A stretch of 64,000 nt of DNA from Polyangium mundeleinium. Lineage in GTDB: Bacteria > Myxococcota_A > Polyangia > Polyangiales > Polyangiaceae. The stretch is taken from the NCBI RefSeq assembly GCF_028369105.1, contig NZ_JAQNDO010000001.1, positions 4,060,501 through 4,124,500 of the forward strand, given 5' to 3'. The notes beneath the pieces are model-generated. The model did not search any database. It was not told the DNA's origin and saw only the letters and a program-made list of their open reading frames with translations. Shown here piece by piece: positions 1 to 64,000 of this stretch. How positions within the stretch are numbered: position 1 is the first letter of the stretch; each line of letters opens with the position of its first letter. The position numbers and the translations under genes are program-made.

Positions 1-712
1 GCGGACCGAGGATGGCTGGGTGCTGCGCGGGCAAAAGCAGTGGATCACGAACGGCGCGTGGGCGGGCGTGTTCGTGGTCTGGGCGCGCACGGGCGGGCCG
101 GGGACGCGTGGTCTGTCGGCGTTCCTCGTGGAGGGCGGGACGCCGGGGCTCCGGTGCGGCCGGCCCGAGGACAAACTGGGGCTGCGCGCGTCGAACACGG
201 TGCCGATCGAGCTCGACGACTGCAAGGTGCCGGCGGACGCGCTGCTCGGCAGCGAGGGCGAGGGCTTCAAGATCGCGATGATGGCGCTCGACGGCGGGCG
301 CATCGGGATCGCGTCGCAGGCCGTGGGCATCGCGACGGCGGCGCTCGAGGAGGCCACGCAGTACGCGCGCGAGCGCAAGCAGTTCGGCCGGTCGATCGGC
401 GACTACGAGGCGATCCAGTGGTCGCTCGCCGATGGCCGGACGGAGCTCGACGCGGCGCGGGCGCTCACGCTGCGCGCGGCGTGGCTCAAGGAGAAGGGGC
501 GGCCGTTCTCGGCCGAGGCGGCGATGGCGAAGCTCTACGCGAGCGAGGCGTCGAACCGGATCTGCCAGCGGGCGCTGCAGATCCACGGCGGCTACGGCTA
601 CGTGCGTGACTTCGCGGTGGAGCGTCACCTGCGCGACGCGCGCGTGACGACGATCTACGAGGGGACGAGCGAGATCCAGCGGATCGTGATCGCCCGGAGC
701 GCGACGCGCTGA
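1..712 (+). CDS. Acyl-CoA dehydrogenase, C-terminal part (5' end outside window)
   Basis: The reading frame is open from the window edge, so the N-terminal part lies upstream. The visible ~236 residues hold the middle beta domain (QWITNG) and the C-terminal helical domain with RKQFG, HGGYGY and the YEGTSEIQR motif. The Glu of YEGTSE is the usual catalytic base of short/medium-chain acyl-CoA dehydrogenases, and it is present. These FAD enzymes form the 2,3-enoyl-CoA in beta-oxidation or amino-acid catabolism; the substrate cannot be told from sequence. It ends at a TGA just before a strong hairpin and is convergent with the next genes. Confidence 0.93.
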   Translation, partial: RTEDGWVLRGQKQWITNGAWAGVFVVWARTGGPGTRGLSAFLVEGGTPGLRCGRPEDKLGLRASNTVPIELDDCKVPADALLGSEGEGFKIAMMALDGGRIGIASQAVGIATAALEEATQYARERKQFGRSIGDYEAIQWSLADGRTELDAARALTLRAAWLKEKGRPFSAEAAMAKLYASEASNRICQRALQIHGGYGYVRDFAVERHLRDARVTTIYEGTSEIQRIVIARSATR

Positions 713-724
713 AGGCGTGAGCGC

Positions 725-748
725 AACCCGTTGGGGATCCAACGGGTT
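725..748. terminator. Bidirectional terminator-like hairpin
   Basis: A perfect 10-bp stem (AACCCGTTGG / CCAACGGGTT) with a 4-nt loop sits between the convergent 3' ends of the acyl-CoA dehydrogenase and the small membrane protein gene. Only a short T run follows (TTTG), so this is a hairpin with modest intrinsic-terminator character. Confidence 0.6.
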
Positions 749-754
749 TGTCCG

Positions 755-919
755 TCAGACGAAGATCCGCGTCAGGACGAAGATGACGACCGCGATCACG
801 GCCCCGAAGAGGAGCGTGTAGAGCAGGACGCGCTTCAGGATGACGCGGAGCTTGTTCTTGAGGAGCGTCTTGACGAGCTTCCAGAGGAGGCCGAGGACTT
901 CACGGATGAGCTTCCACAC
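755..919 (-). CDS. Small basic membrane protein, 54 aa
   Basis: This short frame begins at a GTG only a few codons after an in-frame stop. It encodes 54 residues: an amphipathic Lys/Arg/Leu-rich N-terminal half (about 7 Lys and several Arg) and a C-terminal hydrophobic stretch of about 20 residues ending in TRIFV. The layout is a basic helix followed by one membrane span. It lies 71 bp downstream of a lipoprotein gene on the same strand and ends at the hairpin. The low-complexity leucine/lysine pattern makes a chance frame possible, but regular codon use over the whole length argues for a real gene. No family is recognised. Confidence 0.5.
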   Translation of the reverse strand: MWKLIREVLGLLWKLVKTLLKNKLRVILKRVLLYTLLFGAVIAVVIFVLTRIFV

Positions 920-990
920 GCGGAGATCCTAGCGCGGCTCGGCGCGCCGTGCCTCAAGGCCGAACACTTCTTCACGGGGCCGGCGAGGGC

Positions 991-1746
991 TCACTCCGCG
1001 ACGAGGGACACCTTGCCTGCGTAACTTCCAGGCGACGGGAAGCTCATGCCGCGCAGCGCTTCGACGATGCACGTGGCCGCGGCATCGCCCTTGGGATCGG
1101 CGCTCGACACGCCCACGGCGAGGGGCTTGCCGTCGGTGTCGAGGTACATCGTGGCCTTGATCGGGCCCGCGCCCTGGCCCGCGCGGCACGTGGCGAGGGC
1201 TTGCTGGGCCTTGGGGAGCTCCTTGCCCAGGCGACCCGGGTCGAGCGAGACGGGCGGACGCTCGTCGGCGCTCGGGTCGAAGGAGAAGCCGCCCTCGGCG
1301 AGGCCTTCCTTTCCACCCACGGGAGAAGGCCAGCTCGCGCCGCGCAGCGCGCCCAGCATGCACGACTCGGTGTCGCGATCGCCGAGCGTCGACTCCTTGA
1401 GATACGCGACGGTGGCCGTTCCGCCCTGCGCGATCCGCAAGGCGAAGCGGATCTCGCCGCCCATGAAGGGGATGCGGCGCACGCCGTTGTGGAAACACGC
1501 GCTGAGTTTGTCCGAGGTGCGCTGCAGCGTCGATTGCACCTTGTCTTGATCGAGCGCGCCGATCTCGGCTTCGAAGTTGGCGCCGCCGCTCCCGCCGCTC
1601 GTCGAGGTATCCGTGCCGCCCGTGTCCGGCGGCTTGTTCACCGCCACCTCGCCCCCGCAACCCGCGAGCGAGGCGAGCGCCGCGAGCGCGGCGATTCGGG
1701 CCCGAAGAGAACCAATACCCAGGCTTCTTTCGTTGCTCTTCATCAT
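991..1746 (-). CDS. Lipoprotein with two AgmX/PglI C-terminal (TonB-C-like) domains
   Basis: The 251-residue product starts with a lipoprotein signal (LASLAGC, Cys near residue 28). After a Thr/Ser/Gly linker it carries two similar domains of about 85 residues. Each has a conserved Cys early (SACFHNG; ATCRAG) and ends in a C-x(4,6)-LRG motif (CMLGALRG; CIVEALRG). This pattern is typical of the AgmX/PglI C-terminal domain of myxobacteria, which resembles the TonB C-terminal fold. The start at 1746 gives an ATGA overlap with the upstream acyl-CoA dehydrogenase, implying translational coupling. Its molecular role is unknown; an envelope location is the safe inference. Confidence 0.8.
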   Translation of the reverse strand: MMKSNERSLGIGSLRARIAALAALASLAGCGGEVAVNKPPDTGGTDTSTSGGSGGANFEAEIGALDQDKVQSTLQRTSDKLSACFHNGVRRIPFMGGEIRFALRIAQGGTATVAYLKESTLGDRDTESCMLGALRGASWPSPVGGKEGLAEGGFSFDPSADERPPVSLDPGRLGKELPKAQQALATCRAGQGAGPIKATMYLDTDGKPLAVGVSSADPKGDAAATCIVEALRGMSFPSPGSYAGKVSLVAE

Positions 1747-2870
1747 GCCTTCAACATGGTTTGCGCGATGATCGATCGCTGCGTTCCGCTGCTCTCCTCG
1801 ACGAGCTCGGTGGTGCGCGCGTCGCGGAAATGACGTCCGAGGCCCTCGCTCGCGCCTCCGCCGCGCGCGCCGAGGATGTCCATGGCTCGGTGCGCGACGC
1901 GGGTCGACATCTCGGAGGCGAAGAGCTTTCCGATGGATCGCTCGGCCGAGGAAGGCGCGCCGCGATCCGCGAGGTGCGCGGCGCGCAGCACGAGCAGGCG
2001 CGCGGCCTCGATCTCGACGGACATGTCGGCGAGCTGCGCCTGCACACCGAGCAGGCCCGGCGTCTTCACGCGATCCTGCGTGCCCTTCACGTGCGCCGCC
2101 GCCTTCTCGAAGGCCGCGCGCGCGACGCCGATCGCCTCCGCCGCGACGGCGATCCGCGCGTCTTCGAGCGCCGCCGTGGCGATCGCCTGTCCCTCGCCCG
2201 CCGCGCCGATCACGTCGGCCGCGTCGACACGAACGCCGCGCGCGCGCAGCAGGGCCACGCCTGCCGCGCGCCGGCCCACGCCCGCCTCCGCGGGCACGAC
2301 GTCGAGCCCTGGTGCACCCTTCGGGACGAGGAGCGCGACGAGGCGTGGATCGTTCGGGGCGCGGTTTGTCGCCGCAAACACCAGGAAAACGTCTGCCGCG
2401 GGGCCGAGGATCACAGGGCCTGCTTCGCCATCGAGGACGAACCCACCGTCGGCGCTGGGCTCGGCGAAGAGGGAAGCGGGCTCCGCGGGATCGGGCATCG
2501 CGGCCGCGCCGAGCGAGGCGCCGCGCGCGAGCGGGGCTAGGTGCTTCTGTTTTTGCGCGTCGCTGCCCGCGTGGAGGAGCGTGCGCGCGACGAGCGCCAC
2601 GTGTGTGCCCGCGATCGCCGCCGAACTCGCGCACGCCGCGGCGATCTCCTCGATCACGAGCGCGAGCGCGACGAGGTCACCGCCGGATCCGCCGTGCTCC
2701 GCGGGGATCGTGAGGCCGAGCAGGCCCGCGTCGCCGAGCGTTCGCGCGTGTCCCTCGGGGAGGCGCGCGTCGTGATCGATCTCGGCGGCCCGCGGCGCGA
2801 GATCACGCGCGGCGAGGGCGCGCGCGGCTTCCTGGAAACGCTTTTGCTCGTCGGTGAGGTCGAAGTCCAT
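1743..2870 (-). CDS. Divergent acyl-CoA dehydrogenase
   Basis: The 375-residue protein has the family's length and order: N-terminal helical domain (DFDLTDEQKRFQ), middle domain and C-terminal helices. The C-terminal signature is altered. The usual HGGYGY region reads GARGGGA, and the usual YEGTSEIQR reads LVEESSGTQR, which keeps the Glu at the catalytic position. The middle domain lacks the classical TEPGxGSD motif (a MPDPAEP stretch takes its place). Activity may therefore be changed. The start at ATG 2870 matches the family N-terminus; a longer upstream frame is not homologous. It overlaps the downstream lipoprotein gene by 4 bp. Confidence 0.85.
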   Translation of the reverse strand: MDFDLTDEQKRFQEAARALAARDLAPRAAEIDHDARLPEGHARTLGDAGLLGLTIPAEHGGSGGDLVALALVIEEIAAACASSAAIAGTHVALVARTLLHAGSDAQKQKHLAPLARGASLGAAAMPDPAEPASLFAEPSADGGFVLDGEAGPVILGPAADVFLVFAATNRAPNDPRLVALLVPKGAPGLDVVPAEAGVGRRAAGVALLRARGVRVDAADVIGAAGEGQAIATAALEDARIAVAAEAIGVARAAFEKAAAHVKGTQDRVKTPGLLGVQAQLADMSVEIEAARLLVLRAAHLADRGAPSSAERSIGKLFASEMSTRVAHRAMDILGARGGGASEGLGRHFRDARTTELVEESSGTQRSIIAQTMLKA

Positions 2871-2908
2871 GGCAGGTCGCAAGAAACGGGGTTTTTCCGG
2901 TGGCGGGC

Positions 2909-3946
2909 TCAGAACGTGCCCAGGATCGAGGCGCCTCCGCCGTGGGGGCCGAACGAAGGAACGAGCCACGCGCGTGGCGCCTCGGGGCCGGGCTCCTTCG
3001 GCGCGGAGCGCGAGACGAAAAACAGCACGACGCCCGCGGCGAGGGCCGCGCCGCCCACGCCGAAGCCGATCGTCGAGGCGAGGGCCTTCGTCTGCGCACC
3101 TTCGATGAGGGCGAATCCCTCGGCGTTGCACTTCTTTTCAGGGCAAAGCGGATCGGCCTTCCCCACGTCGCTCGACGCGAGCCCGCCGAACACCGCGCCG
3201 ACGCCGAGCGCGGCGACGCCCACGCCGCCCGCGACGAACGCCGCGATGCGCAGGCCGTTCGTGCCGGATGCGGCGGGAGGCGCGTCGCTCGTCTCCTTCT
3301 CGACGGGCTTCACGTTCGGAGCCGCCACGAGCGCAGGCACCGAGACGGTCTTCGCGTCGGCGTCCTTGCCGACGACGATCTTCGTGGACCACGACAAGAA
3401 CCCGGGCGCGGTCGCTCCGATCGTGTGCTCGCCGGGATCGACGGGGATGGGGTCGCCGAGGAGCGCGGCCCCGACGACCTCGCCGTTTCGTTTGATCACG
3501 AGGCCCGCCGCGGGCGTTTCTGCGTCGATGCGCAGGCGCGAGAGCTTGGGGGCGAGCTTGCCCGCGAACTCCTCGGCGATCCGCAGGCGATCGGTGTCGC
3601 CCGTGGCGTGCGCCAGGGTCGCGGCTTCCTTGTACCGCGCCCACGCGGTGGCGGTGCGGCCGAGCTGCTCGTTGCAGAGCCCCAGGTTCAAGAACGCGCC
3701 GACCGAGGGATCGAGCCGCGAGCTCTCCTCGAACTTGGGACACGCCTCCGCGGGTTTGCCCTGGTCCATGAGCTCACGGCCGCGCACGAAGGCTGCCTCG
3801 GCGATGGCTTTCTTGTCGCCGCCCTGCGCGGCCGCGGGGCCCGGAGCCAGCGCGATCGCCGCCACGAGCGTGAGCGCGGCGGCGAGGGGCCTCCGAGGGG
3901 CGCGGGCCCTCGGGGCGCTAGCGGCGCGTGAAAGCGGTGTTTGCAT
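2909..3946 (-). CDS. Secreted/membrane TPR protein with PEGA-like domain
   Basis: The 345-residue product has a signal peptide ending at AAAQ. Its tetratricopeptide region (AFVRGRELMDQGKPAEACPK) is the common myxobacterial form. A PEGA-like beta segment follows (AETPAAGLVIKRNGEVVG, then DPGEHTI), and then two hydrophobic segments in the C-terminal third that look like a membrane-spanning pair. It overlaps the 3' end of the Ser/Thr kinase gene by 29 bp, so it is probably co-expressed with it. Such proteins often accompany Ser/Thr kinases in myxobacteria; the partner and function are unknown. Confidence 0.8.
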   Translation of the reverse strand: MQTPLSRAASAPRARAPRRPLAAALTLVAAIALAPGPAAAQGGDKKAIAEAAFVRGRELMDQGKPAEACPKFEESSRLDPSVGAFLNLGLCNEQLGRTATAWARYKEAATLAHATGDTDRLRIAEEFAGKLAPKLSRLRIDAETPAAGLVIKRNGEVVGAALLGDPIPVDPGEHTIGATAPGFLSWSTKIVVGKDADAKTVSVPALVAAPNVKPVEKETSDAPPAASGTNGLRIAAFVAGGVGVAALGVGAVFGGLASSDVGKADPLCPEKKCNAEGFALIEGAQTKALASTIGFGVGGAALAAGVVLFFVSRSAPKEPGPEAPRAWLVPSFGPHGGGASILGTF

Positions 3947-5681
3947 TTTTCTTCGTCGTGCCTGGCGGCGCCGTCGTGGCCTTGCTCGTGGGCTTCGGGC
4001 CCGGCGGAGGCGTCGCGGGCGCGCTCGTGGAGGCGCCTTCTGCCGGCGACGCGGAGGGCGACGCGGAGGGCGACGCGGAGGCCGAGCCGCTCGGCGGGGC
4101 CGTGGATTCGGGGGTGCTCGCGAGCGCCGAGGACATCGACGAAGCCGTGATCACGGGCGCGGGGATCGCGGGCGCCTCCTCGGGCACTCCGGTGGCGATC
4201 GGCGTCGTGGAAGAGGCTTCGACGCTCGATCGGAACAGGAACACGAGCACGCCGCCGAGGATCCCGATGAGCGCGCCGAGGCCGAGCGCGACAAACAGGA
4301 ACGATCGACCCGCATCGGGCGAGGGCGGCCGCGTCCGCGCGGCGCTGGCGAACGCGGCGGCCGCGTGCGCGCTCCGCGGGCCCGTGTAGAGATCGGCCTC
4401 GATGCGGCTCAGATCGGGCTCGATCACGTCGAGCGGCGGGGTTTGCCCGAGCGCGAGGATGGTCGGCCCGGTCGTCGTGCCCGGCGGCGGGAGCTCCGGC
4501 GCGGACGCGATCTGCACCGGCAGCGGCATCGTCTTGTGCGCGGTCTGCGCAGCGACCTCCGCGGGCGGCGGGGTGGAGGCCAGCGTGGAGCTGATGACCG
4601 AATTGCGTCGCCCCGAGTTGCGGAGCGGCTCCGTGCTCGGGACCTCGGTCCATTCGGCGATCCCGCGCGCGTCCGGCGCCTGCATCGCAGGCAAGGTCGG
4701 CTGGGAGGGCAGGCGCGGGGACTCGCCGGGCGCGCCGACGGCGGGCGGCGGAAGACCGGCCATCCGCGCGACGCGGTCGAGGGTGCTCTGCGAGCGCAAG
4801 GGCGCGTAGGGCGCGAGCGCGACGGCAAACTCGGCGATCGACTGGTACCTTTGGTTCTTGTCGCGCTCGTAGGCGCGCTCCATCCGCGCGGCGAGGTCGG
4901 CCGAGAGGTCGGGACGGAAGTCGCGGAGCGGGCGCGGCGTGCCCGTGAGCACCGCGGCGCAGAGGTTGGGCAAGGTCTCCGCGTAGAAGGGCTGCGTGCC
5001 CGCGATGAGCTCGAAGAGCGTGATGCCGAGCGAGTAGATGTCGGTGCGGTGATCGACGCCGCGTGTCTCCTGCATCTGCTCGGGCGACATGTAGAGCGCC
5101 GAGCCCATCGCGGTCGCCGTGCGCGTCAGCGCGTGATCGCCCGGCGCGCCTTGCATCTTCGAGATGCCGAAGTCGAGCAGCTTGACGAGCGGCGATCCGT
5201 CGCGGCGGCTCGCGAGGAAGAGGTTCGCGGGCTTCAGATCGCGGTGGACGATGCCGTACGAGTGCGCCTCGGCGATGGCCTCGCAGGCCTGCAGGATGTA
5301 GTCGATCGCGTCGGGCACCGCGAGGACGCCGTCCTTGAGCTGCCTGGCGAGGTCCCGGCCGTCGAGGAACTCCATCACCATGTACGGCGCGCCGTTCTCG
5401 AGCGTGGCCACGTCGAGCACACGGGCGACGTGCTCGCTCTTGATCTTCACGGCGGCGCGCGCCTCGCGCTGGAAGCGCGCCGAGGCCTCGGGGTGCTGCG
5501 CGTACTCGGGCAGGAGGAATTTCAGCGCGACCCGCTCGTCGAGCGCGACGTGCCGGGCCTCGACCACGTATCCCATGCCACCTTGCCCGAGCACACGCTC
5601 GACGCGGTACTTCTGAGCGAGGAGGGTGCCCGGTGCGACGGCGGTGGCCGGCGAGGCATGGGGAGACGCATTCGACGTCAC
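3918..5681 (-). CDS. Transmembrane Ser/Thr protein kinase (Pkn family)
   Basis: The product is about 587 residues from GTG 5681. This start is chosen because anything longer would run into the upstream histidine kinase gene. The Hanks-type kinase domain spans about residues 24-290, with the Gly loop GQGGMG (32-37), ATP Lys in VALK (54), HRDLKPAN (146-153), DFG (170-172) and MSPEQ. All catalytic residues are present, so it should be active. A Pro/Ser linker leads to a single membrane span near residue 480 (FLFVALGLGALIGILGGVLV) and an Ala/Ser/Pro-rich outer tail. Target proteins are unknown; the adjacent histidine kinase and TPR genes suggest one signalling unit. Confidence 0.92.
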   Translation of the reverse strand: MTSNASPHASPATAVAPGTLLAQKYRVERVLGQGGMGYVVEARHVALDERVALKFLLPEYAQHPEASARFQREARAAVKIKSEHVARVLDVATLENGAPYMVMEFLDGRDLARQLKDGVLAVPDAIDYILQACEAIAEAHSYGIVHRDLKPANLFLASRRDGSPLVKLLDFGISKMQGAPGDHALTRTATAMGSALYMSPEQMQETRGVDHRTDIYSLGITLFELIAGTQPFYAETLPNLCAAVLTGTPRPLRDFRPDLSADLAARMERAYERDKNQRYQSIAEFAVALAPYAPLRSQSTLDRVARMAGLPPPAVGAPGESPRLPSQPTLPAMQAPDARGIAEWTEVPSTEPLRNSGRRNSVISSTLASTPPPAEVAAQTAHKTMPLPVQIASAPELPPPGTTTGPTILALGQTPPLDVIEPDLSRIEADLYTGPRSAHAAAAFASAARTRPPSPDAGRSFLFVALGLGALIGILGGVLVFLFRSSVEASSTTPIATGVPEEAPAIPAPVITASSMSSALASTPESTAPPSGSASASPSASPSASPAEGASTSAPATPPPGPKPTSKATTAPPGTTKKNANTAFTRR

Positions 5682-5733
5682 GGACCTGGGCCCATGATGG
5701 CGCCCACCGCCCTCGGACGGCAAGGACGTTCTC

Positions 5734-6708
5734 TCACGTGCAGAGCGGGAGATCGAAGCGCACAGCCGTTCCCTTGCCGAGTTCGCTCTCGATCTCGATG
5801 TATCCGCCGACGGCCTCGAGGAGGGTCTTGACGACGGAGAGACCGAGGCCCGTGCCTTTGCCCGAAGGTTTCGTCGTGAAATAGGTCTCGAAGACACGCG
5901 CGAGGATCTCGGGCGAGATGCCCGTCCCCGCGTCCTCGACGAGGCAGACCGCGCGCCCCGACTCGCGGTTCTCGCTCACCTCGATGCGGATGAGCCGCCC
6001 CTCCGGCGGCTGCTCGATCACCGCGTCCGCGGCGTTCGTGATGAGGTTGACGAAGATCTGTTCGAGCTTCGTGCGGCTCATGGCCACGCGCACGGGCGCC
6101 GGCGGCGCGTTCGTCATGATGCTGACGCGCTTCGTGCGGCCCGAGACGTGGAGCATCGAGAGCACGCCCGAGATGACGGTCATCAGGTCGAGGACCTCCT
6201 GCCGATCCTGGCTTGGCGTGCCGAGGTGCAGGAGGTTCCGCGCGTGCTCGGTCAGGTGCGCGACGCCGCGCTCGAGGGCCACGAGATCATCGGGCTCCGG
6301 CGGCTTGCCCGCGTGGGCGCGCATGCGGATGAAGGTCGCGGTGTGGGTGAGGACGGCGGCGACGTTGTTGAGCTCGTGCCCGACGCCCGCGGCGATGGTG
6401 CCGAGCGTGGCGAGCCGGTCGGCCTGGAGCAGGCGCGCGCGCGTGCGCTCGAGCTCCTCGATGAGCCATTTGCGGTGCCCCTCGGGATCCTGCGGGATCG
6501 GCGGCACGTCGCTCTTGCGGCCCCCCACGATCACGCTCGAAGGGCCCAGGCTGTGCGGGCCCGAGTGCGGGCCCGAGTGCGGCCCCGAGTGCGGGGCGCT
6601 CTGGAACATCGGACGTGGGGGAGGGGCCGGCGGGAGGGGGGGCCCGTTCGAAGCAGGGGATCCCTGCGCTCTCACCCCGCCCCGTACGTCGCTTTTGCCG
6701 TCACTCAT
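5734..6708 (-). CDS. Soluble sensor histidine kinase
   Basis: The 324-residue protein has no membrane segment. A Pro-rich N-terminus contains four PHSG repeats (residues about 39-53) encoded by a 12-bp tandem repeat. The DHp domain carries GHELNN with the phospho-accepting His at 111. The ATPase domain has the N box (NLITNAADAV), DAGTGI and GKGTGLGLS. It lacks a recognisable sensor domain and no response regulator lies next to it. It ends 52 bp before the Ser/Thr kinase start on the same strand, so the two may be co-transcribed. Confidence 0.9.
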   Translation of the reverse strand: MSDGKSDVRGGVRAQGSPASNGPPLPPAPPPRPMFQSAPHSGPHSGPHSGPHSLGPSSVIVGGRKSDVPPIPQDPEGHRKWLIEELERTRARLLQADRLATLGTIAAGVGHELNNVAAVLTHTATFIRMRAHAGKPPEPDDLVALERGVAHLTEHARNLLHLGTPSQDRQEVLDLMTVISGVLSMLHVSGRTKRVSIMTNAPPAPVRVAMSRTKLEQIFVNLITNAADAVIEQPPEGRLIRIEVSENRESGRAVCLVEDAGTGISPEILARVFETYFTTKPSGKGTGLGLSVVKTLLEAVGGYIEIESELGKGTAVRFDLPLCT

Positions 6709-6744
6709 GCCTGCACGGCGATGGTAACACGTTTGGCCAGGGGA

Positions 6745-7782
6745 TCACTGAGCGTTTGGGGTCCCAAGGATCGGCTCGAACTCGTCCCAGCCGTACCGCT
6801 TGAGGTAGTTGCGCCAGACACCCTCGCATTGCGGCCCGTATTTGCACGTTCCGCACGCCTGCCGTTTGTCCCGCTGGGCCTCGTCGAGATCTTGCCGTGT
6901 GACGAGGACGAGCCCCCGGCCACGCCCGTCCGCGGCACGCTCGGGCGCGCGCGCCGCGTCGAGGTTTGCCTTATCGCCGAGGTCGAAGTGCCGGTAGCGC
7001 TCGACGTACCCGCGGTTGAAGTCGGCGACGCCCTCCGTCGTGCAGAGCGGGATGTCCACGAGGAACGCCATCGGCCGCGCCTCGCCGACCTCCGCGAGGA
7101 AGCGCCGGAACGCGTCGGCGGTGTCCGTGTAGCGCGGGAAGATCTGCTCGAAGTACGTGTCCGCGCGGCCGTTCGCCTGCATCACGTTGAAGACGACCTG
7201 ATCGACGCCGCACTGCCGCAGGAAGCGGTAGATGTCGAGCATGTGCGGGAGGTTCCGGTCCGTGAGCACCGTCGAGGTGTGGAGCTCGACGCCGAAGCGC
7301 TTGAGCTTGGCGATCGAGGCGAGGCCGGCGGCGGTCTGCTCGAAGCTGTCGGGGGTGCGGGTGAGGCCCTCGTGGAGCTTCTTCGTGTGGCCGTGGATCG
7401 AGACGTAGAACCGGTTCATCCCGGCCTTCGCGAGCAGCGCGGCGTAGGGCAGGTGCGAGAGGCGCCGGCCGTTCGTCATCACGCTGATCTTGCGGTAGCC
7501 GAGGCCCTTGGCCATCGACACGAGGTCGGGTAGCTCGGGGCGCGTCGTGGGTTCACCCGAGGTGAAGCAGACCTCCTCGGAGCCCTGGTTCTGCTCGAGG
7601 ATCCACCGCACGCGCTCGGTGGTCATCGCCGAGTTGTTCACGTAGCGGCCGTCGCGATCTTCCTCCATGCAGAAGATGCAGTTGTTGTTGCAGACGGCGC
7701 CGATGGAGACGTGGATACGCTCCTCGCGGGTGGAGAGCCGCTCCGCGATGGTCGGCTCGGCAGCGTTGGCTCCGTCGGACAA
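6745..7782 (-). CDS. Radical SAM protein with extra C-terminal Cys motif
   Basis: The 345-residue product has the 4Fe-4S/SAM motif as CNNNCIFC (Cys 31, 35, 38), a GEPTTRPEL segment matching the GGEP-like SAM contact, and a C-terminal cluster motif C-x2-C-x5-C (Cys 310, 313, 319) that could hold an auxiliary Fe-S centre. The overall pattern resembles the MoaA/SPASM type of small-molecule or peptide modifying enzymes, but I do not recognise a specific subfamily. It is divergent from an acyl-CoA dehydrogenase across 105 bp and is followed 36 bp later by the histidine kinase gene. Confidence 0.85.
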   Translation of the reverse strand: MSDGANAAEPTIAERLSTREERIHVSIGAVCNNNCIFCMEEDRDGRYVNNSAMTTERVRWILEQNQGSEEVCFTSGEPTTRPELPDLVSMAKGLGYRKISVMTNGRRLSHLPYAALLAKAGMNRFYVSIHGHTKKLHEGLTRTPDSFEQTAAGLASIAKLKRFGVELHTSTVLTDRNLPHMLDIYRFLRQCGVDQVVFNVMQANGRADTYFEQIFPRYTDTADAFRRFLAEVGEARPMAFLVDIPLCTTEGVADFNRGYVERYRHFDLGDKANLDAARAPERAADGRGRGLVLVTRQDLDEAQRDKRQACGTCKYGPQCEGVWRNYLKRYGWDEFEPILGTPNAQ

Positions 7783-7887
7783 GCGTCGGCCTCGGGAAAA
7801 GCGTCTTCCAGCGCGTGGCGTGTGTCAACCGATTCCGCTCCCTTCCGGATGGACGCGGGCTGGGAGGTTTGGTAGCCCGTCATTCAA

Positions 7888-9033
7888 ATGGAAAGAAACC
7901 TTTTCCGCGAAGAGCACGAGCTGTTCCGAACGTCCTTCCGCCGGTTCATCGACCGCGAGGTCAAGCCGCACCAGGAGCGGTGGATGGAGCAGGGGAGCGT
8001 CGACCGCGAGGCGTGGCGCAAGGCGGGGGAGGGGGGCTTCCTCTGCCCGTCGCTCGATCCGGCCTACGGCGGCGCGGGCGGTGATTTCCTCCATTCGGTG
8101 ATCGTGATCGAGGAGATGGCCCGGGCTTACGACGCCGGCTTCGCGATGTCGCTGCACTCGGACGTCGTGGTGCCGTACATCGAGACCTTCGGCACGGAGG
8201 AGCAGAAGCAGCGCTGGCTGCCCGGCTGCGCGTCCGGGGAGATCGTGACAGCGATCGCGATGACGGAGCCGGGGACGGGCAGCGATCTTGCGGGGCTCGC
8301 GACGACGGCCGTGCGTGACGGCGACCATTACGTCTTGAATGGGGCGAAGACGTTCATCTCGAACGGCATTCTCTGCGACATCTGCATCGTGGCGGCGAAG
8401 ACGGATTCGAATCCGGAGAACGCGCACCGGGGCATCAGCCTGTTCGTCGTGGAGGCGGGGACGCCGGGGTTCGTGAAGGGCAAGAAGCTGCGCAAGATGG
8501 GGCTGCCCTCGCAGGACACGTCGGAGCTCTCCTTCGAGGATTGCCGCGTGCCCGTGAAGAACCTCCTCGGCGAGGAGGGCGGGGGGTTCGTGATGCTGAT
8601 GAAGAAGCTCCAGCAGGAGCGGCTCGTCGTGGCGATCGGGTGTCAGGCGGGGGCGGAGCGGATCCTCGAGGACACGGTCGCGTATTGCAAGGAGCGCAAG
8701 GCGTTCGGCAAGCCGATCGCGAAGTTCCAGAACACGCAATTCAAGCTGGCCGAGTGCGCGACGAAGGTCGAAGTGGGCCGCACGTTCCTCGATCGCCTCA
8801 TCGCGGAGCACGTCGCGGGCAAGTACCTCGTGAAGGAGTGCTCGATGGCGAAGCTCTGGCAATCGGAGATGCTCGGCGAGGTGGTCGACGAGTGCCTGCA
8901 GTTCTTCGGTGGGTATGGCTACATGCTCGAATACCCGGTGACGCGGGCTTACATGGATGCGCGCGTGCAGCGGATCTTCGCCGGGACGAACGAGATCATG
9001 AAGGTGATCATCGCGAAGCAGATGGGGCTCTGA
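7888..9033 (+). CDS. Acyl-CoA dehydrogenase (long-chain/isovaleryl subclass)
   Basis: The 381-residue protein is full length, with MTEPGTGSD in the middle domain, RKAFG, and FFGGYGYMLEYP near the C-terminus. The usual catalytic Glu of YEGTSE is Ala here (FAGTNEIM). A Glu is found instead in the helix sequence QQERLVVAIG, which is where isovaleryl- and long-chain acyl-CoA dehydrogenases keep their catalytic base. This places it in that subclass; the exact substrate is not determined. It stands alone on the plus strand before the repeat array. Confidence 0.93.
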   Translation: MERNLFREEHELFRTSFRRFIDREVKPHQERWMEQGSVDREAWRKAGEGGFLCPSLDPAYGGAGGDFLHSVIVIEEMARAYDAGFAMSLHSDVVVPYIETFGTEEQKQRWLPGCASGEIVTAIAMTEPGTGSDLAGLATTAVRDGDHYVLNGAKTFISNGILCDICIVAAKTDSNPENAHRGISLFVVEAGTPGFVKGKKLRKMGLPSQDTSELSFEDCRVPVKNLLGEEGGGFVMLMKKLQQERLVVAIGCQAGAERILEDTVAYCKERKAFGKPIAKFQNTQFKLAECATKVEVGRTFLDRLIAEHVAGKYLVKECSMAKLWQSEMLGEVVDECLQFFGGYGYMLEYPVTRAYMDARVQRIFAGTNEIMKVIIAKQMGL

Positions 9034-9143
9034 GGGGGGCGAGGGGCCATCGTCCTTCGTCCTCGACGACGCGGATGACGCGTTCGAGGCGAAGACGCGA
9101 CCGCGCGTGCGATCGTCGGCAGCCCGACGAGCCACACCAGGAG

Positions 9144-9616
9144 GGGCACCCATGCAACACCCCTCACCGACCGCGCTCCCCTGCCATGGCGGCCACGAGA
9201 GCCGGGCCGGGAAACGTTGTCAAGCTCGCTTGCGGGGGCGCAAAAGGGCCGATCTACCTTGCGCGGCGTGCCTTGCACGCACGCAAATCGGGCATCCCCC
9301 TTCCCGAGGACCGTCTTGCACCGACGCGAGAGCGCCCAAACCGATCACGAGGCGTGCCTTGCACCGGTGCAAGCACGCCTAAACACGCGGCACGACCCTT
9401 CTCGCGTGCATGCAAGCAACCCGAAACGCTCGTCCCGCCCCGCCTTGCACGCACGCAAGCGCGGCCATCCATCCGTCCCCGCGCCTCTTGCGCCCACGCG
9501 AGACGCAGGGTGCACACGCGCCGGTGGCCTTTGCGTCGACGCAAGCCCCGTCGCGACGCGGCGTTCCTTCGATTTGCACGGAAGCACCCCCCGCTGTGCC
9601 CCCGCGACGCGACCTG
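9144..9616. repeat. Array of ~11 near-palindromic units at an exact 43-bp period
   Basis: A 14-bp core of type TTGC-N6-GCAA recurs with starts at 9144, 9187, 9230, 9273, 9316, 9359, 9402, 9445, 9488, 9531 and 9574, each exactly 43 bp apart. Cores from 9230 onward are clear; the first two are weaker. Two are perfect palindromes with different centres (TTGCACCGGTGCAA at 9359 and TTGCGTCGACGCAA at 9531). The 29-bp stretches between cores differ, although several carry an AAAC near their middle. The period is not a multiple of three, so this is not a protein repeat. The array sits between two convergent 3' ends and so is not in a normal promoter position. Function unknown. Confidence 0.8.
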
Positions 9617-9653
9617 CTCGACACGCGCACGGACGCCGGCGCAGGGCTCATCA

Positions 9654-9729
9654 ACCCCGGGTCCAGCGCTTGCGCTGGTTCGGGTCCAGGGGCGAAGAGC
9701 CCCTGGTCGGGCCCGGGGTGAAACCCCGG
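9654..9729. other. Strongly folded element with two mutually exclusive stems
   Basis: ACCCCGGG (9654-9661) pairs with CCCGGGGT (9712-9719), enclosing two hairpins: CCAGCG/CGCTGG (9663-9678) and CCAGGGGC/GCCCCTGG (9686-9706). The right arm can instead pair with ACCCCGG at 9723-9729 through a 3-nt loop. It lies just past the 3' end of the downstream kinase gene (stop at 9765 on the minus strand). It may serve as a terminator or be a copy of a dispersed structured repeat. Confidence 0.55.
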
Positions 9730-9764
9730 CGCGACGCTACACCAGCACCCCCTCCGTCTCGTCC

Positions 9765-11324
9765 CTACCGCCCCCGTCTCAAGATCCGCCCAATCTTCTT
9801 CCCCAATCCATCCGGCCCCGCCGGCGCGCTCGCCACGTCGGCTGCGCCTGCTGAGACGAGCCGCGTCATGCGGTCGGGCGTGAGCGACGATGCGCAGACG
9901 AGGACCCGCGCCCGCGGCTGGGTCCGGGCGAGCTCGACGATCTTCGCGGCTGCGCCGTCCACGTCCGTGCCTGCGTCGATGAGCACCACGGCGAGGTTCG
10001 CTCGGCCCTTGTCGTCGAGGGCTTCGAGCGGGATCAGATAGATGCCTTGGGAGGCGAGGCCCGTGACGCACGAAGGGTCGATGCCCGACGCGCTGGGCAT
10101 CCGGATCCATCCGACCTCCGTGAGCCCGTGTCCTGGATCCGTTGAATCTTGGGCGCGGGCACGTTGCCCGTCCCATTGCGGCACGCGTGACTCCCGGCCG
10201 CCGAGCGGCTCGTTTCCTTTGCGCGTGACGAGCTGCGTCGCGAGCGACTGGGGGTCGAGCGCGTCCTCGAGCCGCTTTTTGGCCACCCCGGCGTTTGCTG
10301 GCCTGCGCTCCGGTTGCTTGGCGAGCATGTCGAGGCGTAACTTTTCGAGCAGCGGCGGCACGGGGTCCGAGCCGGTCGGGCGTGCGAGCGGCGGCGGCGG
10401 CAAGAACAGGTGCGCCGAGATGATCTCGATGGAGTTTTTCCCGAGGAAGGGCGGCCTGCCTTGCAGCATCGCCGTCAGGACACACCCGATCGCATAAATG
10501 TCCGTCGCGGGGCCGACGGCGAGCGAATGACATTGCTCGGGGCTCATGTACTCGGGCGTGCCGCCCACGGCCTCGGGCTTCGTGAGCGTCGGGCCGCTAT
10601 CGTCTTCCTTGGGCAGCTCGACGTGCGCGAGACCAAAATCGAGGATCTTGACGGTGCGCTTGCTGCCCTCGTCCGTCAGGAAGATGTTTTCCGGTTTCAG
10701 GTCCCGGTGCACGATGCCGCGCGCGTGCGCCACGTCGAAGGCGTCGAGGACCTGCCCGAGGATGTCCCGTACGTCGGTGAGCGGCGGCGCCTCGTCCCGG
10801 TCGCGGAGCCACGAATGCAGCGTGACCCCGACGAGGTATTCCATGACCAGGAAGGGCAACCCTTCGTCTTCGCCGTAATCGATGACGCGAACCACGTTCG
10901 GGTGGTTGAGCAGCGTCGCGGCCCGGGCTTCGCGGTAAAACCTCCGCACGTAGTCGGGCTCGATCGAGATGTTGTAATGGAGCAGTTTCACCGCGACCGG
11001 CATGCGCAAGGTCACGTGCTCGGCGCGGTAGACCTCGCCCATGCCGCCCGAGCCGATCCGGGCGAGGAGGCGATACTTGCCCGCGAGGACGAGGCCGACG
11101 TGCCCGCCCGTGCGCTCCCGGAGGATCGGGGGGGCCTTCGCGACGGCTTGGTACGCGAGGTCCTGGGGGGAGGGGAGGGTTTGCAGCGTCGTGTGGTGCT
11201 GCGCTTCGAGATCGTCGAGATTGTCGACCCCGGGCGGGCGGACGCTGATGCGCACCGGTACCTGTCCGCTCGTTGGGCCCCCAGGCTTCGAAGGGGAACG
11301 GTCATCGTCGTCGTCGCCGCTCAT
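9765..11324 (-). CDS. Cytosolic Ser/Thr protein kinase with C-terminal receiver-like domain
   Basis: The 519-residue product has a kinase domain at about residues 83-350: GSGGMG (91-96), VAVK with Lys 113, HRDLKPEN (206-213), DFG (229-231) and MSPEQ. No membrane span follows. The last ~100 residues look like a response-regulator fold: VVLIDAG gives the central Asp strand, VCASS the Thr/Ser strand, and a GAADVASAP turn stands where receivers normally have the conserved Lys. That Lys is missing, so it may be a pseudo-receiver. The ATG at 11324 overlaps the upstream stop by ATGA, coupling it to the FecR/LysM envelope protein. Confidence 0.9.
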   Translation of the reverse strand: MSGDDDDDRSPSKPGGPTSGQVPVRISVRPPGVDNLDDLEAQHHTTLQTLPSPQDLAYQAVAKAPPILRERTGGHVGLVLAGKYRLLARIGSGGMGEVYRAEHVTLRMPVAVKLLHYNISIEPDYVRRFYREARAATLLNHPNVVRVIDYGEDEGLPFLVMEYLVGVTLHSWLRDRDEAPPLTDVRDILGQVLDAFDVAHARGIVHRDLKPENIFLTDEGSKRTVKILDFGLAHVELPKEDDSGPTLTKPEAVGGTPEYMSPEQCHSLAVGPATDIYAIGCVLTAMLQGRPPFLGKNSIEIISAHLFLPPPPLARPTGSDPVPPLLEKLRLDMLAKQPERRPANAGVAKKRLEDALDPQSLATQLVTRKGNEPLGGRESRVPQWDGQRARAQDSTDPGHGLTEVGWIRMPSASGIDPSCVTGLASQGIYLIPLEALDDKGRANLAVVLIDAGTDVDGAAAKIVELARTQPRARVLVCASSLTPDRMTRLVSAGAADVASAPAGPDGLGKKIGRILRRGR

Positions 11325-13666
11325 CGGCTCTCTGCCTCCAGGCGGAATCCGAGGGATCCGGTCACCGTGCCCGCCGCCTGCCAGGTGACGCTCTCCGCGC
11401 GCCCGATCCAGCCGGACAGCGCGAAGAACACGGATCCGCCCGCCTCGACGCCGGCCGTCAGGCCATAAGGAACCACGACCGTGCCGGCCTGCCCGATCGT
11501 GGCGAGCACGTGGGCATCGGCGACGACGTACGCCCGGAGCCAGCGCCAGGGGTCGTAGGTCGCGCCCACGAGCAGATACGGCTGCACCCAGGGGATCTGC
11601 GCGGACGGCTCTTCCAGAAGGAAGCGCGCGCCCGCGTTGACGACCCACGTCATGCGGCCCTGCGCCCCGCCGGCGGTGCCGCCGAGGTCGAACATGAAAT
11701 CACTCCGGTTTTCGAGCGGCAGGCCGACCCGGAGGAGCGGCGCGATCTCGAGCTCGGAGTCGCCGCGCTGGAGGACACGATAACGCGCCCCGAGCCACGC
11801 CATGTCCTCCGTGGGCACGCTGCCCGGCATCGTGTCCGCGCCTCCTCGTTCGAAGGGCGTCGTGACGATGAGCGCGTCGAGCCCGAGCGCGCCGAACGAG
11901 CCGCTCACCCGGCCATTGGCCTGGAAGACCGGGCCGTTCGCCGTGCTGCCCGCGCTCAGGCCGCGGCCGACGGCCGTGGGCGCCGTTGGGCTCGTCCAGG
12001 GGACGGCCGTGACGCCCGCCGGGCGGAAGGGCGGCAGCCACGCGCCGAGCGGGCGGAGCTGCGGGCGCCGCGGGGGAGGCGGCAGCGGCTTGTCCGGCGC
12101 GAGGATCGTGGTCGTGCCGAGGACCTTTCCGTGGGAGTCGAGCACGTCGAGCCGCGCCTCCCCATGCGCGTCGCCGACAGGGATGGAGGCGAGCAGCGCG
12201 CCGCCCTCGGCCACGGCGAGCGGGATCGTCTCCACGCGCTCGCCGAGGCGGAAGCGGAGGCGCGGCGCGACGCGCTTCGGGATGTCGATCTCCCCGAGCC
12301 CCTTCGTGGCGACGTGCACGCGGATCTCGCGCTTCGCCGCGTCGAACGTGGCCGTGGGGGTCGTCGTGACGGGCGTGGGGACGAGGGTGATCCGCTCTTC
12401 GAGCCCGCTCTTCGTACGGAAGCGTAGCGTCTTCGGCGCTTGCTTGAGGAGGTCGATCTGCGCGGGCGGCGGGCCGAAGGGGCCTTCGTCGAGGGCCACC
12501 TCGACGGGGCTCGACGCGGTGAGCGCGAGGATGCCGTAGGGGTTCACCGTGACGGTCTTGCCCTCGAAGCGCGCGCCCTCGCCGCGGAGCTCGGCCGCGA
12601 CGACGTCGATGGTGCGCACGTCGGAGGCGACGCCGAGGTACTCCTCGACGTCGATGGCGCGGACCCGTACGCGGTAGAGGCCCGGCGGCATCTTTTCGGC
12701 GCGGAACGAGCGCACGTCGGCGGGGATCTCTTCGCGCACGACGAGATCGTGGAAGCCCTCGTCGCGCGAGACTTCGAGCCGGTAGGCCTTGGCCTTCTCG
12801 ACGGGGTTCCAGCTCGTGGTGATCACGGCCGTGCCCGGGGGCGCGAGCACGACGGACGGGGATCCTCCGTCCTCCCAGCGCGGCGCGGGCGGCAGCGGGC
12901 GCGGCGGGGCGGGAGGCGCTGGCCCCTCGAAGCGCGTGCCGTAGTTCTTCGGCACCGTCACCGTCTTGCCCCCCGACTGGACCGCGGCGTTGCCGTCGAA
13001 GACCGCCACGGTCGTGCGCGCCTTTTTCCGCTCGACGACCGTGTCGCTCGACGCGGCGCGCACGACGCCGCCGTCGGGCACGGCGATCTCGGCCGGCTCG
13101 CCGCGCAGCGCAGACAAGCCCGCCTGCACCTCGCCCGCCTCGATCTCGACCGCCGGCGGCGTCTTCGAGACGCTCGTCTTGCCGGCGGTCCCGTAGATCA
13201 CGACGAGCGTGTTCTGCGCGAGGAAGACGTGCGTGTGATCGAGGAACTCGATGTGCGCGCGTCCATCGTCCATCGTCTGGACGTTGTGGTTGCGGTAGAG
13301 CGCGGCGCCCGTCACGACCGTGTCCCACCCGCCGCCCGAGGGCCTGCCGCGCACGTTGGGGTGGCTCGACTTGATGCGCGCGTCGGGCACGCTCGTGACG
13401 CCCTTCGGCAGGATGAGCGTGATGCCCTCGGGCAAGGGCTTGCGGCCCGCGCAGTCGACGCGGTTGTAGCGGTTGATGAGGGGCACGTGCGCGGCCGCGC
13501 CGTACATGACCTTCGCGATGTCCTCGCACGTCTCGCCCTTCTGCACGCCCCAGTGCACGATGGGCTCGAGGAAGCCGGGCGGCGGCGGCGTGTCGGCGTG
13601 GGCGCGCGGCGCGGCGGAGAGCACGAGGGCCAGGGCGGCCAAGGCTCCTCTCACGACTGTGCGCAT
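11321..13666 (-). CDS. Secreted LysM-FecR domain protein with beta-barrel-like C-terminus
   Basis: The product is 781 residues. The start at 13666 is chosen because a GGAGGA ribosome site lies 8 nt upstream. A signal peptide ends at AHA. A LysM-like segment follows (HWGVQKGETCEDIAKVMYG), then a FecR-type domain, a Pro-rich linker, a fibronectin-like region and a C-terminal part rich in alternating beta segments that resembles an outer-membrane barrel. LysM suggests peptidoglycan binding. Because the kinase gene is directly coupled to it, an envelope structural or sensing role is likely. Confidence 0.8.
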   Translation of the reverse strand: MRTVVRGALAALALVLSAAPRAHADTPPPPGFLEPIVHWGVQKGETCEDIAKVMYGAAAHVPLINRYNRVDCAGRKPLPEGITLILPKGVTSVPDARIKSSHPNVRGRPSGGGWDTVVTGAALYRNHNVQTMDDGRAHIEFLDHTHVFLAQNTLVVIYGTAGKTSVSKTPPAVEIEAGEVQAGLSALRGEPAEIAVPDGGVVRAASSDTVVERKKARTTVAVFDGNAAVQSGGKTVTVPKNYGTRFEGPAPPAPPRPLPPAPRWEDGGSPSVVLAPPGTAVITTSWNPVEKAKAYRLEVSRDEGFHDLVVREEIPADVRSFRAEKMPPGLYRVRVRAIDVEEYLGVASDVRTIDVVAAELRGEGARFEGKTVTVNPYGILALTASSPVEVALDEGPFGPPPAQIDLLKQAPKTLRFRTKSGLEERITLVPTPVTTTPTATFDAAKREIRVHVATKGLGEIDIPKRVAPRLRFRLGERVETIPLAVAEGGALLASIPVGDAHGEARLDVLDSHGKVLGTTTILAPDKPLPPPPRRPQLRPLGAWLPPFRPAGVTAVPWTSPTAPTAVGRGLSAGSTANGPVFQANGRVSGSFGALGLDALIVTTPFERGGADTMPGSVPTEDMAWLGARYRVLQRGDSELEIAPLLRVGLPLENRSDFMFDLGGTAGGAQGRMTWVVNAGARFLLEEPSAQIPWVQPYLLVGATYDPWRWLRAYVVADAHVLATIGQAGTVVVPYGLTAGVEAGGSVFFALSGWIGRAESVTWQAAGTVTGSLGFRLEAESR

Positions 13667-13830
13667 GCCCATTCCTCCGACGACGCGCGGACGTGAGGCC
13701 ACGCCGCCGCCCGCCAGCATAGACACGGTTCGTGGCGCGTGGCGAGACCCGCGCGTCTTCCCACGGAGGGCCCCGGCCTCGCTTCGTTTCGGGTTGCCCC
13801 CTCGCGTCCGCTGCCATAGCGTCGGGCCCC

Positions 13831-15579
13831 ATGGTCGCCCGGCGTTTCCGCTCCCTTGCGTGCGCGGGCGCCGTGTGGCTCGCGCCCGCCGTGGCGAGCG
13901 CGCAGGCGGCGACCGCGCTGGAGCGGCTCGAACCAGCGCCCGCGGGCGACGGCTTTTTCGCTGTGCCGCGCGCCGAGGTGGCCGGCGATCTCCGCGCCTC
14001 GGCCTCGCTCGTGTTCTCGTACGCCCACGCACCGCTCTCGCTGCGCGTCGGGACGGGCGACGCCGCGCAGGAGGCCGGCGAGGTGGTCTCGTATCAGCTC
14101 ACGGGCCACCTCCTCGCCGCGATCGAGATTCGCCGGTTCTTGAAGCTCGACCTCGACGTGCCGGTGACGCTGGCCCAGGGCGGGGAGTCTCCCTCGATCA
14201 CGGGGCTCGTGGCGGCGCTGCCGCCCGGCACGCCCACCACGTACGGCTCGCCGGCGGGCGCCGCGATGAACGATCTCCGGCTCGGCGTGCGCCTGGTGCT
14301 CTTGCCCCAGCGCGGCGCGATCCCCGCGGCGAGCCTCGTCTACGCGGTCTGGCTGCCGACGGGCGACGCGACGGCGTTCACGGGTACGGGCGAGGTCCGG
14401 CACATGCCGTCGATCGTCGTGGGGGCCGACATGGGCCGGTTTTCCTACTCGATCGCGCTCGGGCGGCGCGTGCAGGACGCGCGCGGCGGGCTCGGCCTGC
14501 TCGGCGGAGAGCTCGTCGCGGGAGGCGCGATCGCGGGGCGTTTCGGGCGATTTTCGGCGAACGCGGAGCTCTACGGATCCACGGTGACCGTGGGGGCCTC
14601 GCCGTTCGGGCGCGGGACGACGAACATCGAGCTCTTGCTCGGCGGTCGCGCCACGCTGGGTCCGCTCGCGCTCGGCCTCGCCGGCGGGCCCGGGCTCACG
14701 GCCGGCGTCGGGACGCCGACGTTCCGGCTCGTGGCGAGCGTGGGGGCTTCGTTCGACGTGCCGCGAAAGGCGCAGGCGAGGCCCGAGGACACGACGAGCG
14801 GGGGCGCGTCGGCGTCCGGCAGGGATCCGAAGGCGAATCCGAAAGGGAACCACGGGCCGGGCGTCGAGGCTGCCGCGGCGCCGGACGCCGACGGTGATGG
14901 CGTGCCCGACGCGAAGGACGTGTGCCCCGATCGCGCGGGCGACGCGACGCCCACGGCCGCGCGTCCTGGTTGCCCGCCCGATCGGGACGGCGACGCCATC
15001 GCGGACGCGGACGACGTCTGCCCCGACGAGCCCGGCGTGGCGAGCGCCGATCCCGCGCGTTTCGGCTGCGCGCTCGACACGGACGGCGACGGGATCGCCG
15101 ACGGCGTCGACGCGTGCCCCAAGGAGCGGGGCGAGGCGAACGCGGACCCCAAGGTCACCGGTTGCCCCGCGTCGGTGCGCGTCGAGGGCACGCAGATCGT
15201 GATCCTGCAGGAGGTCAACTTCGCCACGGGCAGCGACGTGATCGCGCCGGAGAGTTACGCGCTTCTGGAGCAGGTCGCCGCGGTGCTCGCGCAGCACCCG
15301 GAGATCGCGCGGGTCGCGATCGACGGCCACACGGACAACGTCGGCGTCGCGCGGGCGAACGTGACGCTCTCGCAGCGGCGTGCCGTCGCCGTCGTGCGCT
15401 GGCTCGTGGATCACGGCGTTGACGCGCGGCGTCTGGAGGCGCGTGGCTTCGGGCCGCGAAGGCCGGTCGCGAGCAACGACAACCCCGAGGGGCGCGCCAA
15501 GAACCGCCGCGTGGAGTTCCAGATCCTCCGGCGCACGACGCTCGGCGAGGCCGGTTGGAAGGAAGGCGCCGCGAAGTGA
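13831..15579 (+). CDS. OmpA-family outer-membrane protein with TSP3 repeats
   Basis: The 582-residue protein has a signal peptide (ending VASA), an N-terminal region of alternating beta strands fitting a membrane barrel, and three calcium-binding thrombospondin type-3 repeats (DADGDGVPDAKDVCPD, DRDGDAIADADDVCPD, DTDGDGIADGVDACPK). A C-terminal OmpA domain has the peptidoglycan-binding signature DGHTDNVG and NRRVEF. It should bridge the outer membrane and cell wall. The stop codon overlaps the start of the adenylate cyclase gene (GTGA), implying coupled translation. Confidence 0.92.
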   Translation: MVARRFRSLACAGAVWLAPAVASAQAATALERLEPAPAGDGFFAVPRAEVAGDLRASASLVFSYAHAPLSLRVGTGDAAQEAGEVVSYQLTGHLLAAIEIRRFLKLDLDVPVTLAQGGESPSITGLVAALPPGTPTTYGSPAGAAMNDLRLGVRLVLLPQRGAIPAASLVYAVWLPTGDATAFTGTGEVRHMPSIVVGADMGRFSYSIALGRRVQDARGGLGLLGGELVAGGAIAGRFGRFSANAELYGSTVTVGASPFGRGTTNIELLLGGRATLGPLALGLAGGPGLTAGVGTPTFRLVASVGASFDVPRKAQARPEDTTSGGASASGRDPKANPKGNHGPGVEAAAAPDADGDGVPDAKDVCPDRAGDATPTAARPGCPPDRDGDAIADADDVCPDEPGVASADPARFGCALDTDGDGIADGVDACPKERGEANADPKVTGCPASVRVEGTQIVILQEVNFATGSDVIAPESYALLEQVAAVLAQHPEIARVAIDGHTDNVGVARANVTLSQRRAVAVVRWLVDHGVDARRLEARGFGPRRPVASNDNPEGRAKNRRVEFQILRRTTLGEAGWKEGAAK

Positions 15580-17345
15580 AGCTCGGCTCCATCGGCGCAC
15601 GCGCGCTTTTGCTGTTCGCGGCGGTCGGGCTCGTGCCCGTCGGCGCGGTCGTGGCGCTCTTGCTCTCCGTGAACCGCCAGGCGGTGCAGACGAGCGAGCA
15701 GCAGCTCCAGGCGGCCGTGCTCGAAGAGCTCGAGCGCGCCACGATGCGTCACGTCGAGGGCGTGCGCGTCGACGCCGATGCCGTGGCGTTCGCGCTTTAT
15801 CAGGCAGCAGGTGCGAAGTCCGCGGCCGGTGGGGATGGCCTCGATGCGGTCCGCGCGATCCTCGGCACGCGCCGGGAGCTCGGCGCCGTCCGCTTCGAGG
15901 TGCCCGAGCGCGGCGTGAGCACGGTGCTGCGGCAGAAAGGCGACGAGGTCGCCGCGGGCCCCGACGTGCCTGCCTCGACGCCCGCGATGCAGAAGGCCGC
16001 GGACGAGCACGGCATGGGCGTCGCGCTGCTCGGGCCGGGCAAAGGCCTCCTCGTGGTGCCGATCCCCGCGGTCGAGGGCGCGGCCACGAAGGCGCGCGGC
16101 TACGTCACGGCCGCGCTCGACTTCGTGGATCTCCAGCGCGAGATCGACGACATCGCGGGCCGTCGTTTCGGCGGCGCCGTGGGCCTCGTCGTGGTCGACG
16201 CGACGCGGCGCAGCGTCGCTTCGCACGGCATGCCCGAGATCGGCGCCTTCGCCGACACGGCGAGCCACCCGCTCTGGACCGGTTTTTCCAAGGAGAACCC
16301 CGGGCTCGTGGGCGTGGTGCGGGTCGCGCCGTACCGCGCGGAGAGCGGCGCGGACATGATCGGCGTGGTGCGTTTTCTCCCGGGCCTCGGCTGGGGCGTC
16401 GCGCTCGCGCGCCGCGAGGAGGACGCCTTCGCCGTGCTCTCGGCGATGCAGCGTCGCGGCGCGCTCGTCGCGCTCGGCGCGGCGCTGCTCGCGCTCGCGG
16501 CGGCGGCGTTCTCGGCGCGCTGGATCGCGCGGCCGATCGTGCACCTCGCGGGGCAAGCGCGGCTCGTCGGCGAGCGTCGCTGGCGGGAGCTTTCGATCTC
16601 GTCGTCGCGCACCGACGAGATCGGCACGCTCACGACGGAGCTCTCGCGGATGGCGACCGACCTCGAAGGCAGCGAGATCGAGATCGCCCGCCAGGCCCGC
16701 CAGCGCGCGGATCTCGGCCGGTTCCTGAGCAAGGAGCTCGTGGAGGCGATCGTGAGCGGCCGGCACGAGCTCGCCCTCGGCGGCCGCCGCGCGGCGGTGA
16801 GCGTGCTCTTCGCCGACGTCGTCGCGTTCACGCCGCTCGCGGAGACGAGGCCGGCCGAGGAGGTCGTCACGCTGCTGAACGAGCTCTTCTCGGTGCTCAC
16901 GGAGGTCGTCTTCCGGCACGGGGGCACGGTCGACAAGTTCATCGGCGACTGCATCATGGCCGTGTGGGGCGCGCCCGTGGCCCAGGAGGATCACGCGGCC
17001 CGCGCGCTCGCCGCGGCCGAGGACATGATGCGGTTCCTGGAGACCGCGAACGAGTCGTTCCGCGAGCGGTACGGCACCACGATCGAGCTCGGCATCGGCA
17101 TCAACTCCGGCGAGGTCCTCGTGGGCAACATCGGCTCGGACAAGCGGATGGAGTACACCGTCATCGGTGACGTGGTGAACGTCGCCGCGCGCCTGGAGGC
17201 GATCGCGCGTCCCAACCAGGTGCTCGTTGCAGAGACCACCCACGGGCTCGTGGCGGACGCCTCGTTCGAGCTCTCGCCCCTCGGCGAGCGCGCGCTCACG
17301 GGCCGGAGCGCGACCACGAAGGTCTACGAGCTCGTGACGAGCTAG
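15576..17345 (+). CDS. Membrane adenylate/guanylate cyclase (class III) with HAMP
   Basis: The product is about 589 residues from the GTG at 15576, preceded by a GGAAGG ribosome site. The N-terminal membrane helix (about residues 8-32) is followed by a periplasmic sensor region, a second helix near residue 300 and a HAMP linker. The class III cyclase domain spans about 395-575, with FADVVAF (metal Asp), the GDCIMAVWGAP region and GINSGEVLVGNIG. The metal-binding Asp residues are present, so it should make cAMP or cGMP. Coupling to the OmpA gene suggests that it senses the envelope. Confidence 0.9.
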   Translation: MKLGSIGARALLLFAAVGLVPVGAVVALLLSVNRQAVQTSEQQLQAAVLEELERATMRHVEGVRVDADAVAFALYQAAGAKSAAGGDGLDAVRAILGTRRELGAVRFEVPERGVSTVLRQKGDEVAAGPDVPASTPAMQKAADEHGMGVALLGPGKGLLVVPIPAVEGAATKARGYVTAALDFVDLQREIDDIAGRRFGGAVGLVVVDATRRSVASHGMPEIGAFADTASHPLWTGFSKENPGLVGVVRVAPYRAESGADMIGVVRFLPGLGWGVALARREEDAFAVLSAMQRRGALVALGAALLALAAAAFSARWIARPIVHLAGQARLVGERRWRELSISSSRTDEIGTLTTELSRMATDLEGSEIEIARQARQRADLGRFLSKELVEAIVSGRHELALGGRRAAVSVLFADVVAFTPLAETRPAEEVVTLLNELFSVLTEVVFRHGGTVDKFIGDCIMAVWGAPVAQEDHAARALAAAEDMMRFLETANESFRERYGTTIELGIGINSGEVLVGNIGSDKRMEYTVIGDVVNVAARLEAIARPNQVLVAETTHGLVADASFELSPLGERALTGRSATTKVYELVTS

Positions 17346-17417
17346 GGCTTTTTAGGGCGGATGCATGACGCATTCGAAGACCTCGGGCGCGTGCATGGGC
17401 TAGAGTAGGCGCGCGCA

Positions 17418-18821
<1,404 letters not shown>

Positions 18822-18822
18822 T

Positions 18823-19656
18823 TCAGCGCTTCGGCCGCGCGGCGCGGCGCGCGAGCAGGAGGTGCCGGAGCGCGGCGGCGGCGGGGGGCAGGCGATCCTC
18901 GCCGCGATGCACGATGTGCATGGGCCGAAGGATGGGCGTCGCCGGGTGCGGGACCTCGACGAGGCGGCCGAGGGCGAGGTCGTGCTCGACGGCGAAGCGG
19001 CTCACGAGGGCCACGCCGATCCCCGCGCGCACGTTGCCTTTCACGGCCGCGATGCTGCCGAGCTCCATGACCACGTCGGCGTCCGGAAAATGCTGGTCGA
19101 GCAGCGCGCGTGTCGTCGAGCCCCGGCCGAACGTCACGAAAGGCGCGCCGTCCGCGGGCAGGCCGGGCGCGGCGACGAGGATGAGCTGATCGTCGATCCA
19201 GGGCTCTCCTTCTGGATGCGTGACCACGCCGAGATCGATCTCTCCGCGCTCGAGGGCGTCGAGCACCTCGGCCGTCGTCGCTTCTCGAAGGCGAAACCGC
19301 ACCCCGGGATGTGACGCCCGGAACGCCGAGAGCGTGGGCGGCAAGAGGTACGTGCACGCCGTCGCGCCGGCGCCGAGCCGTACTTCCCCGGCTTCGAGCC
19401 CCTCGACCTCGGCGACGGCCCGCATCGCATCGCCCACGGCAGCGAGGATGTGCAGCGCGCGGGGCAAGAGGACACGCCCCGCGGCCGTCAGGCTCGTCCC
19501 GGCGCGATCGCGATGGAGGAGGCGCGCGCCGAATGCTTCTTCGAGCCGCTGGATGGACGCTGTCAGCGCGGGTTGCGAGAGGTGGGCGTGCCGCGCGGCC
19601 CTCGTGAACGTCCCGTGTTCAGCGATGAGGACGAAGTGCTGAAGGGCATCCAGCAT
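18823..19656 (-). CDS. LysR-type transcriptional regulator
   Basis: The 277-residue protein has the N-terminal LysR winged helix (HFVLIAEHGTFTRAARHAH, LSQPALTASIQRLEE) and an effector-binding domain. It is divergent from a TauE/SafE transporter gene 85 bp away, the classical layout for a regulator and its target. It is convergent with the FHA-sigma54 gene with one base between the stops. Confidence 0.92.
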   Translation of the reverse strand: MLDALQHFVLIAEHGTFTRAARHAHLSQPALTASIQRLEEAFGARLLHRDRAGTSLTAAGRVLLPRALHILAAVGDAMRAVAEVEGLEAGEVRLGAGATACTYLLPPTLSAFRASHPGVRFRLREATTAEVLDALERGEIDLGVVTHPEGEPWIDDQLILVAAPGLPADGAPFVTFGRGSTTRALLDQHFPDADVVMELGSIAAVKGNVRAGIGVALVSRFAVEHDLALGRLVEVPHPATPILRPMHIVHRGEDRLPPAAAALRHLLLARRAARPKR

Positions 19657-19741
19657 CAGCCGAAGTTATCACGGTCTTCCGAACAATCGATTGGTCCGAT
19701 GGCGGCCGAGCACCTACCTCATGCATCGAGGAGGTGAAGCG
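19657..19741. promoter_or_regulatory. Divergent LysR/TauE control region
   Basis: This 85-bp region separates two divergent starts and is more AT-rich than the flanks, with an AACAATCGATTGGT stretch near 19681-19694 that forms a partial dyad around ATCGAT. A GAGGAGGTGA ribosome site serves the transporter start. LysR binding here is inferred from the layout. Confidence 0.5.
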
Positions 19742-20461
19742 ATGCTTGCGCTTCTCCCGGTGTTCGGGGTTTTGGCGGGTGTACTGACGACGATGGCGGG
19801 GCTCGGCGGGGGCATCCTGCTGCTGCTCGGGCTGTCGTTCGTGTGGGGCCCGGCGGCGGCGCTGGCATCGACGGCACCGGCGATGCTCTTCGGCAACCTG
19901 CATCGGCTGTGGCTGCTGCGGGACGTGTTCGACCGGGAGGCGGCGAAGGCGTTCGCCTGGGGCGCCGTGCCCGGGAGTTTCCTGGGCGGCCTGATGGCGG
20001 CGTGGATGCCGGAGGGCGTGCTGCGATGGCTGATGCTGGTGATGACGGCGGCGGCGCTCGGCCGAGCGTTCGGGCTGTACACGTGGAAACCACGGGCGGC
20101 GGCGATGACGCCTGCGGGCCTCGGGATCGGAGCGATCAGCGCGACAGCAGGCGGAGCAGGCCTGCTGGTGGGGCCGCTGTTCATGGCGGCGGGGCTCACG
20201 GGCAAGCGATTCGTGGGCACGATCGCCGCAGCGGCGGTGGCGCTGCATGCGGGGCGGGTGGCGGCGTACGGGCTCGGCGGGATGATGACGCAGGAGACGG
20301 TGGTACGAGCGACGGTGCTGACGGTGGCGGTGATGGGCGGCAACGTGGTCGGGCTGTGGCTGCGGGATCGGGTGCTCGACGAGCGGCGAGCGGAGCGGCT
20401 GGAGTTAGGTGCCTTGGTGGTATGCATGGGGTTGAGCATGTTGGGGGTGGGGAAGGGGTGA
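19742..20461 (+). CDS. TauE/SafE-family membrane transporter
   Basis: The 239-residue product is mostly hydrophobic, with about seven or eight membrane helices and the Gly-rich first helix (VLTTMAGLGGGILL) typical of TauE/SafE (former DUF81) exporters of sulfite or organosulfur anions. The start at 19742 is set by a strong GGAGGTGA site 4-5 nt upstream. The divergent LysR gene is the likely regulator. Confidence 0.85.
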   Translation: MLALLPVFGVLAGVLTTMAGLGGGILLLLGLSFVWGPAAALASTAPAMLFGNLHRLWLLRDVFDREAAKAFAWGAVPGSFLGGLMAAWMPEGVLRWLMLVMTAAALGRAFGLYTWKPRAAAMTPAGLGIGAISATAGGAGLLVGPLFMAAGLTGKRFVGTIAAAAVALHAGRVAAYGLGGMMTQETVVRATVLTVAVMGGNVVGLWLRDRVLDERRAERLELGALVVCMGLSMLGVGKG

Positions 20462-20521
20462 GCCAGGACGCGGGAAGGGAGGCGGTTGGAGGGGGATTGG
20501 AGGGGGGGCGAAAAAAAGACG

Positions 20522-20551
20522 TTGACAACTGATGCTGAACATGGTTTTTCT
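20522..20551 (+). promoter_or_regulatory. Possible promoter of tRNA-Thr
   Basis: TTGACA at 20522-20527 matches a -35 box about 45 bp before the tRNA. The -10 region at the right distance (TTTTTC) is a poor match, so this is tentative. Confidence 0.3.
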
Positions 20552-20572
20552 GCGCGCCCGTTCGACGGGAAC

Positions 20573-20647
<75 letters not shown>

Positions 20648-20718
20648 GTAAGTTCTTGGGTGATTCCGCGGGGTTACAGACCGCGAGGTTGATCGCCCGT
20701 CTCGTTGCCAGAAATGTT

Positions 20719-20738
20719 GTGGCCTCACTGTGGCCTCA
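20719..20738 (+). repeat. 20-bp direct repeat, copy 1 (integrase side)
   Basis: This 20-mer contains an internal doublet (GTGGCCTCA then TGTGGCCTCA). A second copy differing at one base is at 58481-58500. This copy lies between the tRNA-Thr and the integrase stop codon, where integrase arm sites or attachment sites are usually found. Confidence 0.5.
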
Positions 20739-20764
20739 ACTGACGATGGCCGGGCTCTGTTCCC

Positions 20765-21952
20765 TCAGAGCTGGCCCTCGTCCTGGCCGTCCGTCCGGGA
20801 TCCCTGCCGAGGCCGACGCACCGGCAGGCGCCGGGCAGCCTCTTCCAGGTCCTGCTTCAGGAAGTGGACATACTTCTGCGTGGTCGCCAGGTGCTTGTGA
20901 CCCGCCATCTTCTGGACGACGTGGACAGGGATGCCTGCGCGGAGCCAGCTGGTGATCGCGTAGTGTCGGAGACAATACACCGACCACCCGCTCAGCCCCG
21001 CCCGCCGGCAGACGCGCTCGAACGCCTGGTCGATCCCGAACTGACCCCACGGCTTGCCGTGGTCGTTCAGGGCGACGTGCGCCTCCCGCGGTCCCTTCCT
21101 CACGATAGGGGCAAGGAGTCGCGCGAGCTCCCTGGAGACCGGGATTTCCCGTTGGCCGGTCTTGGGCGTGTGGATCTCGCCGTGTGACCGACCCTCGCGC
21201 ACGTTGAGGAAGCCGCCCACCGCCACGCCGTTCTCCCACCGCAGGTGCGCGTCCTTGCAGCGGAGCGCGCGGATCTCGTTGGGGCGAAGCCCGGCGTCCG
21301 ACATCAGGGCGAAGGTCGGGCGGTGGGTCTCGCGGGCGTCGTCGAGGATCTTCTGGACCTGATCGTCCGAGGGGATCTCGAGGATGCTCTGCCCGATGGG
21401 CTTGAGCTTTGGCAGGTTCGCCGGTCGATCCTCCACATACCCGCGGCTCTTGGCGAACCGGAGCACGGACCGGAGGACGATCTGCGTGTTGTTCCGCGTC
21501 GAGCGGGTCAGCTTCCGCCGCGAGAGGTCGAGGTCGAGATCCGCAGCGGCCTTCCCGTCGACCTTCTCCAGGGGCAGCTCGCCGAACCTCGGGAGCAGGG
21601 GGCTCCGGAGGACCGACTCGTAGCCCCTTCGGCTCGTGACCTTCAGCTCGGCCACCATGAAGGTCTCGCGGTACTCGGCGACGAACTCCGCGAAGCTCTT
21701 GGTGGCCTTCGCCCCGGCATCGGAGCCGGACGGAGCACCATTAGCGATACCGCTGGTCGATGCTGCCGGCTCATTCGGCTCGCCGTACTGCGCGATATTG
21801 AGCAGATACCGTTTCTCCTCCGCGCGCGCCGCGGTCCAGGTCTGGACCTCGGCGTCTTTGCGGAAGCGTGCGCGCGTGCCGTCCCGTTTCTTGTACTGGA
21901 TGTCAATCAACAGACGGGTTTCCCCGTATCGTTCTACTTTGCGGACTGCCAT
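20765..21952 (-). CDS. Tyrosine recombinase (phage/ICE-type integrase)
   Basis: The 395-residue protein has the N-terminal arm-binding and SAM-like core-binding regions and a catalytic domain with Arg 223 (GLRPNEIRALR), Lys 264, Arg 329 (YCLRHY), His 352 (GHKHL) and the nucleophile Tyr 361 (QKYVHF). The first His of the HxxR box is Tyr, a variant seen in other integrases. The start at ATG 21952 fits the family N-terminus. Its 3' end faces a tRNA-Thr, the usual layout for tRNA-targeting elements. It looks intact. Confidence 0.95.
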   Translation of the reverse strand: MAVRKVERYGETRLLIDIQYKKRDGTRARFRKDAEVQTWTAARAEEKRYLLNIAQYGEPNEPAASTSGIANGAPSGSDAGAKATKSFAEFVAEYRETFMVAELKVTSRRGYESVLRSPLLPRFGELPLEKVDGKAAADLDLDLSRRKLTRSTRNNTQIVLRSVLRFAKSRGYVEDRPANLPKLKPIGQSILEIPSDDQVQKILDDARETHRPTFALMSDAGLRPNEIRALRCKDAHLRWENGVAVGGFLNVREGRSHGEIHTPKTGQREIPVSRELARLLAPIVRKGPREAHVALNDHGKPWGQFGIDQAFERVCRRAGLSGWSVYCLRHYAITSWLRAGIPVHVVQKMAGHKHLATTQKYVHFLKQDLEEAARRLPVRRPRQGSRTDGQDEGQL

Positions 21953-22349
21953 GGCCAGATTCCTTTCCGACCATCCCAGCCACTTTTGCGAGGCTGGGAC
22001 CGTAGCACGCGGTCCGTCGTCACGGGACCCCCCAAGCCTCGGAGAACCGGACCCGCCAGATCCGGCCGAACTTGCGCGTGTACTGGTTCCCCGTGAACAG
22101 GACGCGGTCCCGGTATAGTAAAGTAAAACCTCTCCAAGGCAAGTCACAAGCGGCCTGAATTCGCGAGGCCCACGCGCCACCGAGAGTGCCACCGTGCTCG
22201 CGTTGGGCAACTCGCGTCCTCGCCATCCTCGCCGGGTTTGGCTTCCAGGCGGCCGCGGTTGCTGCCCGGCGCAGCCCCGAGCATCTCGCCGCGGCTGCGG
22301 GTGGCTCCGGGCGCGAGATTGCCCTTTGCTGCGCGCGGCGGCTCCGCGA
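21953..22349. other. Non-coding gap between integrase and IS3 transposase
   Basis: I see no convincing gene here. It presumably holds the integrase promoter and the left end of the IS3 element, but no terminal inverted repeat could be identified by eye. Confidence 0.4.
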
Positions 22350-23312
22350 TTATGCGGGCGATGGGCAGACGGAGCCTCTGGCGGGGGCTCGGTGCTCCGG
22401 ATGCGCAGCCGCCCTCGCTGCCAGGCGACGCTGCCGCCGCGCCTCACGAGCTGCCTCGAGCTTCGTGTCACGTGCGGCCCAGATGATATCGGCTCGGCCC
22501 GCGAGCGCGTCGTTCGGTGTGATGTACCCGATGGCGCTGTGCAAGCGCACGCCGTTGTAATGGTCGACGAAGCGCCCGACGATGCGGCGGGCATCCGCGA
22601 GCGATGACGGCGGCGTCACCCGAATCGCGTCGCTCTTCAGCGTCCTGTGCCAGCGCTCGATCTTGCCATTCGACTGGGGGTAGTTGACCGAGATGCGCAC
22701 GTGCGTCATGCCCGCGATTCGGATGAACTCCTTGAAGTCCTTCGCGATGAACTGCGGGCCGTTGTCCGAGATGATGCGTGGCCTTTCGTCAGGGTACTTC
22801 TCGCGCGCACGCTGTGCGATGCACTCGACATCCAACTCGGTCATCGCTTCGCGAATCTCCCAATGGACGATCGCGCGGCTGGCGCCGTCGAGCAGCGAGC
22901 ACAGGTAATAGAACGTGCCAGCTACGTTCAGGTAGGCGATATCGATGTGCCAGTGCTCGTGCGGCCTGAGCGGCTGCACGAAGCCGGTGCCCTTCTTCGA
23001 CGCGCCCCGCTTCCAGCGGTCGAGGCGGCCTGCCGCCGACAGCACCCGATAGGTGGTCGAAGGACTGACGGCGACGACGTCCTGGTCCAGCATCATGAAC
23101 GTCAATCGGCGATAGCCCTCGAGCGGGTTCTTTGCGTGGAAGTCGAGCACCTTCTGCCGCTCCTCGGGCCCGATCCAGAAGTCGCGTGGCACATCTGCAT
23201 TGTGCTCGTTCGCCTTACCGTAGCGCTTCTTCCAGTCGAAGAACTTGCTGCGCGCGACGCCGAGCCAGCGAATGAAGCTCTCCCCGATGATATTCGTCTT
23301 GTCGGCCCACAC
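22350..23312 (-). CDS. IS3-family transposase OrfB (DDE integrase core)
   Basis: The frame encodes an rve-type integrase core with the acidic triad: WHIDIAYL (first Asp), IISDNGPQF (second Asp) and NGKIERWHRTLK (Glu). The N-terminal part has the HTH_21-like YRRLTFMM region. A GTG at 23312 could serve as a start, but the frame stays open upstream to the slippery site in orfA and reads WGALTGRWVP there, so the active enzyme is most likely an OrfAB fusion made by -1 frameshifting. It appears complete. Confidence 0.9.
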   Translation of the reverse strand: MWADKTNIIGESFIRWLGVARSKFFDWKKRYGKANEHNADVPRDFWIGPEERQKVLDFHAKNPLEGYRRLTFMMLDQDVVAVSPSTTYRVLSAAGRLDRWKRGASKKGTGFVQPLRPHEHWHIDIAYLNVAGTFYYLCSLLDGASRAIVHWEIREAMTELDVECIAQRAREKYPDERPRIISDNGPQFIAKDFKEFIRIAGMTHVRISVNYPQSNGKIERWHRTLKSDAIRVTPPSSLADARRIVGRFVDHYNGVRLHSAIGYITPNDALAGRADIIWAARDTKLEAAREARRQRRLAARAAAHPEHRAPARGSVCPSPA

Positions 23313-23365
23313 GCGGACGAAGTCGACGACCTCGTCACGCGTGTCGTGGGGAACCCACCGGCCGG

Positions 23366-23689
23366 TCAGGGCTCCCCAAGTTCTTTTTTCAGCTTGACGT
23401 ATTCCTCGGAGATCTCCGCGATCACCGCGTCCTTCTTCGAGAGCTTGGCCTCCAGCTGCGCGACGCGCGCTTCGAGCTCACGCTCGCGTGCCGAGGGCTT
23501 GTCCTTCGGCGGCCCATCGAACACGACGGCCGCGTTCTCGAACAGCTGCCGCTGCCAGGTGTAGAAGAGGCTCGGCTGCAGCTTCGTCTCGTCGCAAAGG
23601 CTCGAAACGGGCACCTTCTCCACGTGGTGGCGCTTCAGCAGCGCGGCCTTCTGCTCGCTCGTGTGGTTTCTTCGGATTCGCTTCGGCAT
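23366..23689 (-). CDS. IS3-family OrfA (HTH plus leucine zipper)
   Basis: The 107-residue protein has a transposase_8-type helix-turn-helix (AALLKRHHVEKVPVSSLCDE, residues about 15-34) and a C-terminal coiled coil (ELEARVAQLEAKLSKKDAVI) used for multimerisation. It ends just after the slippery sequence. Confidence 0.92.
   Translation of the reverse strand: MPKRIRRNHTSEQKAALLKRHHVEKVPVSSLCDETKLQPSLFYTWQRQLFENAAVVFDGPPKDKPSARERELEARVAQLEAKLSKKDAVIAEISEEYVKLKKELGEP
23383..23389 (-). promoter_or_regulatory. Programmed -1 frameshift site (A6G)
   Basis: On the minus strand the orfA codons AAA AAA GAA give the heptamer AAAAAAG. OrfB lies in the -1 frame and is open from here, as in other IS3-family elements. 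Confidence 0.75.
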
Positions 23690-23751
23690 GAACGGTTTGT
23701 CCTCGACCGTGTAGCACGGCGGTCAGGTTTGTCCCGTTCCGAGGGAGGCAG

Positions 23752-23955
23752 AACACCCTGGACGCCCCGGTCGTCACGAGGGAGGGCGCTCTCTACGTGT
23801 ACTCGTACGCGAGCGCGGACATCGACGCGCCGGCCCACGCGGCGCAGCTCGTGCGCGTTGTACCCGAGCTGAGTGTACTGGTTCGAGCCGAAGGCGTACC
23901 TGCGTATGGCGGTGATGGCCGCGCTGCAAAGGGAGCGAATCCCGCTGCCGCATGA
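23752..23955 (+). pseudogene. Possible 3' fragment of a disrupted gene
   Basis: An open stretch of about 67 codons with good codon use reads TLDAPVVTREGALYVYSYAS and ends at TGA 23953-23955. It has no plausible start and begins close to the IS3 element, as expected for the tail of a gene cut by the insertion. No family is recognised. Between it and 24654 the only other recognisable item is the tRNA-Ser fragment. Confidence 0.35.
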
Positions 23956-24372
23956 GATGATGGCAGCACCATGAAGCCGCGGTAGGTCGCGCGCTTCGGG
24001 GGGGCTCCGCGCTGAGCGATCGGTGCGAGGAGGGTATTCGTCTGCCCGCGCTCGTCGCGCGGACGGGAATGCCTGATCAGCTCGGTGTTGAGGAGCGGGC
24101 GCGCTGTCGGCGCACGTCGGGGAAGCGGACTACGCCGCGCGATTCCCGACCGGGGAAGCCATGCGACGATTGTTGACCGCGGTCAGATTGGGGCTTGCGC
24201 TAGGCGCGCAGCTGGTGAGGGGCCGCCGCGTCCAGTCGTCGAACGCCGGCTGCCAGCCATGGAATCGAGGCCGAGCCCAGGTGCGGTTGGGCGAGGTGTT
24301 ACGTTCCTCGCCACCCAGAACCCATCGAAACTACTCACCAAACCCATGCCACCCCCACCCGCACCCTCGTTT

Positions 24373-24428
24373 TTTGAGAACCGCCGTAGTCGAAAGGCTA
24401 CCAGGGGTTCGAATCCCTTCTCCTCCGC
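24373..24428 (+). pseudogene. 3' half of a tRNA-Ser (TGA), attachment-site scar
   Basis: The segment matches the 3' half of a tRNA-Ser: anticodon loop TTTGAGA with anticodon TGA, 3' anticodon stem ACCGC, long variable arm GTAGTCGAAAGGCTAC, T arm AGGGG-TTCGAAT-CCCTT and 3' acceptor CTCCTCC. The matching 5' half (acceptor GGAGGAG and D arm) is absent upstream. Break points in or beside the anticodon loop are typical of integrase-made junctions, so this is probably an att scar of an element that used a tRNA-Ser. Confidence 0.7.
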
Positions 24429-24654
24429 TGGGATCCTTGAGGATTCCGTCGATGGGCCCGGATAGCCGCCCCGCCGCCACCGAGCCCCGTTCACGCACCA
24501 TTCGCACGGCCAGGTTCGCCGCCGGGTCACTGCAACCACTGCCACCGCCGAGGCGCTCGGTCGCCGGGGCTAGAGTTGTAGTACGCAGCGCCTCCCCGAG
24601 ATCGAGCGCGCGCCGGATGTCGCTCGAGCGCGCAGCCGCCGACTCACACGAGGC

Positions 24655-26649
24655 TCACATCCGGACGAGGTCCGATGTCTTCCGATTCGATAGATGCGTG
24701 GCCCGAGCACGCGTGTGCAACGCCAGGCTCAGGTAGCGCTCGTCTTCGGTGTACATCAACCGAGCATCGCAGAGTCTATCCAGCAGCGCTTGGATCTCCG
24801 AGACCGATGCCCTCTCTCGCGTGGCCCGCAAGATCGAAGACAGCTTTGGCCCGGCATCGCAGAGCTCGTAGACCTCGCCTTCGAGCCCCTCGAGCAGCGT
24901 CACCCGCGGCCTTTCCCGGGGGGAGCGGCGGTCCTCGATCTCCACAAAGCCTGCTCCGACCTTGCAGGTCAATCGAGCGCCAGCGCGGTGGGCCTCTCGC
25001 CACTTCTTGCTCTCCCGCACCAGGGCCTCCGTGTACTGCAGATCTTGATCGACCACGTCGTGCATGAACCGATAAGACATGTCCATCAGGTCCGCTTCGC
25101 TGGCCTCGTATAGCTCCGTCATGAAGGGCATGGGCCTGACGTTCTGGATGGCCGGGAATCTCTCGATGTTCCGGTGGTACACGCTGAAGCGATCGAGCAA
25201 GAATGGCGTCAGCCCGGAGGGGGGCGGCAGGTGCCACAACGAAGGGAGCACACGGATCATGTCATCGTACCAGGCCGGATCCTCGCCGGGAAACCGATAC
25301 AAGATGTTCCACCCCACCTCGATCCCGAACTCGGTGACCCATTTCAAGAAGCGAATATTATGCAACCCCGTCGTACCCTTTTGCATGAGCTTCAACAGGC
25401 TGGTGCTCAGTGACTCGATCCCGGGCTGCAGGCTCGTCACGCCCGCGTCCGCGAGGCGCTTGATCTCGGCGCTGTTCGTGAGGACCTTTATCTCCCAGAA
25501 TAGCTGCAGGTCGTATCCGAGCTGCTGGAACTCAGGCAGGACCGTCGAGAGGTACCGATGATCGATGATCCAGTCGGTGAACTGGAACCGCCTGGCCTTG
25601 TAGCGTTCGCTCAGCGTCTGGACGTCCTTGACGACCCGCTCCGATGAGCGGCTGGAGTACGTTGCGTCGCCGATGCCGCAGAACGTGCATTGGTTCTTCG
25701 CTCCCCACCAGCACCCACGCGCTGAGCGCAGAGGGAGCTCCGGCTGCATCGCGGAGATCTGCTCGGAGATCCACGACGGCAGCGTCGCCGCGAGGGAGCT
25801 GCGCAGCGCGAAGTACTCGTCGTAGTTCGGGAGCGGGAGCTCGTCGATCGGCAGCAGCGAGGAGGCGCCTTCGGGCTCGCTCTGCACGACACCCTCGTGC
25901 CGGTAGCAGAGGCCGGGGCTTCTCCGGAGCGCTGCTTCCCCCGCGGCGACCCGCGCGAGGTCGGCGATGACATGCTCCCCCTCACCCCGGACCACGAAAT
26001 CGATCCACGGGTAGGCGCGCATCATCGCCACGCCCATGTCCCCCTCGCAGCTGCTGCCACCGAAGACGATCTTGATGTCGGGGGCGCGGGCCTTCAGCAT
26101 CTTCGACAGCGTCGCCGAGGCGATCGTTTGGCTGAACGTGTTCGTGAAGCCGACCAGGTGCGGGTCGGCCTGGAGGATGTCGTTCACGGCCACCTCGAGG
26201 AACTCGCCGGCTCGGACCTTGATCCAGGCGAGCTTTTGCCGGATCTCCTCGTGCGGTTCATGCTCGAAATAGCCGATGAAGCTCATGTTCGGCGAGTTGC
26301 CCTTCGCGCGCTCCACGCGCAGGCTCTCGATGAGCTGGTCCTGGAAACCCAGATCGCCACGGCCCGCGGAGCTGAACGGCGGATGGGCGAAGACCCAATC
26401 ACCTACGCCGGTCTCGTAGGAGCGGCCCAGCACGAGAAGATAGTCGCGCAGCCGGCTCTGCAGCTCGACGGGCGTGGTGATCTGGCGCAGGCAGTGGCCC
26501 AGGAAGCCCAGGTGGTACGACCGCGTCGTCGCTTGGATTTCTTGCTTCAGCAACGCTGCTTGTAAAGATCCAATCTGAATCGATGGGGAGAAAGGAAAGG
26601 TCCAAGGCATGGAGACGAGCACAACCCGGGGTGTTATCGACATGGTCAT
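24655..26649 (-). CDS. B12-binding radical SAM enzyme, RiPP C-methyltransferase-like (rSAM_ocin_1 type)
   Basis: The 664-residue protein starts with a cobalamin-binding-like domain (about residues 5-235, with PHLVGFTNTFSQT, VFGGSSCEG and FVVRGEGE). The radical SAM domain has the Cys motif C-WWGAKNQ-C-TF-C (Cys 313, 321, 324). This C-x7-C-x2-C form with CWWGAK is characteristic of the RiPP-maturation radical SAM family that occurs with nitrile-hydratase-leader or bacteriocin-type precursors, where known members methylate unactivated carbons. The start at 26649 gives an ATGA overlap with the aldolase gene. No NHLP-type precursor is seen nearby, so the substrate is open. Confidence 0.88.
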   Translation of the reverse strand: MTMSITPRVVLVSMPWTFPFSPSIQIGSLQAALLKQEIQATTRSYHLGFLGHCLRQITTPVELQSRLRDYLLVLGRSYETGVGDWVFAHPPFSSAGRGDLGFQDQLIESLRVERAKGNSPNMSFIGYFEHEPHEEIRQKLAWIKVRAGEFLEVAVNDILQADPHLVGFTNTFSQTIASATLSKMLKARAPDIKIVFGGSSCEGDMGVAMMRAYPWIDFVVRGEGEHVIADLARVAAGEAALRRSPGLCYRHEGVVQSEPEGASSLLPIDELPLPNYDEYFALRSSLAATLPSWISEQISAMQPELPLRSARGCWWGAKNQCTFCGIGDATYSSRSSERVVKDVQTLSERYKARRFQFTDWIIDHRYLSTVLPEFQQLGYDLQLFWEIKVLTNSAEIKRLADAGVTSLQPGIESLSTSLLKLMQKGTTGLHNIRFLKWVTEFGIEVGWNILYRFPGEDPAWYDDMIRVLPSLWHLPPPSGLTPFLLDRFSVYHRNIERFPAIQNVRPMPFMTELYEASEADLMDMSYRFMHDVVDQDLQYTEALVRESKKWREAHRAGARLTCKVGAGFVEIEDRRSPRERPRVTLLEGLEGEVYELCDAGPKLSSILRATRERASVSEIQALLDRLCDARLMYTEDERYLSLALHTRARATHLSNRKTSDLVRM

Positions 26650-27614
26650 AAAATCTTCCGGGTGTCGGGTACACGATCGACCCTGGCAGCTGGCGCTGCC
26701 TTGGAGGAGGCTTGTTCCTCGTAGACGTCGATGAATCGGAGGTATCTCCGGGCGATCTGCGCGACCGCGGCGTCTCGTGTCATGGAGCCGTCGAGCTTGC
26801 CCTTCACCGCGTCCCACCAGATGGAGCGTCCGATGGCGAAGCCAACATAACCCGGCACGCCGGCGCCCGCCCGGAGCCAGCGGTCGACCGCGGCGTCGTC
26901 TGCGCCGCGTCCGAGCACGACGCAGACGACGTCATCACGCCCACCCGCGCGAGTCTGCTCCGCGATGCAGGCGCACTCCTCGCGCGAATTTACGCCCTCG
27001 ATCTTCCAGATGTCCGGCTCGACGCCGGCTGCCTGGATCTCGGCGATGGCCTGGACCATGAGCGCCGGCCGCAGATCGGTGTCATAGCGGTCGCCCGAGC
27101 CACCAAGCTCCTCGAGCTGCGCGCGCTCGGCCGGGACCAGCAGCTCGAACAGGAACTTGCGGTCGCGCCGATGGATCCATTCTGATAGCCGGGCGAGGCG
27201 CTCGCCTTGTCGTGCGTTCATGACTCTGTCACCTCCGGGGTTCCATCGCACGAGGACCTTGGCGAACGAGGGGTCGAATTCCTCGATGTGGGCCCCGAAA
27301 TCGTTGCCGTACTCGAAATCGAACTCGTCCTGCCCGTTCTTCTCCACGAGCATGGCGAACAGGTGCCCGGCAAGCTTGACCTCGTGCGCGATAGCCGCGC
27401 CGAACTGCTCGTCCACGAGGATGCCGGCGGCGTCCCGGGGGGCGCCGTCGGCGATGGCCTGCTGGAATCCCTCGACGATAAGGTGCTTCGCGTCGGCGAT
27501 GCGCCTCGTCTCCTCGGCGTTCGGCGTGTCCGAGATCCCGAATAGCTTCTTCTGGAATGAGCCGCGATGGTCGAACGCCAGGATGTAAAGGCGGCCGTGG
27601 TAACCTAGCGCCAT
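26646..27614 (-). CDS. DUF2090-type aldolase (IolC C-terminal-like)
   Basis: The 322-residue protein has the signature YILAFDHRGSFQKKLFG of the DUF2090 domain, which in some IolC fusions is the 2-deoxy-5-keto-gluconate-6-phosphate aldolase. PDIWKIEGVN holds a candidate Schiff-base Lys, and IGRSIWWDAV lies near the C-terminus. It stands alone here, not fused to a kinase. Neighbouring sugar-phosphate and aminotransferase genes suggest a role in making or breaking a C6/C7 polyol unit. It is 36 bp downstream of the peptidase gene and overlaps the radical SAM gene. Confidence 0.8.
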   Translation of the reverse strand: MALGYHGRLYILAFDHRGSFQKKLFGISDTPNAEETRRIADAKHLIVEGFQQAIADGAPRDAAGILVDEQFGAAIAHEVKLAGHLFAMLVEKNGQDEFDFEYGNDFGAHIEEFDPSFAKVLVRWNPGGDRVMNARQGERLARLSEWIHRRDRKFLFELLVPAERAQLEELGGSGDRYDTDLRPALMVQAIAEIQAAGVEPDIWKIEGVNSREECACIAEQTRAGGRDDVVCVVLGRGADDAAVDRWLRAGAGVPGYVGFAIGRSIWWDAVKGKLDGSMTRDAAVAQIARRYLRFIDVYEEQASSKAAPAARVDRVPDTRKIL

Positions 27615-27650
27615 CAGTGTCGTCTCCTCGTCGTGAACCGGATCAGAAGC

Positions 27651-29510
27651 CTACCCCAGCGCGTGGAGCGCGGGGGCGCGCACGAGTGGCTTGACGGCAG
27701 AGACCACCTCGATCCCGAGCCGCCGGGAGATCGCCTCGGCTTCATCGAGCCAGGCGTCGATGCTGCTGGTGATGCCGTCACGCCAGAAGCTCGGGGCGCG
27801 GGGGTCCAGCCCGAAGGGCCGCATCAGCGACACCGCGTCCCTGGTCCCGCCGGAACGCAGGAGCTCGAGGTACATGTCCTCGAAATCATCGCCCAGGCGA
27901 TCCCGCGCGGCGTAGAGCGCCTGCGAGAAGAGCTGGCCGAAGGCGTAAGAATACACGTAGAACGGGCGCAGGAAATGGGTGATGTACGACCACAGATTAT
28001 CCACGTTCGCGTACGTGAATACGTCGCCATCCTCTCCGTAGAAGGCCCGGATGCTGTGCATCCACGATTCGTTGATCTCATCGACGGTAAGCTTCCCTCG
28101 CTGGCGGAGCTGGTGGATTTTCCGCTCGAAGCTCGAGAGGCAGATCTGGCGAACCACGGTGTTGACGAAAGCGTTGCTTTGGCGCATCAGGAGCGCAAGG
28201 CGCTGCGCGTCCGTGTCCGCTCGGTCGAGCAGGTGCTGGAAGGTCGCCATCTCACCGAAGATCGACGCCGTCTCGGCGTAGATCGTCGGCGCCCGGAACA
28301 TGCGCGCGCCCTGGGCCCTGGCCGCAAGGATCCCGTGCACGCCGTGCCCGAGCTCGTGGGCCACGGTCATGACGTCGTCCATCGAGCCGAGGTAATTCAA
28401 GAGGCTATAGCTCCCGGCGTCTCCGTCCGGCAGGGGAATCGTGCAGTTGAACGCGCCCCCGATCTTGCCCGGAGCCGGAGGCACGTCGACCCAGCGACGC
28501 TTGAGCATGGTGTCCACCAGATCCGCGAGCGTGGGGCTCAGCGAACCGTAGGCCAGCCGCACGGTCTCCAGGCACTCGATCCAAGGGACTTGTCGGGGTT
28601 CGGTGATCGGCGACGCGGCGTTACGATCTGACCAGCGCAGCGGGCTCGCGCCGAGGTGGGCGGCGAGCAGCCGGTAGTAGCGGCGGCACGCCGGGATCCC
28701 GAGCGCGGCGACCGCATCGTGCAAGGCCTCGACGGTGGCGTCATCGACGCGGTTGTCGATGTTGCGGGCCGACATCGGCGACGCGTAACCCCGCTCGGAG
28801 TCCTCCACGATCTTGGCGCCGATGACGACGTTGAGCCCGCGCGCCATCAGCCGGTCGAAGCCCTGCGCGGTGAGCCCCTCGCTGAACAGCGCCAGCGCAC
28901 GCGCCCGGGTGTCGCCGTCGATGTAATGCGTGAGCACATGCAAGATCCCCGGAAGAGCGAGGGACTCGCCGTCGAGCGTGAACCGCAGCGTGGTCTCGAC
29001 TTCCTCGATGTGGTCCGACCACTCGCCGGGTCCGAACGGCTGGCGCAACGCCAAGGCCCGTTCGACGGGCTCGGCGAGCAGGTGCGCGCGGTTTCCCCGC
29101 GCGTGATCGAGCAGCGGGCGGTGCCTCCTCACCACCTCGTCACGGTCGATGAGATCGGCGTAGGTCTGCTCGTCGATCGCTACGAGCTCGTGCTCGAAGA
29201 AGCCGAGGTGCTGGGCGCTGGCCCGGCTCCACGCCTCCTCGATCTGCGCGATTCGTTGCTGTATCTTGAGATCCGCAGCGTCGGTGGCGCGACGAAGGAA
29301 CAGGTAGCCCGTCAGCTTTTCGACGAGGCAGGACATCGCTTCTTGCGCTTGCAGGGCGGCCCCGAGGGTCGTCGCCAGCGTGCCCCGGTGGCGGCGGGCA
29401 AACGCCTCTGCCAGGTGGATCAGCGCGCGCAGATCCTCATCGATCTGCACGTCGTCGAGCCCTCGGTATAGGGCGCTCAGATCCCAGCGAAGGTCGTCAT
29501 CGGTCGTCAT
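27651..29510 (-). CDS. M3-family oligoendopeptidase F-like metallopeptidase
   Basis: The 619-residue protein has the zinc motif HELGH (385-389) with the third ligand Glu in YAETASIFGE (about 413), and C-terminal YVYSYAFGQL typical of M3B peptidases. The start at ATG 29510 fits the family N-terminus (DLRWDLSALY). It is the first gene of the three-gene minus-strand operon with the aldolase and the RiPP-type radical SAM enzyme. It is cytosolic, with no signal peptide. It could remove leader peptides or recycle products; in the wider family the usual role is general oligopeptide turnover. Confidence 0.9.
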   Translation of the reverse strand: MTTDDDLRWDLSALYRGLDDVQIDEDLRALIHLAEAFARRHRGTLATTLGAALQAQEAMSCLVEKLTGYLFLRRATDAADLKIQQRIAQIEEAWSRASAQHLGFFEHELVAIDEQTYADLIDRDEVVRRHRPLLDHARGNRAHLLAEPVERALALRQPFGPGEWSDHIEEVETTLRFTLDGESLALPGILHVLTHYIDGDTRARALALFSEGLTAQGFDRLMARGLNVVIGAKIVEDSERGYASPMSARNIDNRVDDATVEALHDAVAALGIPACRRYYRLLAAHLGASPLRWSDRNAASPITEPRQVPWIECLETVRLAYGSLSPTLADLVDTMLKRRWVDVPPAPGKIGGAFNCTIPLPDGDAGSYSLLNYLGSMDDVMTVAHELGHGVHGILAARAQGARMFRAPTIYAETASIFGEMATFQHLLDRADTDAQRLALLMRQSNAFVNTVVRQICLSSFERKIHQLRQRGKLTVDEINESWMHSIRAFYGEDGDVFTYANVDNLWSYITHFLRPFYVYSYAFGQLFSQALYAARDRLGDDFEDMYLELLRSGGTRDAVSLMRPFGLDPRAPSFWRDGITSSIDAWLDEAEAISRRLGIEVVSAVKPLVRAPALHALG

Positions 29511-29860
29511 CGGTCCTGTCTCGTGAGCATGTCGAGAGCGCCTCGGGTGGGCCTCGTGGGCATGGGGGATCGCCAACCGGGCTGCACGTCGGCGGCATCT
29601 TACCGGAACCCTTGTGCGTTGCGCGCCCGACTCTTCGCCCCGCCGTGCCTCGCCGTCGCGCGCCCGCTCTGAGCGCCGCCAAGCCCCGAGAAGTGGAGCG
29701 GGCCTTGCCCGGTGCGCACATGCCGTGGCGCAGCCGAACTTAACGCTATCTTCCGCTGACGAAGCTCGGTAAGCTGGCTGCCTGTCCTCTCGTGACCATG
29801 GGAGCGCAACGTGGCCCGCGGCGCTACTTGCGAGCAGCGAAAACGAAAAGAGGAGGCTTT
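29511..29860. promoter_or_regulatory. Divergent intergenic region
   Basis: 350 bp separates the peptidase operon and the plus-strand radical SAM gene. It must carry both promoters, but no clear boxes or dyads were found by eye. The plus-strand gene has a strong AGAGGAGG ribosome site at its end. Confidence 0.4.
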
Positions 29861-31348
29861 GTGACGGCGAGAAACGTACAGGTCTTCTCGGGACGGGACC
29901 GCGAGGGGGAGACGGGGCCTGCGCGAGGTATGATGCAGGTCAGTGAATCGATGACGCCGCGAGATGGCACGACCCGAGAAGGCTTGCCCGCGCCTGGCCG
30001 CGAGCTGGTCGAGCGTGTCGCGGCAGAGCTCCAGCGGAATCCCTTCCTCGGCTCGGAGCGGCTGTGTGGCTTGACCGGGTGCTCGCGAGCCGAGCTTTGC
30101 TCAGCGTACGAGGTTATCCGATCGGATCGCGAGATCCAGCGGTCGTGGCACGGCTCGATTCTCCGGGACTTCTTCGTCGTCGCGGCGCAGCTCATGGCGC
30201 GGGCGTCGCATCTGGAGCGGATCATCCAGGGCGAGCTCGTCTTCCCGCTGTTCATCGAGTTTCACGCCGGCGGGGCGTGCCCGATTCACTGTAGCTTCTG
30301 CTACAACGAGGGGACCGACTACTACAAGGCGCAGAGCTGGCGCGCCCAGATGATCGACGAGGCCATGCTGCTCGAGATCATCGATGAGGCCGCCGACAAC
30401 GGCACGGTGCTCTTCTACGTAGCAGGCGGGGGCGAGCCCACCACCGACCGGCGGATCTGGAGGCCGCTCGCCCGCGCCAAGCAGCGTGGCATGATCACCA
30501 TGCTCAACACGATGGGCGTTCACCTGGACCGGCCGCAGGTTCGTGCCGATATCCTCGCGAGCGTCGACCAGATCCGGGTGAGCCTCAATGCCGCCACCCA
30601 GCGCTCGTATCGGCTCATCGCTCAGCTGCCGACGTCGACCATGTTCGGAACGGTCTGTGATGGCCTCCGCGCGCTCGCGGAGGAGCGCGATCGAGAAGGT
30701 GCTCGGCTCCGGATCACCTGCTCCTTCGTGCTCGTGCGTGACAACTGGGACGAGATCGAGCGGATGGCCGAGCTCGGTCACAGCTTGGGGGTCGACGACG
30801 TCTACGTGCGACCGGCCTGGGAGGGCGCCAACGGGCCGTCCCCGCGGGATGATGCGGCGATCGCCGAAGGCGTTGAGCGGCTCAAGAGGCGCATCGAGAG
30901 GGGCGAGTTTGGAAGGACCACCATCAACGTCGGGACGTCCGTCGAGACCGAATCGACCACGGACAGCGCCTTCCGCGCTGCGCTCCAGGACGCGGAGTGC
31001 ATCGTGCACCGATTCAAGATCGGGATCGACGCCTGGGGGAACGTCCATCGCTGCTCGCTCGTCGCCCAGCCCGGCGTCGGTAGGTTCGAGCATGTCCTCG
31101 GCAGCCGCCGCGCAAGCTCCTCACTGCGCGAGATCGTCGACGCGGTCGCTGCGCGCAACGAGTGGCGCGTCGAGGATTGCGTGAAGAAGAACGTGCTCTG
31201 CTCGACCTTCGAGGGGTACTTCAACGCGTTCGTGACGAAGCTGAAGCGAGACGCGCTGTTCGGCGTCTCCATCGCGGAGCAGCCGTTCTTGTCAATGCAC
31301 GAGCAGCACCGATGGTTCGCCGATCGTCTGGACGGACCGTCGAGATAG
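29861..31348 (+). CDS. Radical SAM protein with SPASM-like C-terminus
   Basis: The product is 495 residues from GTG 29861, chosen because AGAGGAGG precedes it by 4-5 nt. Unusually, about 130 residues precede the Cys motif CPIHCSFC (Cys 140, 144, 147); they read like a helical, possibly winged-helix-like domain (LVERVAAELQRNPFLGSERL). After the SAM barrel (AGGGEPTTD) a C-terminal segment with Cys (DAECIVHRFKIGIDAWGNVH, then RCS and DCVKKNVLC) resembles an auxiliary-cluster SPASM region. SPASM enzymes usually modify peptides. It is separated from the other radical SAM genes and has its own promoter region. Confidence 0.85.
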   Translation: MTARNVQVFSGRDREGETGPARGMMQVSESMTPRDGTTREGLPAPGRELVERVAAELQRNPFLGSERLCGLTGCSRAELCSAYEVIRSDREIQRSWHGSILRDFFVVAAQLMARASHLERIIQGELVFPLFIEFHAGGACPIHCSFCYNEGTDYYKAQSWRAQMIDEAMLLEIIDEAADNGTVLFYVAGGGEPTTDRRIWRPLARAKQRGMITMLNTMGVHLDRPQVRADILASVDQIRVSLNAATQRSYRLIAQLPTSTMFGTVCDGLRALAEERDREGARLRITCSFVLVRDNWDEIERMAELGHSLGVDDVYVRPAWEGANGPSPRDDAAIAEGVERLKRRIERGEFGRTTINVGTSVETESTTDSAFRAALQDAECIVHRFKIGIDAWGNVHRCSLVAQPGVGRFEHVLGSRRASSSLREIVDAVAARNEWRVEDCVKKNVLCSTFEGYFNAFVTKLKRDALFGVSIAEQPFLSMHEQHRWFADRLDGPSR

Positions 31349-31356
31349 ATCGAGCG

Positions 31357-32142
31357 TCACTCGTCGACCACGCCGCCCGCGCGCAGCCAGTCATCAATCG
31401 ACACGAGCAGCGGGCGAGCGGACGAGCGCCCCGTGGCCAGGTCCACCAGCATAGCCGCTGCGGCGGTTGGGCTCGGCACCGGCGCGGCCTTCTCCCTCTG
31501 GACGGCCTCTTCCGGTGACTCCCCGCGAATCACTGCGCGGTCGGCCGCGATGGACAGTCGCATGGGCGTCGCCATGACTCCCGGCAATACCACGTGGATC
31601 CTGATGTTCCACGGCGCGACCTGCGGCGCGACCGCCATGGCGAGGCCGTGAACGCCGCCCTTGCTCGCCGCGTAGGCCACCGATGAGCCAGGACCGCGAA
31701 CACCTGCGTCCGAGGCCAGGCACAGGATGACACCGCCCCCGCTTCGCTGCATGAGGGGGGCAGCGTGCTTGATGCACAGGAATGTGCCCGTCAAGTTCAC
31801 GGAGAGCACCCGCTCCCAGAGCGAGATCGTGAAACGCTCGACAGGCAGCGATGGGCCCAAGAGGACGGCGGCGGCGGTCACCAGCGTATCGAGGCGGCCG
31901 TAGTGTCGGGTCGCCGCGGCCATCATGGCGGCGACATCGGCCTCGGACGATACGTCGGTGCGCACGAAGATGGCTTGTCCCCCGGCGTCGGTGACGAGCT
32001 GTACCGCCTCCTCCGCGGCGGTCTCATCGATGTCACCGATCACTACCTGCGCGCCGGCACGTGCGAACCGCACGGCGGCGTGCTTCCCGAGCCCCTGGAC
32101 GCCGGTGATCGCGGCGACCTTGCCCATGAGCGAAGCGCTCAT
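31357..32142 (-). CDS. Short-chain dehydrogenase/reductase
   Basis: The protein is about 261 residues from ATG 32142 (a GTG at 32160 is possible). It is a classical SDR: nucleotide loop AAITGVQGLGKHAA, DID after beta-2, VNLTGTF, catalytic Ser in the CLASDAG strand, and YAASK with Tyr and Lys. The loop is one residue shorter than the usual TGxxxGxG form. The substrate is unknown. It is convergent with the radical SAM gene at 31348 and may act on a sugar or polyol intermediate of this cluster. Confidence 0.88.
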   Translation of the reverse strand: MSASLMGKVAAITGVQGLGKHAAVRFARAGAQVVIGDIDETAAEEAVQLVTDAGGQAIFVRTDVSSEADVAAMMAAATRHYGRLDTLVTAAAVLLGPSLPVERFTISLWERVLSVNLTGTFLCIKHAAPLMQRSGGGVILCLASDAGVRGPGSSVAYAASKGGVHGLAMAVAPQVAPWNIRIHVVLPGVMATPMRLSIAADRAVIRGESPEEAVQREKAAPVPSPTAAAAMLVDLATGRSSARPLLVSIDDWLRAGGVVDE

Positions 32143-32265
32143 ATTGCTGGAGTCTCCCACTCGGTGTGGCTGGAACTCGGCCGCTGACGCCCCAGCGCAC
32201 GGCGGGTCTCGTCAAGCGTCGATCGGAGGATGTACGATTATGCGAAAGGGGCTGGAAGGACGCGT

Positions 32266-32520
32266 CTACCAGTACATGAGCCTGAGGTCCACGAGCTGGT
32301 CCAGCTTCTTGAAGACCTGGTTGCCCGACCTCTGAATCGTGACCCTGGCGCTCGGCGAGCCGATCGCCTCCGCGCCGCGCATCCACGTGCCCGCATCATT
32401 GAGCTTGGCATCGAGGTCGCGAATTTCGAGAGTGATTTCACAGTTCTCCGGCAGGTCCGCTCCAATGAGCTTCTGCAGGGCCATGATCTCGTCTTCAGGC
32501 GACAGGGGGCGCTTCACCAT
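32266..32520 (-). CDS. Small protein of 84 aa, function unknown
   Basis: The start at ATG 32520 is chosen for a CAGGAGAG site 6-8 nt upstream; an upstream frame extension is unlikely. The 84-residue protein has a charged N-terminal half (PEDEIMALQKLIGADLP), an alternating beta-like segment (CEITLEIRDLD) and a C-terminus ending DLRLMYW. It carries no known domain that I recognise. Its size, its place among radical SAM genes and its aromatic C-terminus make it a possible second precursor or a leader-binding partner, but there is no direct support. Confidence 0.7.
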   Translation of the reverse strand: MVKRPLSPEDEIMALQKLIGADLPENCEITLEIRDLDAKLNDAGTWMRGAEAIGSPSARVTIQRSGNQVFKKLDQLVDLRLMYW

Positions 32521-32984
32521 GCTGGTCTCTCCTGAGATTGTGCCCGAAACTCGGGACGACATACTGCGGTTAAAATTGAGACAACTACGAAGCTAGCGGC
32601 AGCGTTCTTACATGTCAAGCTAGATATGCGTCACGCTGGAGCCGGAGCGCCTTGCTGAGCGCGCCACCTGCCGGAGGCTCCGGGTGAAGCCGGCGTGCGC
32701 GCTTGGATTTCGTGCGGGACGAATTCTTTCGGGTGACCTTGCCGATTCCGTCCGCATCGGCCCTTGTCGGCATGGACTTCAGTCCCGGGCTCGTCGTAGG
32801 ATGCGCCGGTCCGGTGGGGACGCCCTATGACTGACATTGCCGCTGCTGATTCGTCGCTCGGCCGGAAGATGCCTCTTCGCAGGCCTCGCAGTCAGAGCAG
32901 CGCGGGAGCGCAGTGGAGCGGAACCGCGGGCGGCACCTGTCGCGTCGGGTCATGGAGCTCGACATTCCTTTCGAGAGGGCATCA
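32521..32984. promoter_or_regulatory. 464-bp divergent intergenic region
   Basis: No gene is supported here. The part at about 32560-32630 is clearly more AT-rich than the rest of the window and probably holds the promoters for the small protein (minus) and the epimerase operon (plus). No boxes are obvious. Confidence 0.45.
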
Positions 32985-34076
32985 ATGCGGCTGGTTATTC
33001 TAGGTTGTGGTGGCTTCATCGGGAGCCATCTTCTGGATCGACTGCTGGTGGACGATCGATTCGAGATCGACGGCTGGGACCCGGACGTACGAAAGATCGA
33101 GGCGCACCTCAACAACCCGAGGCTGCGCCTGCGTCGCAGCACGATCCGCGCCCCCGGCGCGCTCGAGGACATCGAGGCGGCCATCGCGCGGGCGGACGTG
33201 GTCCTCAACCTCGCGGCGATCTGCAACCCCGCAGACTACAACAAGCGCCCTTTGGCGGTCATCAACGCGAACCTGTTCGACCTTCACCCCATCATAGAGC
33301 TGTGCTCGGCGCACCGACGCTGGCTCATCAGCTTCTCCACGAGCGAGGTCTACGGCCGAACCATCGCCAGCTACCTGCCCGCGAACAAGTACGACGACCC
33401 GGCGCTCTACGAGCTCCGCGAGGACGACACCCCGCTCATCATGGGCCCCATCCGCAACCAGCGGTGGACGTACGCCTGCGCCAAGCAGATGACCGAGCGG
33501 CTGATCTACGCGCATCACGCGGAGCACGAGATGCCGTTCACCATCATCCGGCCGTTGAACTTTTTCGGTCCGAAGATGGACTATATCCCGGGGCGCGACG
33601 GGGAGGGCGTTCCCAGGGTGCTCGCGTGCTTCATGACCGCCTTGATGGATGGCAAGCCCTTGCAGCTCGTCGACGGCGGGCAGGCGAGGCGCACGATCAT
33701 CTCGATCCACGAGGCCATCGACGCGATCATGCTCATGCTCGAGCGCCCCGAGAAGGCGCAGAACAATATCTTCAATATCGGCAATCGCAACAACGAGGTC
33801 ACGATGGCAGAGCTCGCCGACGCGATGCGCCGGACCTACGCCGTCATCACCGGATCGCCTCGATACAACGATCACCCGATCGTCCACGTCAGCGCGCTGG
33901 ACTTCTACGGCACCGGCTACGAGGACTGCGATCGCCGGATGCCCGACACCAGCAAGGCCGAGCGCCTGCTCGGATGGCGACCCAAGCGGCCCTTGTCGGA
34001 GGTGCTGCTGGAGACGATGACCTACTACCACCAGCACTACGCGAGGGACGAAAGGACGCACGGGCTCCAGCCATGA
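32985..34076 (+). CDS. NAD-dependent sugar epimerase/decarboxylase (ArnA C-terminal-like)
   Basis: The product is 363 residues from ATG 32985, which follows a GAGAGGG site; the longer frame has no ribosome site. The Rossmann loop is GCGGFIG (residues 7-13) and the catalytic pair is Tyr 163 / Lys 167 (YACAK), with FSTSEVYG before it. The pattern is that of extended SDRs acting on nucleotide sugars, closest in feel to the UDP-glucuronate decarboxylase part of ArnA. Its stop overlaps the next start (ATGA), so it is coupled to the aminotransferase-oxygenase fusion. The product may be a keto-sugar passed on for amination. Confidence 0.85.
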   Translation: MRLVILGCGGFIGSHLLDRLLVDDRFEIDGWDPDVRKIEAHLNNPRLRLRRSTIRAPGALEDIEAAIARADVVLNLAAICNPADYNKRPLAVINANLFDLHPIIELCSAHRRWLISFSTSEVYGRTIASYLPANKYDDPALYELREDDTPLIMGPIRNQRWTYACAKQMTERLIYAHHAEHEMPFTIIRPLNFFGPKMDYIPGRDGEGVPRVLACFMTALMDGKPLQLVDGGQARRTIISIHEAIDAIMLMLERPEKAQNNIFNIGNRNNEVTMAELADAMRRTYAVITGSPRYNDHPIVHVSALDFYGTGYEDCDRRMPDTSKAERLLGWRPKRPLSEVLLETMTYYHQHYARDERTHGLQP

Positions 34077-36283
34077 CAGCACGACGCCCCCTGCCATCGG
34101 ATCAGGTCGCGTCGGGGCGATCGTTCGACGACGCGGAGCTCGAAAACCTCCGGGCGGTCCTCGCCTCGGGGACGTTGACCGTCACCCGTGGGACGTTCGC
34201 GGTTCGCCTGGAGAAGAGCTTCGCGGAGATGCTGGGCGTCGCGCACGTGCACGCTTGCAGCTCCGGAACGGCCGCTGTCCACGCCGCCGTCGCTGCCCTT
34301 GATCCGGAGCCCGGCAGCGAGATCATCACCTCGTCGATCACCGACTTCGGCGGGGTGGGGCCGATCCTCTGGCAGGGGTGCATCCCCGTCTTCGCTGACG
34401 TCGACCCCGACTCGCTGCTGATCACGGCGGCCACCATCGAGCGGTGCATCACCGATCGCACGCGCGGGATCATCGTCACCCACCTGTTCGGCAACCCCGC
34501 CGCCATCGATGCGATCGTGGCGCTCGGCCGCTCGCGCTCCATCCCGGTCATCGAGGACTGCGCCCAGGCCTACGGGAGCCGCATCGACGGCCGCCATGTG
34601 GGCTCCTTCGGTGACATCGCCTGCTTCAGCCTCCAGCAAGGCAAGCACATCACGACCGGCGAGGGTGGGCTGGTCGCCGCCGCCGACGGCGCTCTCGCGC
34701 GACGCCTGCACCAGTTCGTCAACAAGGCGCGCGTCTACAGCGATCCGTGGCCCGACCACCACTTCCTGGCGATGAACCTGCGGATGACCGAGCTCCAGGC
34801 GGCGGTGGCGCTGGCCCAGCTCGACAAACTCGAGCGAGGCGTCGCCGCCCGTCGCGTGGCCGCGAGGCTGCTCGACGAGGCGGTGGCGCAGATCGAAGGA
34901 CTCTCCCCCTTGTCGAGCCACCCGCGAGGCCTGCACTCGTACTGGAGATACGCCCTGCGCGTGGACCCGGCGCTGATCGCGGGTGGACCGACCGCCCTCG
35001 GCGCCCAGCTCGCCGAGCGAGGCGTGCCCTGCGCACCTCACTACCAGCGACCGGCCTTCGAGTGGTCGATGATGCGCTCCCAGAAGACCTTCGGCACCAG
35101 TCGATATCCCTTCACGTTGGCGCGCCCCGAGGCCCTGGACTACTCCGACGAGCGCTTCCCGGGCACCCGCAGAGGTCTCGCCGATGTGCTCGTGCTGCCG
35201 TGGACCGAGCGGTACGAACCCGAGCACGTCGAGACGATCGCGGCGGCGCTGCGGGAAGCCGTGGGCGTATGCACGGCGTCGACGAGCCGCCCTCGCCGGA
35301 CGAGATGGGAAGCTCTGGTCGCGGGGGCTCACGAGGTCCGATCCACGCGTCCGATCGGCGAGGCGCATCCCGTGCGAGCGCAGATCGACGATTCGAACCT
35401 CGAGCAGGTCTGGCAGATCGTCGAGCCCGTGCATGATCTCCATCGACCCGACGCACAGGCTGCCGTGCGTCGGATGCTGCTCGATCGCGTTCCCCCGCTG
35501 GCCGAGCTTGCCGCCTCGATCGCCGCGCGGCTCTCCTGTCCGCCGCATTTCTGCGTGGTGCAAGGTGTCGACTGGCAGCGCGCAGCGCCAGGCCGGCACC
35601 GCGGGCTCATCGTCGCCCTGCTGTCCCTGCTCGGGAGGGTGTCCGACGACAACGCGTACAACGCGCATAGCGGCATCCTCACCGAGGACGTCCGGCCCAC
35701 CGCGCCGGGGAGCACGGATGTCACCTATCGCTACGATTGCGAGGTCCATGCGGACGAGAGCTCGAAGCCCATGCCCGAGGACATCGTCTCGCTCTGGAGC
35801 GTCCGCCCCGCGCACGACGGTGGGAGCAACCTGATCTGGAGCGTGCAGGACATCGTCCGCGCGCTCGAAGCGCAGGAAGGCGGCGACCACGCCCTCCGCA
35901 CGTTGCGGGAGGCTCGCTTCCCCTTCGGTGGCAAGCTCCGACGGCCGCCGCGGGTCCTGCTGGCCCCGATCCTCTTCGGCACCGACGGGATCCGCTTTCG
36001 GCTCGGCGCGATCGCGGACGGCTTCGCTTCGCTCGGTCGGGAGCCCACCGTGGAGCAGGTCGACGCGATCGACATGTTGGTCCACGCGATCACCACCACC
36101 GCACCCTACGAGCACCTCCTCGGGCCCGGCGAGGCCCTCTTCCTGCTCAACCGGCGGACCTTGCACGCGCGGACGCTGTTCACGGATCCGGACCGCTACT
36201 TGATCAAGGCCCGGGCGTATAACGACGAGCTGTCCAACAGCCGCCACGACCACGACGTCGGGTGGTCGGACGCCGACGCGTAA
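34073..36283 (+). CDS. DegT/DnrJ/EryC1 aminotransferase fused to TauD/TfdA-like dioxygenase
   Basis: One uninterrupted frame of 736 residues holds two enzymes. Residues 1-398 are a sugar aminotransferase with ACSSGTAAVH, DCAQAYGS and the PLP Lys 191 (LQQGKHITTGEGG). Residues about 420-736 look like a Fe(II)/2-oxoglutarate oxygenase: His 559-x-Asp 561 (EVHADES), a distal His near 698 (RRTLHAR) and Arg about 10-16 residues later. The junction (about 399-425) is a short Arg/Thr-rich linker. No stop or internal ribosome site argues for two proteins, though an internal start cannot be excluded. It probably aminates a keto-sugar or cyclitol and hydroxylates a bound product. Confidence 0.85.
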   Translation: MTARRPLPSDQVASGRSFDDAELENLRAVLASGTLTVTRGTFAVRLEKSFAEMLGVAHVHACSSGTAAVHAAVAALDPEPGSEIITSSITDFGGVGPILWQGCIPVFADVDPDSLLITAATIERCITDRTRGIIVTHLFGNPAAIDAIVALGRSRSIPVIEDCAQAYGSRIDGRHVGSFGDIACFSLQQGKHITTGEGGLVAAADGALARRLHQFVNKARVYSDPWPDHHFLAMNLRMTELQAAVALAQLDKLERGVAARRVAARLLDEAVAQIEGLSPLSSHPRGLHSYWRYALRVDPALIAGGPTALGAQLAERGVPCAPHYQRPAFEWSMMRSQKTFGTSRYPFTLARPEALDYSDERFPGTRRGLADVLVLPWTERYEPEHVETIAAALREAVGVCTASTSRPRRTRWEALVAGAHEVRSTRPIGEAHPVRAQIDDSNLEQVWQIVEPVHDLHRPDAQAAVRRMLLDRVPPLAELAASIAARLSCPPHFCVVQGVDWQRAAPGRHRGLIVALLSLLGRVSDDNAYNAHSGILTEDVRPTAPGSTDVTYRYDCEVHADESSKPMPEDIVSLWSVRPAHDGGSNLIWSVQDIVRALEAQEGGDHALRTLREARFPFGGKLRRPPRVLLAPILFGTDGIRFRLGAIADGFASLGREPTVEQVDAIDMLVHAITTTAPYEHLLGPGEALFLLNRRTLHARTLFTDPDRYLIKARAYNDELSNSRHDHDVGWSDADA

Positions 36284-36910
36284 GTGCAGGAGCCCGTGCG
36301 CCTGCGGCCGGCTGGAGTCCTCTTCGACCTCGACGGTGTCCTCGTCGACACCCGCGATGCGTGGTTTGCGCTGATGAACGCCGCCGCGCGAGATCTGATG
36401 TGCCCCCCGATTCGTCGCGACGCGTTCGACGAGTCGTGGGGGCAGTCGATCGCCGCCGATGCGCGTCAGTTCTACCCAGGCCACGAAAACGAGGTAGTGA
36501 GCCTCTATTACGAGCGCCACTTCGAGGAGCACGTCGAGCACCTGCGCGTGGAGCCGTTCGCGGCGCAGCTCCTCGAGCGGCTGCGGGAGCGCGGGCTTCC
36601 CAGCGCGGTGGTGACCAACACCGCCCGCCGACTCGCGCTGCAGATCCTCGAGCTGGCGGGCCTCGGTCCGCCTCTGCTGGTCGCCAGTGATGAGGTCGCG
36701 AGGCCCAAGCCGGCCCCTGATCTGCCGCTGGCCGCGTGCGCCGCGCTCGGCCTGGCCCCGCGTGAGGTCTGCCTGGTCGGCGACTCGGCGAACGATCGCG
36801 AGGCCGCGCGCGCCGCCGGCGTCGCCTTCGTCGGCTTCGGGATTGCCGGGGACCACAGCGTCTCCAACCTCGACCAGCTCGCCGCGCTGATCGGCCTGGT
36901 CTCCGTCTGA
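36284..36910 (+). CDS. HAD-superfamily phosphatase (Gph/CbbY-like)
   Basis: The 208-residue protein starts at a GTG directly after the TAA of the fusion gene. It has the HAD motifs DLDGVLVDT (nucleophile Asp 15, Asp 17), VVTNTA, a Lys in ARPKPAPD and GDSANDREAARAAG. These enzymes dephosphorylate sugar phosphates such as phosphoglycolate. Position in the epimerase operon suggests removal of a phosphate from a pathway intermediate. Confidence 0.9.
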   Translation: MQEPVRLRPAGVLFDLDGVLVDTRDAWFALMNAAARDLMCPPIRRDAFDESWGQSIAADARQFYPGHENEVVSLYYERHFEEHVEHLRVEPFAAQLLERLRERGLPSAVVTNTARRLALQILELAGLGPPLLVASDEVARPKPAPDLPLAACAALGLAPREVCLVGDSANDREAARAAGVAFVGFGIAGDHSVSNLDQLAALIGLVSV

Positions 36911-36947
36911 CACCCCTTCCACGAGATTCACACGCTCCAAGCTCACC

Positions 36948-38621
36948 ATGGCCCACGTCGACGACACCGAAGAGCGCTCTGTGCTGGTATGGCTGGACGC
37001 AGCGCTGGTGGCGCGCGCAATGATGGTGCTCGAGGCCCGCGGCGCGCCTCATCACGGGGGCGATCCCTCGGCCGAGAACGTGCTGCGCGCGATCCTGGAG
37101 CGCATCTCCAACCTGCCGGAGGCGTGGACCTGCGACGTCTGCCGCCGTCCGATCCAGCGCGCGAGCGACGGGCAGCTCGAGTGGGTGTGGGATGGAACGG
37201 CGCAGCGGGCGCGCGACATGCAACTGGTCCACACGGCCGAGGGATCGCCCCGTCCGCACCTCCACGTGGCCAGCAGGGCGCGCCCGTCGCTTCCCCGTCG
37301 CTGTGGACATGGCCAGGTCGGTCCGACGGAGGAGCTGCTCCGCATTCCCCTGCACCACCTGACAGACGACGACGGCCTCATGCAACTGCTGGAGCAGGTC
37401 GCCGCGGGACGTCTGCCGCGCGCGCAGGTGCTCAAGGTGATCCAGCGGCTGCACCTGCCGCACTACGAGGCCGCGAGGCCCTTGCTCGACGATGCGATCC
37501 GCGCCGGCATCATCGTCCCCAACCTCCCGTCCGCGGGCTTCCACTGGCAGGGGGATCTCGTGGAGGTGCTGCGCCATCTCTCGCCCAAGAGAGCCCCCGC
37601 CGCGCGCCGGCTCGAGGCGGGGCCTCCGACCCTCGAGGAGCACCTCCGTGCGCTCGACCGGTCGGGCGGCGTGCCAGCGCGCCTGAGCGAGGCGCTGGGG
37701 CTCGCGGCGGAGGCCGGGCTCGCCATCGCCGACCTCGTCCGGCGAGCGCCGCTCTCGGGCGTACGGGGAGGCTCGGGCGCCGTCAACGTGCACGGTGAGG
37801 AGGTCAAGCCGCTCGACCGTCTCGCGGCCGACGTGCTGCTGTCGGCCTTCCGGCGATCATCGGCGGTCGCAGGCGTGGCCTCGGAGGAGCACGAGGGTGT
37901 GATCGCGTATGAAGGGCACGAGGAAGGGTCCTTCGTGATCGCCTTCGATCCGCTCGACGGCTCGGACAACCTCGAGTCCGGGATGTCGGTGGGCTCGATC
38001 TTCAGCGTGGTCCCGCGATCGCGGCGGGGTCCTCTCCAGACCGAGGACTTTCTGCGCGCCGGGCGTGAGCAGGCAGCCGCCGGCTACCTGCTGTACGGCG
38101 CCGCCGTCATCCTCGTCCTCGCCGTGGGCGGCCGTGCGTCGATGTTCGTGCTCGATCCGGATCGCGGCAGGTTTGTCCGCACCTGCGAGGCGCTAAAGGC
38201 GCCCGACGTCACGGCCGTGCTCTCCGTCAACGACGCGAACGCGCGCTACTGGCCCACGTGGATGACGGCGTACGTCGCGGCCCTCGTCGGACGCAACGCA
38301 GACACGCGGCGCCTCGTCTCGCGGTTTGTGGGCACCCTCGTCGCGGACGTCCACCGTAACCTCGTGCGCGGCGGGATCACTGCGGTGCCCGAGGACCAAC
38401 GTCGCCCGCAGGGCAAGCTCCGCCTGCTCTACGAGTGCAGCCCGCTCGCCATGGTGATCGAGGCCTCCGGCGGAGCGGCATCCGACGGGCGTCGCGCCAT
38501 CCTCGACATCGAGCCCGCGTCGATCCATCAGCGCACGCCGTTCATCGCGGGGTCCGCCTCCGACGTCGCCCTGGCCGAGCGACTGGCCCGCGAGGCCGAG
38601 AGGCCGGATCGTCAGGGCTGA
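36948..38621 (+). CDS. Class I fructose-1,6-bisphosphatase-like enzyme with N-terminal extension
   Basis: The 557-residue protein has a C-terminal FBPase/IMPase-fold domain (about residues 235-555) with ASEEHEG and the metal motif DPLDGSDN (334-341). Standard FBPases are about 330 residues. The extra ~215 N-terminal residues include a TCDVCRRP motif (Cys 62, 65) with later His/Cys (RCGHGQ) that could bind zinc, and a helical segment ending QGDLVEVLRHL. This fusion is unusual. The enzyme should hydrolyse a sugar or cyclitol bisphosphate. Its 3' end overlaps the convergent caspase-like gene by 10 bp. Confidence 0.85.
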   Translation: MAHVDDTEERSVLVWLDAALVARAMMVLEARGAPHHGGDPSAENVLRAILERISNLPEAWTCDVCRRPIQRASDGQLEWVWDGTAQRARDMQLVHTAEGSPRPHLHVASRARPSLPRRCGHGQVGPTEELLRIPLHHLTDDDGLMQLLEQVAAGRLPRAQVLKVIQRLHLPHYEAARPLLDDAIRAGIIVPNLPSAGFHWQGDLVEVLRHLSPKRAPAARRLEAGPPTLEEHLRALDRSGGVPARLSEALGLAAEAGLAIADLVRRAPLSGVRGGSGAVNVHGEEVKPLDRLAADVLLSAFRRSSAVAGVASEEHEGVIAYEGHEEGSFVIAFDPLDGSDNLESGMSVGSIFSVVPRSRRGPLQTEDFLRAGREQAAAGYLLYGAAVILVLAVGGRASMFVLDPDRGRFVRTCEALKAPDVTAVLSVNDANARYWPTWMTAYVAALVGRNADTRRLVSRFVGTLVADVHRNLVRGGITAVPEDQRRPQGKLRLLYECSPLAMVIEASGGAASDGRRAILDIEPASIHQRTPFIAGSASDVALAERLAREAERPDRQG

Positions 38622-40864
38622 GGATCCCTGCGGACGATGTTGATCCGGCGCAGCGCGGAGCACAGGGCGCCGTTGCTGAGCATCACGCCATGCACGTTGA
38701 TCGCGTTCGAGCGAACACCGGGGCCGGGGCGCGCGATGAACGCGACGTCAAGCTCCTTGCCCGGCGCAAGGATGACGTGGCGAGGCGGCGGCTCGACCGT
38801 GAACCGGTCCAGGTCGCTGCCCTTGCGGTCCAGCGCGACGCCGCAGTGGATCAGCGCGGTCACCGGCAGATCGTTGCGAGCGCGCAGGCGCAGGTGGATC
38901 AGCTCGCCGCCGGTGACCGTCTCCGCGCAGTCGATCGTCAGCAACGACCGCTCCTCCGGGAGATCGGCGATCACGAGGCAGCGCTCGCACTCCACCGTCT
39001 CGCGCCGCTCCGACGGCCACAGACCGGCGCGGTAGCGCCTCGCGACCAGGCGGCTGCCGCAGTACGGACAGGGCGTTGACAGCCAGCGGACGCCCGACCG
39101 CCGCATACCGCGCGCGGCCCGGTAGTGGTTCTCGAGCCACTGGACGTGCTCCTCGGCCCGGCGCACCACGATCTCGATCATCGACGCCTGCGCCGCGGCG
39201 CAAGCGCCGATGAGGATCTGCTGCGCCTCCTCCACCGCGGCGTGGAGCGAGGCAGAGGTGAAGTCAGCGTCGTGCGCCATCACGAGCTTCGGTCCGACCT
39301 CGGCCAGCAAGCGATCGAGCGCGTCGAGCGAGCGGTCCTCGAATCCACCGTCGAAGCACGCCCTCGCCTCTCGCAGCGCGCGGCCGGTCTGATCGATGAT
39401 CTCCACGAGATCGGGGCGCAGCGGATCGCGTGAGGTCAGCGTCACGTCGACCTCGGCGGCGGACACGCCGCGGTCACAGGCGATGACGAGGTCGACCTCC
39501 GACGGTCTGTCCTCGTGTCGGATCACCTCGATTGCCAGCCTGTCGATGAGTGCGTCGTCGACGAGGCCGTGCAGGCGCTCCGCGGCCGTCAGGCCGTCGA
39601 TCGCAACCCGATGGCGACAGATTCGTCCCGGCGTTATTGCCAGCCTCACGTGGCCCCCGAGGGCACCCGTGTGCCGCGGCACCTCGGCGACGCTCTCGGG
39701 AGCGCAGATTCGCAGGTCGGGATCACCGAGCAGGATGTACGGGCTCGGCATCCCAGTCTTCTGTTCGGCGAGCCGTCCGAGCGCGTGGCACAGCTCGCCC
39801 ATGGTCGCTCCCCGCAGGCAGTGCTCCCAGCTCAAGTACGACGCGAATGCGGTCGGGTGGTGGATACGATACGGAGAGATGACGGCCGAGGCGGCGCCGT
39901 TCAGGAGCTGGAGCGCCAGGTTGGCCCCGCCGGCGGGCTGCGGGTAATTGAGCCGAAAGGCCGCGGTGGCGCACTGCTCGAGGACGAGCACATCGCCCCG
40001 CAGCGCCCCCGCCGGGACGCGCGGCTCGTTCGGGAACATGCAGTCGAACCCCGCGAAGCAGGCGCGATCGCCGGCTGCCGCTGCGTCGAGCCGGGAGCAC
40101 AGGTTCCCATCCATCGCGCAGTACGATCGGCCGTGGCCCGAGAAGATCACGAAGGGTTCGCCGCCGAGGATCCTCGTCAATCGATCGGGGGCCGGGTGAT
40201 TCGGGAGCACGGTCTCGTCGAGATCGTCGAGCTTGATCGGCGCCTCGCGCCCGAGCTGATACACGAGGCCTCGCGGGAGCTGCGGCGGTCGCCGGGCGTG
40301 GCTGCGCGCCACGAGCCTCGACGCCCCCGCGACGTCCGTGCCCGTCAAGATCCCCCAGCGCGTCCTCGTCGCGCGCATCGCGTGCGCGAGCCGATCGCAG
40401 CTTATCCGCTCGAGGGCCGCCGGAGACATGGTGAGCACGACAGAAGTCCGGGCACCCAGGAGATCGCCGAGGTGCTCGAGGTCATCGTCCGCCTCGGCGA
40501 TGATCAGGGACTTGTCCTCGACGATCGCGTGCACGATCCCGGCGGTGCACAGCGCATCGTGGGCCCAGACGACGCAGGCCGAGCCCCCGGCGCGGCGCCG
40601 CTCCTCGTGTATCTCGCGCAGCCGCGCCGCGAGCCAGCCCGGTGAAGCCAGCAGGTCGAGCGAGCTTGACCCTTCGTAGCGCACGCCCGCGCCGGGGGAC
40701 AGCGTGGCGCGGTCGGCGGCGAGCTGGCCCTCGCTCCCCGCCACGGGGATCAGCGCGTGACCGCAAGCGGCCTCGAGCGCCTCGAGATCGAGGGCAGCGG
40801 CGAGGTATTCTCGAGGATCGCGGCAGAGGAGCGGCGTCCGAGGCGCTCGCGTCGTCGGGGACAT
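38612..40864 (-). CDS. Caspase-fold (CHAT/gingipain-like) protein with zinc ribbon
   Basis: The product is 750 residues from ATG 40864, preceded by AGGAG. The first ~390 residues match a caspase-like hydrolase: His 244 in FSGHGRSY and Cys 298 in VLVLEQCATAAF form the expected dyad, and YILLGDPDLRI closes the domain as in C25 and CHAT proteins. The C-terminal part has a four-Cys zinc ribbon (CPYC at 599-602, CERC at 626-629) and a final beta-rich domain. There is no signal peptide, so it is cytosolic. It is the last gene of the operon with the precursor-like peptide and the cyclophane maturase, so a role in leader cleavage or product-triggered proteolysis is possible but unproven. Confidence 0.75.
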   Translation of the reverse strand: MSPTTRAPRTPLLCRDPREYLAAALDLEALEAACGHALIPVAGSEGQLAADRATLSPGAGVRYEGSSSLDLLASPGWLAARLREIHEERRRAGGSACVVWAHDALCTAGIVHAIVEDKSLIIAEADDDLEHLGDLLGARTSVVLTMSPAALERISCDRLAHAMRATRTRWGILTGTDVAGASRLVARSHARRPPQLPRGLVYQLGREAPIKLDDLDETVLPNHPAPDRLTRILGGEPFVIFSGHGRSYCAMDGNLCSRLDAAAAGDRACFAGFDCMFPNEPRVPAGALRGDVLVLEQCATAAFRLNYPQPAGGANLALQLLNGAASAVISPYRIHHPTAFASYLSWEHCLRGATMGELCHALGRLAEQKTGMPSPYILLGDPDLRICAPESVAEVPRHTGALGGHVRLAITPGRICRHRVAIDGLTAAERLHGLVDDALIDRLAIEVIRHEDRPSEVDLVIACDRGVSAAEVDVTLTSRDPLRPDLVEIIDQTGRALREARACFDGGFEDRSLDALDRLLAEVGPKLVMAHDADFTSASLHAAVEEAQQILIGACAAAQASMIEIVVRRAEEHVQWLENHYRAARGMRRSGVRWLSTPCPYCGSRLVARRYRAGLWPSERRETVECERCLVIADLPEERSLLTIDCAETVTGGELIHLRLRARNDLPVTALIHCGVALDRKGSDLDRFTVEPPPRHVILAPGKELDVAFIARPGPGVRSNAINVHGVMLSNGALCSALRRINIVRRDPQP

Positions 40865-40875
40865 CGTCAATGCTC

Positions 40876-41664
40876 CTATAACTGCTCGAACCACAGGCGC
40901 AGCGGATCAGGCCAGGCCGCTCCGGCGTCCGGAGGCTCGAGGACGAAGCCATGTCCGCCGCGAGGGAAGACGTGCGCCGAGACGTCCACGTTATTCTCGC
41001 GGTAGGCTCGCGCGAGCGTGAGCGAACTCGTGAGGGGGACGGTAAGATCGTCCGCCGCGTGGGCGATCAGGACCGGTGGGGCGTCTCGATCGACCAGGCG
41101 CTCCAGGCTGAATCGGGCGCGGAGATCCGCGTCGGGGGAGTCGACGCCGCAGAACCGTGCGACGGATCCCTCGTGGGTCGGCGGCAGGAAGGATCCGACC
41201 GGATACACCAGCGCGAGGCGCTGCGGTCTCGGGCTGATTGTCGCCGCGAGATCATCGTCGGGGTCGGCCATCAGGTGAGGAGCGAAGGAGACGAGACCCG
41301 CGAGGTGCCCGCCGGCGCTGAAGCCCACCATACCGATCCTCTCGGGATCGATCCCGAGCTCCGCCGCGTGGTGACGCGTGAGCCGGACGGCGCGCATCGC
41401 GTCCGCCACCGCTGCGGGGTATGCACACGGCGCGACCCGGTAGAACGCCAGGACCGCGTGAAACCCCGCGTCGCAGAGCCACCGCACGACCGGGAGGCTC
41501 TCGCTCGGGGCGTTCACCTGATAACCACCCCCCGGAAAGATCACGACCGCGGGGCCCGGGGTCGCGCGCGGCCGGTCGGCGCGATGGACCTCCATCGTGG
41601 GTCCCCACGTGGGCAAACCCGATTTGCGACCGCGCCACAGCGGGATGACCTTGCAGTCACCCAC
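40876..41664 (-). CDS. Alpha/beta hydrolase (esterase/peptidase-like)
   Basis: The product is 262 residues from GTG 41664, overlapping the maturase stop and preceded by TGAGGA. It has the oxyanion segment FPGGGYQ, nucleophile Ser 116 in GFSAGG, acid Asp about 205-206 (HAADDLTVP) and His 238 (GGHGF). The closest families are acetyl-esterase and BD-FAE-like hydrolases. It lies between the maturase and the caspase-like gene, with an 11-bp gap to the latter. It may deacylate or cleave a modified product. Confidence 0.88.
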   Translation of the reverse strand: MGDCKVIPLWRGRKSGLPTWGPTMEVHRADRPRATPGPAVVIFPGGGYQVNAPSESLPVVRWLCDAGFHAVLAFYRVAPCAYPAAVADAMRAVRLTRHHAAELGIDPERIGMVGFSAGGHLAGLVSFAPHLMADPDDDLAATISPRPQRLALVYPVGSFLPPTHEGSVARFCGVDSPDADLRARFSLERLVDRDAPPVLIAHAADDLTVPLTSSLTLARAYRENNVDVSAHVFPRGGHGFVLEPPDAGAAWPDPLRLWFEQL

Positions 41665-42799
41665 CGGGAGCGTCCTCAGGGGGAGCCGCGCGCTTGATGC
41701 CGCGCAGCTCCGCCACCAGCCGCGCGTGGACGTGGCGGATGAAGACCTGGAGGTCAGGGCAGTAGACGCTCGGATTGTCGAATCCGCGCGAGGAGGAGTA
41801 GCGGTGGGAGACGTGCCCGCCCCGGCAAGCGCTGTAATAGCCGCACCCGAGGCACGTCGCGGAGGGGCGCGTGGCGACGCGCAGGGCGTGCAGCGCGGGC
41901 GCGCGCTCGAGCTCGACGAGCGAGTGCGCGAACACGTTGTGTCCGAGGTGAGCCGCGCCGTGGTACGCCGTCTTGAGCGTGTCATCCGCCTCCATCTCGC
42001 CGTTGGACTCGATGACGATGGAGTCGAAGTGGTCGAGCGCGTCGCCGGCCTCGGGGCGCAGGAGCCACGTCATCCACCGCTCGAAGCTACGGATCCGGAC
42101 GCGTGAGCCCTTGCCGAGCCAGTGATCAAAGCACTCAATGAGCCAGGCCGCGTACGGATCCGGACGTCCGTCGTCCTCGACGCGGCTGTCGTGGTTGCGC
42201 AGCGGCAAGAGGAAATCGATGGCCGGCGGGGAGAAGCTCGCGAGGTAGTCGAACACCTCCCTCGCGGACGACCGCGGGTCGACGACCGCCAAGAACCCCT
42301 GGAAGATCGGGCGAAGCTCGGGTGAGGTGATGAGCGCGAGTTTGTCCTCGACGTCGGCGGAGGTCGGGCGCATGCGATGATCGACGCGGCGCAGATCGTT
42401 GATCCGCGGAGGCCCGTCAAGGCTGATGTAGAGGCCGACGTCCGCGCGGAGCAGGAGCTCGCCGAGCTCGCGCGTGAACGGGATACCGTTGGATTGCAGC
42501 GAGGAGTTCACGCGGACCCCCGACCCGTCGAAGGTCTCTCGCAGGGCCCGGAGGATGCCCTCGAGGCGCTCGCGCCCGCAGAGCAGGGGCTCTCCCCCGT
42601 GAAAATTGATGTTGATCCTGGTGAGCTGATGGTGCTCGCAGTATTCGCGGATCCGCCGCGCCGCCGCACGCGCGACGTCCTCTCCCATGTATGGGGGCTG
42701 GCGACGCCAGCTCGAGTCGCCGGCATGATAGACGTAGCAATAGGTGCAGTCGAGGTTGCACCGGCTGGCGATCTTCCATACAAAATTGGTGAAAGGCAT
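41657..42799 (-). CDS. Radical SAM/SPASM peptide maturase, FxsB type (cyclophane-forming)
   Basis: The 380-residue protein begins with the SAM cluster CNLDCTYC (Cys 14, 18, 21) in the context ASRCNLDCTYCYVYHAGDSS, followed by NFHGGEPLL. The SPASM domain has CLGCGYYSACRGGH (Cys 316, 319, 325) and FDNPSVYC (Cys 347). These are the hallmarks of the FxsB/XyeB/GrrM group, whose known members join an aromatic ring to the beta-carbon of a residue two positions on, making a three-residue cyclophane. A precursor-like peptide gene lies 176 bp upstream on the same strand, which supports this assignment. Confidence 0.9.
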   Translation of the reverse strand: MPFTNFVWKIASRCNLDCTYCYVYHAGDSSWRRQPPYMGEDVARAAARRIREYCEHHQLTRININFHGGEPLLCGRERLEGILRALRETFDGSGVRVNSSLQSNGIPFTRELGELLLRADVGLYISLDGPPRINDLRRVDHRMRPTSADVEDKLALITSPELRPIFQGFLAVVDPRSSAREVFDYLASFSPPAIDFLLPLRNHDSRVEDDGRPDPYAAWLIECFDHWLGKGSRVRIRSFERWMTWLLRPEAGDALDHFDSIVIESNGEMEADDTLKTAYHGAAHLGHNVFAHSLVELERAPALHALRVATRPSATCLGCGYYSACRGGHVSHRYSSSRGFDNPSVYCPDLQVFIRHVHARLVAELRGIKRAAPPEDAPGG

Positions 42800-42975
42800 C
42801 GCTGGAAAGGCCTTTGCGGCGCAATGCAGAGGACGTCTTTGGGGCCTGTCCGCTCGGCTGCCGAGATACGTACGAGCTGCGCGGCGCTGGCCACGCGCTG
42901 GAGCCGGCGGGGTCTCGGAGCGCTCGTCGCCTTTGCCCGACGACGAGCGTCACGCGGCCCCGCCGGACCGGGGGC

Positions 42976-43230
42976 TCAGCCCGCGGACTGCTGCTTGTTG
43001 AGCTCCGCGATCGACATCTTGGGCGCGGAGGTGTACGTCCCGCCCAGATGCTGGGCCAGGCGATTGCGGATGGCGTCGTTGAGCACGTCCTTCAGCACGT
43101 TGTTGTTCAGCGTGCTGATGTCCGCGATGCTCATCGACTCGATCTCGGCAACGGACAGCTGCTGCACGCCCTCAACAAGGCGCTCCCTGGGGATGTCGGC
43201 ATCGAGCTGGATAACTTTCTCGGGGACCAT
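42976..43230 (-). CDS. Candidate RiPP precursor peptide, 84 aa
   Basis: A near-perfect ribosome site (AAAGGAGG, 5 nt spacing) precedes ATG 43230. The first ~60 residues are helical and charged, as expected of a leader. A Gly-Gly at 63-64 (AQHLGGTYTSAPKMS) precedes a 20-residue tail. The peptide has no Phe or Trp; Tyr 66 and His 61 are the only aromatic or imidazole residues. If the FxsB-type enzyme makes a cyclophane, Y66-T-S68 is the obvious target. The motif MSIA-(D/E)-(I/L) occurs twice (33-38 and 72-77), once on each side of the Gly-Gly. No known precursor family is recognised. Confidence 0.75.
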   Translation of the reverse strand: MVPEKVIQLDADIPRERLVEGVQQLSVAEIESMSIADISTLNNNVLKDVLNDAIRNRLAQHLGGTYTSAPKMSIAELNKQQSAG

Positions 43231-43487
43231 GGTGACCTCCTTTGCGTGCGCAAACGTAGTCGCGCAGCTTGCGTTTGAGTCCTAACCTAGCGGTGCCTCG
43301 ACGTCTACCTGAAAGCGACGCGGACAGCATCGTTGCCGCCCTCCGCGTCACTTGAGCGCCTGTTCATGTCGCACCCGTCGTCGAGGTCCGATGACCGCGA
43401 CGTGACGCAGGGCACGATGTCAGGCTATCATCGCGGGCTGGCGGCGCAGAGCCGGCCACCCGCGGTTTCGCGACTCGAGACATCGCC
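43231..43487. promoter_or_regulatory. Divergent control region with dyad at precursor leader
   Basis: This region separates the precursor (minus) and methyltransferase (plus) starts. A dyad TTTGCG-TG-CGCAAA at 43241-43254 abuts the ribosome site of the precursor gene and could be an operator or an RNA hairpin affecting translation. Confidence 0.45.
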
Positions 43488-44279
43488 ATGAGAGAGCCTG
43501 CCCATCGCATCTATGACGAACTGGCGTGGCTGTGGCCGCTATGGGGGAGCCCGGCGGACTACCGCGTGGAGAGCGAGCTCGTGGCCCGGCTGATCCGGGA
43601 GCACGCCCCCTCCGCGCCGAGGACGCTGCTGGAGATCGGGTGCGGCGGCGGCAACAACGCTTTCACGTTGAAGGGCTACTTCGAGCTGTCGGGGATCGAC
43701 ATCAGCGAGCCGATGCTCGAGCACGCACGGAGGCTCAACCCGGAGTGTGCATTCACCCTGGGAGACATGCGTAGCTTCACCTTGCCGCGCCGGTTCGACG
43801 CGGTGTTCCTGGGGCAGTCCGTGGTCTACATGAACACCCGCGAGGACCTGCGGCGCGCCATGGAGCGAGCCTTTGCCCACGTCGAGGCCGGCGGCGTGTT
43901 CGTCTGCTTCACGGAGGTGTACGAGGAGAACTTCATTCAAAACGACACGGGGATATCGATCTCCAGCAGGGCGGGCTCCAGCACGCCGGAGGGGGCGGAC
44001 CCGCGCCTGGATGTCGTGTTCATCCAGAACAAGTTCGACCCGGATCCCGAAGACGAGCAGTTCTCGATGGCGCTGGTGATGCTCATCCGCAGAGACGGCG
44101 CGTTGACCATCGAGCACGACGTCCACACGCTGGGCGTCTTTCCGCTCGATTACTGGAGGGTCTGCATGCGGGAGGCGGGGTTTGTCTTGGCGGCCGAGGT
44201 GCCGCTCAAGGGCAAGCGGGGCGCCCTCCTGTTCGTGTGCACCAAGCCGGCCGAGGGGTCGGGAGAGAGGGGTCGCTGA
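43488..44279 (+). CDS. Class I SAM-dependent methyltransferase
   Basis: The 263-residue protein has motif I LLEIGCGGGNN (47-57), the acidic GIDISEPML strand, GDMRSF and FDAVFLGQS, matching Methyltransf_25-type enzymes. The N-terminal IYDELAWLW resembles small-molecule or peptide methyltransferases. It is followed after one base by the radical SAM-CDGSH gene, so the two form an operon divergent from the precursor/maturase operon. Confidence 0.9.
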   Translation: MREPAHRIYDELAWLWPLWGSPADYRVESELVARLIREHAPSAPRTLLEIGCGGGNNAFTLKGYFELSGIDISEPMLEHARRLNPECAFTLGDMRSFTLPRRFDAVFLGQSVVYMNTREDLRRAMERAFAHVEAGGVFVCFTEVYEENFIQNDTGISISSRAGSSTPEGADPRLDVVFIQNKFDPDPEDEQFSMALVMLIRRDGALTIEHDVHTLGVFPLDYWRVCMREAGFVLAAEVPLKGKRGALLFVCTKPAEGSGERGR

Positions 44280-44280
44280 C

Positions 44281-45201
44281 ATGCTGCGAGAGCGGGTCAA
44301 ATCGATCGAGCTGGAGCTCCACTCCTACTGCCCCAAGCAGTGCGACTTCTGTCCCAACAGCCTCCTCGAGCGGAACGAGAAGGTCGTCTACACGGAAGAG
44401 CGGGTGATCGACGAGATCATCCGCGCGGTGCCCATGCTGCCAAACCTCCGGCGGATGGCGTTCCATCGCTACAACGAGCCCTTCATTCACCGCGGTCAGA
44501 CCGCCAAGATCAACGCGATCATCGCGAAGATCAAGGAGGTGCACCGGGGGGTCGAGTTCTGGGCCGCCTCGAACCTCAGCTTCCTGTCGGAGGGCAACAA
44601 CTTCCTGCGGGACAGCCAGCTGCACTTCATGATGGTCAGGCGCTACGAGGAGAAGGATCCGAGCTTCGAGGCGATGGTGCAGTTCGTCGACGTCCACAGC
44701 GTGTACACGGTGAGCCCCGGCAATCACATCCTGTTCCTCCACGACGGGAAGATTGTCTATTATCACGACGTCACCGTCGCGCCGTTCACCGAGCTGTACG
44801 ACCGGGGGGGCAGCCTGGTCCACCTGTCGACGAGGCGGCGGACGCAGCCCTGCAATCGGATCACGATCAACCTGGGGATCGACTACAACGGCAACGTCAT
44901 GCCGTGCTCCAACATGCAGTCGCAGGTCCCCGCGCACGAGCCCCACATCCTCGGGAACCTGCGCCAGAGCACGCTCCTCGAGATCCTCGGCGGAGAGCCG
45001 GCGGCGAGCTTCTATGAAGCGACGGCCAACGCGGACTTTCCGCCGGCGTGTCGATCGTGCCAGTCCAAGAACGTGATCCGTCGCTTCCCCGGACGCCGCG
45101 GGTGGTGCACTTGCGGTCGCTCGCGGAACCTGCCGTACTGCGACGAAACGCATATCGGCAACGGCGGACCCGGCCCGTGGGAGGAGGACACCGAGCTATG
45201 A
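44281..45201 (+). CDS. Radical SAM/SPASM enzyme with C-terminal CDGSH iron-sulfur motif
   Basis: The product is 306 residues from ATG 44281. It has the SAM cluster CPKQCDFC (Cys 17, 21, 24), a SPASM-like region with Cys (PCNRITINLGIDYNGNVMPC and CRSC), and then WCTCGRSRNLPYCDETH at 275-291. The last motif fits the 2Fe-2S CDGSH pattern C-x-C-x2-S-x3-P-x-C-D-x2-H exactly (Cys 276, 278, 287, His 291), with Glu for the usual Gly. I know of no described radical SAM enzyme carrying this domain. The extra cluster could relay electrons. The substrate is unknown. Confidence 0.85.
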   Translation: MLRERVKSIELELHSYCPKQCDFCPNSLLERNEKVVYTEERVIDEIIRAVPMLPNLRRMAFHRYNEPFIHRGQTAKINAIIAKIKEVHRGVEFWAASNLSFLSEGNNFLRDSQLHFMMVRRYEEKDPSFEAMVQFVDVHSVYTVSPGNHILFLHDGKIVYYHDVTVAPFTELYDRGGSLVHLSTRRRTQPCNRITINLGIDYNGNVMPCSNMQSQVPAHEPHILGNLRQSTLLEILGGEPAASFYEATANADFPPACRSCQSKNVIRRFPGRRGWCTCGRSRNLPYCDETHIGNGGPGPWEEDTEL

Positions 45202-45927
45202 GCGCGGAGGGCGGGGATCGATGCGCGTCTGGGCGCCGCCGCGCTCGTCATGCGAACGCAGCCAGGCCAACAGCCGCGCGACGATCGCATTCGTGAACAT
45301 GTCGCCCACGCAAGCCGCCTCTTCCCAGCGCAGGAAGTGGACGTCCCCGATCTGCTCGGCGACGCGATGCTGGAGCGCCGCCTCCGAGCGGTCGACCCGG
45401 CCTTCGCGGAAGACGTAGCCCTTCTCGTCGCGCTCGAGCTCGTCGCGTGACACCTCCAGGGCGAAGAACGCCATCCCCCGATCCTCGGACCGCGTGTCGA
45501 AGAAGGCGCTGTTCGGGTTGCCACGGGGCCCCGGCAAGCTGACCAGCCCGCGCCCGGAGAACTCGTAGCCCGTCTCCTCCGAGAGCTCGCGGATCGCGCC
45601 GTCCTCCGCGCTCTCGCCACGCTCGAGGAAGCCGCGCGGCGCGTTCCAGACGTCGCCGCCCTGGTTGAACCGATGCTCGCGGACCAGGCCAACAACGAGT
45701 GCGTCGTCGATGAAGCAGAACGGAAGGATCACGACGCCGCCGCAGGCATGGCGGAAGGCCCAGCTATCATAGCCGGCCGGCGTGTCGCCATACGTGAGCG
45801 TCCCGATGTCGCCGTGCTCGAGTATGAGCAACGATACATCCTGCAGGAGCGCGCCGTTGACGCGAACCTGCCAGCCGCGGGCCGGCTGTCGCTCCGCGGT
45901 GATCGGTTTCAATAGGGTCTCGCTCAT
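45196..45927 (-). CDS. Nudix hydrolase
   Basis: The product is about 243 residues from ATG 45927. The Nudix box is complete: G-FLERG-E then RELSEETGYEF. The N-terminal beta region (RGWQVRVNGALLQDVSLLIL) resembles ADP-sugar pyrophosphatases. It could hydrolyse a nucleotide sugar. It overlaps the radical SAM-CDGSH gene by 6 bp at the 3' ends and marks the right end of the biosynthetic cluster. Confidence 0.9.
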   Translation of the reverse strand: MSETLLKPITAERQPARGWQVRVNGALLQDVSLLILEHGDIGTLTYGDTPAGYDSWAFRHACGGVVILPFCFIDDALVVGLVREHRFNQGGDVWNAPRGFLERGESAEDGAIRELSEETGYEFSGRGLVSLPGPRGNPNSAFFDTRSEDRGMAFFALEVSRDELERDEKGYVFREGRVDRSEAALQHRVAEQIGDVHFLRWEEAACVGDMFTNAIVARLLAWLRSHDERGGAQTRIDPRPPRS

Positions 45928-46271
45928 GCGCACCTGTTCCTCTGCGTGCCGCTGGCTGAAGACGACACTGGCGCGGTCCGTTGGGCCTTGTGATCGGCCG
46001 CATGCTGCCCGAGTGGCGCCTGGAGCACAAGAACGCCTGCCGAATGGACGCCCCGGCCGGAGCCAATGCGAGCTACGCCGGGGGGCAGCCACGAGGAGGC
46101 GATGGCTCGAGGTCAAGAGCCGATGGCTCGAGCTCGGGGGATCGTGGCGCCGGCGTGGGAGGCAACGGCCCGGCCCACGGAAGCGATGGCGCGAACCCGC
46201 GAGGTGGAGGCGCCTACTTGCTGGGCGATGACCCCGACCTGGCCCTGCGCGGCGATGATTAGGTAGTCTAA
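45928..46271. other. Intergenic region with low-complexity repeats
   Basis: No gene is supported. The stretch at about 46090-46215 repeats short GCGATGGCTCGA-like units, giving spurious Ala/Arg/Gly-rich frames on both strands. Confidence 0.4.
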
Positions 46272-46480
46272 CGACCCGAGCCGACGCTCGTTTACAATCC
46301 GGGAGAGCCCGATGAGAGGTGCTTTGTCATCGGGGACGCGGCGGAGACCATCGGGCGCGCAGAGGATCTGGCCATCTGCGTCCCCCACAAGAGCCTGTCG
46401 CGATGCCATGCGCGCATCGAGCCGCAGGACGGCCGGTTCTTCGTCATCGATCTCGACAGCAAGAAGCGCACGACGGGAAG
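46272..46480 (+). pseudogene. Truncated FHA-domain gene fragment
   Basis: About 69 codons open from a TAA read as an FHA domain: RCFVIGDAAETIGRAEDLA, then SLSRCHARIE and FFVIDLDSKKRTTG. The strands and the Ser-Arg-x-His motif are intact, but there is no start codon. The frame runs into IS66 DNA at about 46480 where the NGT/VNG strand should continue. It is the remnant of a larger FHA protein broken by the insertion. Confidence 0.75.
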
Positions 46481-46831
46481 ATGCCCGGGCAGATTCTGCC
46501 GCCCGTGGGGCGTGACCTTGCGCTCCTTGGGCTTGGGCTTGCCTCCGGCTGGCAGCGTGCTGTCCCCTGCCGGCGCAGGGTCCGGAGTGGCCGAGGGCTG
46601 CTCGGTCTGCGCCGGCAGGGCGCCGAGCGACTGCACGACGGCGTCCAGCGCCAGCTGCGTCTGCGCAGGATCGACGCGCTCGGCCTTCTGCCCGAAGATG
46701 TGGCGCCGCAATCGCTCCAGCTCGATGCTGCAAAGCTCGTAGAGCTTGCGGTACGCGCCGCGCTCATGCGCAACGCGCGAGAGCTGCTTCTCCAGAGCGA
46801 TGACCTGCGCCTCAAGCTCGGCGAACGTCAC
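46480..46831 (-). pseudogene. tnpC: IS66 transposase TnpC, N-terminal fragment
   Basis: The fragment starts at ATG 46831 with the coiled coil LEAQVIALEKQLSRV, the conserved RLRRHIFGQKAER and the linker up to HGRQNLPGHLP. After that the match to IS66 transposases stops, and the reverse strand is the FHA fragment. The whole DDE catalytic domain is missing. Confidence 0.85.
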
Positions 46832-46897
46832 GGGGCGTGCTTCTACACGCCCCGCGCTGGCTTGTAAAGGGGAAAGTTTTTCTCAACCGTACGGCGC

Positions 46898-47245
46898 TCA
46901 GGCGGCGAGGGGCCGGATGCGCTGTTTCGACGGCGGCAGGCAGATGCCTTCGAGGAGCTTGGCCATCTCGGCCGCCTCGATCGTGACGCTCCTGGCGCCC
47001 GGCTCCAGTCCCTGCGGCACCCGGAACGTCCCGCGCTCGAGGCGCTTGTACAGCAGGCAGTAACCGGTCCGGTCCCACCAAAAGATCTTCACCCGGTCGG
47101 CCGTCTTGTTGAAGAACATGAACAGCGCTCCAGAGAGCGGATCCTCGCGCAGCACCTCGCGCACGACGCCCGCGAGCCCATCGAACGAGCGACGCAAATC
47201 GAGCCGCTCGGTGGCGACGAAGATGGCCATGCGTGTCGGATTCAT
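46898..47245 (-). CDS. tnpB: IS66 accessory protein TnpB (Orf2)
   Basis: The 115-residue protein has the family signature: LRRSFDGLAGVV near the N-terminus, GALFMFFNKTADRVKIFWWD and GYCLLYKRLERG. It is complete. Its ATG overlaps the tnpA stop. Confidence 0.93.
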   Translation of the reverse strand: MNPTRMAIFVATERLDLRRSFDGLAGVVREVLREDPLSGALFMFFNKTADRVKIFWWDRTGYCLLYKRLERGTFRVPQGLEPGARSVTIEAAEMAKLLEGICLPPSKQRIRPLAA

Positions 47246-47601
47246 GCCGCACCTCCGCGCAGCGCTGCGACGACACGGCCGAGCTGGGTCAGGTCAGCGC
47301 CCAGCAGCACGCGAATCACCTCGCCGTGCGGCAAAACGACCTCCAGGGCCGCAGGTGGGGGCTGCGAGGTGAGCGGGGCCTCGTCGACGATTTCGACGGG
47401 CAGAAGTTTGGGGATGGTCGCTGCCGGGGAGTCGGTGCCCTGCGCTGCATCCTGCTTTCCCAGCCGGCTGCTCCACCAATAGATCGTATACGGGCTGAGC
47501 CCCTGCTGCGCGGCAAACTCGCGCGCCGGCAGGCCGCTGCGTCGCCACTTCTCCACGATGCGCCGCCACCGGCGCTCGGCCTCGGTCGTCCCTGTAGCCA
47601 T
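47242..47601 (-). CDS. tnpA: IS66 accessory protein TnpA (Orf1)
   Basis: The product is 119 residues from ATG 47601, with a GAAGGAGG ribosome site. The N-terminal helix-turn-helix (SGLPAREFAAQQGLSPYTIY) and the C-terminal LEVVLPHGEVIRV strand region are typical. A longer upstream frame is not homologous. Confidence 0.9.
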   Translation of the reverse strand: MATGTTEAERRWRRIVEKWRRSGLPAREFAAQQGLSPYTIYWWSSRLGKQDAAQGTDSPAATIPKLLPVEIVDEAPLTSQPPPAALEVVLPHGEVIRVLLGADLTQLGRVVAALRGGAA

Positions 47602-47981
47602 GACGAACCTCCTTCGAGGACGAAGAGATGCCTGGTCGCGCGCCCGAGCGGAAGAATGGGGGGCGCAGGACGGATACCGCGCATCATAGCGCCGGCACCA
47701 CCGGGGCGCGGCCAGAGGTGAGCGCCGTGGGCAAACGGCGCCGGCTACTTCTCCCCGAGCCGAGGCCCGCTCTTGTTCACGCGCTTCTTCAACGGGCTCG
47801 ATCGCCGGCATGCGCGGAATCCTCGGTTCATCTCGGAGCGCGAGCCGAGGGATCGGCGCGGCTCACGGACCGCCCTCGGCCCTTGGCGTCGGCGCCCGAG
47901 TCCTCCCTGGCGCGAGGCGAAGGGGAGTCTGCAGCAACCGTGGTGATGGTCCCCATGGTTGGTTGCCAGACGGGCTCCCCT

Positions 47982-48055
47982 CTAGGTGGCCGGTGTTTTT
48001 CGCAGCGGACACGCTACCTGCAGCGTGGCCGCTGCGAAAAACACCAGCCACCTAG
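47982..48055. repeat. 74-nt near-perfect palindrome
   Basis: The arms pair over 34 bp with two mismatches (47991/48046 and 48009/48028) and a 6-nt centre (ACCTGC). Each arm contains GGTGTTTTTCGCAGCGG or its complement. It sits in the otherwise empty 47602-48073 stretch, which also holds an imperfect hairpin at about 47930-47982. Two inverted transposon ends back to back, or a small non-autonomous element, are the likeliest sources. Confidence 0.7.
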
Positions 48056-48073
48056 GCCCCGCCCAGGCCCGGC

Positions 48074-48391
48074 TCACCCGCTCCGCCGCCGTCCCCGTGT
48101 CACCGCACGCAGGAGGCGAAGAACAGCATCCTGGACGTCCTCGGACGCGCCTTGGAAGAGTCGTGCTGCCTCGATGGCGGCCGGCTGGAGGTCGTGGATA
48201 CCTCCCACGAGCTCCCCCGGCGGCACCCCCAGGCCCTTCGCAAGCCCGAGGATGCTCGACAGCGAGGGGTCACGCCGGCCGGTCTCGATGCCCCCGATGT
48301 AGTTCGGCGTCAGCCCGGCGCGCTCCGCGAGCTGCTCCAGGGTCAGGCCCAGCGCCTCTCGCCGCCGCCGCACTTCCTTGCCGAAGTCCAC
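48074..48391 (-). CDS. XRE-family transcriptional regulator
   Basis: The 105-residue protein has an N-terminal helix-turn-helix (LGLTLEQLAERAGLTPNYIG, then GIETGRRDPSL) filling residues about 8-65 and a helical tail. It is divergent from a lipoprotein gene; a dyad between them is its likely operator. Confidence 0.92.
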   Translation of the reverse strand: MDFGKEVRRRREALGLTLEQLAERAGLTPNYIGGIETGRRDPSLSSILGLAKGLGVPPGELVGGIHDLQPAAIEAARLFQGASEDVQDAVLRLLRAVTRGRRRSG

Positions 48392-48434
48392 GGCGCCGAA
48401 GGTCGCGGGGATGACGCCTCAGGTGAACACACGA

Positions 48435-48464
48435 TGGTGTTGACAAACACCACGATCGTATACT
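48435..48464. promoter_or_regulatory. Probable operator with promoter elements between XRE and lipoprotein genes
   Basis: A perfect dyad TGGTGTT-GACA-AACACCA lies at 48435-48452. It overlaps a consensus -35 (TTGACA, 48440-48445), and TATACT follows at 48459-48464, though with a short 13-bp spacing. XRE binding here would cover the promoter. Confidence 0.55.
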
Positions 48465-48475
48465 GTTGCATCACG

Positions 48476-49234
48476 ATGCGTTGGTTTCCCACTCCACCCA
48501 CCGTGCAATCCGCGGCGTCAACAGCGCTGCCCCTCGCGTTCGTACTGGCAAGCTCGGTGCTCGTCGCTGGATGTTCCCGCGACGCATCCACCATCGTGCG
48601 GGACTACTTGAACCAGGAAAGCTGCCTCGACCGCGCGAAGCTCATCCTCGAACCCGAGGCGAACCGCGCCGTGCTCGCCGAGCACTACAAGGACCAGAAG
48701 ACCTGCAAGAAGCCGTTCGAGTCGATCGAGGCCGACGACTGCGCGAAGGTGAAGGAGGGCGACTACTGCAGCGTCGAGGTCGTTCTCGGCAAGAACGATC
48801 GGGTGTACTACCACATCAAAAAAACGGCTGAGGGGTTGAAGATCGACTGGCGATCCTCAGTCGGATACAACCCGGTCTCGCTGCCGTACTTCCGGACGCA
48901 GCGGTTGCACGGGACTCACCTCTTCCGTGTCTGGGCGAAGCTCACGGACTATTACAACTTCGACTACGACGACGCGGAGAAGACCCACCAGTCCATCGAG
49001 CTCCGTGACGCCGACGGAGCCAGGATCACCGGCTACATTCGCCGTGACGCTCCCACCGAGGCGGCGTTGTTAGAGACGCTCAAGGATGGCAAAGAGCACG
49101 CGGTGATGATCGAGCTCTGGTATCCGCCGGAGTCGAAAGACAGCAGCGTCGTGGGGATCGAGCGGTTCGTCGCCGAGCGCTGGCGCCAGAGGCCGGAGGA
49201 GTTCGAGGCGCGTCCCGCACCAGCGCTGCCCTGA
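48476..49234 (+). CDS. Lipoprotein of unknown function
   Basis: The product is 252 residues from ATG 48476. The signal ends in a lipobox (VLVAGC, Cys about 33). The mature part has four more Cys in the first ~70 residues (ESC, KTC, DDC, DYC) spaced for two disulfides, and a beta-rich remainder. No family is recognised. The XRE gene on the other side probably controls it. Confidence 0.75.
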   Translation: MRWFPTPPTVQSAASTALPLAFVLASSVLVAGCSRDASTIVRDYLNQESCLDRAKLILEPEANRAVLAEHYKDQKTCKKPFESIEADDCAKVKEGDYCSVEVVLGKNDRVYYHIKKTAEGLKIDWRSSVGYNPVSLPYFRTQRLHGTHLFRVWAKLTDYYNFDYDDAEKTHQSIELRDADGARITGYIRRDAPTEAALLETLKDGKEHAVMIELWYPPESKDSSVVGIERFVAERWRQRPEEFEARPAPALP

Positions 49235-49289
49235 TCGCGGCGCTGGAGTCTCCTCCGGCCGAATGACAGACACGCGTTAGGTCAGGTTT

Positions 49290-50249
49290 TCAAGCCCCCG
49301 TCGCCGTCGCCCTTGCAGGGGGCAATGGCAGCGCTGGTCGCCCCCATGGGATCGGCAACGGCGCCGCCGTACGGCACACGAGGTGCAGCTTCATCCCCTC
49401 GTGATCGACCGCGGACACCTGCATGACTGGGGTCTTCACACCATCCTTCGCCTGCCAGGCGCGCAGCGTGAGCAGGCCCCTGCGATGCGCACCGCGAAGC
49501 AGAGCCTTGAACGCCGAGAGGCCGAGCCCCGTCGCCTCACCGCGGTCATCGAGCTCCTGGAACAGCTCCACGATGAGCGCATCGTGCGAGCCTTCATTGG
49601 CCACGGCCTGCACGCGCGCGGCGAAAGCATCGAGGCGCAGCGTGATCAGGCGGGGGCGCCCTTCGCGTCGCTGTTCATCCTCGTGGACCTTGCGCGCGAA
49701 GTCTTTTGCTGCGGCGTAAGCCTTGGGAGAGAGCGCCTCGAGGACGTCGTCGAGCGCGGCGTACATGTTCCGACGCGACCATCGCTGCACGAGATGAAAC
49801 GTGGTTCGCCGGTCGCGCAGCGCCGATGCGGCGACCACCAGCGGGTTTTCGTCCTCGGCGCGTTTGCAGGTGGCGAGCTCGAGGAGCCCCCGGTGGTACG
49901 CTTGGAGCAGCCTCGCTTTGAAGGCCGACAGCGTCGGGCAGGAGGGGACCTCGTCACGCTCACGGAGCAGGCCGAAGAGCGGCGCGATGAACACGCCATC
50001 GTCATGTGCCCCTTCGGTCACGCTGCGAGCCGCTGACTCCACGCCCGAGGCGAAGGCGCGAAGGGATCCGTTCACGAGTCCCGGTGCACGCCGACGCTCA
50101 GCTTCGAGCTTCGCACGGGCGAAGAGCAGGACCGCAGCCGCGCCATCGCGCGAGAGGACGTCGAATGCGTCGGGCCCCGTTCTGAGCCGCCTTCGCGAGG
50201 GCGGAGGCGGGGGCTCGAAAGACGCGGGAGGCGGACGAGCGGAGGACAT
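49290..50249 (-). CDS. Protein with duplicated winged-helix-like domain
   Basis: The product is about 319 residues from ATG 50249. Two halves match each other: LSAFKARLLQAYHRGLLEL and LSAFKALLRGAHRRGLLTL are each preceded by an acidic helix (FIAPLFGLL; LIVELFQEL) and followed by two beta strands ending FHLVQ or LHLVC. This helix-helix-wing order suggests a winged helix. It is the last gene of a five-gene minus-strand group. The function is unknown; DNA binding is an inference. Confidence 0.65.
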   Translation of the reverse strand: MSSARPPPASFEPPPPPSRRRLRTGPDAFDVLSRDGAAAVLLFARAKLEAERRRAPGLVNGSLRAFASGVESAARSVTEGAHDDGVFIAPLFGLLRERDEVPSCPTLSAFKARLLQAYHRGLLELATCKRAEDENPLVVAASALRDRRTTFHLVQRWSRRNMYAALDDVLEALSPKAYAAAKDFARKVHEDEQRREGRPRLITLRLDAFAARVQAVANEGSHDALIVELFQELDDRGEATGLGLSAFKALLRGAHRRGLLTLRAWQAKDGVKTPVMQVSAVDHEGMKLHLVCRTAAPLPIPWGRPALPLPPARATATGA

Positions 50250-50335
50250 CGCGCCCTGGATCGCATGTTCCGCGGCAAACCGCAAGAGAGGACAAACCCT
50301 GCCTGGTCATCCTGGCGGAGCACGTCGGCAGGAGA

Positions 50336-50569
50336 TCACGGGATGAGCAGCTCGCGCTCCGTGCCGTCGCTGCTGCGCAGGATCACCCTCGCCCGGCCGT
50401 TTCGGATTGCCGAGAGCAGCACGTCGTACAGGACCACGGCTCTCTTCACCACCTCGGTGATCGTGCCGGCCTGGCTCATCGCGCGCATCTGATCGAGCCT
50501 GCCACGGAGGCGCTCGGGAAGCTTCAAGTTGAGCCTGACCTTGGGTTCTTCGCTTGCATGCCGTGGCAC
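50336..50569 (-). CDS. Ribbon-helix-helix-like small protein
   Basis: The 77-residue protein has a beta strand (KVRLNLKLPERL), two helices (RGRLDQMRAM; ITEVVKRAVVLYDVLL) and a C-terminal strand pair (ARVILRSSDGTERELLI). This is the CopG/Arc-like layout of small DNA-binding proteins or antitoxins. No toxin gene is adjacent. Confidence 0.7.
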   Translation of the reverse strand: MPRHASEEPKVRLNLKLPERLRGRLDQMRAMSQAGTITEVVKRAVVLYDVLLSAIRNGRARVILRSSDGTERELLIP

Positions 50570-50633
50570 TCGATCAGCCCCCTCTGCTGTCGAGGCTCAT
50601 CTGGTTATCTGTCGAGTCCGACCACTTGGTGTT

Positions 50634-51002
50634 CTACGTGCGACGAGTTCCACGCGAAGGGCGAGGCTTCTCTGCCCGTGGGCTCGAGGCGGACACCTGT
50701 TTGCGGAGCTGCGCCAGCTCCTCCGCGCTCATACTGCCGATCTGCTCGACGACTGCCTCGAGCTCACTCTCCTCGGGGAACAGAACCAGAAACATCGGCG
50801 TCAAGCCGAGCGCGCGTGCGATGCGATCGAGGGTGCCGACGTTGATCGCGACATACCCGCGTTCGATGAGCGACAGGTGGCTCGCGACGATGCCGGTCTT
50901 CGTTCTGAGGTGCTCGAGCGACATCCCCTGCGCGAGGCGCAGATCCCTGATCCGACCACCTAGTTTGAGGACCAACGGATCCGGCTCGCGTCGGCGGCCC
51001 AT
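50634..51002 (-). CDS. XRE-family regulator
   Basis: The product is 122 residues from ATG 51002, one base after the preceding stop. The helix-turn-helix spans about residues 12-70 (LRLAQGMSLEHLRTKTGIVA, then LSLIERGYVAINVGTLDRIA). An acidic helical tail follows (EESELEAVVEQIGSMSAEEL). It lies in the middle of the five-gene group. Confidence 0.88.
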   Translation of the reverse strand: MGRRREPDPLVLKLGGRIRDLRLAQGMSLEHLRTKTGIVASHLSLIERGYVAINVGTLDRIARALGLTPMFLVLFPEESELEAVVEQIGSMSAEELAQLRKQVSASSPRAEKPRPSRGTRRT

Positions 51003-51003
51003 G

Positions 51004-51537
51004 TCAGGGCTCCCGTCGCCCGTGTGCCCCCGGGGCGGTGCAGAAGTAGAGCAGTCTCGGCTTCTGATCCTGGATGCTCGCGTGTCGCTCAACGAAGGGT
51101 GCGAGGGGGGCGACTGGCACCAGCTTCACGAGCCCCTGCACTTCCGCTTCTAGCAGCGCGCGCTCGAAGGTCGCGCGCGGCACCTGAAGAAGTGCGCCTC
51201 GCAGAATGGGCAGTGGCACACCGGACGTGTTCTTGTACGGTGGATGCAGCCGTTTCAGCGCAGCGAGGATGCCGCTCACGACCTCTGGATCAGCGGCAGC
51301 ATCGCGGGCTGCGAGAACACGCTGGGCGAAGGTGAGGACGTCGGCGAGCTCGGGGATGCGGAGCTGCCGGAGGACATCGTTCACCTCCTCGATCGGCGTG
51401 CGATGACGTCGTCGAGGCTCGACGGGTGGGGGCGCAGGCGGGGAAGGTCGGATCGTCGACGGCGGGTTTGTCGAGATGGGCGCGGCCTGCGCGTTGGCGC
51501 CGCCTGGCGTACCTGTTGTGGCGCGCTCGCCGCTCAA
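51004..51537 (-). CDS. Hypothetical winged-helix-like protein
   Basis: The 177-residue product has a Pro-rich N-terminal third, a central helix pair and a C-terminal unit (LPILRGALLQVPRATFERAL, then LLEAEVQGLVKLVPV) that matches the domain of its neighbours. It is coupled by ATGA to the preceding gene. The function is unknown. Confidence 0.65.
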   Translation of the reverse strand: MSGERATTGTPGGANAQAAPISTNPPSTIRPSPPAPPPVEPRRRHRTPIEEVNDVLRQLRIPELADVLTFAQRVLAARDAAADPEVVSGILAALKRLHPPYKNTSGVPLPILRGALLQVPRATFERALLEAEVQGLVKLVPVAPLAPFVERHASIQDQKPRLLYFCTAPGAHGRREP

Positions 51538-52238
51538 GACGCTCTCCTCGCTTGTGCAACGAGAGCGACGCGCTCGAGCAGCCCTCGCGTCGGATGTTCG
51601 AGCCCTGCAGCAACTTGTCGTGTCCCGGAGAGCGGATCCGCAGGACGAAGTACAACTTGGCCTTGCTCTTCGAGATGAAGGAGCGCTTGGTCCACTGCGG
51701 ATCGTGCGATCCCGAGGAGCTTGCCCCGCAGAACAGCGAGGCCGACCGCCCCGTCTTCGTCGGCGCGCATGTACATGAGCGCGTAGATGATCTGCGCCTC
51801 GACGCGCCCCTCCGGCCCTGCGAGCCTAGCTGCGTCGATGTGCTCGATGAGCTTCGCTGTCACCTCGAGCTCATGCGGCTCGAAGCTCCAGAGCAGCATG
51901 TGCACCTCGTCGACAACGGCGCGCCGCCCTGGGGAGAGAGGCGAGACCAGCGTGGCGACGGGCCTGCGCGCCGCCTTGGGCGCGGACACGAGCACGTGCG
52001 ATGTCGATGCAGAGGCCGGCGGACGCGCAGGTGCAGGGCGGCGTCGCCAGAAGCACAAGACGCCGATGAGCACGCGCCACCATGAGGGCCTCACCGGGAG
52101 CGACATGGCGAGAACGGGAGGCGCGGGCACAGCCGGCCGCACGAAGAACGCCGTGGGGGCGTTGTCAATCTCGTCGTGACTGGCTGCTGAGCCCGTCATC
52201 ACGCGCGTGGCGGCTTCGTCTTCTTCCTCATCGACCAT
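51534..52238 (-). CDS. Hypothetical protein with central hydrophobic segment and winged-helix-like C-terminus
   Basis: The product is 234 residues from ATG 52238, preceded by GGAGGGG. An acidic N-terminus (VDEEEDEAATRV) is followed by a hydrophobic stretch (WWRVLIGVLCFW), an Arg/Pro/Ala linker and a C-terminal unit (LAVLRGKLLGIARSAVDQAL, then LLHLEEQGQVVLRP) shared with the next genes. The frame is open back to an ATG at 52580 that lies just after a sigma-like promoter motif and an AAGGGAC site, so a 348-residue form is possible, though the extra part is Arg-rich and unconvincing. Confidence 0.65.
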   Translation of the reverse strand: MVDEEEDEAATRVMTGSAASHDEIDNAPTAFFVRPAVPAPPVLAMSLPVRPSWWRVLIGVLCFWRRRPAPARPPASASTSHVLVSAPKAARRPVATLVSPLSPGRRAVVDEVHMLLWSFEPHELEVTAKLIEHIDAARLAGPEGRVEAQIIYALMYMRADEDGAVGLAVLRGKLLGIARSAVDQALLHLEEQGQVVLRPADPLSGTRQVAAGLEHPTRGLLERVALVAQARRAS

Positions 52239-52594
52239 ATACCCCTCCGAGCGCACGAATGCCGTCTGCGGCCTGAAAAGCCGCGAAGCCGCCCGTCCGT
52301 TGGCCGTGCGACGTCCACTCGGAAGACGCCGCAGACGACCGGGATGACGATGGGAGTGATGATCGCCCGGAGGTGGGCGCGGAACCTGGGCTAGCGAATG
52401 CGAGCTGTATCCCGCGACCTCCTTCGAGCGAACATCACCATCCCCAGGCGACCGCGGTGGTATGCCTCGACGAACGCACCCAATGCGCGCCCTGCACCGC
52501 GGCCGTCTGCGGATGATGATGAATCGCAAGGACAAACGCGTCCGCATGCCGGCGATCATGGCCGGGCGCAGAAGCCGCATGTCCCTTACTCTCT
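52239..52594 (-). other. Long leader or N-terminal extension of the five-gene operon
   Basis: This stretch between the promoter motif and the chosen start is open in the downstream gene's frame but has atypical Arg-rich coding. It may be untranslated leader. Confidence 0.35.
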
Positions 52595-52625
52595 AAACAC
52601 GAGCCGACGCTGGCGACCCGTCCAA
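52595..52625 (-). promoter_or_regulatory. ECF-type promoter motif, copy 2 (five-gene operon)
   Basis: On the minus strand TTGGACGGGTCGCC is followed, after a 5-base stretch that differs between the copies, by CGGCTCGTGTTT. The same 31-bp arrangement with 27 or so identities precedes the ECF sigma gene at 53902-53932. It fits a GGAC-type -35 and a CGTGTTT -10. Confidence 0.65.
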
Positions 52626-52656
52626 GGAAAGTGCACGCCCGCGTGCAGTAGGCTGA

Positions 52657-53895
52657 TCAGGGCGTGTTGTCGCTCTTCTGCTCGTTCCGCCGCAGGCCCT
52701 CGAGCGCCGCGGCGATGTACTTGTTCCGGACCGTCGCGTGATGACTGCCCCGGTAGTCGCGTTCATGCTGCCGCAGCGTGAAGAGCGCCTCGGCGAACTG
52801 CCCGCGCGAGAGCATCTCCCGGGCTTGTTCGAGGTTTGTCGTCTCCGGGTCGTTGAGCGGCACGGCGGCGGGCGCGGCGCGCGGGGGCGCGACAACAACC
52901 ACGGTGGGGCTCGGTCCGGGAGTGGCCGGGGACGCGACGACAGAGGAGCTCTCACCACCCCCGCTCTCGTCGACCACGACGGACAGCACCATCGGCACCG
53001 CATGCCGCGCGGCAGGCGACTCGTCGTGGGGCCAGAGCGCGACCGCACCACCCCCGCCCAGGGCGCCGACGCCGACCAGGAAGAGCGGGTGCTTGATGAG
53101 GCGCTCGAGCACCGCCTTCGCGGTGGCCCGAGGTCCGGAGCCCGTGGGCGCGACCGCTCGGATGAGCCGCTCACCCGAGGCCGGCGGCTCGGAAGGCGGC
53201 GGCGGGCTCGGCGCTAGGGCGGGATGAAGCACCTCGTCGAAACCGAGCTCGCGTGCGACGCGGCGCCACACCTCGTGCCGCGCCCTCTCGATGAAGTCGG
53301 GCGTGAGGTCCTCGGGGCGTAAGACGGTATCGAGGCCGAAGGGCAGCAGCATGAACGGCGTGAAGTCCCGGCCGAACATCTTCTTCACCCTGCGCCGGAA
53401 GACGTCCTTTGCCTCGACGAGCCTGGCCTGCGCCGTGTTGCGCGAGACCCCCAGCGCTGCCGCGATCATCGGCAGCGACTCCCCGTTGAACTCGGCCCTG
53501 ACGAGCACATCGACGAGCTCCGCGTCCATGGTCTGGAGCACGCGTTTGACGACCTCATCGAGCTCATGACACTCGAAGCGCTCGTGCGGGTTCTCGTCGC
53601 TGGGCACGTCCACGCCGACGTCTGCCTCGGGGATCTCGAAGCGGTGACGGTAGAGGCGATAGTGCTCCGCCGCCTGCTGTTTGCAGATCATCTCAAGCCA
53701 GTCCTCGATCCCCGCGGACGGGACCTTGTCGAAGTTCTTGTAGACCTTCACGAAGACGAGCTGCGCGAGGTCGTTGACATCTGCCTGGCGCACGCCCATC
53801 CGAGCGAGGATCCCCAGAACGGTCAGGAGGTACGTCGCGTAGAAGCGGAGAAAGGCGTCACTCGCATGATGCAGGAACGGGAGGAGGAGCCCCAT
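52657..53895 (-). CDS. ECF sigma factor with membrane anchor and C-terminal TPR-like domain
   Basis: The product is 412 residues from ATG 53895. Region 2 (DVNDLAQLVFVKVYKNFDKV) and region 4 (LPMIAAALGVSRNTAQARLV) fill the first ~190 residues. A long Pro-rich segment, a hydrophobic span near residue 275 (PLFLVGVGALGGGGAVALW) and a TPR-like tail (REMLSRGQFAEALFTLRQHE) follow. No anti-sigma gene is adjacent; the C-terminal extension may do that job. The promoter motif just upstream puts transcription start at about the A of this ATG, which favours it over the GTG at 53907. Confidence 0.85.
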   Translation of the reverse strand: MGLLLPFLHHASDAFLRFYATYLLTVLGILARMGVRQADVNDLAQLVFVKVYKNFDKVPSAGIEDWLEMICKQQAAEHYRLYRHRFEIPEADVGVDVPSDENPHERFECHELDEVVKRVLQTMDAELVDVLVRAEFNGESLPMIAAALGVSRNTAQARLVEAKDVFRRRVKKMFGRDFTPFMLLPFGLDTVLRPEDLTPDFIERARHEVWRRVARELGFDEVLHPALAPSPPPPSEPPASGERLIRAVAPTGSGPRATAKAVLERLIKHPLFLVGVGALGGGGAVALWPHDESPAARHAVPMVLSVVVDESGGGESSSVVASPATPGPSPTVVVVAPPRAAPAAVPLNDPETTNLEQAREMLSRGQFAEALFTLRQHERDYRGSHHATVRNKYIAAALEGLRRNEQKSDNTP

Positions 53896-53901
53896 ACAGA
53901 C

Positions 53902-53932
53902 AAACACGCGCCGAGACGGGCGACCCGTCCAA
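53902..53932 (-). promoter_or_regulatory. ECF-type promoter motif, copy 1 (sigma gene, leaderless)
   Basis: TTGGACGGGTCGCC and CGGCGCGTGTTT on the minus strand match copy 2 at 52595-52625. Its -10 end lies 7 bp from the ATG of the sigma gene, so the transcript would be leaderless and the gene probably autoregulated. Confidence 0.65.
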
Positions 53933-53964
53933 TAAATCGTGTGGCTCTCTGCTCAAAGTCCACT

Positions 53965-55038
53965 TCACCGGATGTCGAAGGGAACAACCAGGCCGACCCG
54001 GACAGCGCCGGTGAGACGCGGCGCGCGCCAGAACTCCTCGCCATCGACGATGACCACCGGCCGGCGTGGCACGTAGGCGATGTCCCCGTACAGCTCGAGG
54101 GCGAAGAAGCGCGCCAGCCAGAATTCCCCCCCGAGCCGCGCGCCGACGTCGACGATGACGTCCTCTGCATCTGGCCTCTTCTCCTTTTCGGCATCAATCG
54201 AGAGCAGTGCAACGTCGCCAAAGACGCATGCGCGGGCGAAGGTTCGAGACGAGAAGAGAGCGTGACGCCCACACGCCAGTGCGGACACACCCGCGCGTTC
54301 AGCATCGACGTCCTGCTTCGTCGGCAAGGCCCAGGCGTGGTCGTACTGCCCTTCGAGACCAATGGAGAGCCAGCTCCACCGCGCCTCGATGCCCGCCGCG
54401 AGGCTCAAGGCGGTCTCGGGGGCGCTCCACCAGGCAGCCCCCATGTTCGCGTAGATGGCGAGCTGCGGCTGCCCCGCCGAGCGCGCTGCGGCCTTGGGTG
54501 CCGAGGGTCCCCCTGCAGATTGAAGCGGCTCGACGCGAGCAGGAGTCGAGGGAGATGGGGACGGAGCGGGTGATGAAGGCGCGGAAGGCGCGGGGGTTGC
54601 AGACGAGCTCGAAGCTGCCGGGGCCGCGGGCGGGATCGTCAGTGGGTCGATGATGTCGCGCAGGTAGAAGACGATGCGATCGGCGAGCTGGTCGCAGCGC
54701 CAAGATTCCGCCTGTGTGACGTGCTCGGCGACAACCTCACCGTTCTCGTCACGTGCCTCGATATGCGCCTCGATCCGCTGCGGTGTGAGCACGAGTTTCA
54801 CGGAGATGGAGCGCGTTGTGTCGTCGGTGAAGGGGTCTTGCCCCTTGAGCTTCGTGGCGAGGGCGGCCTGGATGTAGCTCTTGTCGGGGCAGTTTTTCGG
54901 GGCGTTGGGGCCGGGGGCGTAGTCGAGGCGCCACGGCAGCACCTGGGATGGCTGCGCCGCCGCCTCCGAGGTGCCGCAGAGCAGCGCCGCGACGAGGAGA
55001 AGGCGCGCCTTGCAAGGGCGTGGAGTGGAGTCGCGCAT
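53965..55038 (-). CDS. Secreted myxobacterial protein, probable outer-membrane barrel
   Basis: The 357-residue product has a signal peptide (LLLVAALLCGTSEAAA). A periplasmic domain with two Cys (KNCPDKSYIQ; ESWRCDQLADRIVFYLRDII) follows, then a Ser/Pro/Ala linker and a C-terminal ~170 residues of alternating strands ending in FDIR. The layout is common next to ECF sigma factors in myxobacteria. The function is unknown. Confidence 0.75.
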   Translation of the reverse strand: MRDSTPRPCKARLLLVAALLCGTSEAAAQPSQVLPWRLDYAPGPNAPKNCPDKSYIQAALATKLKGQDPFTDDTTRSISVKLVLTPQRIEAHIEARDENGEVVAEHVTQAESWRCDQLADRIVFYLRDIIDPLTIPPAAPAASSSSATPAPSAPSSPAPSPSPSTPARVEPLQSAGGPSAPKAAARSAGQPQLAIYANMGAAWWSAPETALSLAAGIEARWSWLSIGLEGQYDHAWALPTKQDVDAERAGVSALACGRHALFSSRTFARACVFGDVALLSIDAEKEKRPDAEDVIVDVGARLGGEFWLARFFALELYGDIAYVPRRPVVIVDGEEFWRAPRLTGAVRVGLVVPFDIR

Positions 55039-55181
55039 GACCTGAGTGACCAGGTTTGTCCCTGGCGCGGAGCATGCCCGTGGGGCGCACGAGGCGCAAG
55101 CGTTCGTGGAACGCGGCTGCGCTCACGATTGGTTTGTCCGAACGTTGACGGAGTCCAGGCGCGGAGGCTAGGTTTTACCGC

Positions 55182-55812
55182 GTGCGCTCTTTCAAGACCT
55201 TCGCCTCGTATCTCGGCCTGTTGATCACCTTTGGGCTCGCTGCATGTGATGCAGAGAGCTGCGACGGCAACATCGAGCTCGTCAGCGTCTGTTACAACGA
55301 CGCGCAGGAAGAGGTCCCGTGCTGCGGCCCGGCGGGGGAGAAGTACGCGTGCCCGCCCGATGCAGGCGACGATACCGACGTGGATGCCGGGGACGATGTC
55401 GACGCGGGCGACGATGATGGAGGTCCAGAAGCGGGCTTGTCGTCTGGATGTCCCGCGAACGCAGAGTGCATGGCGCCCGGTGGCGGCGGGTTCGACTACT
55501 ACCCCTCGTACGTGTGGATGGGGAAGGAGACGGAGGGAGCCGCTTCCGCCGCCGCTTCTGGGAACCCCGTACGAGAACTGGGTCGACGTCACCTTCGCCG
55601 AGCCTGATTGCCCGACATGCTCGTGCGCGACTCCGGCAGCGGGGTGCACCCTTCCGGACTCGTGGAACGTAGAATCCACGGCCTGTCAAGAGGCTTCTCT
55701 GCCTAGCGTTTCGCCAACGCTCCGCTACCGTGGCGGCGATGCGTTTCCCTTCTCGTTTCCTGCACGGCTGCCTCCTCGCTGTCAGCCTCGGGTGCCTCCC
55801 GGGTTGCGTTGA
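55182..55812 (+). pseudogene. Cys-rich lipoprotein gene with apparent frameshift
   Basis: A GTG start gives a lipoprotein signal (FGLAAC) and a Cys-rich domain with an Asp-rich linker (DAGDDTDVDAGDDVDAGDDD). The frame then becomes uninformative near 55540 and stops at 55607. In the +1 frame the coding signal resumes at about 55545 as LLGTPYENWVDVTF and CPTCSCATPAAGC, which has the look of the usual continuation of such proteins. One inserted or missing base in the GGAGGGAG stretch would explain it. The end is unclear and runs into the next gene. Confidence 0.5.
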
Positions 55813-56791
55813 GCTCATTCGCGGTGGCGCTGACCTCATTCGAGCGTCGACGCCGCCGGAGGAGGAGCCGCTGAAAAACGAGGCCGCCCCTGTCCCGGAA
55901 GAGCCGAAAAAGCCGAAAGTAGCTGTCGTCGCGGCGCCGTATCAGCACCGGATCCTCTTCGCGAACAAGTGGCTGGAGGCGGACGCCAGCAACGCCTCGA
56001 TTGCGATCGACACGTGGACGCTCGGAGACCCGCTGTACATCCATGCCTACGGGCCGGCCCCGAACCTCGTCGTGTTGTACGCGGAGGTCAATGGCGAGCC
56101 CGCGCTGGGCGCCGGCGCCGAGCTCGTCCCCAATAACGAATTAGGGGCGCTCGGCTTCGTTGAGCTCAAGGGCGACGGTGAGGTCAAGCCGGTGCACGGC
56201 GTCCTTGGTCCGGAGGCGTCCAATGTGAACATGGGCAGCCCGTCGATCCACTACGTGGGGGTCTGGTCGAATTTGAAGGACCGTCCACACTGGGCGCGGA
56301 TCTGGCAGGAGTTCCACAAGCGCATCATCCCCATGCTGCACGTGGGCGACAATACGCTGAAGCTCACGCTCGCGAACGATAAACGTACCGAGACGTTTGC
56401 CGAGGGGACCGTGACCATCAAGGTGCCGAGCGAAGCCGCGTTCAAGGCCCATCTTGCGGCGAATGTCGAGGACTCAGCGAGCGGAGATCCCGCGACCTTG
56501 CGCGAGATCGAGAGGCTCGTGCGGGCTGAAGCCCTGTTTCGTGACAAGCAGATCGTGCGGGTCTCCTACGTCCTCGACAAGTGGAAGAAAGAGTACGAGG
56601 GCCGCGAGCTCGTCAGGGCCATCATGTATATTGACGTGATTCATCGCCAACCTGGGGACAAATACCCCGCGCGATGCCGCGTGATCGGCGTCACCGCCGT
56701 GCGCGAAGCAGAGAACGACCCGGAGACGAAACTCGGCAAGGTCTTCCTCGATGGTCGGACCATGGAGACGCGGTGGACCCCGTGTCCATAG
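55739..56791 (+). CDS. Lipoprotein of unknown function
   Basis: The product is 350 residues from ATG 55739. The lipobox is CLPGC (Cys about 23). A Pro/Glu/Lys-rich linker precedes a beta-rich domain (IDTWTLGDPLYIHAYG; VHGVLGPEAS) and a C-terminal alpha/beta part with VLDKWKKEYEGRELV. No family is recognised. Confidence 0.75.
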   Translation: MRFPSRFLHGCLLAVSLGCLPGCVELIRGGADLIRASTPPEEEPLKNEAAPVPEEPKKPKVAVVAAPYQHRILFANKWLEADASNASIAIDTWTLGDPLYIHAYGPAPNLVVLYAEVNGEPALGAGAELVPNNELGALGFVELKGDGEVKPVHGVLGPEASNVNMGSPSIHYVGVWSNLKDRPHWARIWQEFHKRIIPMLHVGDNTLKLTLANDKRTETFAEGTVTIKVPSEAAFKAHLAANVEDSASGDPATLREIERLVRAEALFRDKQIVRVSYVLDKWKKEYEGRELVRAIMYIDVIHRQPGDKYPARCRVIGVTAVREAENDPETKLGKVFLDGRTMETRWTPCP

Positions 56792-56832
56792 GCCGCGGAC
56801 GCGCCCCGAAGCCCTGACGTGAACCCCACGAA

Positions 56833-57734
56833 TCACTGCGCGGCATCTGTCACGTACCGGTGGATGCTCAGGTTGAGCTCACTCTTGACCAAGGCGAGCA
56901 GACTGTTGAAATCCGCGTTATCGAGCCCCAGCCGCCCGCGGAGGAGGCGTTGTGTCTCGAGGAGGATGGACTCCCGCGCCTGCGCAATCCACCGTGCGAC
57001 GGTCGAACGGTGGACCCGGTGGATGGCCCCGATTTGATCGATGTTCAAGCCATCGATGAAATGGAGACGTAGCAAGTTCCGATCGCGCGCTGACAACGCC
57101 GTGACCGCCGTTTCGAAGGCATACTTGAACTCATTCCTGTAGCGCGACTTGAGATATTCCAGCTCGGGGGACGCGTGGGTCGCGATCCCATCGAGATGGT
57201 CATCCGCGTTGACGTGCACGCCCTCTCGCCTGCGTCCACGCCGCGCGTTGAGCGCCATGCGCATCGCGGTGACTCGGAGCCAGGCGCCCAGCGACCCGAT
57301 TCCGGCATACTCGCCGATTTTCGGCAGCTCATCGGGCTCTGCAGCAAACAGCTTCTGACGGAGGAGCTGGATGAGATCGCTGCTGTCCTCGACCCCGGCG
57401 ACGCGCGCCATCGCTGCATGGAGCCACGAAAAATAGCCGCGCTCGATCTCTGCGATGGCGGTCGAGTTGCCATGCGCGGCCGCGCAAGCGAGGTAGAGAT
57501 CACTGGTATTCAGGGTTCCGAGGACCTCGAATGGTTCGTGTGTCGAGGAGAGGCGCCCCCCAGGTGGCGGGCGAAGGTTTCACCTGCCACATGAATGTCG
57601 GGATGCGCTGTATGCGCCGCATCGAGGATCGTGCAGAGCTTCGCTTCGAGCCCTGGTGCTGCGGCTTCGGTCCGCGTGGACGCGCCACCAAGCACCTCGA
57701 GGAAGACGGCTGCGAGCGAGGGGGATGGTACCAT
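56833..57734 (-). CDS. ECF sigma factor, frame broken at a G6 tract
   Basis: Two frames together make one sigma factor. The first (ATG 57734) reads to DIHVAGETFARHLGG, as in the N-terminal region of a myxobacterial ECF group; the second continues RLSSTHEPFEVLGTLNTSDL then YLAC. The switch falls in a run of six G (C6 on the plus strand, 57556-57561). The second part carries region 2 (LIQLLRQKLFA), region 3/4 linker and region 4 (GLNIDQIGAIHRVHRSTVAR). A one-base change in the tract restores a product of about 300 residues. It may be a mutation, a sequence error or a phase-variable switch. Confidence 0.75.
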
Positions 57735-57957
57735 GAATTACTAAACCTTACCAGGAGGTCGACCCTTCATCAAGCGACGGGAGACGCGTCAGAAGCTGCC
57801 TTTCGGAAGCGGAGGGCAGCGGGGGTGGCGGACATACGACGGCGAGCGCGGTGCAGGGCACCTCGACCGGTCGCCCTGGGTGTGTCGCAGCCACAAGCTG
57901 TGCATCGAGGGGGTGGGTCGCCCCGTTCGCGCGCGCCCGTGCTAGGGTGGCCCTGCT

Positions 57958-58317
57958 GTGATCCAGATTTTCGGCACGACGAAATGCAAAGCGACGCGTG
58001 CGGCGCAGCGGTTCTTCGCAGAGCGCGGCATCAAGGTGCAGAGCGTCGACCTGCGCGAAAAGGGCCTCTCCAAGGGAGAGCTCGCCAGCGTAGCGCGCGC
58101 CGTGGGCGGCATGCGCGCGCTCTACGATGCGGAGAGTCCACGCGTGAAGGAGCGCGGGCTCCAGTACAGCGCCCCGACCGAGGCACGCCTCGCCGAGCTG
58201 CTCTTGGAGGATCCGCTGCTGCTCCGCACGCCCATCGTGCGCTCCGGGGCGCGCTCGGCGGTGGGCGCGGCCGAGCCCGCATGGAAGGCGCTCGCGGACG
58301 CCGAGAAGGCGCGGTGA
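57958..58317 (+). CDS. ArsC/Spx-family thioredoxin-fold protein
   Basis: The product is 119 residues from GTG 57958. It has the ArsC/Spx N-terminus IQIFGTTKCKATRAAQRFF with a single Cys at about residue 10 and LLLRTPIVRSG near the C-terminus. Arsenate reductases and Spx-like regulators share this fold; with one Cys and no arsenic genes nearby, the exact role is open. Confidence 0.85.
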   Translation: MIQIFGTTKCKATRAAQRFFAERGIKVQSVDLREKGLSKGELASVARAVGGMRALYDAESPRVKERGLQYSAPTEARLAELLLEDPLLLRTPIVRSGARSAVGAAEPAWKALADAEKAR

Positions 58318-58681
58318 TCGGTCGCGGCAAGCATTGTCTTCGTTTGCATGATGCGGATGGTTGGGCTTCCCACCGCCAAGGTGCTCGCTAGCGTTCGGAC
58401 GTGACCGCGCGGAAGTTGCGAATCATTGAAAGTTTGCAACCGGAAGTATCGATCTTCGGGACAACCTGCCCCATTTCGTCGTGGCCTCCCTGTGGCCTCA
58501 GAGCGTGCGGGAGCGGTCGTCACGTGCGGGGGCGAGGAGGGAAGCGATGCTCGCTGCGGTGCAGGCCGCGCTTCGGCGCTTCGGCGTTGATCGTCTGGAG
58601 GCCGAGGAGCTCTGCCAGGACGAGCAACTCCGGTTTCCAGAGCAGCACATGCCACCTGCGGTGCGTGCACGAGCCCTGCGT
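58318..58681. repeat. Intergenic region holding 20-bp direct repeat, copy 2 (58481-58500)
   Basis: No intact gene is supported. GTGGCCTCCCTGTGGCCTCA at 58481-58500 matches the copy beside the integrase (20719-20738) at 19 of 20 bases. After it, about 60 codons of plausible coding (AAVQAALRRFGVDRLEAEEL) have no start and overlap the next gene's end; they may be a gene remnant. Confidence 0.5.
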
Positions 58682-59893
58682 CTACGGGCTGTAATATTCG
58701 AAGGCGTTCGTGAAGTCGTCTGGATTCGGCGCGATGTTCGTGACATCACCCGTGGTGATGTCAATCGTGACATAACCAAGGTTCGTGAACACGTAGTATT
58801 CGTTCTTCGCCGGGTCGATGCCTCCGCGAGCGTTGTGCGACGTGACGGTCGGGATGCTCTTGATCGGGGTATGCATCCCCGTATGGGGATCCAGCGTCCC
58901 GAACGCGAATTCGAGCGTGGCGGGATTCCGGAGGAGGCCATAAATCGTGCCCGTGATCGGGTGGAGCTCGAGCCCCGACGCGTCGTCCACGTCAGGCGCG
59001 ACGTGGGTGATGAGGCCCGTGTCCACGTCGATCGTCAGCCAACCGAGGTTCGTCCTCAAGTAATAGCTTTTGCCGGTCGGATCGATCCCGGGATCGTCCG
59101 AGAGCAGCATGACGCCAGGGAGCGTGTTGATGCTGGAAAAGATTCCGGTCGCTGGATCGATGGTGCCGAAGTGCTCCTCGGAGGCCACGGCGTCCCACCT
59201 CACGCCATAGAGGATCCCGGTGATGGGGTGGGCACGCACGGTATAGCTCTCCCACGGGGGGGAGACATCAACGACGGAGCCGGTTTTCACGTCAATCGCG
59301 AGCTGGCCGAGGTTCGTCTGGAGGTAGAATCGACCCTTCACGGAGTCGAGCACCATCGGGCTGCCGACGCCCAGGACACCGGGGAGAATGCTCATCGTAT
59401 GAAGTTTCCCCGTGGAGGGTGTCACGAAGCCGAAGCGCTCCTCCATCTGTGCCTGGTCGTAATGCACGCCGTAAAGCGTCGTCGTCAGCGCCCCGCCGCC
59501 CGAGCCGCCGCCGCCGCCGGCGCCACCCGAGCCGCCAGCGCCGCCCGAGCCTCCGCCTCCGCCCGAGCCGCCGACGCCGCCCGAGCCGCCGGTGCCGCCT
59601 CCGCCCGAGCCTCCGACGCCGCCCTGTCCGCCGGCGCCGCCCGAGCCGCCGGTGCCGCCTCCGCCCGAGCCTCCGACGCCGCCCTGTCCGCCGGTCGCGT
59701 CCCCACCGCCGCCCCCGGCGCCGGCTCCGCCCATCCCCATGCCCCCCGCGCCGCCTTGCCCTCCGCCGCCGCTCGATGCCGTCCCTCCACCGACGGACGT
59801 GCTGGCCGTCCCACCTCCTTCACCGTTGTTATCGCCGCCGCTGCTGCAACCCAGCAGCGCAAGGAGCACACCAAGTGTTAGAGAACCCCGCAT
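58682..59893 (-). CDS. Lipoprotein with Gly-rich linker and three propeller-like repeats
   Basis: The product is 403 residues from ATG 59893 with lipobox LLGC. A Gly-rich linker of over 100 residues is encoded by near-tandem DNA, including an identical 54-bp stretch repeated at 60-bp distance (59581 and 59641). The rest is three repeats of about 78 residues, each with LYGV or IYGL, an FGT/FGF turn, a TG motif and a TNLG-x-(L/V)-(A/T)-IDV-like strand. This looks like part of a beta-propeller. It is anchored at the envelope; its ligand is unknown. Confidence 0.8.
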   Translation of the reverse strand: MRGSLTLGVLLALLGCSSGGDNNGEGGGTASTSVGGGTASSGGGGQGGAGGMGMGGAGAGGGGGDATGGQGGVGGSGGGGTGGSGGAGGQGGVGGSGGGGTGGSGGVGGSGGGGGSGGAGGSGGAGGGGGSGGGALTTTLYGVHYDQAQMEERFGFVTPSTGKLHTMSILPGVLGVGSPMVLDSVKGRFYLQTNLGQLAIDVKTGSVVDVSPPWESYTVRAHPITGILYGVRWDAVASEEHFGTIDPATGIFSSINTLPGVMLLSDDPGIDPTGKSYYLRTNLGWLTIDVDTGLITHVAPDVDDASGLELHPITGTIYGLLRNPATLEFAFGTLDPHTGMHTPIKSIPTVTSHNARGGIDPAKNEYYVFTNLGYVTIDITTGDVTNIAPNPDDFTNAFEYYSP

Positions 59894-60181
59894 TGGACCT
59901 CCCGTCGGGTCGCAAACGTAGATAGGGCCCACTGCGCCTGTCAACCGGAATGTCAGAACGCGAACGGGAGTCGTCACGGGCTCGGCGTGGCGCCGCGGAG
60001 CACGTCTTTCAGAAGCCCGAGAGGCGCTCGGCAACTCGGGATGAGGGGGCGCCGTGCGTTAGAGGGAATCTCGGCTGGCAAGCGAAATTCGCCACGTGAT
60101 CCCGGTTTTCGAACCTGTGACGCGATAGGAATGGCATCTTATGCGATACGGGCGCGGCGCCGGACGAGGGGGGCTCTGCCG

Positions 60182-60592
60182 TCATCGACTGCGATCGATC
60201 TGCGCGACGTTGCCTGGCACGCCGAGGGCGACGGCGGACGTACCCATGCCCGTGAAAGGGTGATGCCAGAGCAGCGCGCCCGTGTTCACGTCCACGCAGC
60301 CGGCCTCGCCGACAGCACCAAAGAAGATCTCGTCGCCGTCGACAACGATCGAGTCTGTCGACGTCGGCACAGCCGTTCGCCATAGCACCTGGCCGGTGGT
60401 GTAAGCGAGGCAGACGAGCTCCTTGTGATAACCGAGCAGCACGCGTCCGGGCGCGAACAAGAGCCGCGCCGTGTACGGCTCGTGGTACTGCTGCTGCCAT
60501 ACGAGCTTGCCGGTGCGACGCTCGACCGCGATGACATACCCTCCAAAGGCGAGCACGAGCAGCGGGGCGTGGGGGTCCAGATGTCGATACAT
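60182..60592 (-). CDS. Small PQQ-like beta-propeller repeat protein
   Basis: The product is 136 residues from ATG 60592, set by a GGAGGAAAC ribosome site. It has three blades of the PQQ/WD type (AVERRTGKLVWQQ; AYTTGQVLWRT; DVNTGALLWH). There is no signal peptide. It is short compared with complete propellers (6-8 blades), so it may oligomerise or be a fragment. Confidence 0.75.
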   Translation of the reverse strand: MYRHLDPHAPLLVLAFGGYVIAVERRTGKLVWQQQYHEPYTARLLFAPGRVLLGYHKELVCLAYTTGQVLWRTAVPTSTDSIVVDGDEIFFGAVGEAGCVDVNTGALLWHHPFTGMGTSAVALGVPGNVAQIDRSR

Positions 60593-60689
60593 GTTTCCTC
60601 CGAGGCGGCAGGATCGCATGGTTGCAGGGGTCGCGCGAGCGATCTGACGGCGATCGAGCAACGTTGGCATCCCGGCCACGCTCTTCGGG

Positions 60690-62093
60690 TCATGGAAGGG
60701 CGCAGGCCGGCACCTGGATCAGGTAGCTCGCGAGGTTGCTCTCCATCGTGCTCTCCCAGGTCGATGCGAACAGCACCTTCGTGAGGTCCGGGTTGGCGAC
60801 CGCCTGCGCCGAGGCGAAGTAGCCAGCGTTGCCGTAGTGGGTATGGGCGAGATTGTAGATTTTCGGGTTCGCCTGGAGCTCGACGGCGATGACCTTGTTG
60901 TAGAACCACTGCGCAGACGGGTCGCACGCTTTCGCGCCGTAGTCCTCGGCGCAGGCGTAGAACCCGACGACGGCGTAGCCAGGCTTGTTCTTGGCGGTTC
61001 CGCTGATGTGCATGGCGGCGCCCGCGTGGTTATCGCCGTAGAGGGGAAAGAGCGGCGTCGCCGTCCCACCTGCGAGCTCGACCATGACCACGTTGCCCGA
61101 ATTCGCCCCGTCGTACGCGGTGTAGACGAGCACCTCGTCTCCGTCCTTCGTCATCGCGAGATCGCTGTGCTCGCTGCGGTCGTGGAGCTGCGTGTAGCTC
61201 GAAAAGTCGGTCTTGTAGGCGCGTGTCCCCAAGGGGAGCCCCCAGGAGGGCACGCAGTAGTTCCCCTTGGGGCTCGTCGAGATGTGGTCGGGCGCCTCCG
61301 TCACGGGCATGTGCCCGAGGATCTTGTCGGCCTCGAAGTCGTAGGCGAAGAGCCCATCGGGGACGAAATTGCTGGCCGCTGTGTGGCCCGCCTCCAGGCA
61401 CCAGATCTTGCCGTCATCGGAGGGGCGCCCCTCCTGCTTCGTCCACATTCCGGTCGCGCCCGGGAAGAGCGCCTTCACGCGTGTCCCGAGATCTCTCGAC
61501 GTGGACTTCTCGTCGCTCGCAATGTCGTAGGTCGAGATCGTGAGACCCTGACCGTACGATTCGAAGAAGTAGAGCTTGTTCGGATCTGTCGGGTGCCAGT
61601 TCGGCTCTTGGGGCTCACCGAGAGAGAGCGTCTTCAGGAAAGCCAGGGTGCCGTCCGGCTTCACCTCGTAAAGGCGCAACCACCCGTTCGAGCTGAGCAT
61701 GATCGCGCGGGTCGAATCGGCATTGAAGGCGGGCCGGCGTGAGTATTCGTGGCGGACCCAGTTCGGGATGTCGTGGTCTTTGACCTGCGAGGCGTCGGTC
61801 ACGCGGGCGACCTTCAGGTGGTAGTGCTCATCCTCGAAGGGGACGTTCAGCGCAGGGCGCATCGTCCCCTCGGTCGGCACCGACGTGTCGTACCCCTCGA
61901 CGAGCATCACGCCGCAGGCGCCGCCGCCCGAGCCCGCGCCGCCGCCCGAGCCCGCGCCGCCGCCCGAGCCCGCGTCCCCGCCGCCCGAGCCCCCGCCTCC
62001 GCTCGAACTCGAGGCTCCGCTCGGATCTCCTCCGCTCGAACCACACCCCACCGCGGCAAGGCCAGTGATCAGAACCAATGCCAAGGTCTTCAT
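60690..62093 (-). CDS. Lipoprotein with beta-propeller-like domain
   Basis: The product is 467 residues from ATG 62093 with lipobox AAVGC. A Ser/Gly linker contains four GSGGGA repeats encoded by an 18-bp tandem repeat (about 61918-61985). The main domain has repeated strand patterns (NADSTRAIMLSSNGWLRLYE; DPNKLYFFES; TKDGDEVLVYT) consistent with a TolB/WD40-like propeller, and four to five Cys. The function is unknown. Confidence 0.78.
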   Translation of the reverse strand: MKTLALVLITGLAAVGCGSSGGDPSGASSSSGGGGSGGGDAGSGGGAGSGGGAGSGGGACGVMLVEGYDTSVPTEGTMRPALNVPFEDEHYHLKVARVTDASQVKDHDIPNWVRHEYSRRPAFNADSTRAIMLSSNGWLRLYEVKPDGTLAFLKTLSLGEPQEPNWHPTDPNKLYFFESYGQGLTISTYDIASDEKSTSRDLGTRVKALFPGATGMWTKQEGRPSDDGKIWCLEAGHTAASNFVPDGLFAYDFEADKILGHMPVTEAPDHISTSPKGNYCVPSWGLPLGTRAYKTDFSSYTQLHDRSEHSDLAMTKDGDEVLVYTAYDGANSGNVVMVELAGGTATPLFPLYGDNHAGAAMHISGTAKNKPGYAVVGFYACAEDYGAKACDPSAQWFYNKVIAVELQANPKIYNLAHTHYGNAGYFASAQAVANPDLTKVLFASTWESTMESNLASYLIQVPACALP

Positions 62094-62169
62094 GCCGCCG
62101 ATATTACACGGAGTCGTCGCAGCACCGATATCCTTCCTCGTCGAGCCCGTGCCCGACAGAGGCTCGGCG

Positions 62170-63348
62170 CTATGGGGGCGACGCGCCGCGTTGCGCGAGG
62201 TTGGGGAGAGGCCACATGACCCCGGGGCTCTGTTCGACGCGTCCTCCGATGAGCTCTGCCGCACTCTCGAGAATCTCGGCTTGCGTCGACTCGGCATACC
62301 CAGCACGGCGTGCGAGATCGGCGCCCAGCGCAGCGACGAGCAAGGCGTGCGCCGCGGGCACGTTGTAGCCTGCGGCATAAAGCGGGTTGAGCTCGAGCAC
62401 CACCGGCCCGCCTCCTCGAAGGAAGGCGAGATCCGCCACGTAGTTCGGCGGCAGATCCGCCGCGAGCAGGGCCGGCGCGAGAGCGCGTACGGCATCGTCG
62501 ACGACCCAACGCCGGGCGGCAAGCGCGCTTTCGAGGGCATGGCGCGGCTCGTCGGCGAGGACCTCGAAAGGGCCATGATAACTCGCCATCAGCAGACGCC
62601 CGCCCAGCACCGTGAGCCGCACCTCGAAGGGGACACGAATGGCATCACGCGCGCCCGCAAGCGCTGGTAGCTCGATTCGCTCGAGATCGATGTGTTCACG
62701 TAATGCGAGGCCGCCGACGTCGAGGGCCACGCGCAGGCGGCGGATCACCTCGAAGACGGTGGCCTCGATATCCGCCTGGTTGTTCCCGAAGTAATGTTCC
62801 GGGTTGGTCGACTTGGTCGACGAATAGAAGCCTCGAACGAAGATGCCTTCGTGAGGATCGATCTCCGCATCGGAGAGAGCATTGTAGATCGCCTCGGTCA
62901 ACTTGCTGCGCACAGCTGCTGGCGAGTCGATGGCCGCGGCGCACGCGTCATCCACGCGCAGAAAGGCCGTGCGCGGGGTGGGGATGCCGGCGCGCGTGAG
63001 GACCGGATAAGAACGATCGAGTCCGAGGACCCGCTCCACGTCGTCGGGAGCGTCCAGGACGCATGCTGGCTTCTGGGCGCTGACGCGATCGAAAAGGGCC
63101 CTGTAGCTCTCGCGGGGAAGCATCGGCAGGTCGATCCAGCACACGCTGCCGCGCACATCGCCAAGGGACGCGTCCAGAGCGCCTGCATGACGGACCGAGA
63201 GGTCCCAGGAACGCAACCGGGCGAGCTTGGTCCAGAAGGTGTGGCGGCGTTTGATCATGGCCACGTTGCGAGGGTCGGCGTGGATGTCAAAAGCGCGGTC
63301 GAGGTCGGAGATCAGCGTGATGCGGGGCACCGCCTCAGGTTCGCACAT
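62170..63348 (-). CDS. ATP-grasp-like protein
   Basis: The product is about 392 residues from ATG 63348 (a GTG at 63393 is possible). The N-terminus resembles a pre-ATP-grasp domain (RITLISDLDRAFDIHADPRN). The centre has VLTRAGIPTPRTAFLRV, and the C-terminus has VVLELNPLYAAGYNV, matching the metal-binding E-x-N motif of the ATP-grasp fold. Such enzymes join a carboxylate to an amine or thiol. The substrate is unknown; no partner gene is evident. Confidence 0.7.
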   Translation of the reverse strand: MCEPEAVPRITLISDLDRAFDIHADPRNVAMIKRRHTFWTKLARLRSWDLSVRHAGALDASLGDVRGSVCWIDLPMLPRESYRALFDRVSAQKPACVLDAPDDVERVLGLDRSYPVLTRAGIPTPRTAFLRVDDACAAAIDSPAAVRSKLTEAIYNALSDAEIDPHEGIFVRGFYSSTKSTNPEHYFGNNQADIEATVFEVIRRLRVALDVGGLALREHIDLERIELPALAGARDAIRVPFEVRLTVLGGRLLMASYHGPFEVLADEPRHALESALAARRWVVDDAVRALAPALLAADLPPNYVADLAFLRGGGPVVLELNPLYAAGYNVPAAHALLVAALGADLARRAGYAESTQAEILESAAELIGGRVEQSPGVMWPLPNLAQRGASPP

Positions 63349-63432
63349 CCGGCGGAGGAAGTGATCGATGGTGTGCCGCACGGTCGGCACCACACGCCAA
63401 GGACCCGCGCCGGCCGGTCCGCCTCGCCGTGA

Positions 63433-64000
63433 TCAATTCCGCCGGCGTGCGCGTCCCATTGCGTAGGCGATGCCGCTCTGGAGCGTCCCCTTGGTCACGA
63501 TGGCGGCGAGGTCGAGGTCGAGATCCACGATCGCGCGCGCGAAGTCCGGGCGCATGCCCGTCAGGACGACCTCGGCGCCGATCAGGCGGAGCGCGCTCGC
63601 CGACTGCAGCAACGCGCCAGCCGCGCGCGCGTCCACGCGCTTCATCCCCGTCACGTCGATGATGACCGTGCGCGCCCTGTGCGCTTGGGCTCCGTGGAGG
63701 ACCGCTTGCATCATCGCCTCGGCGCGCTGCGTGTCCATCGTCCCGATGAGGGGGAGCACGAGGATCTCCTCCATAATCGGGATGAGCGGCATCGAGAGCT
63801 CTTCGAGCCGCGCGCTTTGCATCTGGATGATCTCCTCCTGAAGCGCGGCGCGCGCCGTCTCCGCCTGCGCGCGCTCTTCGAGCTCCCGCTCCAGGCGCTC
63901 CTTGGCCGCGGAGAGCTCCTCGGTGCGGCGGGCGATTCCCTGTTCGAGGTGCTGGTTGAGCTCCCGGAGCTCGGCGCTCATCGATTGCAGCCGATCATAA
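63433..64000 (-). CDS. STAS-domain (RsbR-like) protein, 5' end outside window
   Basis: The frame is open to the window edge. The visible part has a coiled coil (ARRTEELSAAKERLERELEE) and a STAS domain ending at residue ~180 (VIIDVTGMKRVDARAAGALL; LTGMRPDFARAIVDL). RsbR-type proteins have a phosphorylated Thr where this one reads Ala (VDA), so regulation by phosphorylation at that site would be lost. The upstream domain is unseen. Confidence 0.85.
   Translation of the reverse strand, partial: YDRLQSMSAELRELNQHLEQGIARRTEELSAAKERLERELEERAQAETARAALQEEIIQMQSARLEELSMPLIPIMEEILVLPLIGTMDTQRAEAMMQAVLHGAQAHRARTVIIDVTGMKRVDARAAGALLQSASALRLIGAEVVLTGMRPDFARAIVDLDLDLAAIVTKGTLQSGIAYAMGRARRRN

Follow-up and report, generated by a model that had tools for sequence, protein, structure and literature searches.

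Several described systems bear on the locus examined here. In triceptides, radical SAM (rSAM)/SPASM enzymes such as FxsB, YhhB, XyeB, MscB and YxdB form cyclophanes, with a C–C bond from an aromatic residue i to the beta carbon of residue i+2, including C3(Tyr) to Cbeta(i+2) (PMC11002830). The precursors of FxsA/FxsB systems end in FxSxx. Bacterial UDP-apiose synthases (bUAS) have been assayed from X. pisi, G. roseus and Entotheonella, with a Yangia/Alloyangia protein placed in the same tree, and were reported to have no conserved operon (PMC5607165); apiose was found in X. pisi glycans (PMC6193724). In mycothiol synthesis, the cysteine ligase MshC, a tRNA-independent CysRS paralogue, uses a class I aaRS catalytic domain to join an amino acid to an aminosugar (PMC2922099; PMC9736012). 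Finally, SB-219383 is an inhibitor with tyrosyl-tRNA synthetase (TyrRS) as its target (PMC7916415; PMC9686979). This Micromonospora product is Tyr-NH-CH(COOH)-(2,4,5,8-tetrahydroxy-7-oxa-2-azabicyclo[3.2.1]oct-3-yl), in which Tyr is amide-linked to an N-hydroxy bicyclic amino acid whose five-membered oxygen ring with its branch carbon is an apiofuranose.

Here we describe a gene cluster, found again in unrelated bacteria, that seems to join a small tyrosine-bearing peptide to a rare branched sugar, in a 64,000-nucleotide stretch of Polyangium mundeleinium DNA (the window; contig NZ_JAQNDO010000001.1, positions 4,060,501 to 4,124,500). The original prediction was that 24655-45927 is a single multi-radical-SAM biosynthetic cluster, probably RiPP-type, joining peptide C–H chemistry to sugar or cyclitol building and flanked by mobile DNA.

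Gene content of the locus

Codon-based gene calling gave 17 genes in 24655-45927:

24655..26553 (-), rSAM_ocin_1 B12-dependent radical SAM C-methyltransferase; membership uncertain
26646..27614 (-), DUF2090 aldolase-like protein; membership uncertain
27651..29510 (-), M3 oligoendopeptidase, possible leader peptidase
29930..31348 (+), DesII-like radical SAM enzyme; membership uncertain
31357..32142 (-), SDR oxidoreductase; membership uncertain
32266..32520 (-), second 84-aa ORF, unknown
32985..34076 (+), UDP-apiose/UDP-xylose-synthase-type NAD-dependent enzyme
34073..36283 (+), DegT/ArnB-type sugar aminotransferase fused to a TauD/clavaminate-synthase-like Fe/2OG oxygenase
36284..36910 (+), HAD-type phosphatase
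36948..38621 (+), class 1 FBPase-type phosphatase with a ~220-aa N-terminal extension
38612..40864 (-), 750-760-aa protein of unknown family, putative cysteine peptidase by eye only (here the 760-aa protein)
40876..41595 (-), alpha/beta hydrolase (BD-FAE/Abhydrolase_3 type)
41657..42799 (-), FxsB-type radical SAM/SPASM maturase
42976..43230 (-), 84-aa precursor-like peptide (pep84a)
43488..44279 (+), SAM-dependent methyltransferase, divergent from pep84a across a 257-nt gap; membership uncertain
44281..45201 (+), radical SAM-like SPASM protein with a CDGSH motif; membership uncertain
45196..45927 (-), Nudix hydrolase; membership uncertain

The predicted gathering of four radical SAM genes of four kinds with a precursor-like peptide, peptidase-like and sugar genes was confirmed. 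Family scans assigned the first to rSAM_ocin_1 (TIGR03975, 513 bits, cut-off 282). The second matched Pfam Radical_SAM and, best among curated families, TIGR04426, at 61 bits far below its cut-off of 450; its best PDB matches were DesII (8hzv/8hzy). The third was FxsB-type but scored below the curated cut-offs for both FxsB (TIGR04269, 327.5 bits over model positions 1-362 of 363, cut-off 370) and YhhB (316 bits, cut-off 445). The fourth passed the cut-off for SPASM but not that for zf-CDGSH and had no Pfam Radical_SAM match at E<=1e-3, although it carries CX3CX2C and its best PDB match was BtrN. All four show a Cys triad, CX7CX2C in the first and CX3CX2C in the other three. In the FxsB-type protein the motif is CNLDCTYC, and the SPASM cysteines C316, C319, C325 and C347 are invariant in five homologues. 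The M3 peptidase, SDR, DegT-TauD fusion, HAD, FBPase, DUF2090, methyltransferase, Nudix and alpha/beta hydrolase assignments were likewise confirmed.

Three assignments required correction. First, the gene predicted to be a sugar epimerase encodes a UDP-apiose/UDP-xylose-synthase-type enzyme, closest to AXS/bUAS rather than to ArnA or UXS: its best PDB match was AXS1 (365 bits, vs. 193 bits for ArnA), and it is 66.6% identical to the Alloyangia (Yangia) pacifica bUAS. It reads STSEVYG where AXS1 has STCEVYG; the Alloyangia enzyme also has Ser there but was not among the three assayed, and conversion of UDP-GlcA to UDP-apiose was not measured here. Second, the 760-aa protein predicted to be peptidase-like matched no family at E<=1e-3 in Pfam, NCBIfam or PADLOC, and gave only chance matches at E<=10 or in the PDB. 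The peptidase label rests on a GHGR...C reading by eye, that His and Cys are not kept in a halophile homologue, and an AlphaFold model was unusable (pLDDT 40.5). Third, there are two 84-aa ORFs, of which only 42976-43230 was found elsewhere.

The peptide pep84a is preceded by a Shine-Dalgarno sequence (aaaggaggt), has a leader-like LSVAEIESMSIADISTLNNNVLKDVLNDAI and carries the block GGTYTS near its C-terminus. It matched no Pfam, NCBIfam (E<=0.01) or PHROGs family. It does not end in FxSxx as FxsA precursors do; YTS lies 16 residues from the C-terminus.

The surroundings are mobile in character, with a tRNA-Thr gene (20573-20647), a phage-type integrase gene (20765-21952), transposase genes (22350-23689) and IS66 genes (46292-47230). 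GC content is 0.68-0.74 left of 20 kb and 0.64-0.67 over 20-34 kb, but 0.695-0.71 over 34-42 kb, where the core described below lies; the core does not stand out from the left flank, and composition therefore does not mark it as foreign. No second copy of the tRNA 3′ end was found in the window (<=3 mismatches) or the genome (22 nt, <=2 mismatches), so an island boundary is not shown.

Recurrence of a core in other phyla

The interpretation of the locus as one peptide-plus-sugar system was partly supported, for a core of two convergent operons at about 32985-43230, and was left undecided for the rest. Co-occurrence of the peptide, the FxsB-type maturase and the SPASM-CDGSH protein in other genomes had been proposed as a test of the prediction, and tblastn and phmmer searches with the window's proteins found peptide, FxsB and sugar genes together in four loci from three other-named phyla (Pseudomonadota, Actinomycetota and Bacteroidota). 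A Paracoccaceae MAG (stretches L009 and L102) has the apiose-synthase type (66%), peptide (62%), FxsB (47%), hydrolase (38%), DegT (59%), oxygenase (39%), 760-aa protein (31%) and FBPase fusion (38%, over residues 44-536, in L102). Nocardia ignorata (L012) has the peptide (55%), apiose-synthase type (62%), DegT (59%), oxygenase (E 1e-69), HAD (39%), M3 (29%, between HAD and FxsB) and FxsB (49%). A Paraburkholderia plasmid (L090) has the apiose-synthase type (68%), DegT (58%), oxygenase (E 4e-87), HAD (42%), peptide (51%), FxsB (50%) and hydrolase (45%). Flavobacterium daejeonense (L013) has the peptide, FxsB (37%), hydrolase (28%) and a distant DegT (26%), with no apiose-synthase type in the stretches examined (L013, L105, L106). 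The peptide homologues lie beside FxsB, are 42-62% identical to pep84a and share GG[T/S]YT[S/T]. The five FxsB proteins form one clade (100/99) in a tree of 32 rows. As a control, none of the other 77 FxsB loci fetched has the peptide, the apiose-synthase type or DegT at E<=1e-3, while three have one weak match each to HAD, hydrolase or SDR. Gene fusions also link the sugar genes: the apiose-synthase type is fused to DegT in Paraburkholderia, and in the window DegT, which overlaps the preceding gene by 4 nt, is fused to the oxygenase, a separate gene in L012, L090 and L102. An LLM flavoenzyme lies in all four relatives and in none of the other 77 loci, but is missing from the window.

The expectation of co-linear repeats in other Myxococcota was not borne out: none was found in 281 other genomes drawn from the window's phylum (FxsB at E<=1e-30, with at most 6 candidates scored in the genomes listed). 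Separate occurrence of the peptide and sugar operons had been named as evidence against a single system. For the peptide this was not seen, as all 5 peptide loci have a DegT gene and 4 of 5 a UDP-apiose-synthase-type gene. For the sugar gene it was seen in part, as this gene stands without the peptide on three roseobacter plasmids (Salipiger and Alloyangia; their chromosomes were not searched). Together with the convergent arrangement of the two operons, which are not one transcript, and the occurrence of apiose in X. pisi glycans, this could indicate two unlinked pathways side by side: an FxsB-type cyclophane RiPP, and an aminosugar operon for a polysaccharide or other glycan that landed beside it. 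We consider this unlikely, given the joint recurrence in L009, L012 and L090 with different gene orders, the Nocardia arrangement in which DegT, oxygenase, HAD, M3 and FxsB follow each other on one strand, and the absence of recognised glycan assembly genes among them.

The wider claim fared less well. rSAM_ocin_1, DUF2090, the DesII-like rSAM, the 32266-32520 peptide, the methyltransferase, the SPASM-CDGSH protein and the Nudix gene have no phmmer match at E<=1e-3 in the stretches examined of the four related clusters, and the SDR has only generic matches well outside the clusters (L090 at 3.7-4.6 kb, L103 at 5.2-6.1 kb). The L012 and L102 clusters hold Nudix-like genes that match each other but not that of the window. 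Thus three of the window's four rSAM genes have no counterpart in the relatives, and a multi-radical-SAM composition is not a shared feature beyond FxsB, though the Paracoccaceae cluster has two other rSAM genes of its own, KamA-like and SPASM. It is still possible, if doubtful, that the whole 21 kb is one pathway, as originally predicted, with the DesII-like and BtrN-like proteins processing the aminosugar and rSAM_ocin_1 C-methylating the peptide. DesII and BtrN act on aminosugars or aminocyclitols, and rSAM_ocin_1 is a RiPP C-methyltransferase family. However, the DesII-like match is weak, and IS genes on both sides make chance gathering possible.

A possible tyrosyl-tRNA synthetase association

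Two of the four relatives, Nocardia and Flavobacterium, carry in or beside the cluster a second TyrRS gene without the C-terminal tRNA-binding S4 domain. The proteins, of 321 and 318 aa, match TIGR00234 only to positions 317 and 309 of 406, and their best PDB chains include a 319-aa TyrRS. No S4 remnant was found near them by tblastn at E<=10. They are cut at about the same point but are of separate origin. The association is not uniform: the TyrRS of L009 is full-length and the only one found in its MAG, so it may be the housekeeping gene; L090 has no TyrRS within 41 kb; and the window has none, its genome giving one TyrRS match, of another type (29%).

A possible ribosomal-peptide/apiose-aminosugar pathway

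We consider it about as likely as not that the core is a natural-product cluster, scattered across phyla as if moved horizontally, that builds a small tyrosine-containing molecule from a ribosomal peptide and an apiose-derived aminosugar. The genes, their families and their joint recurrence are shown by the data above, while every step of the following scheme is inferred and no chemistry was tested. In this view pep84a is the precursor, with its N-terminal two thirds as leader and GGTYTS as core. The FxsB-type enzyme would attack the beta carbon of residue 68 (Ser, or Thr in Flavobacterium) and, as in triceptides, bond it to the ring of Tyr66; the sequence allows this cross-link, but it is proposed by analogy, given the sub-threshold FxsB and YhhB scores, and the bond itself was not examined. 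Peptidases (M3 here and in Nocardia, M49 in Flavobacterium, perhaps the 760-aa protein and the hydrolase) would cut out a short Tyr-containing piece. The UDP-apiose-synthase-type enzyme would turn UDP-glucuronate into a UDP-apiose-type sugar, which the DegT aminotransferase and the Fe/2OG oxygenase would aminate and oxidise, with HAD and FBPase-like phosphatases. Sugar and peptide piece would be joined by an unknown step, as no glycosyltransferase or other joining enzyme was recognised. The product would be a tyrosine mimic related to TyrRS, perhaps one that blocks this enzyme, and the S4-less TyrRS could serve as a Tyr-activating ligase (as MshC is for Cys), a decoy, or a resistant subunit that pairs with the full-length enzyme.

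Alternatively, the cluster may encode an ordinary triceptide-type RiPP in which Tyr66 is cross-linked to Ser68 and the peptide is then glycosylated with apiose or an aminopentose, the nearby TyrRS genes being there by chance. The Y-x-S/T spacing fits the i to i+2 rule (PMC11002830), FxsB and YhhB are the best families, and the window and L090 have no TyrRS. Nevertheless, we regard this as unlikely, given the lack of a recognised glycosyltransferase, the LLM flavoenzyme in all four relatives, the oxygenases, and the separately truncated second TyrRS in two phyla.

A bolder and less probable reading, which the evidence does not rule out, is that this is the gene family for SB-219383-type TyrRS inhibitors. 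A ribosomal peptide would supply the amino-acid part, and a radical SAM enzyme would form a C–C bond between a peptide side-chain carbon and an apiose unit instead of a peptide cyclophane. The S4-less TyrRS, invented at least twice at about the same cut, would then be either the ligase that adds Tyr or a new kind of resistance (decoy or hetero-dimer partner). No product structure was determined. The peptide profile found no match in 354 genomes of the Micromonospora family (15 candidates scored in most genomes listed), which does not decide the matter because the producer itself may not be among them.

Comparison with described systems

No kind of RiPP known to us joins peptide chemistry to apiose/aminosugar synthesis, and a limited search of the literature showed none. 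The system, seen in the window's genome and in Pseudomonadota, Actinomycetota and Bacteroidota, could offer a route to the missing biosynthesis of a TyrRS-inhibitor class, gives bacterial UDP-apiose synthase a pathway partner, and shows tRNA synthetase genes twice cut down at about the same point within one cluster family.

With SB-219383 the proposed product would share Tyr, a branched apiose-like ring, an N-hydroxy amine and TyrRS as target; no biosynthesis or gene cluster for that compound was met in the literature searched. With MshC the parallel is the use of an aaRS catalytic domain, although the S4-less TyrRS genes are separate inventions with no known acceptor. With the triceptide systems the locus shares a SPASM rSAM beside a short leader-bearing peptide and an aromatic residue with Ser/Thr at i+2; it differs in its sub-threshold family scores, in a precursor without an FxSxx C-terminus, and in the apiose/aminosugar genes that belong to the cluster, unlike the 77 other FxsB loci. 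With the bUAS enzymes it shares 66.6% identity to the Alloyangia protein and AXS1 as best PDB match, but whereas bUAS genes were reported to lack a conserved operon (PMC5607165), here the gene is tied to a peptide maturase and, in Paraburkholderia, fused to an aminotransferase.

Gene Content and Arrangement of the Locus

The window lies in a 13.25-Mb genome, and codon-based gene calling finds 17 genes in 24655-45927. The original prediction had described four radical SAM enzymes of four kinds in this stretch, together with a precursor-like peptide, peptidase-like proteins and sugar enzymes, and family scans confirm that description with small corrections. The four radical SAM-type proteins are indeed of four kinds and all carry a Cys triad, although the one with a CDGSH motif has no Pfam Radical_SAM match. 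Two operons face each other. The + operon consists of genes for a UDP-apiose-synthase-type enzyme, a DegT-TauD fusion, a HAD phosphatase and an FBPase fusion, with gaps of -4, 0, and 37 nt, while the - operon consists of genes for the precursor-like peptide (pep84a), the FxsB-type maturase, a hydrolase and a 760-aa protein, with gaps of 176, 61, and 11 nt. pep84a has a near-perfect Shine-Dalgarno sequence. The window features for which positions matter below are:

20573-21952: tRNA-Thr(CGT) with a phage-type integrase gene about 120 nt away
32266-32520: a further ORF, of no recognized family
32985-34076, + strand: UDP-apiose-synthase-type enzyme
41657-42799, - strand: FxsB-type radical SAM maturase
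42976-43230, - strand: pep84a, the precursor-like peptide
59471-59794 and 61890-62024: repeated GCC/CCCGAG-rich stretches

The stretch lies to the right of the tRNA-Thr and its integrase gene, and between IS genes. With a GC drop to the right, the tRNA and the nearby integrase gene mark a likely insertion point. However, no second attachment site was found, and the GC of the core is like that of the left flank.

Some readings of individual genes were ruled out. The 32266-32520 ORF was considered as a second precursor, but this was rejected because it has no homolog in any locus and matches no family. The peptidase nature of the 760-aa protein, which the original prediction had listed as peptidase-like, was rejected as something shown: only chance Pfam hits appeared at E ≤ 10, its profile gave only chance hits in the PDB, and its AlphaFold model had a pLDDT of 40.5, so that no fold search was made. 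A distant homolog (22-24%) of this protein lies next to SDR, DegT aminotransferase and amidase genes on a plasmid of the archaeon Haladaptatus (locus L005:5214-11260). A viperin-like defense role was also rejected; PADLOC viperin models match parts of two of the radical SAM proteins at E 1e-11 to 1e-7.

Recurrence of the Cluster in Other Genomes

A search of GTDB genomes with FxsB gave 370 relatives, of which the best 80 loci were kept. The 17 proteins of the window were compared with these loci by tblastn and by phmmer on open frames. The peptide was found in 3 of 80 (L009, a Paracoccaceae MAG; L012, Nocardia ignorata; and L013, Flavobacterium daejeonense), DegT in the same 3, and the apiose-synthase type in 2 of 80 (L009 and L012), while none of the other 77 has any of these at E ≤ 1e-3. 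The two methods did not agree in every detail: tblastn missed an SDR in L103, one of the stretches compared, that a single-subject run finds at E 8e-13. The phmmer comparison, which used all open frames of 50 aa or more in 111 loci and was extended to genes of the relatives, gave unchanged counts for the peptide, apiose-synthase type, DegT, HAD, hydrolase, FBPase fusion, 760-aa protein and M3, and added the oxygenase in L012 and L090 as a tested match and the SDR in L103. A profile of the peptides run on open frames of the loci then collected added only a weak match in L010, another of these loci (E 0.0013).

A plasmid search with the peptide, and another with the apiose-synthase-type protein, both reached one record of Paraburkholderia sp. 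PREW-6R, whose unannotated locus (L090) holds the apiose-synthase type fused to DegT, an oxygenase, HAD, peptide, FxsB, hydrolase and an LLM flavoenzyme. Since this cluster was found through the peptide and the apiose-synthase-type protein, its co-occurrence is not independent of those two, whereas that of FxsB, HAD, hydrolase, oxygenase and LLM is. Extending L009 by the stretch L102 added the FBPase fusion and the oxygenase. L102:3240-13744 also adds a KamA-like aminomutase, two ATP-grasp-like genes, two 2OG-Fe oxygenase-like genes and another SPASM radical SAM gene, indicating a still larger pathway in the Paracoccaceae cluster, and its Nudix gene matches that of the Nocardia cluster. In Flavobacterium, a 2760-aa NRPS-like protein (L105:3490-11772) lies beside the peptide cluster, which itself holds an NRPS-like A-domain gene.

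Counting the window plus four relatives, the peptide and FxsB are each present in 5 of 5, as is DegT (that of L013 is distant). The apiose-synthase type, which was not found in F. daejeonense, the oxygenase, and the hydrolase are each present in 4 of 5, as is the LLM gene, which is missing in the window. HAD is present in 3 of 5, and the FBPase fusion, the 760-aa protein and M3 in 2 of 5 each. The LLM gene is in none of the other 77 FxsB loci. The five FxsB proteins form a clade with 100/99 support in a tree of 32 rows, which used 29 of the 80 loci plus the window, L090 and the genome's own paralog, and in which L013 has a long branch. A second radical SAM/SPASM maturase of the window's genome (L002:1387-2891; C1 349365-353468), 31% identical to the window's FxsB, lies beside a 50-aa peptide ending FSLHVQFKQQQK, with an ABC-transporter-like gene nearby as judged by eye, and represents another radical SAM RiPP locus in the same genome.

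The distribution is sporadic. Recurrence in other Myxococcota had been put forward in advance as support for a single system, but no FxsB at E ≤ 1e-30 was found in 281 other genomes of the phylum, no 760-aa protein at E ≤ 1e-3 in 187 other genomes of the phylum, and no CDGSH radical SAM protein at E ≤ 1e-10 in 143 others of the order. The peptide profile found no bearer in 12 genomes of other FxsB loci (0 of 12), only the known one in the family of the Nocardia genome (1 of 251), none in the Micromonospora family (0 of 354; 15 candidates were scored in most genomes listed), and only the known one in the family of the Paracoccaceae MAG (1 of 295); the profile was not run on all public genomes and metagenomes. 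A scan of viral contigs with the peptide gave 133 pattern matches and 0 relatives. The sporadic distribution fits horizontal transfer.

Separate occurrence of the peptide and sugar genes had been named beforehand as evidence against one system. On the Salipiger and Alloyangia plasmids (L091, L092, and L093), a UDP-apiose-synthase-type gene does lie near TRAP transporter and mannonate dehydratase genes, without peptide or radical SAM genes in the annotation shown. Plasmid homologs of the CDGSH radical SAM protein in Edwardsiella and Ciceribacter sit in other contexts, the Ciceribacter record being unannotated. On two Edwardsiella tarda SC002 plasmids (L006 and L007), regulator, radical SAM/SPASM, acyltransferase, sialidase-family and patatin-like genes occur in the same order, with a third partial radical SAM match on NZ_CP116678.1. 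The proposal that the whole stretch is one peptide-and-sugar system is supported only in part: the link of the core to the outer genes (rSAM_ocin_1, DUF2090, DesII-like, SDR, methyltransferase, CDGSH radical SAM and Nudix) is uncertain.

Peptide and Sugar Enzymes

The peptides share a helix-like stretch followed by HxGG[T/S]YT[S/T]. Triceptide enzymes bond an aromatic ring at position i to Cbeta at i+2, with Tyr C3 to Asp or Arg and Phe C4 to Ser among the cases (PMC11002830), and Tyr66-Thr67-Ser68 fits that spacing. The enzyme that the original prediction had called a sugar epimerase matches the UDP-apiose/UDP-xylose synthase AXS1 at 365 bits, against 193 for ArnA. It is 66.6% identical to the protein of Alloyangia (formerly Yangia) pacifica, which groups with bacterial UDP-apiose synthases, three others of which were shown to make UDP-apiose (PMC5607165); that this Alloyangia gene is the YpUAS of that work is inferred from the species name. 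The fusions of the apiose-synthase type to DegT in L090 and of DegT to TauD in the window tie three enzymes into one route. The DesII-like and BtrN-like radical SAM proteins of the window resemble aminosugar enzymes, which would suit such a route, but no relative was found to have them.

Truncated Tyrosyl-tRNA Synthetases in Two Related Clusters

The Nocardia and Flavobacterium loci carry TyrRS genes of 321 and 318 aa (L012:1936-2901 and L013:2372-3328) that end where 319-aa TyrRS crystal chains, which are engineered truncations, end, and that match only the first three quarters of TIGR00234. In both genomes they are second copies. In L013 the gene overlaps the DegT gene by 1 nt, while in L012 it lies about 1.1 kb from the peptide gene on the other strand. 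A tree of only 10 TyrRS rows puts the Nocardia copy with actinobacterial enzymes and the Flavobacterium copy with its own housekeeping enzyme, on starred branches, so the loss of the S4 domain, at about the same residue in or beside related clusters, arose at least twice. No S4 remnant follows either gene. The TyrRS of L009 is full length and the only one in its MAG, so it may be chance or housekeeping, and the window and L090 have none. The window's genome has one TyrRS of a divergent type, as have 15 of the other 19 relatives searched, while 4 have the common type. Plasmid TyrRS genes nearest the Nocardia copy are full length, with no sugar or radical SAM gene in the annotation shown; those on the Streptomyces linear plasmids L109 and L110 are 66-67% identical to the Nocardia cluster copy.

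Truncated TyrRS forms Tyr-AMP but does not charge tRNA, so simple target replacement is unlikely. A ligase like MshC (PMC2922099), a decoy, or a hetero-dimer partner remain as possibilities. That the TyrRS genes stem from the host's own phylum, while FxsB and the apiose-synthase type are shared across phyla, leans slightly to resistance.

Interpretation and Relation to Known Systems

We favor, at roughly even confidence, a ribosomal-peptide/apiose-aminosugar pathway with a TyrRS-related product. The genes, their families and their joint recurrence are direct observations, whereas the pathway and its product are inferred from them. A bolder reading is that the cluster makes inhibitors of the SB-219383 type. 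This rests on the structure of SB-219383 plus the gene logic (apiose synthase, aminotransferase, LLM and 2OG oxygenases, Tyr peptide and TyrRS). The SB-219383 producer is a Micromonospora strain. Against the bolder reading, no genome searched in the Micromonospora family had the peptide, the window lacks the LLM and TyrRS genes, and the Tyr ring of SB-219383 is not cross-linked. Literature searches met no gene cluster for SB-219383, which is not proof that none is in print since subscription journals were mostly outside their coverage; those on FxsB with radical SAM and on TyrRS self-resistance clusters returned no papers, and one on apiose in RiPP clusters returned only unrelated work.

Compared with known systems, the maturase and precursor are a distinct clade near FxsB/YhhB. 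The chemistry of the system is untested. The joined apiose-aminosugar route is, as far as we know, new for RiPPs.
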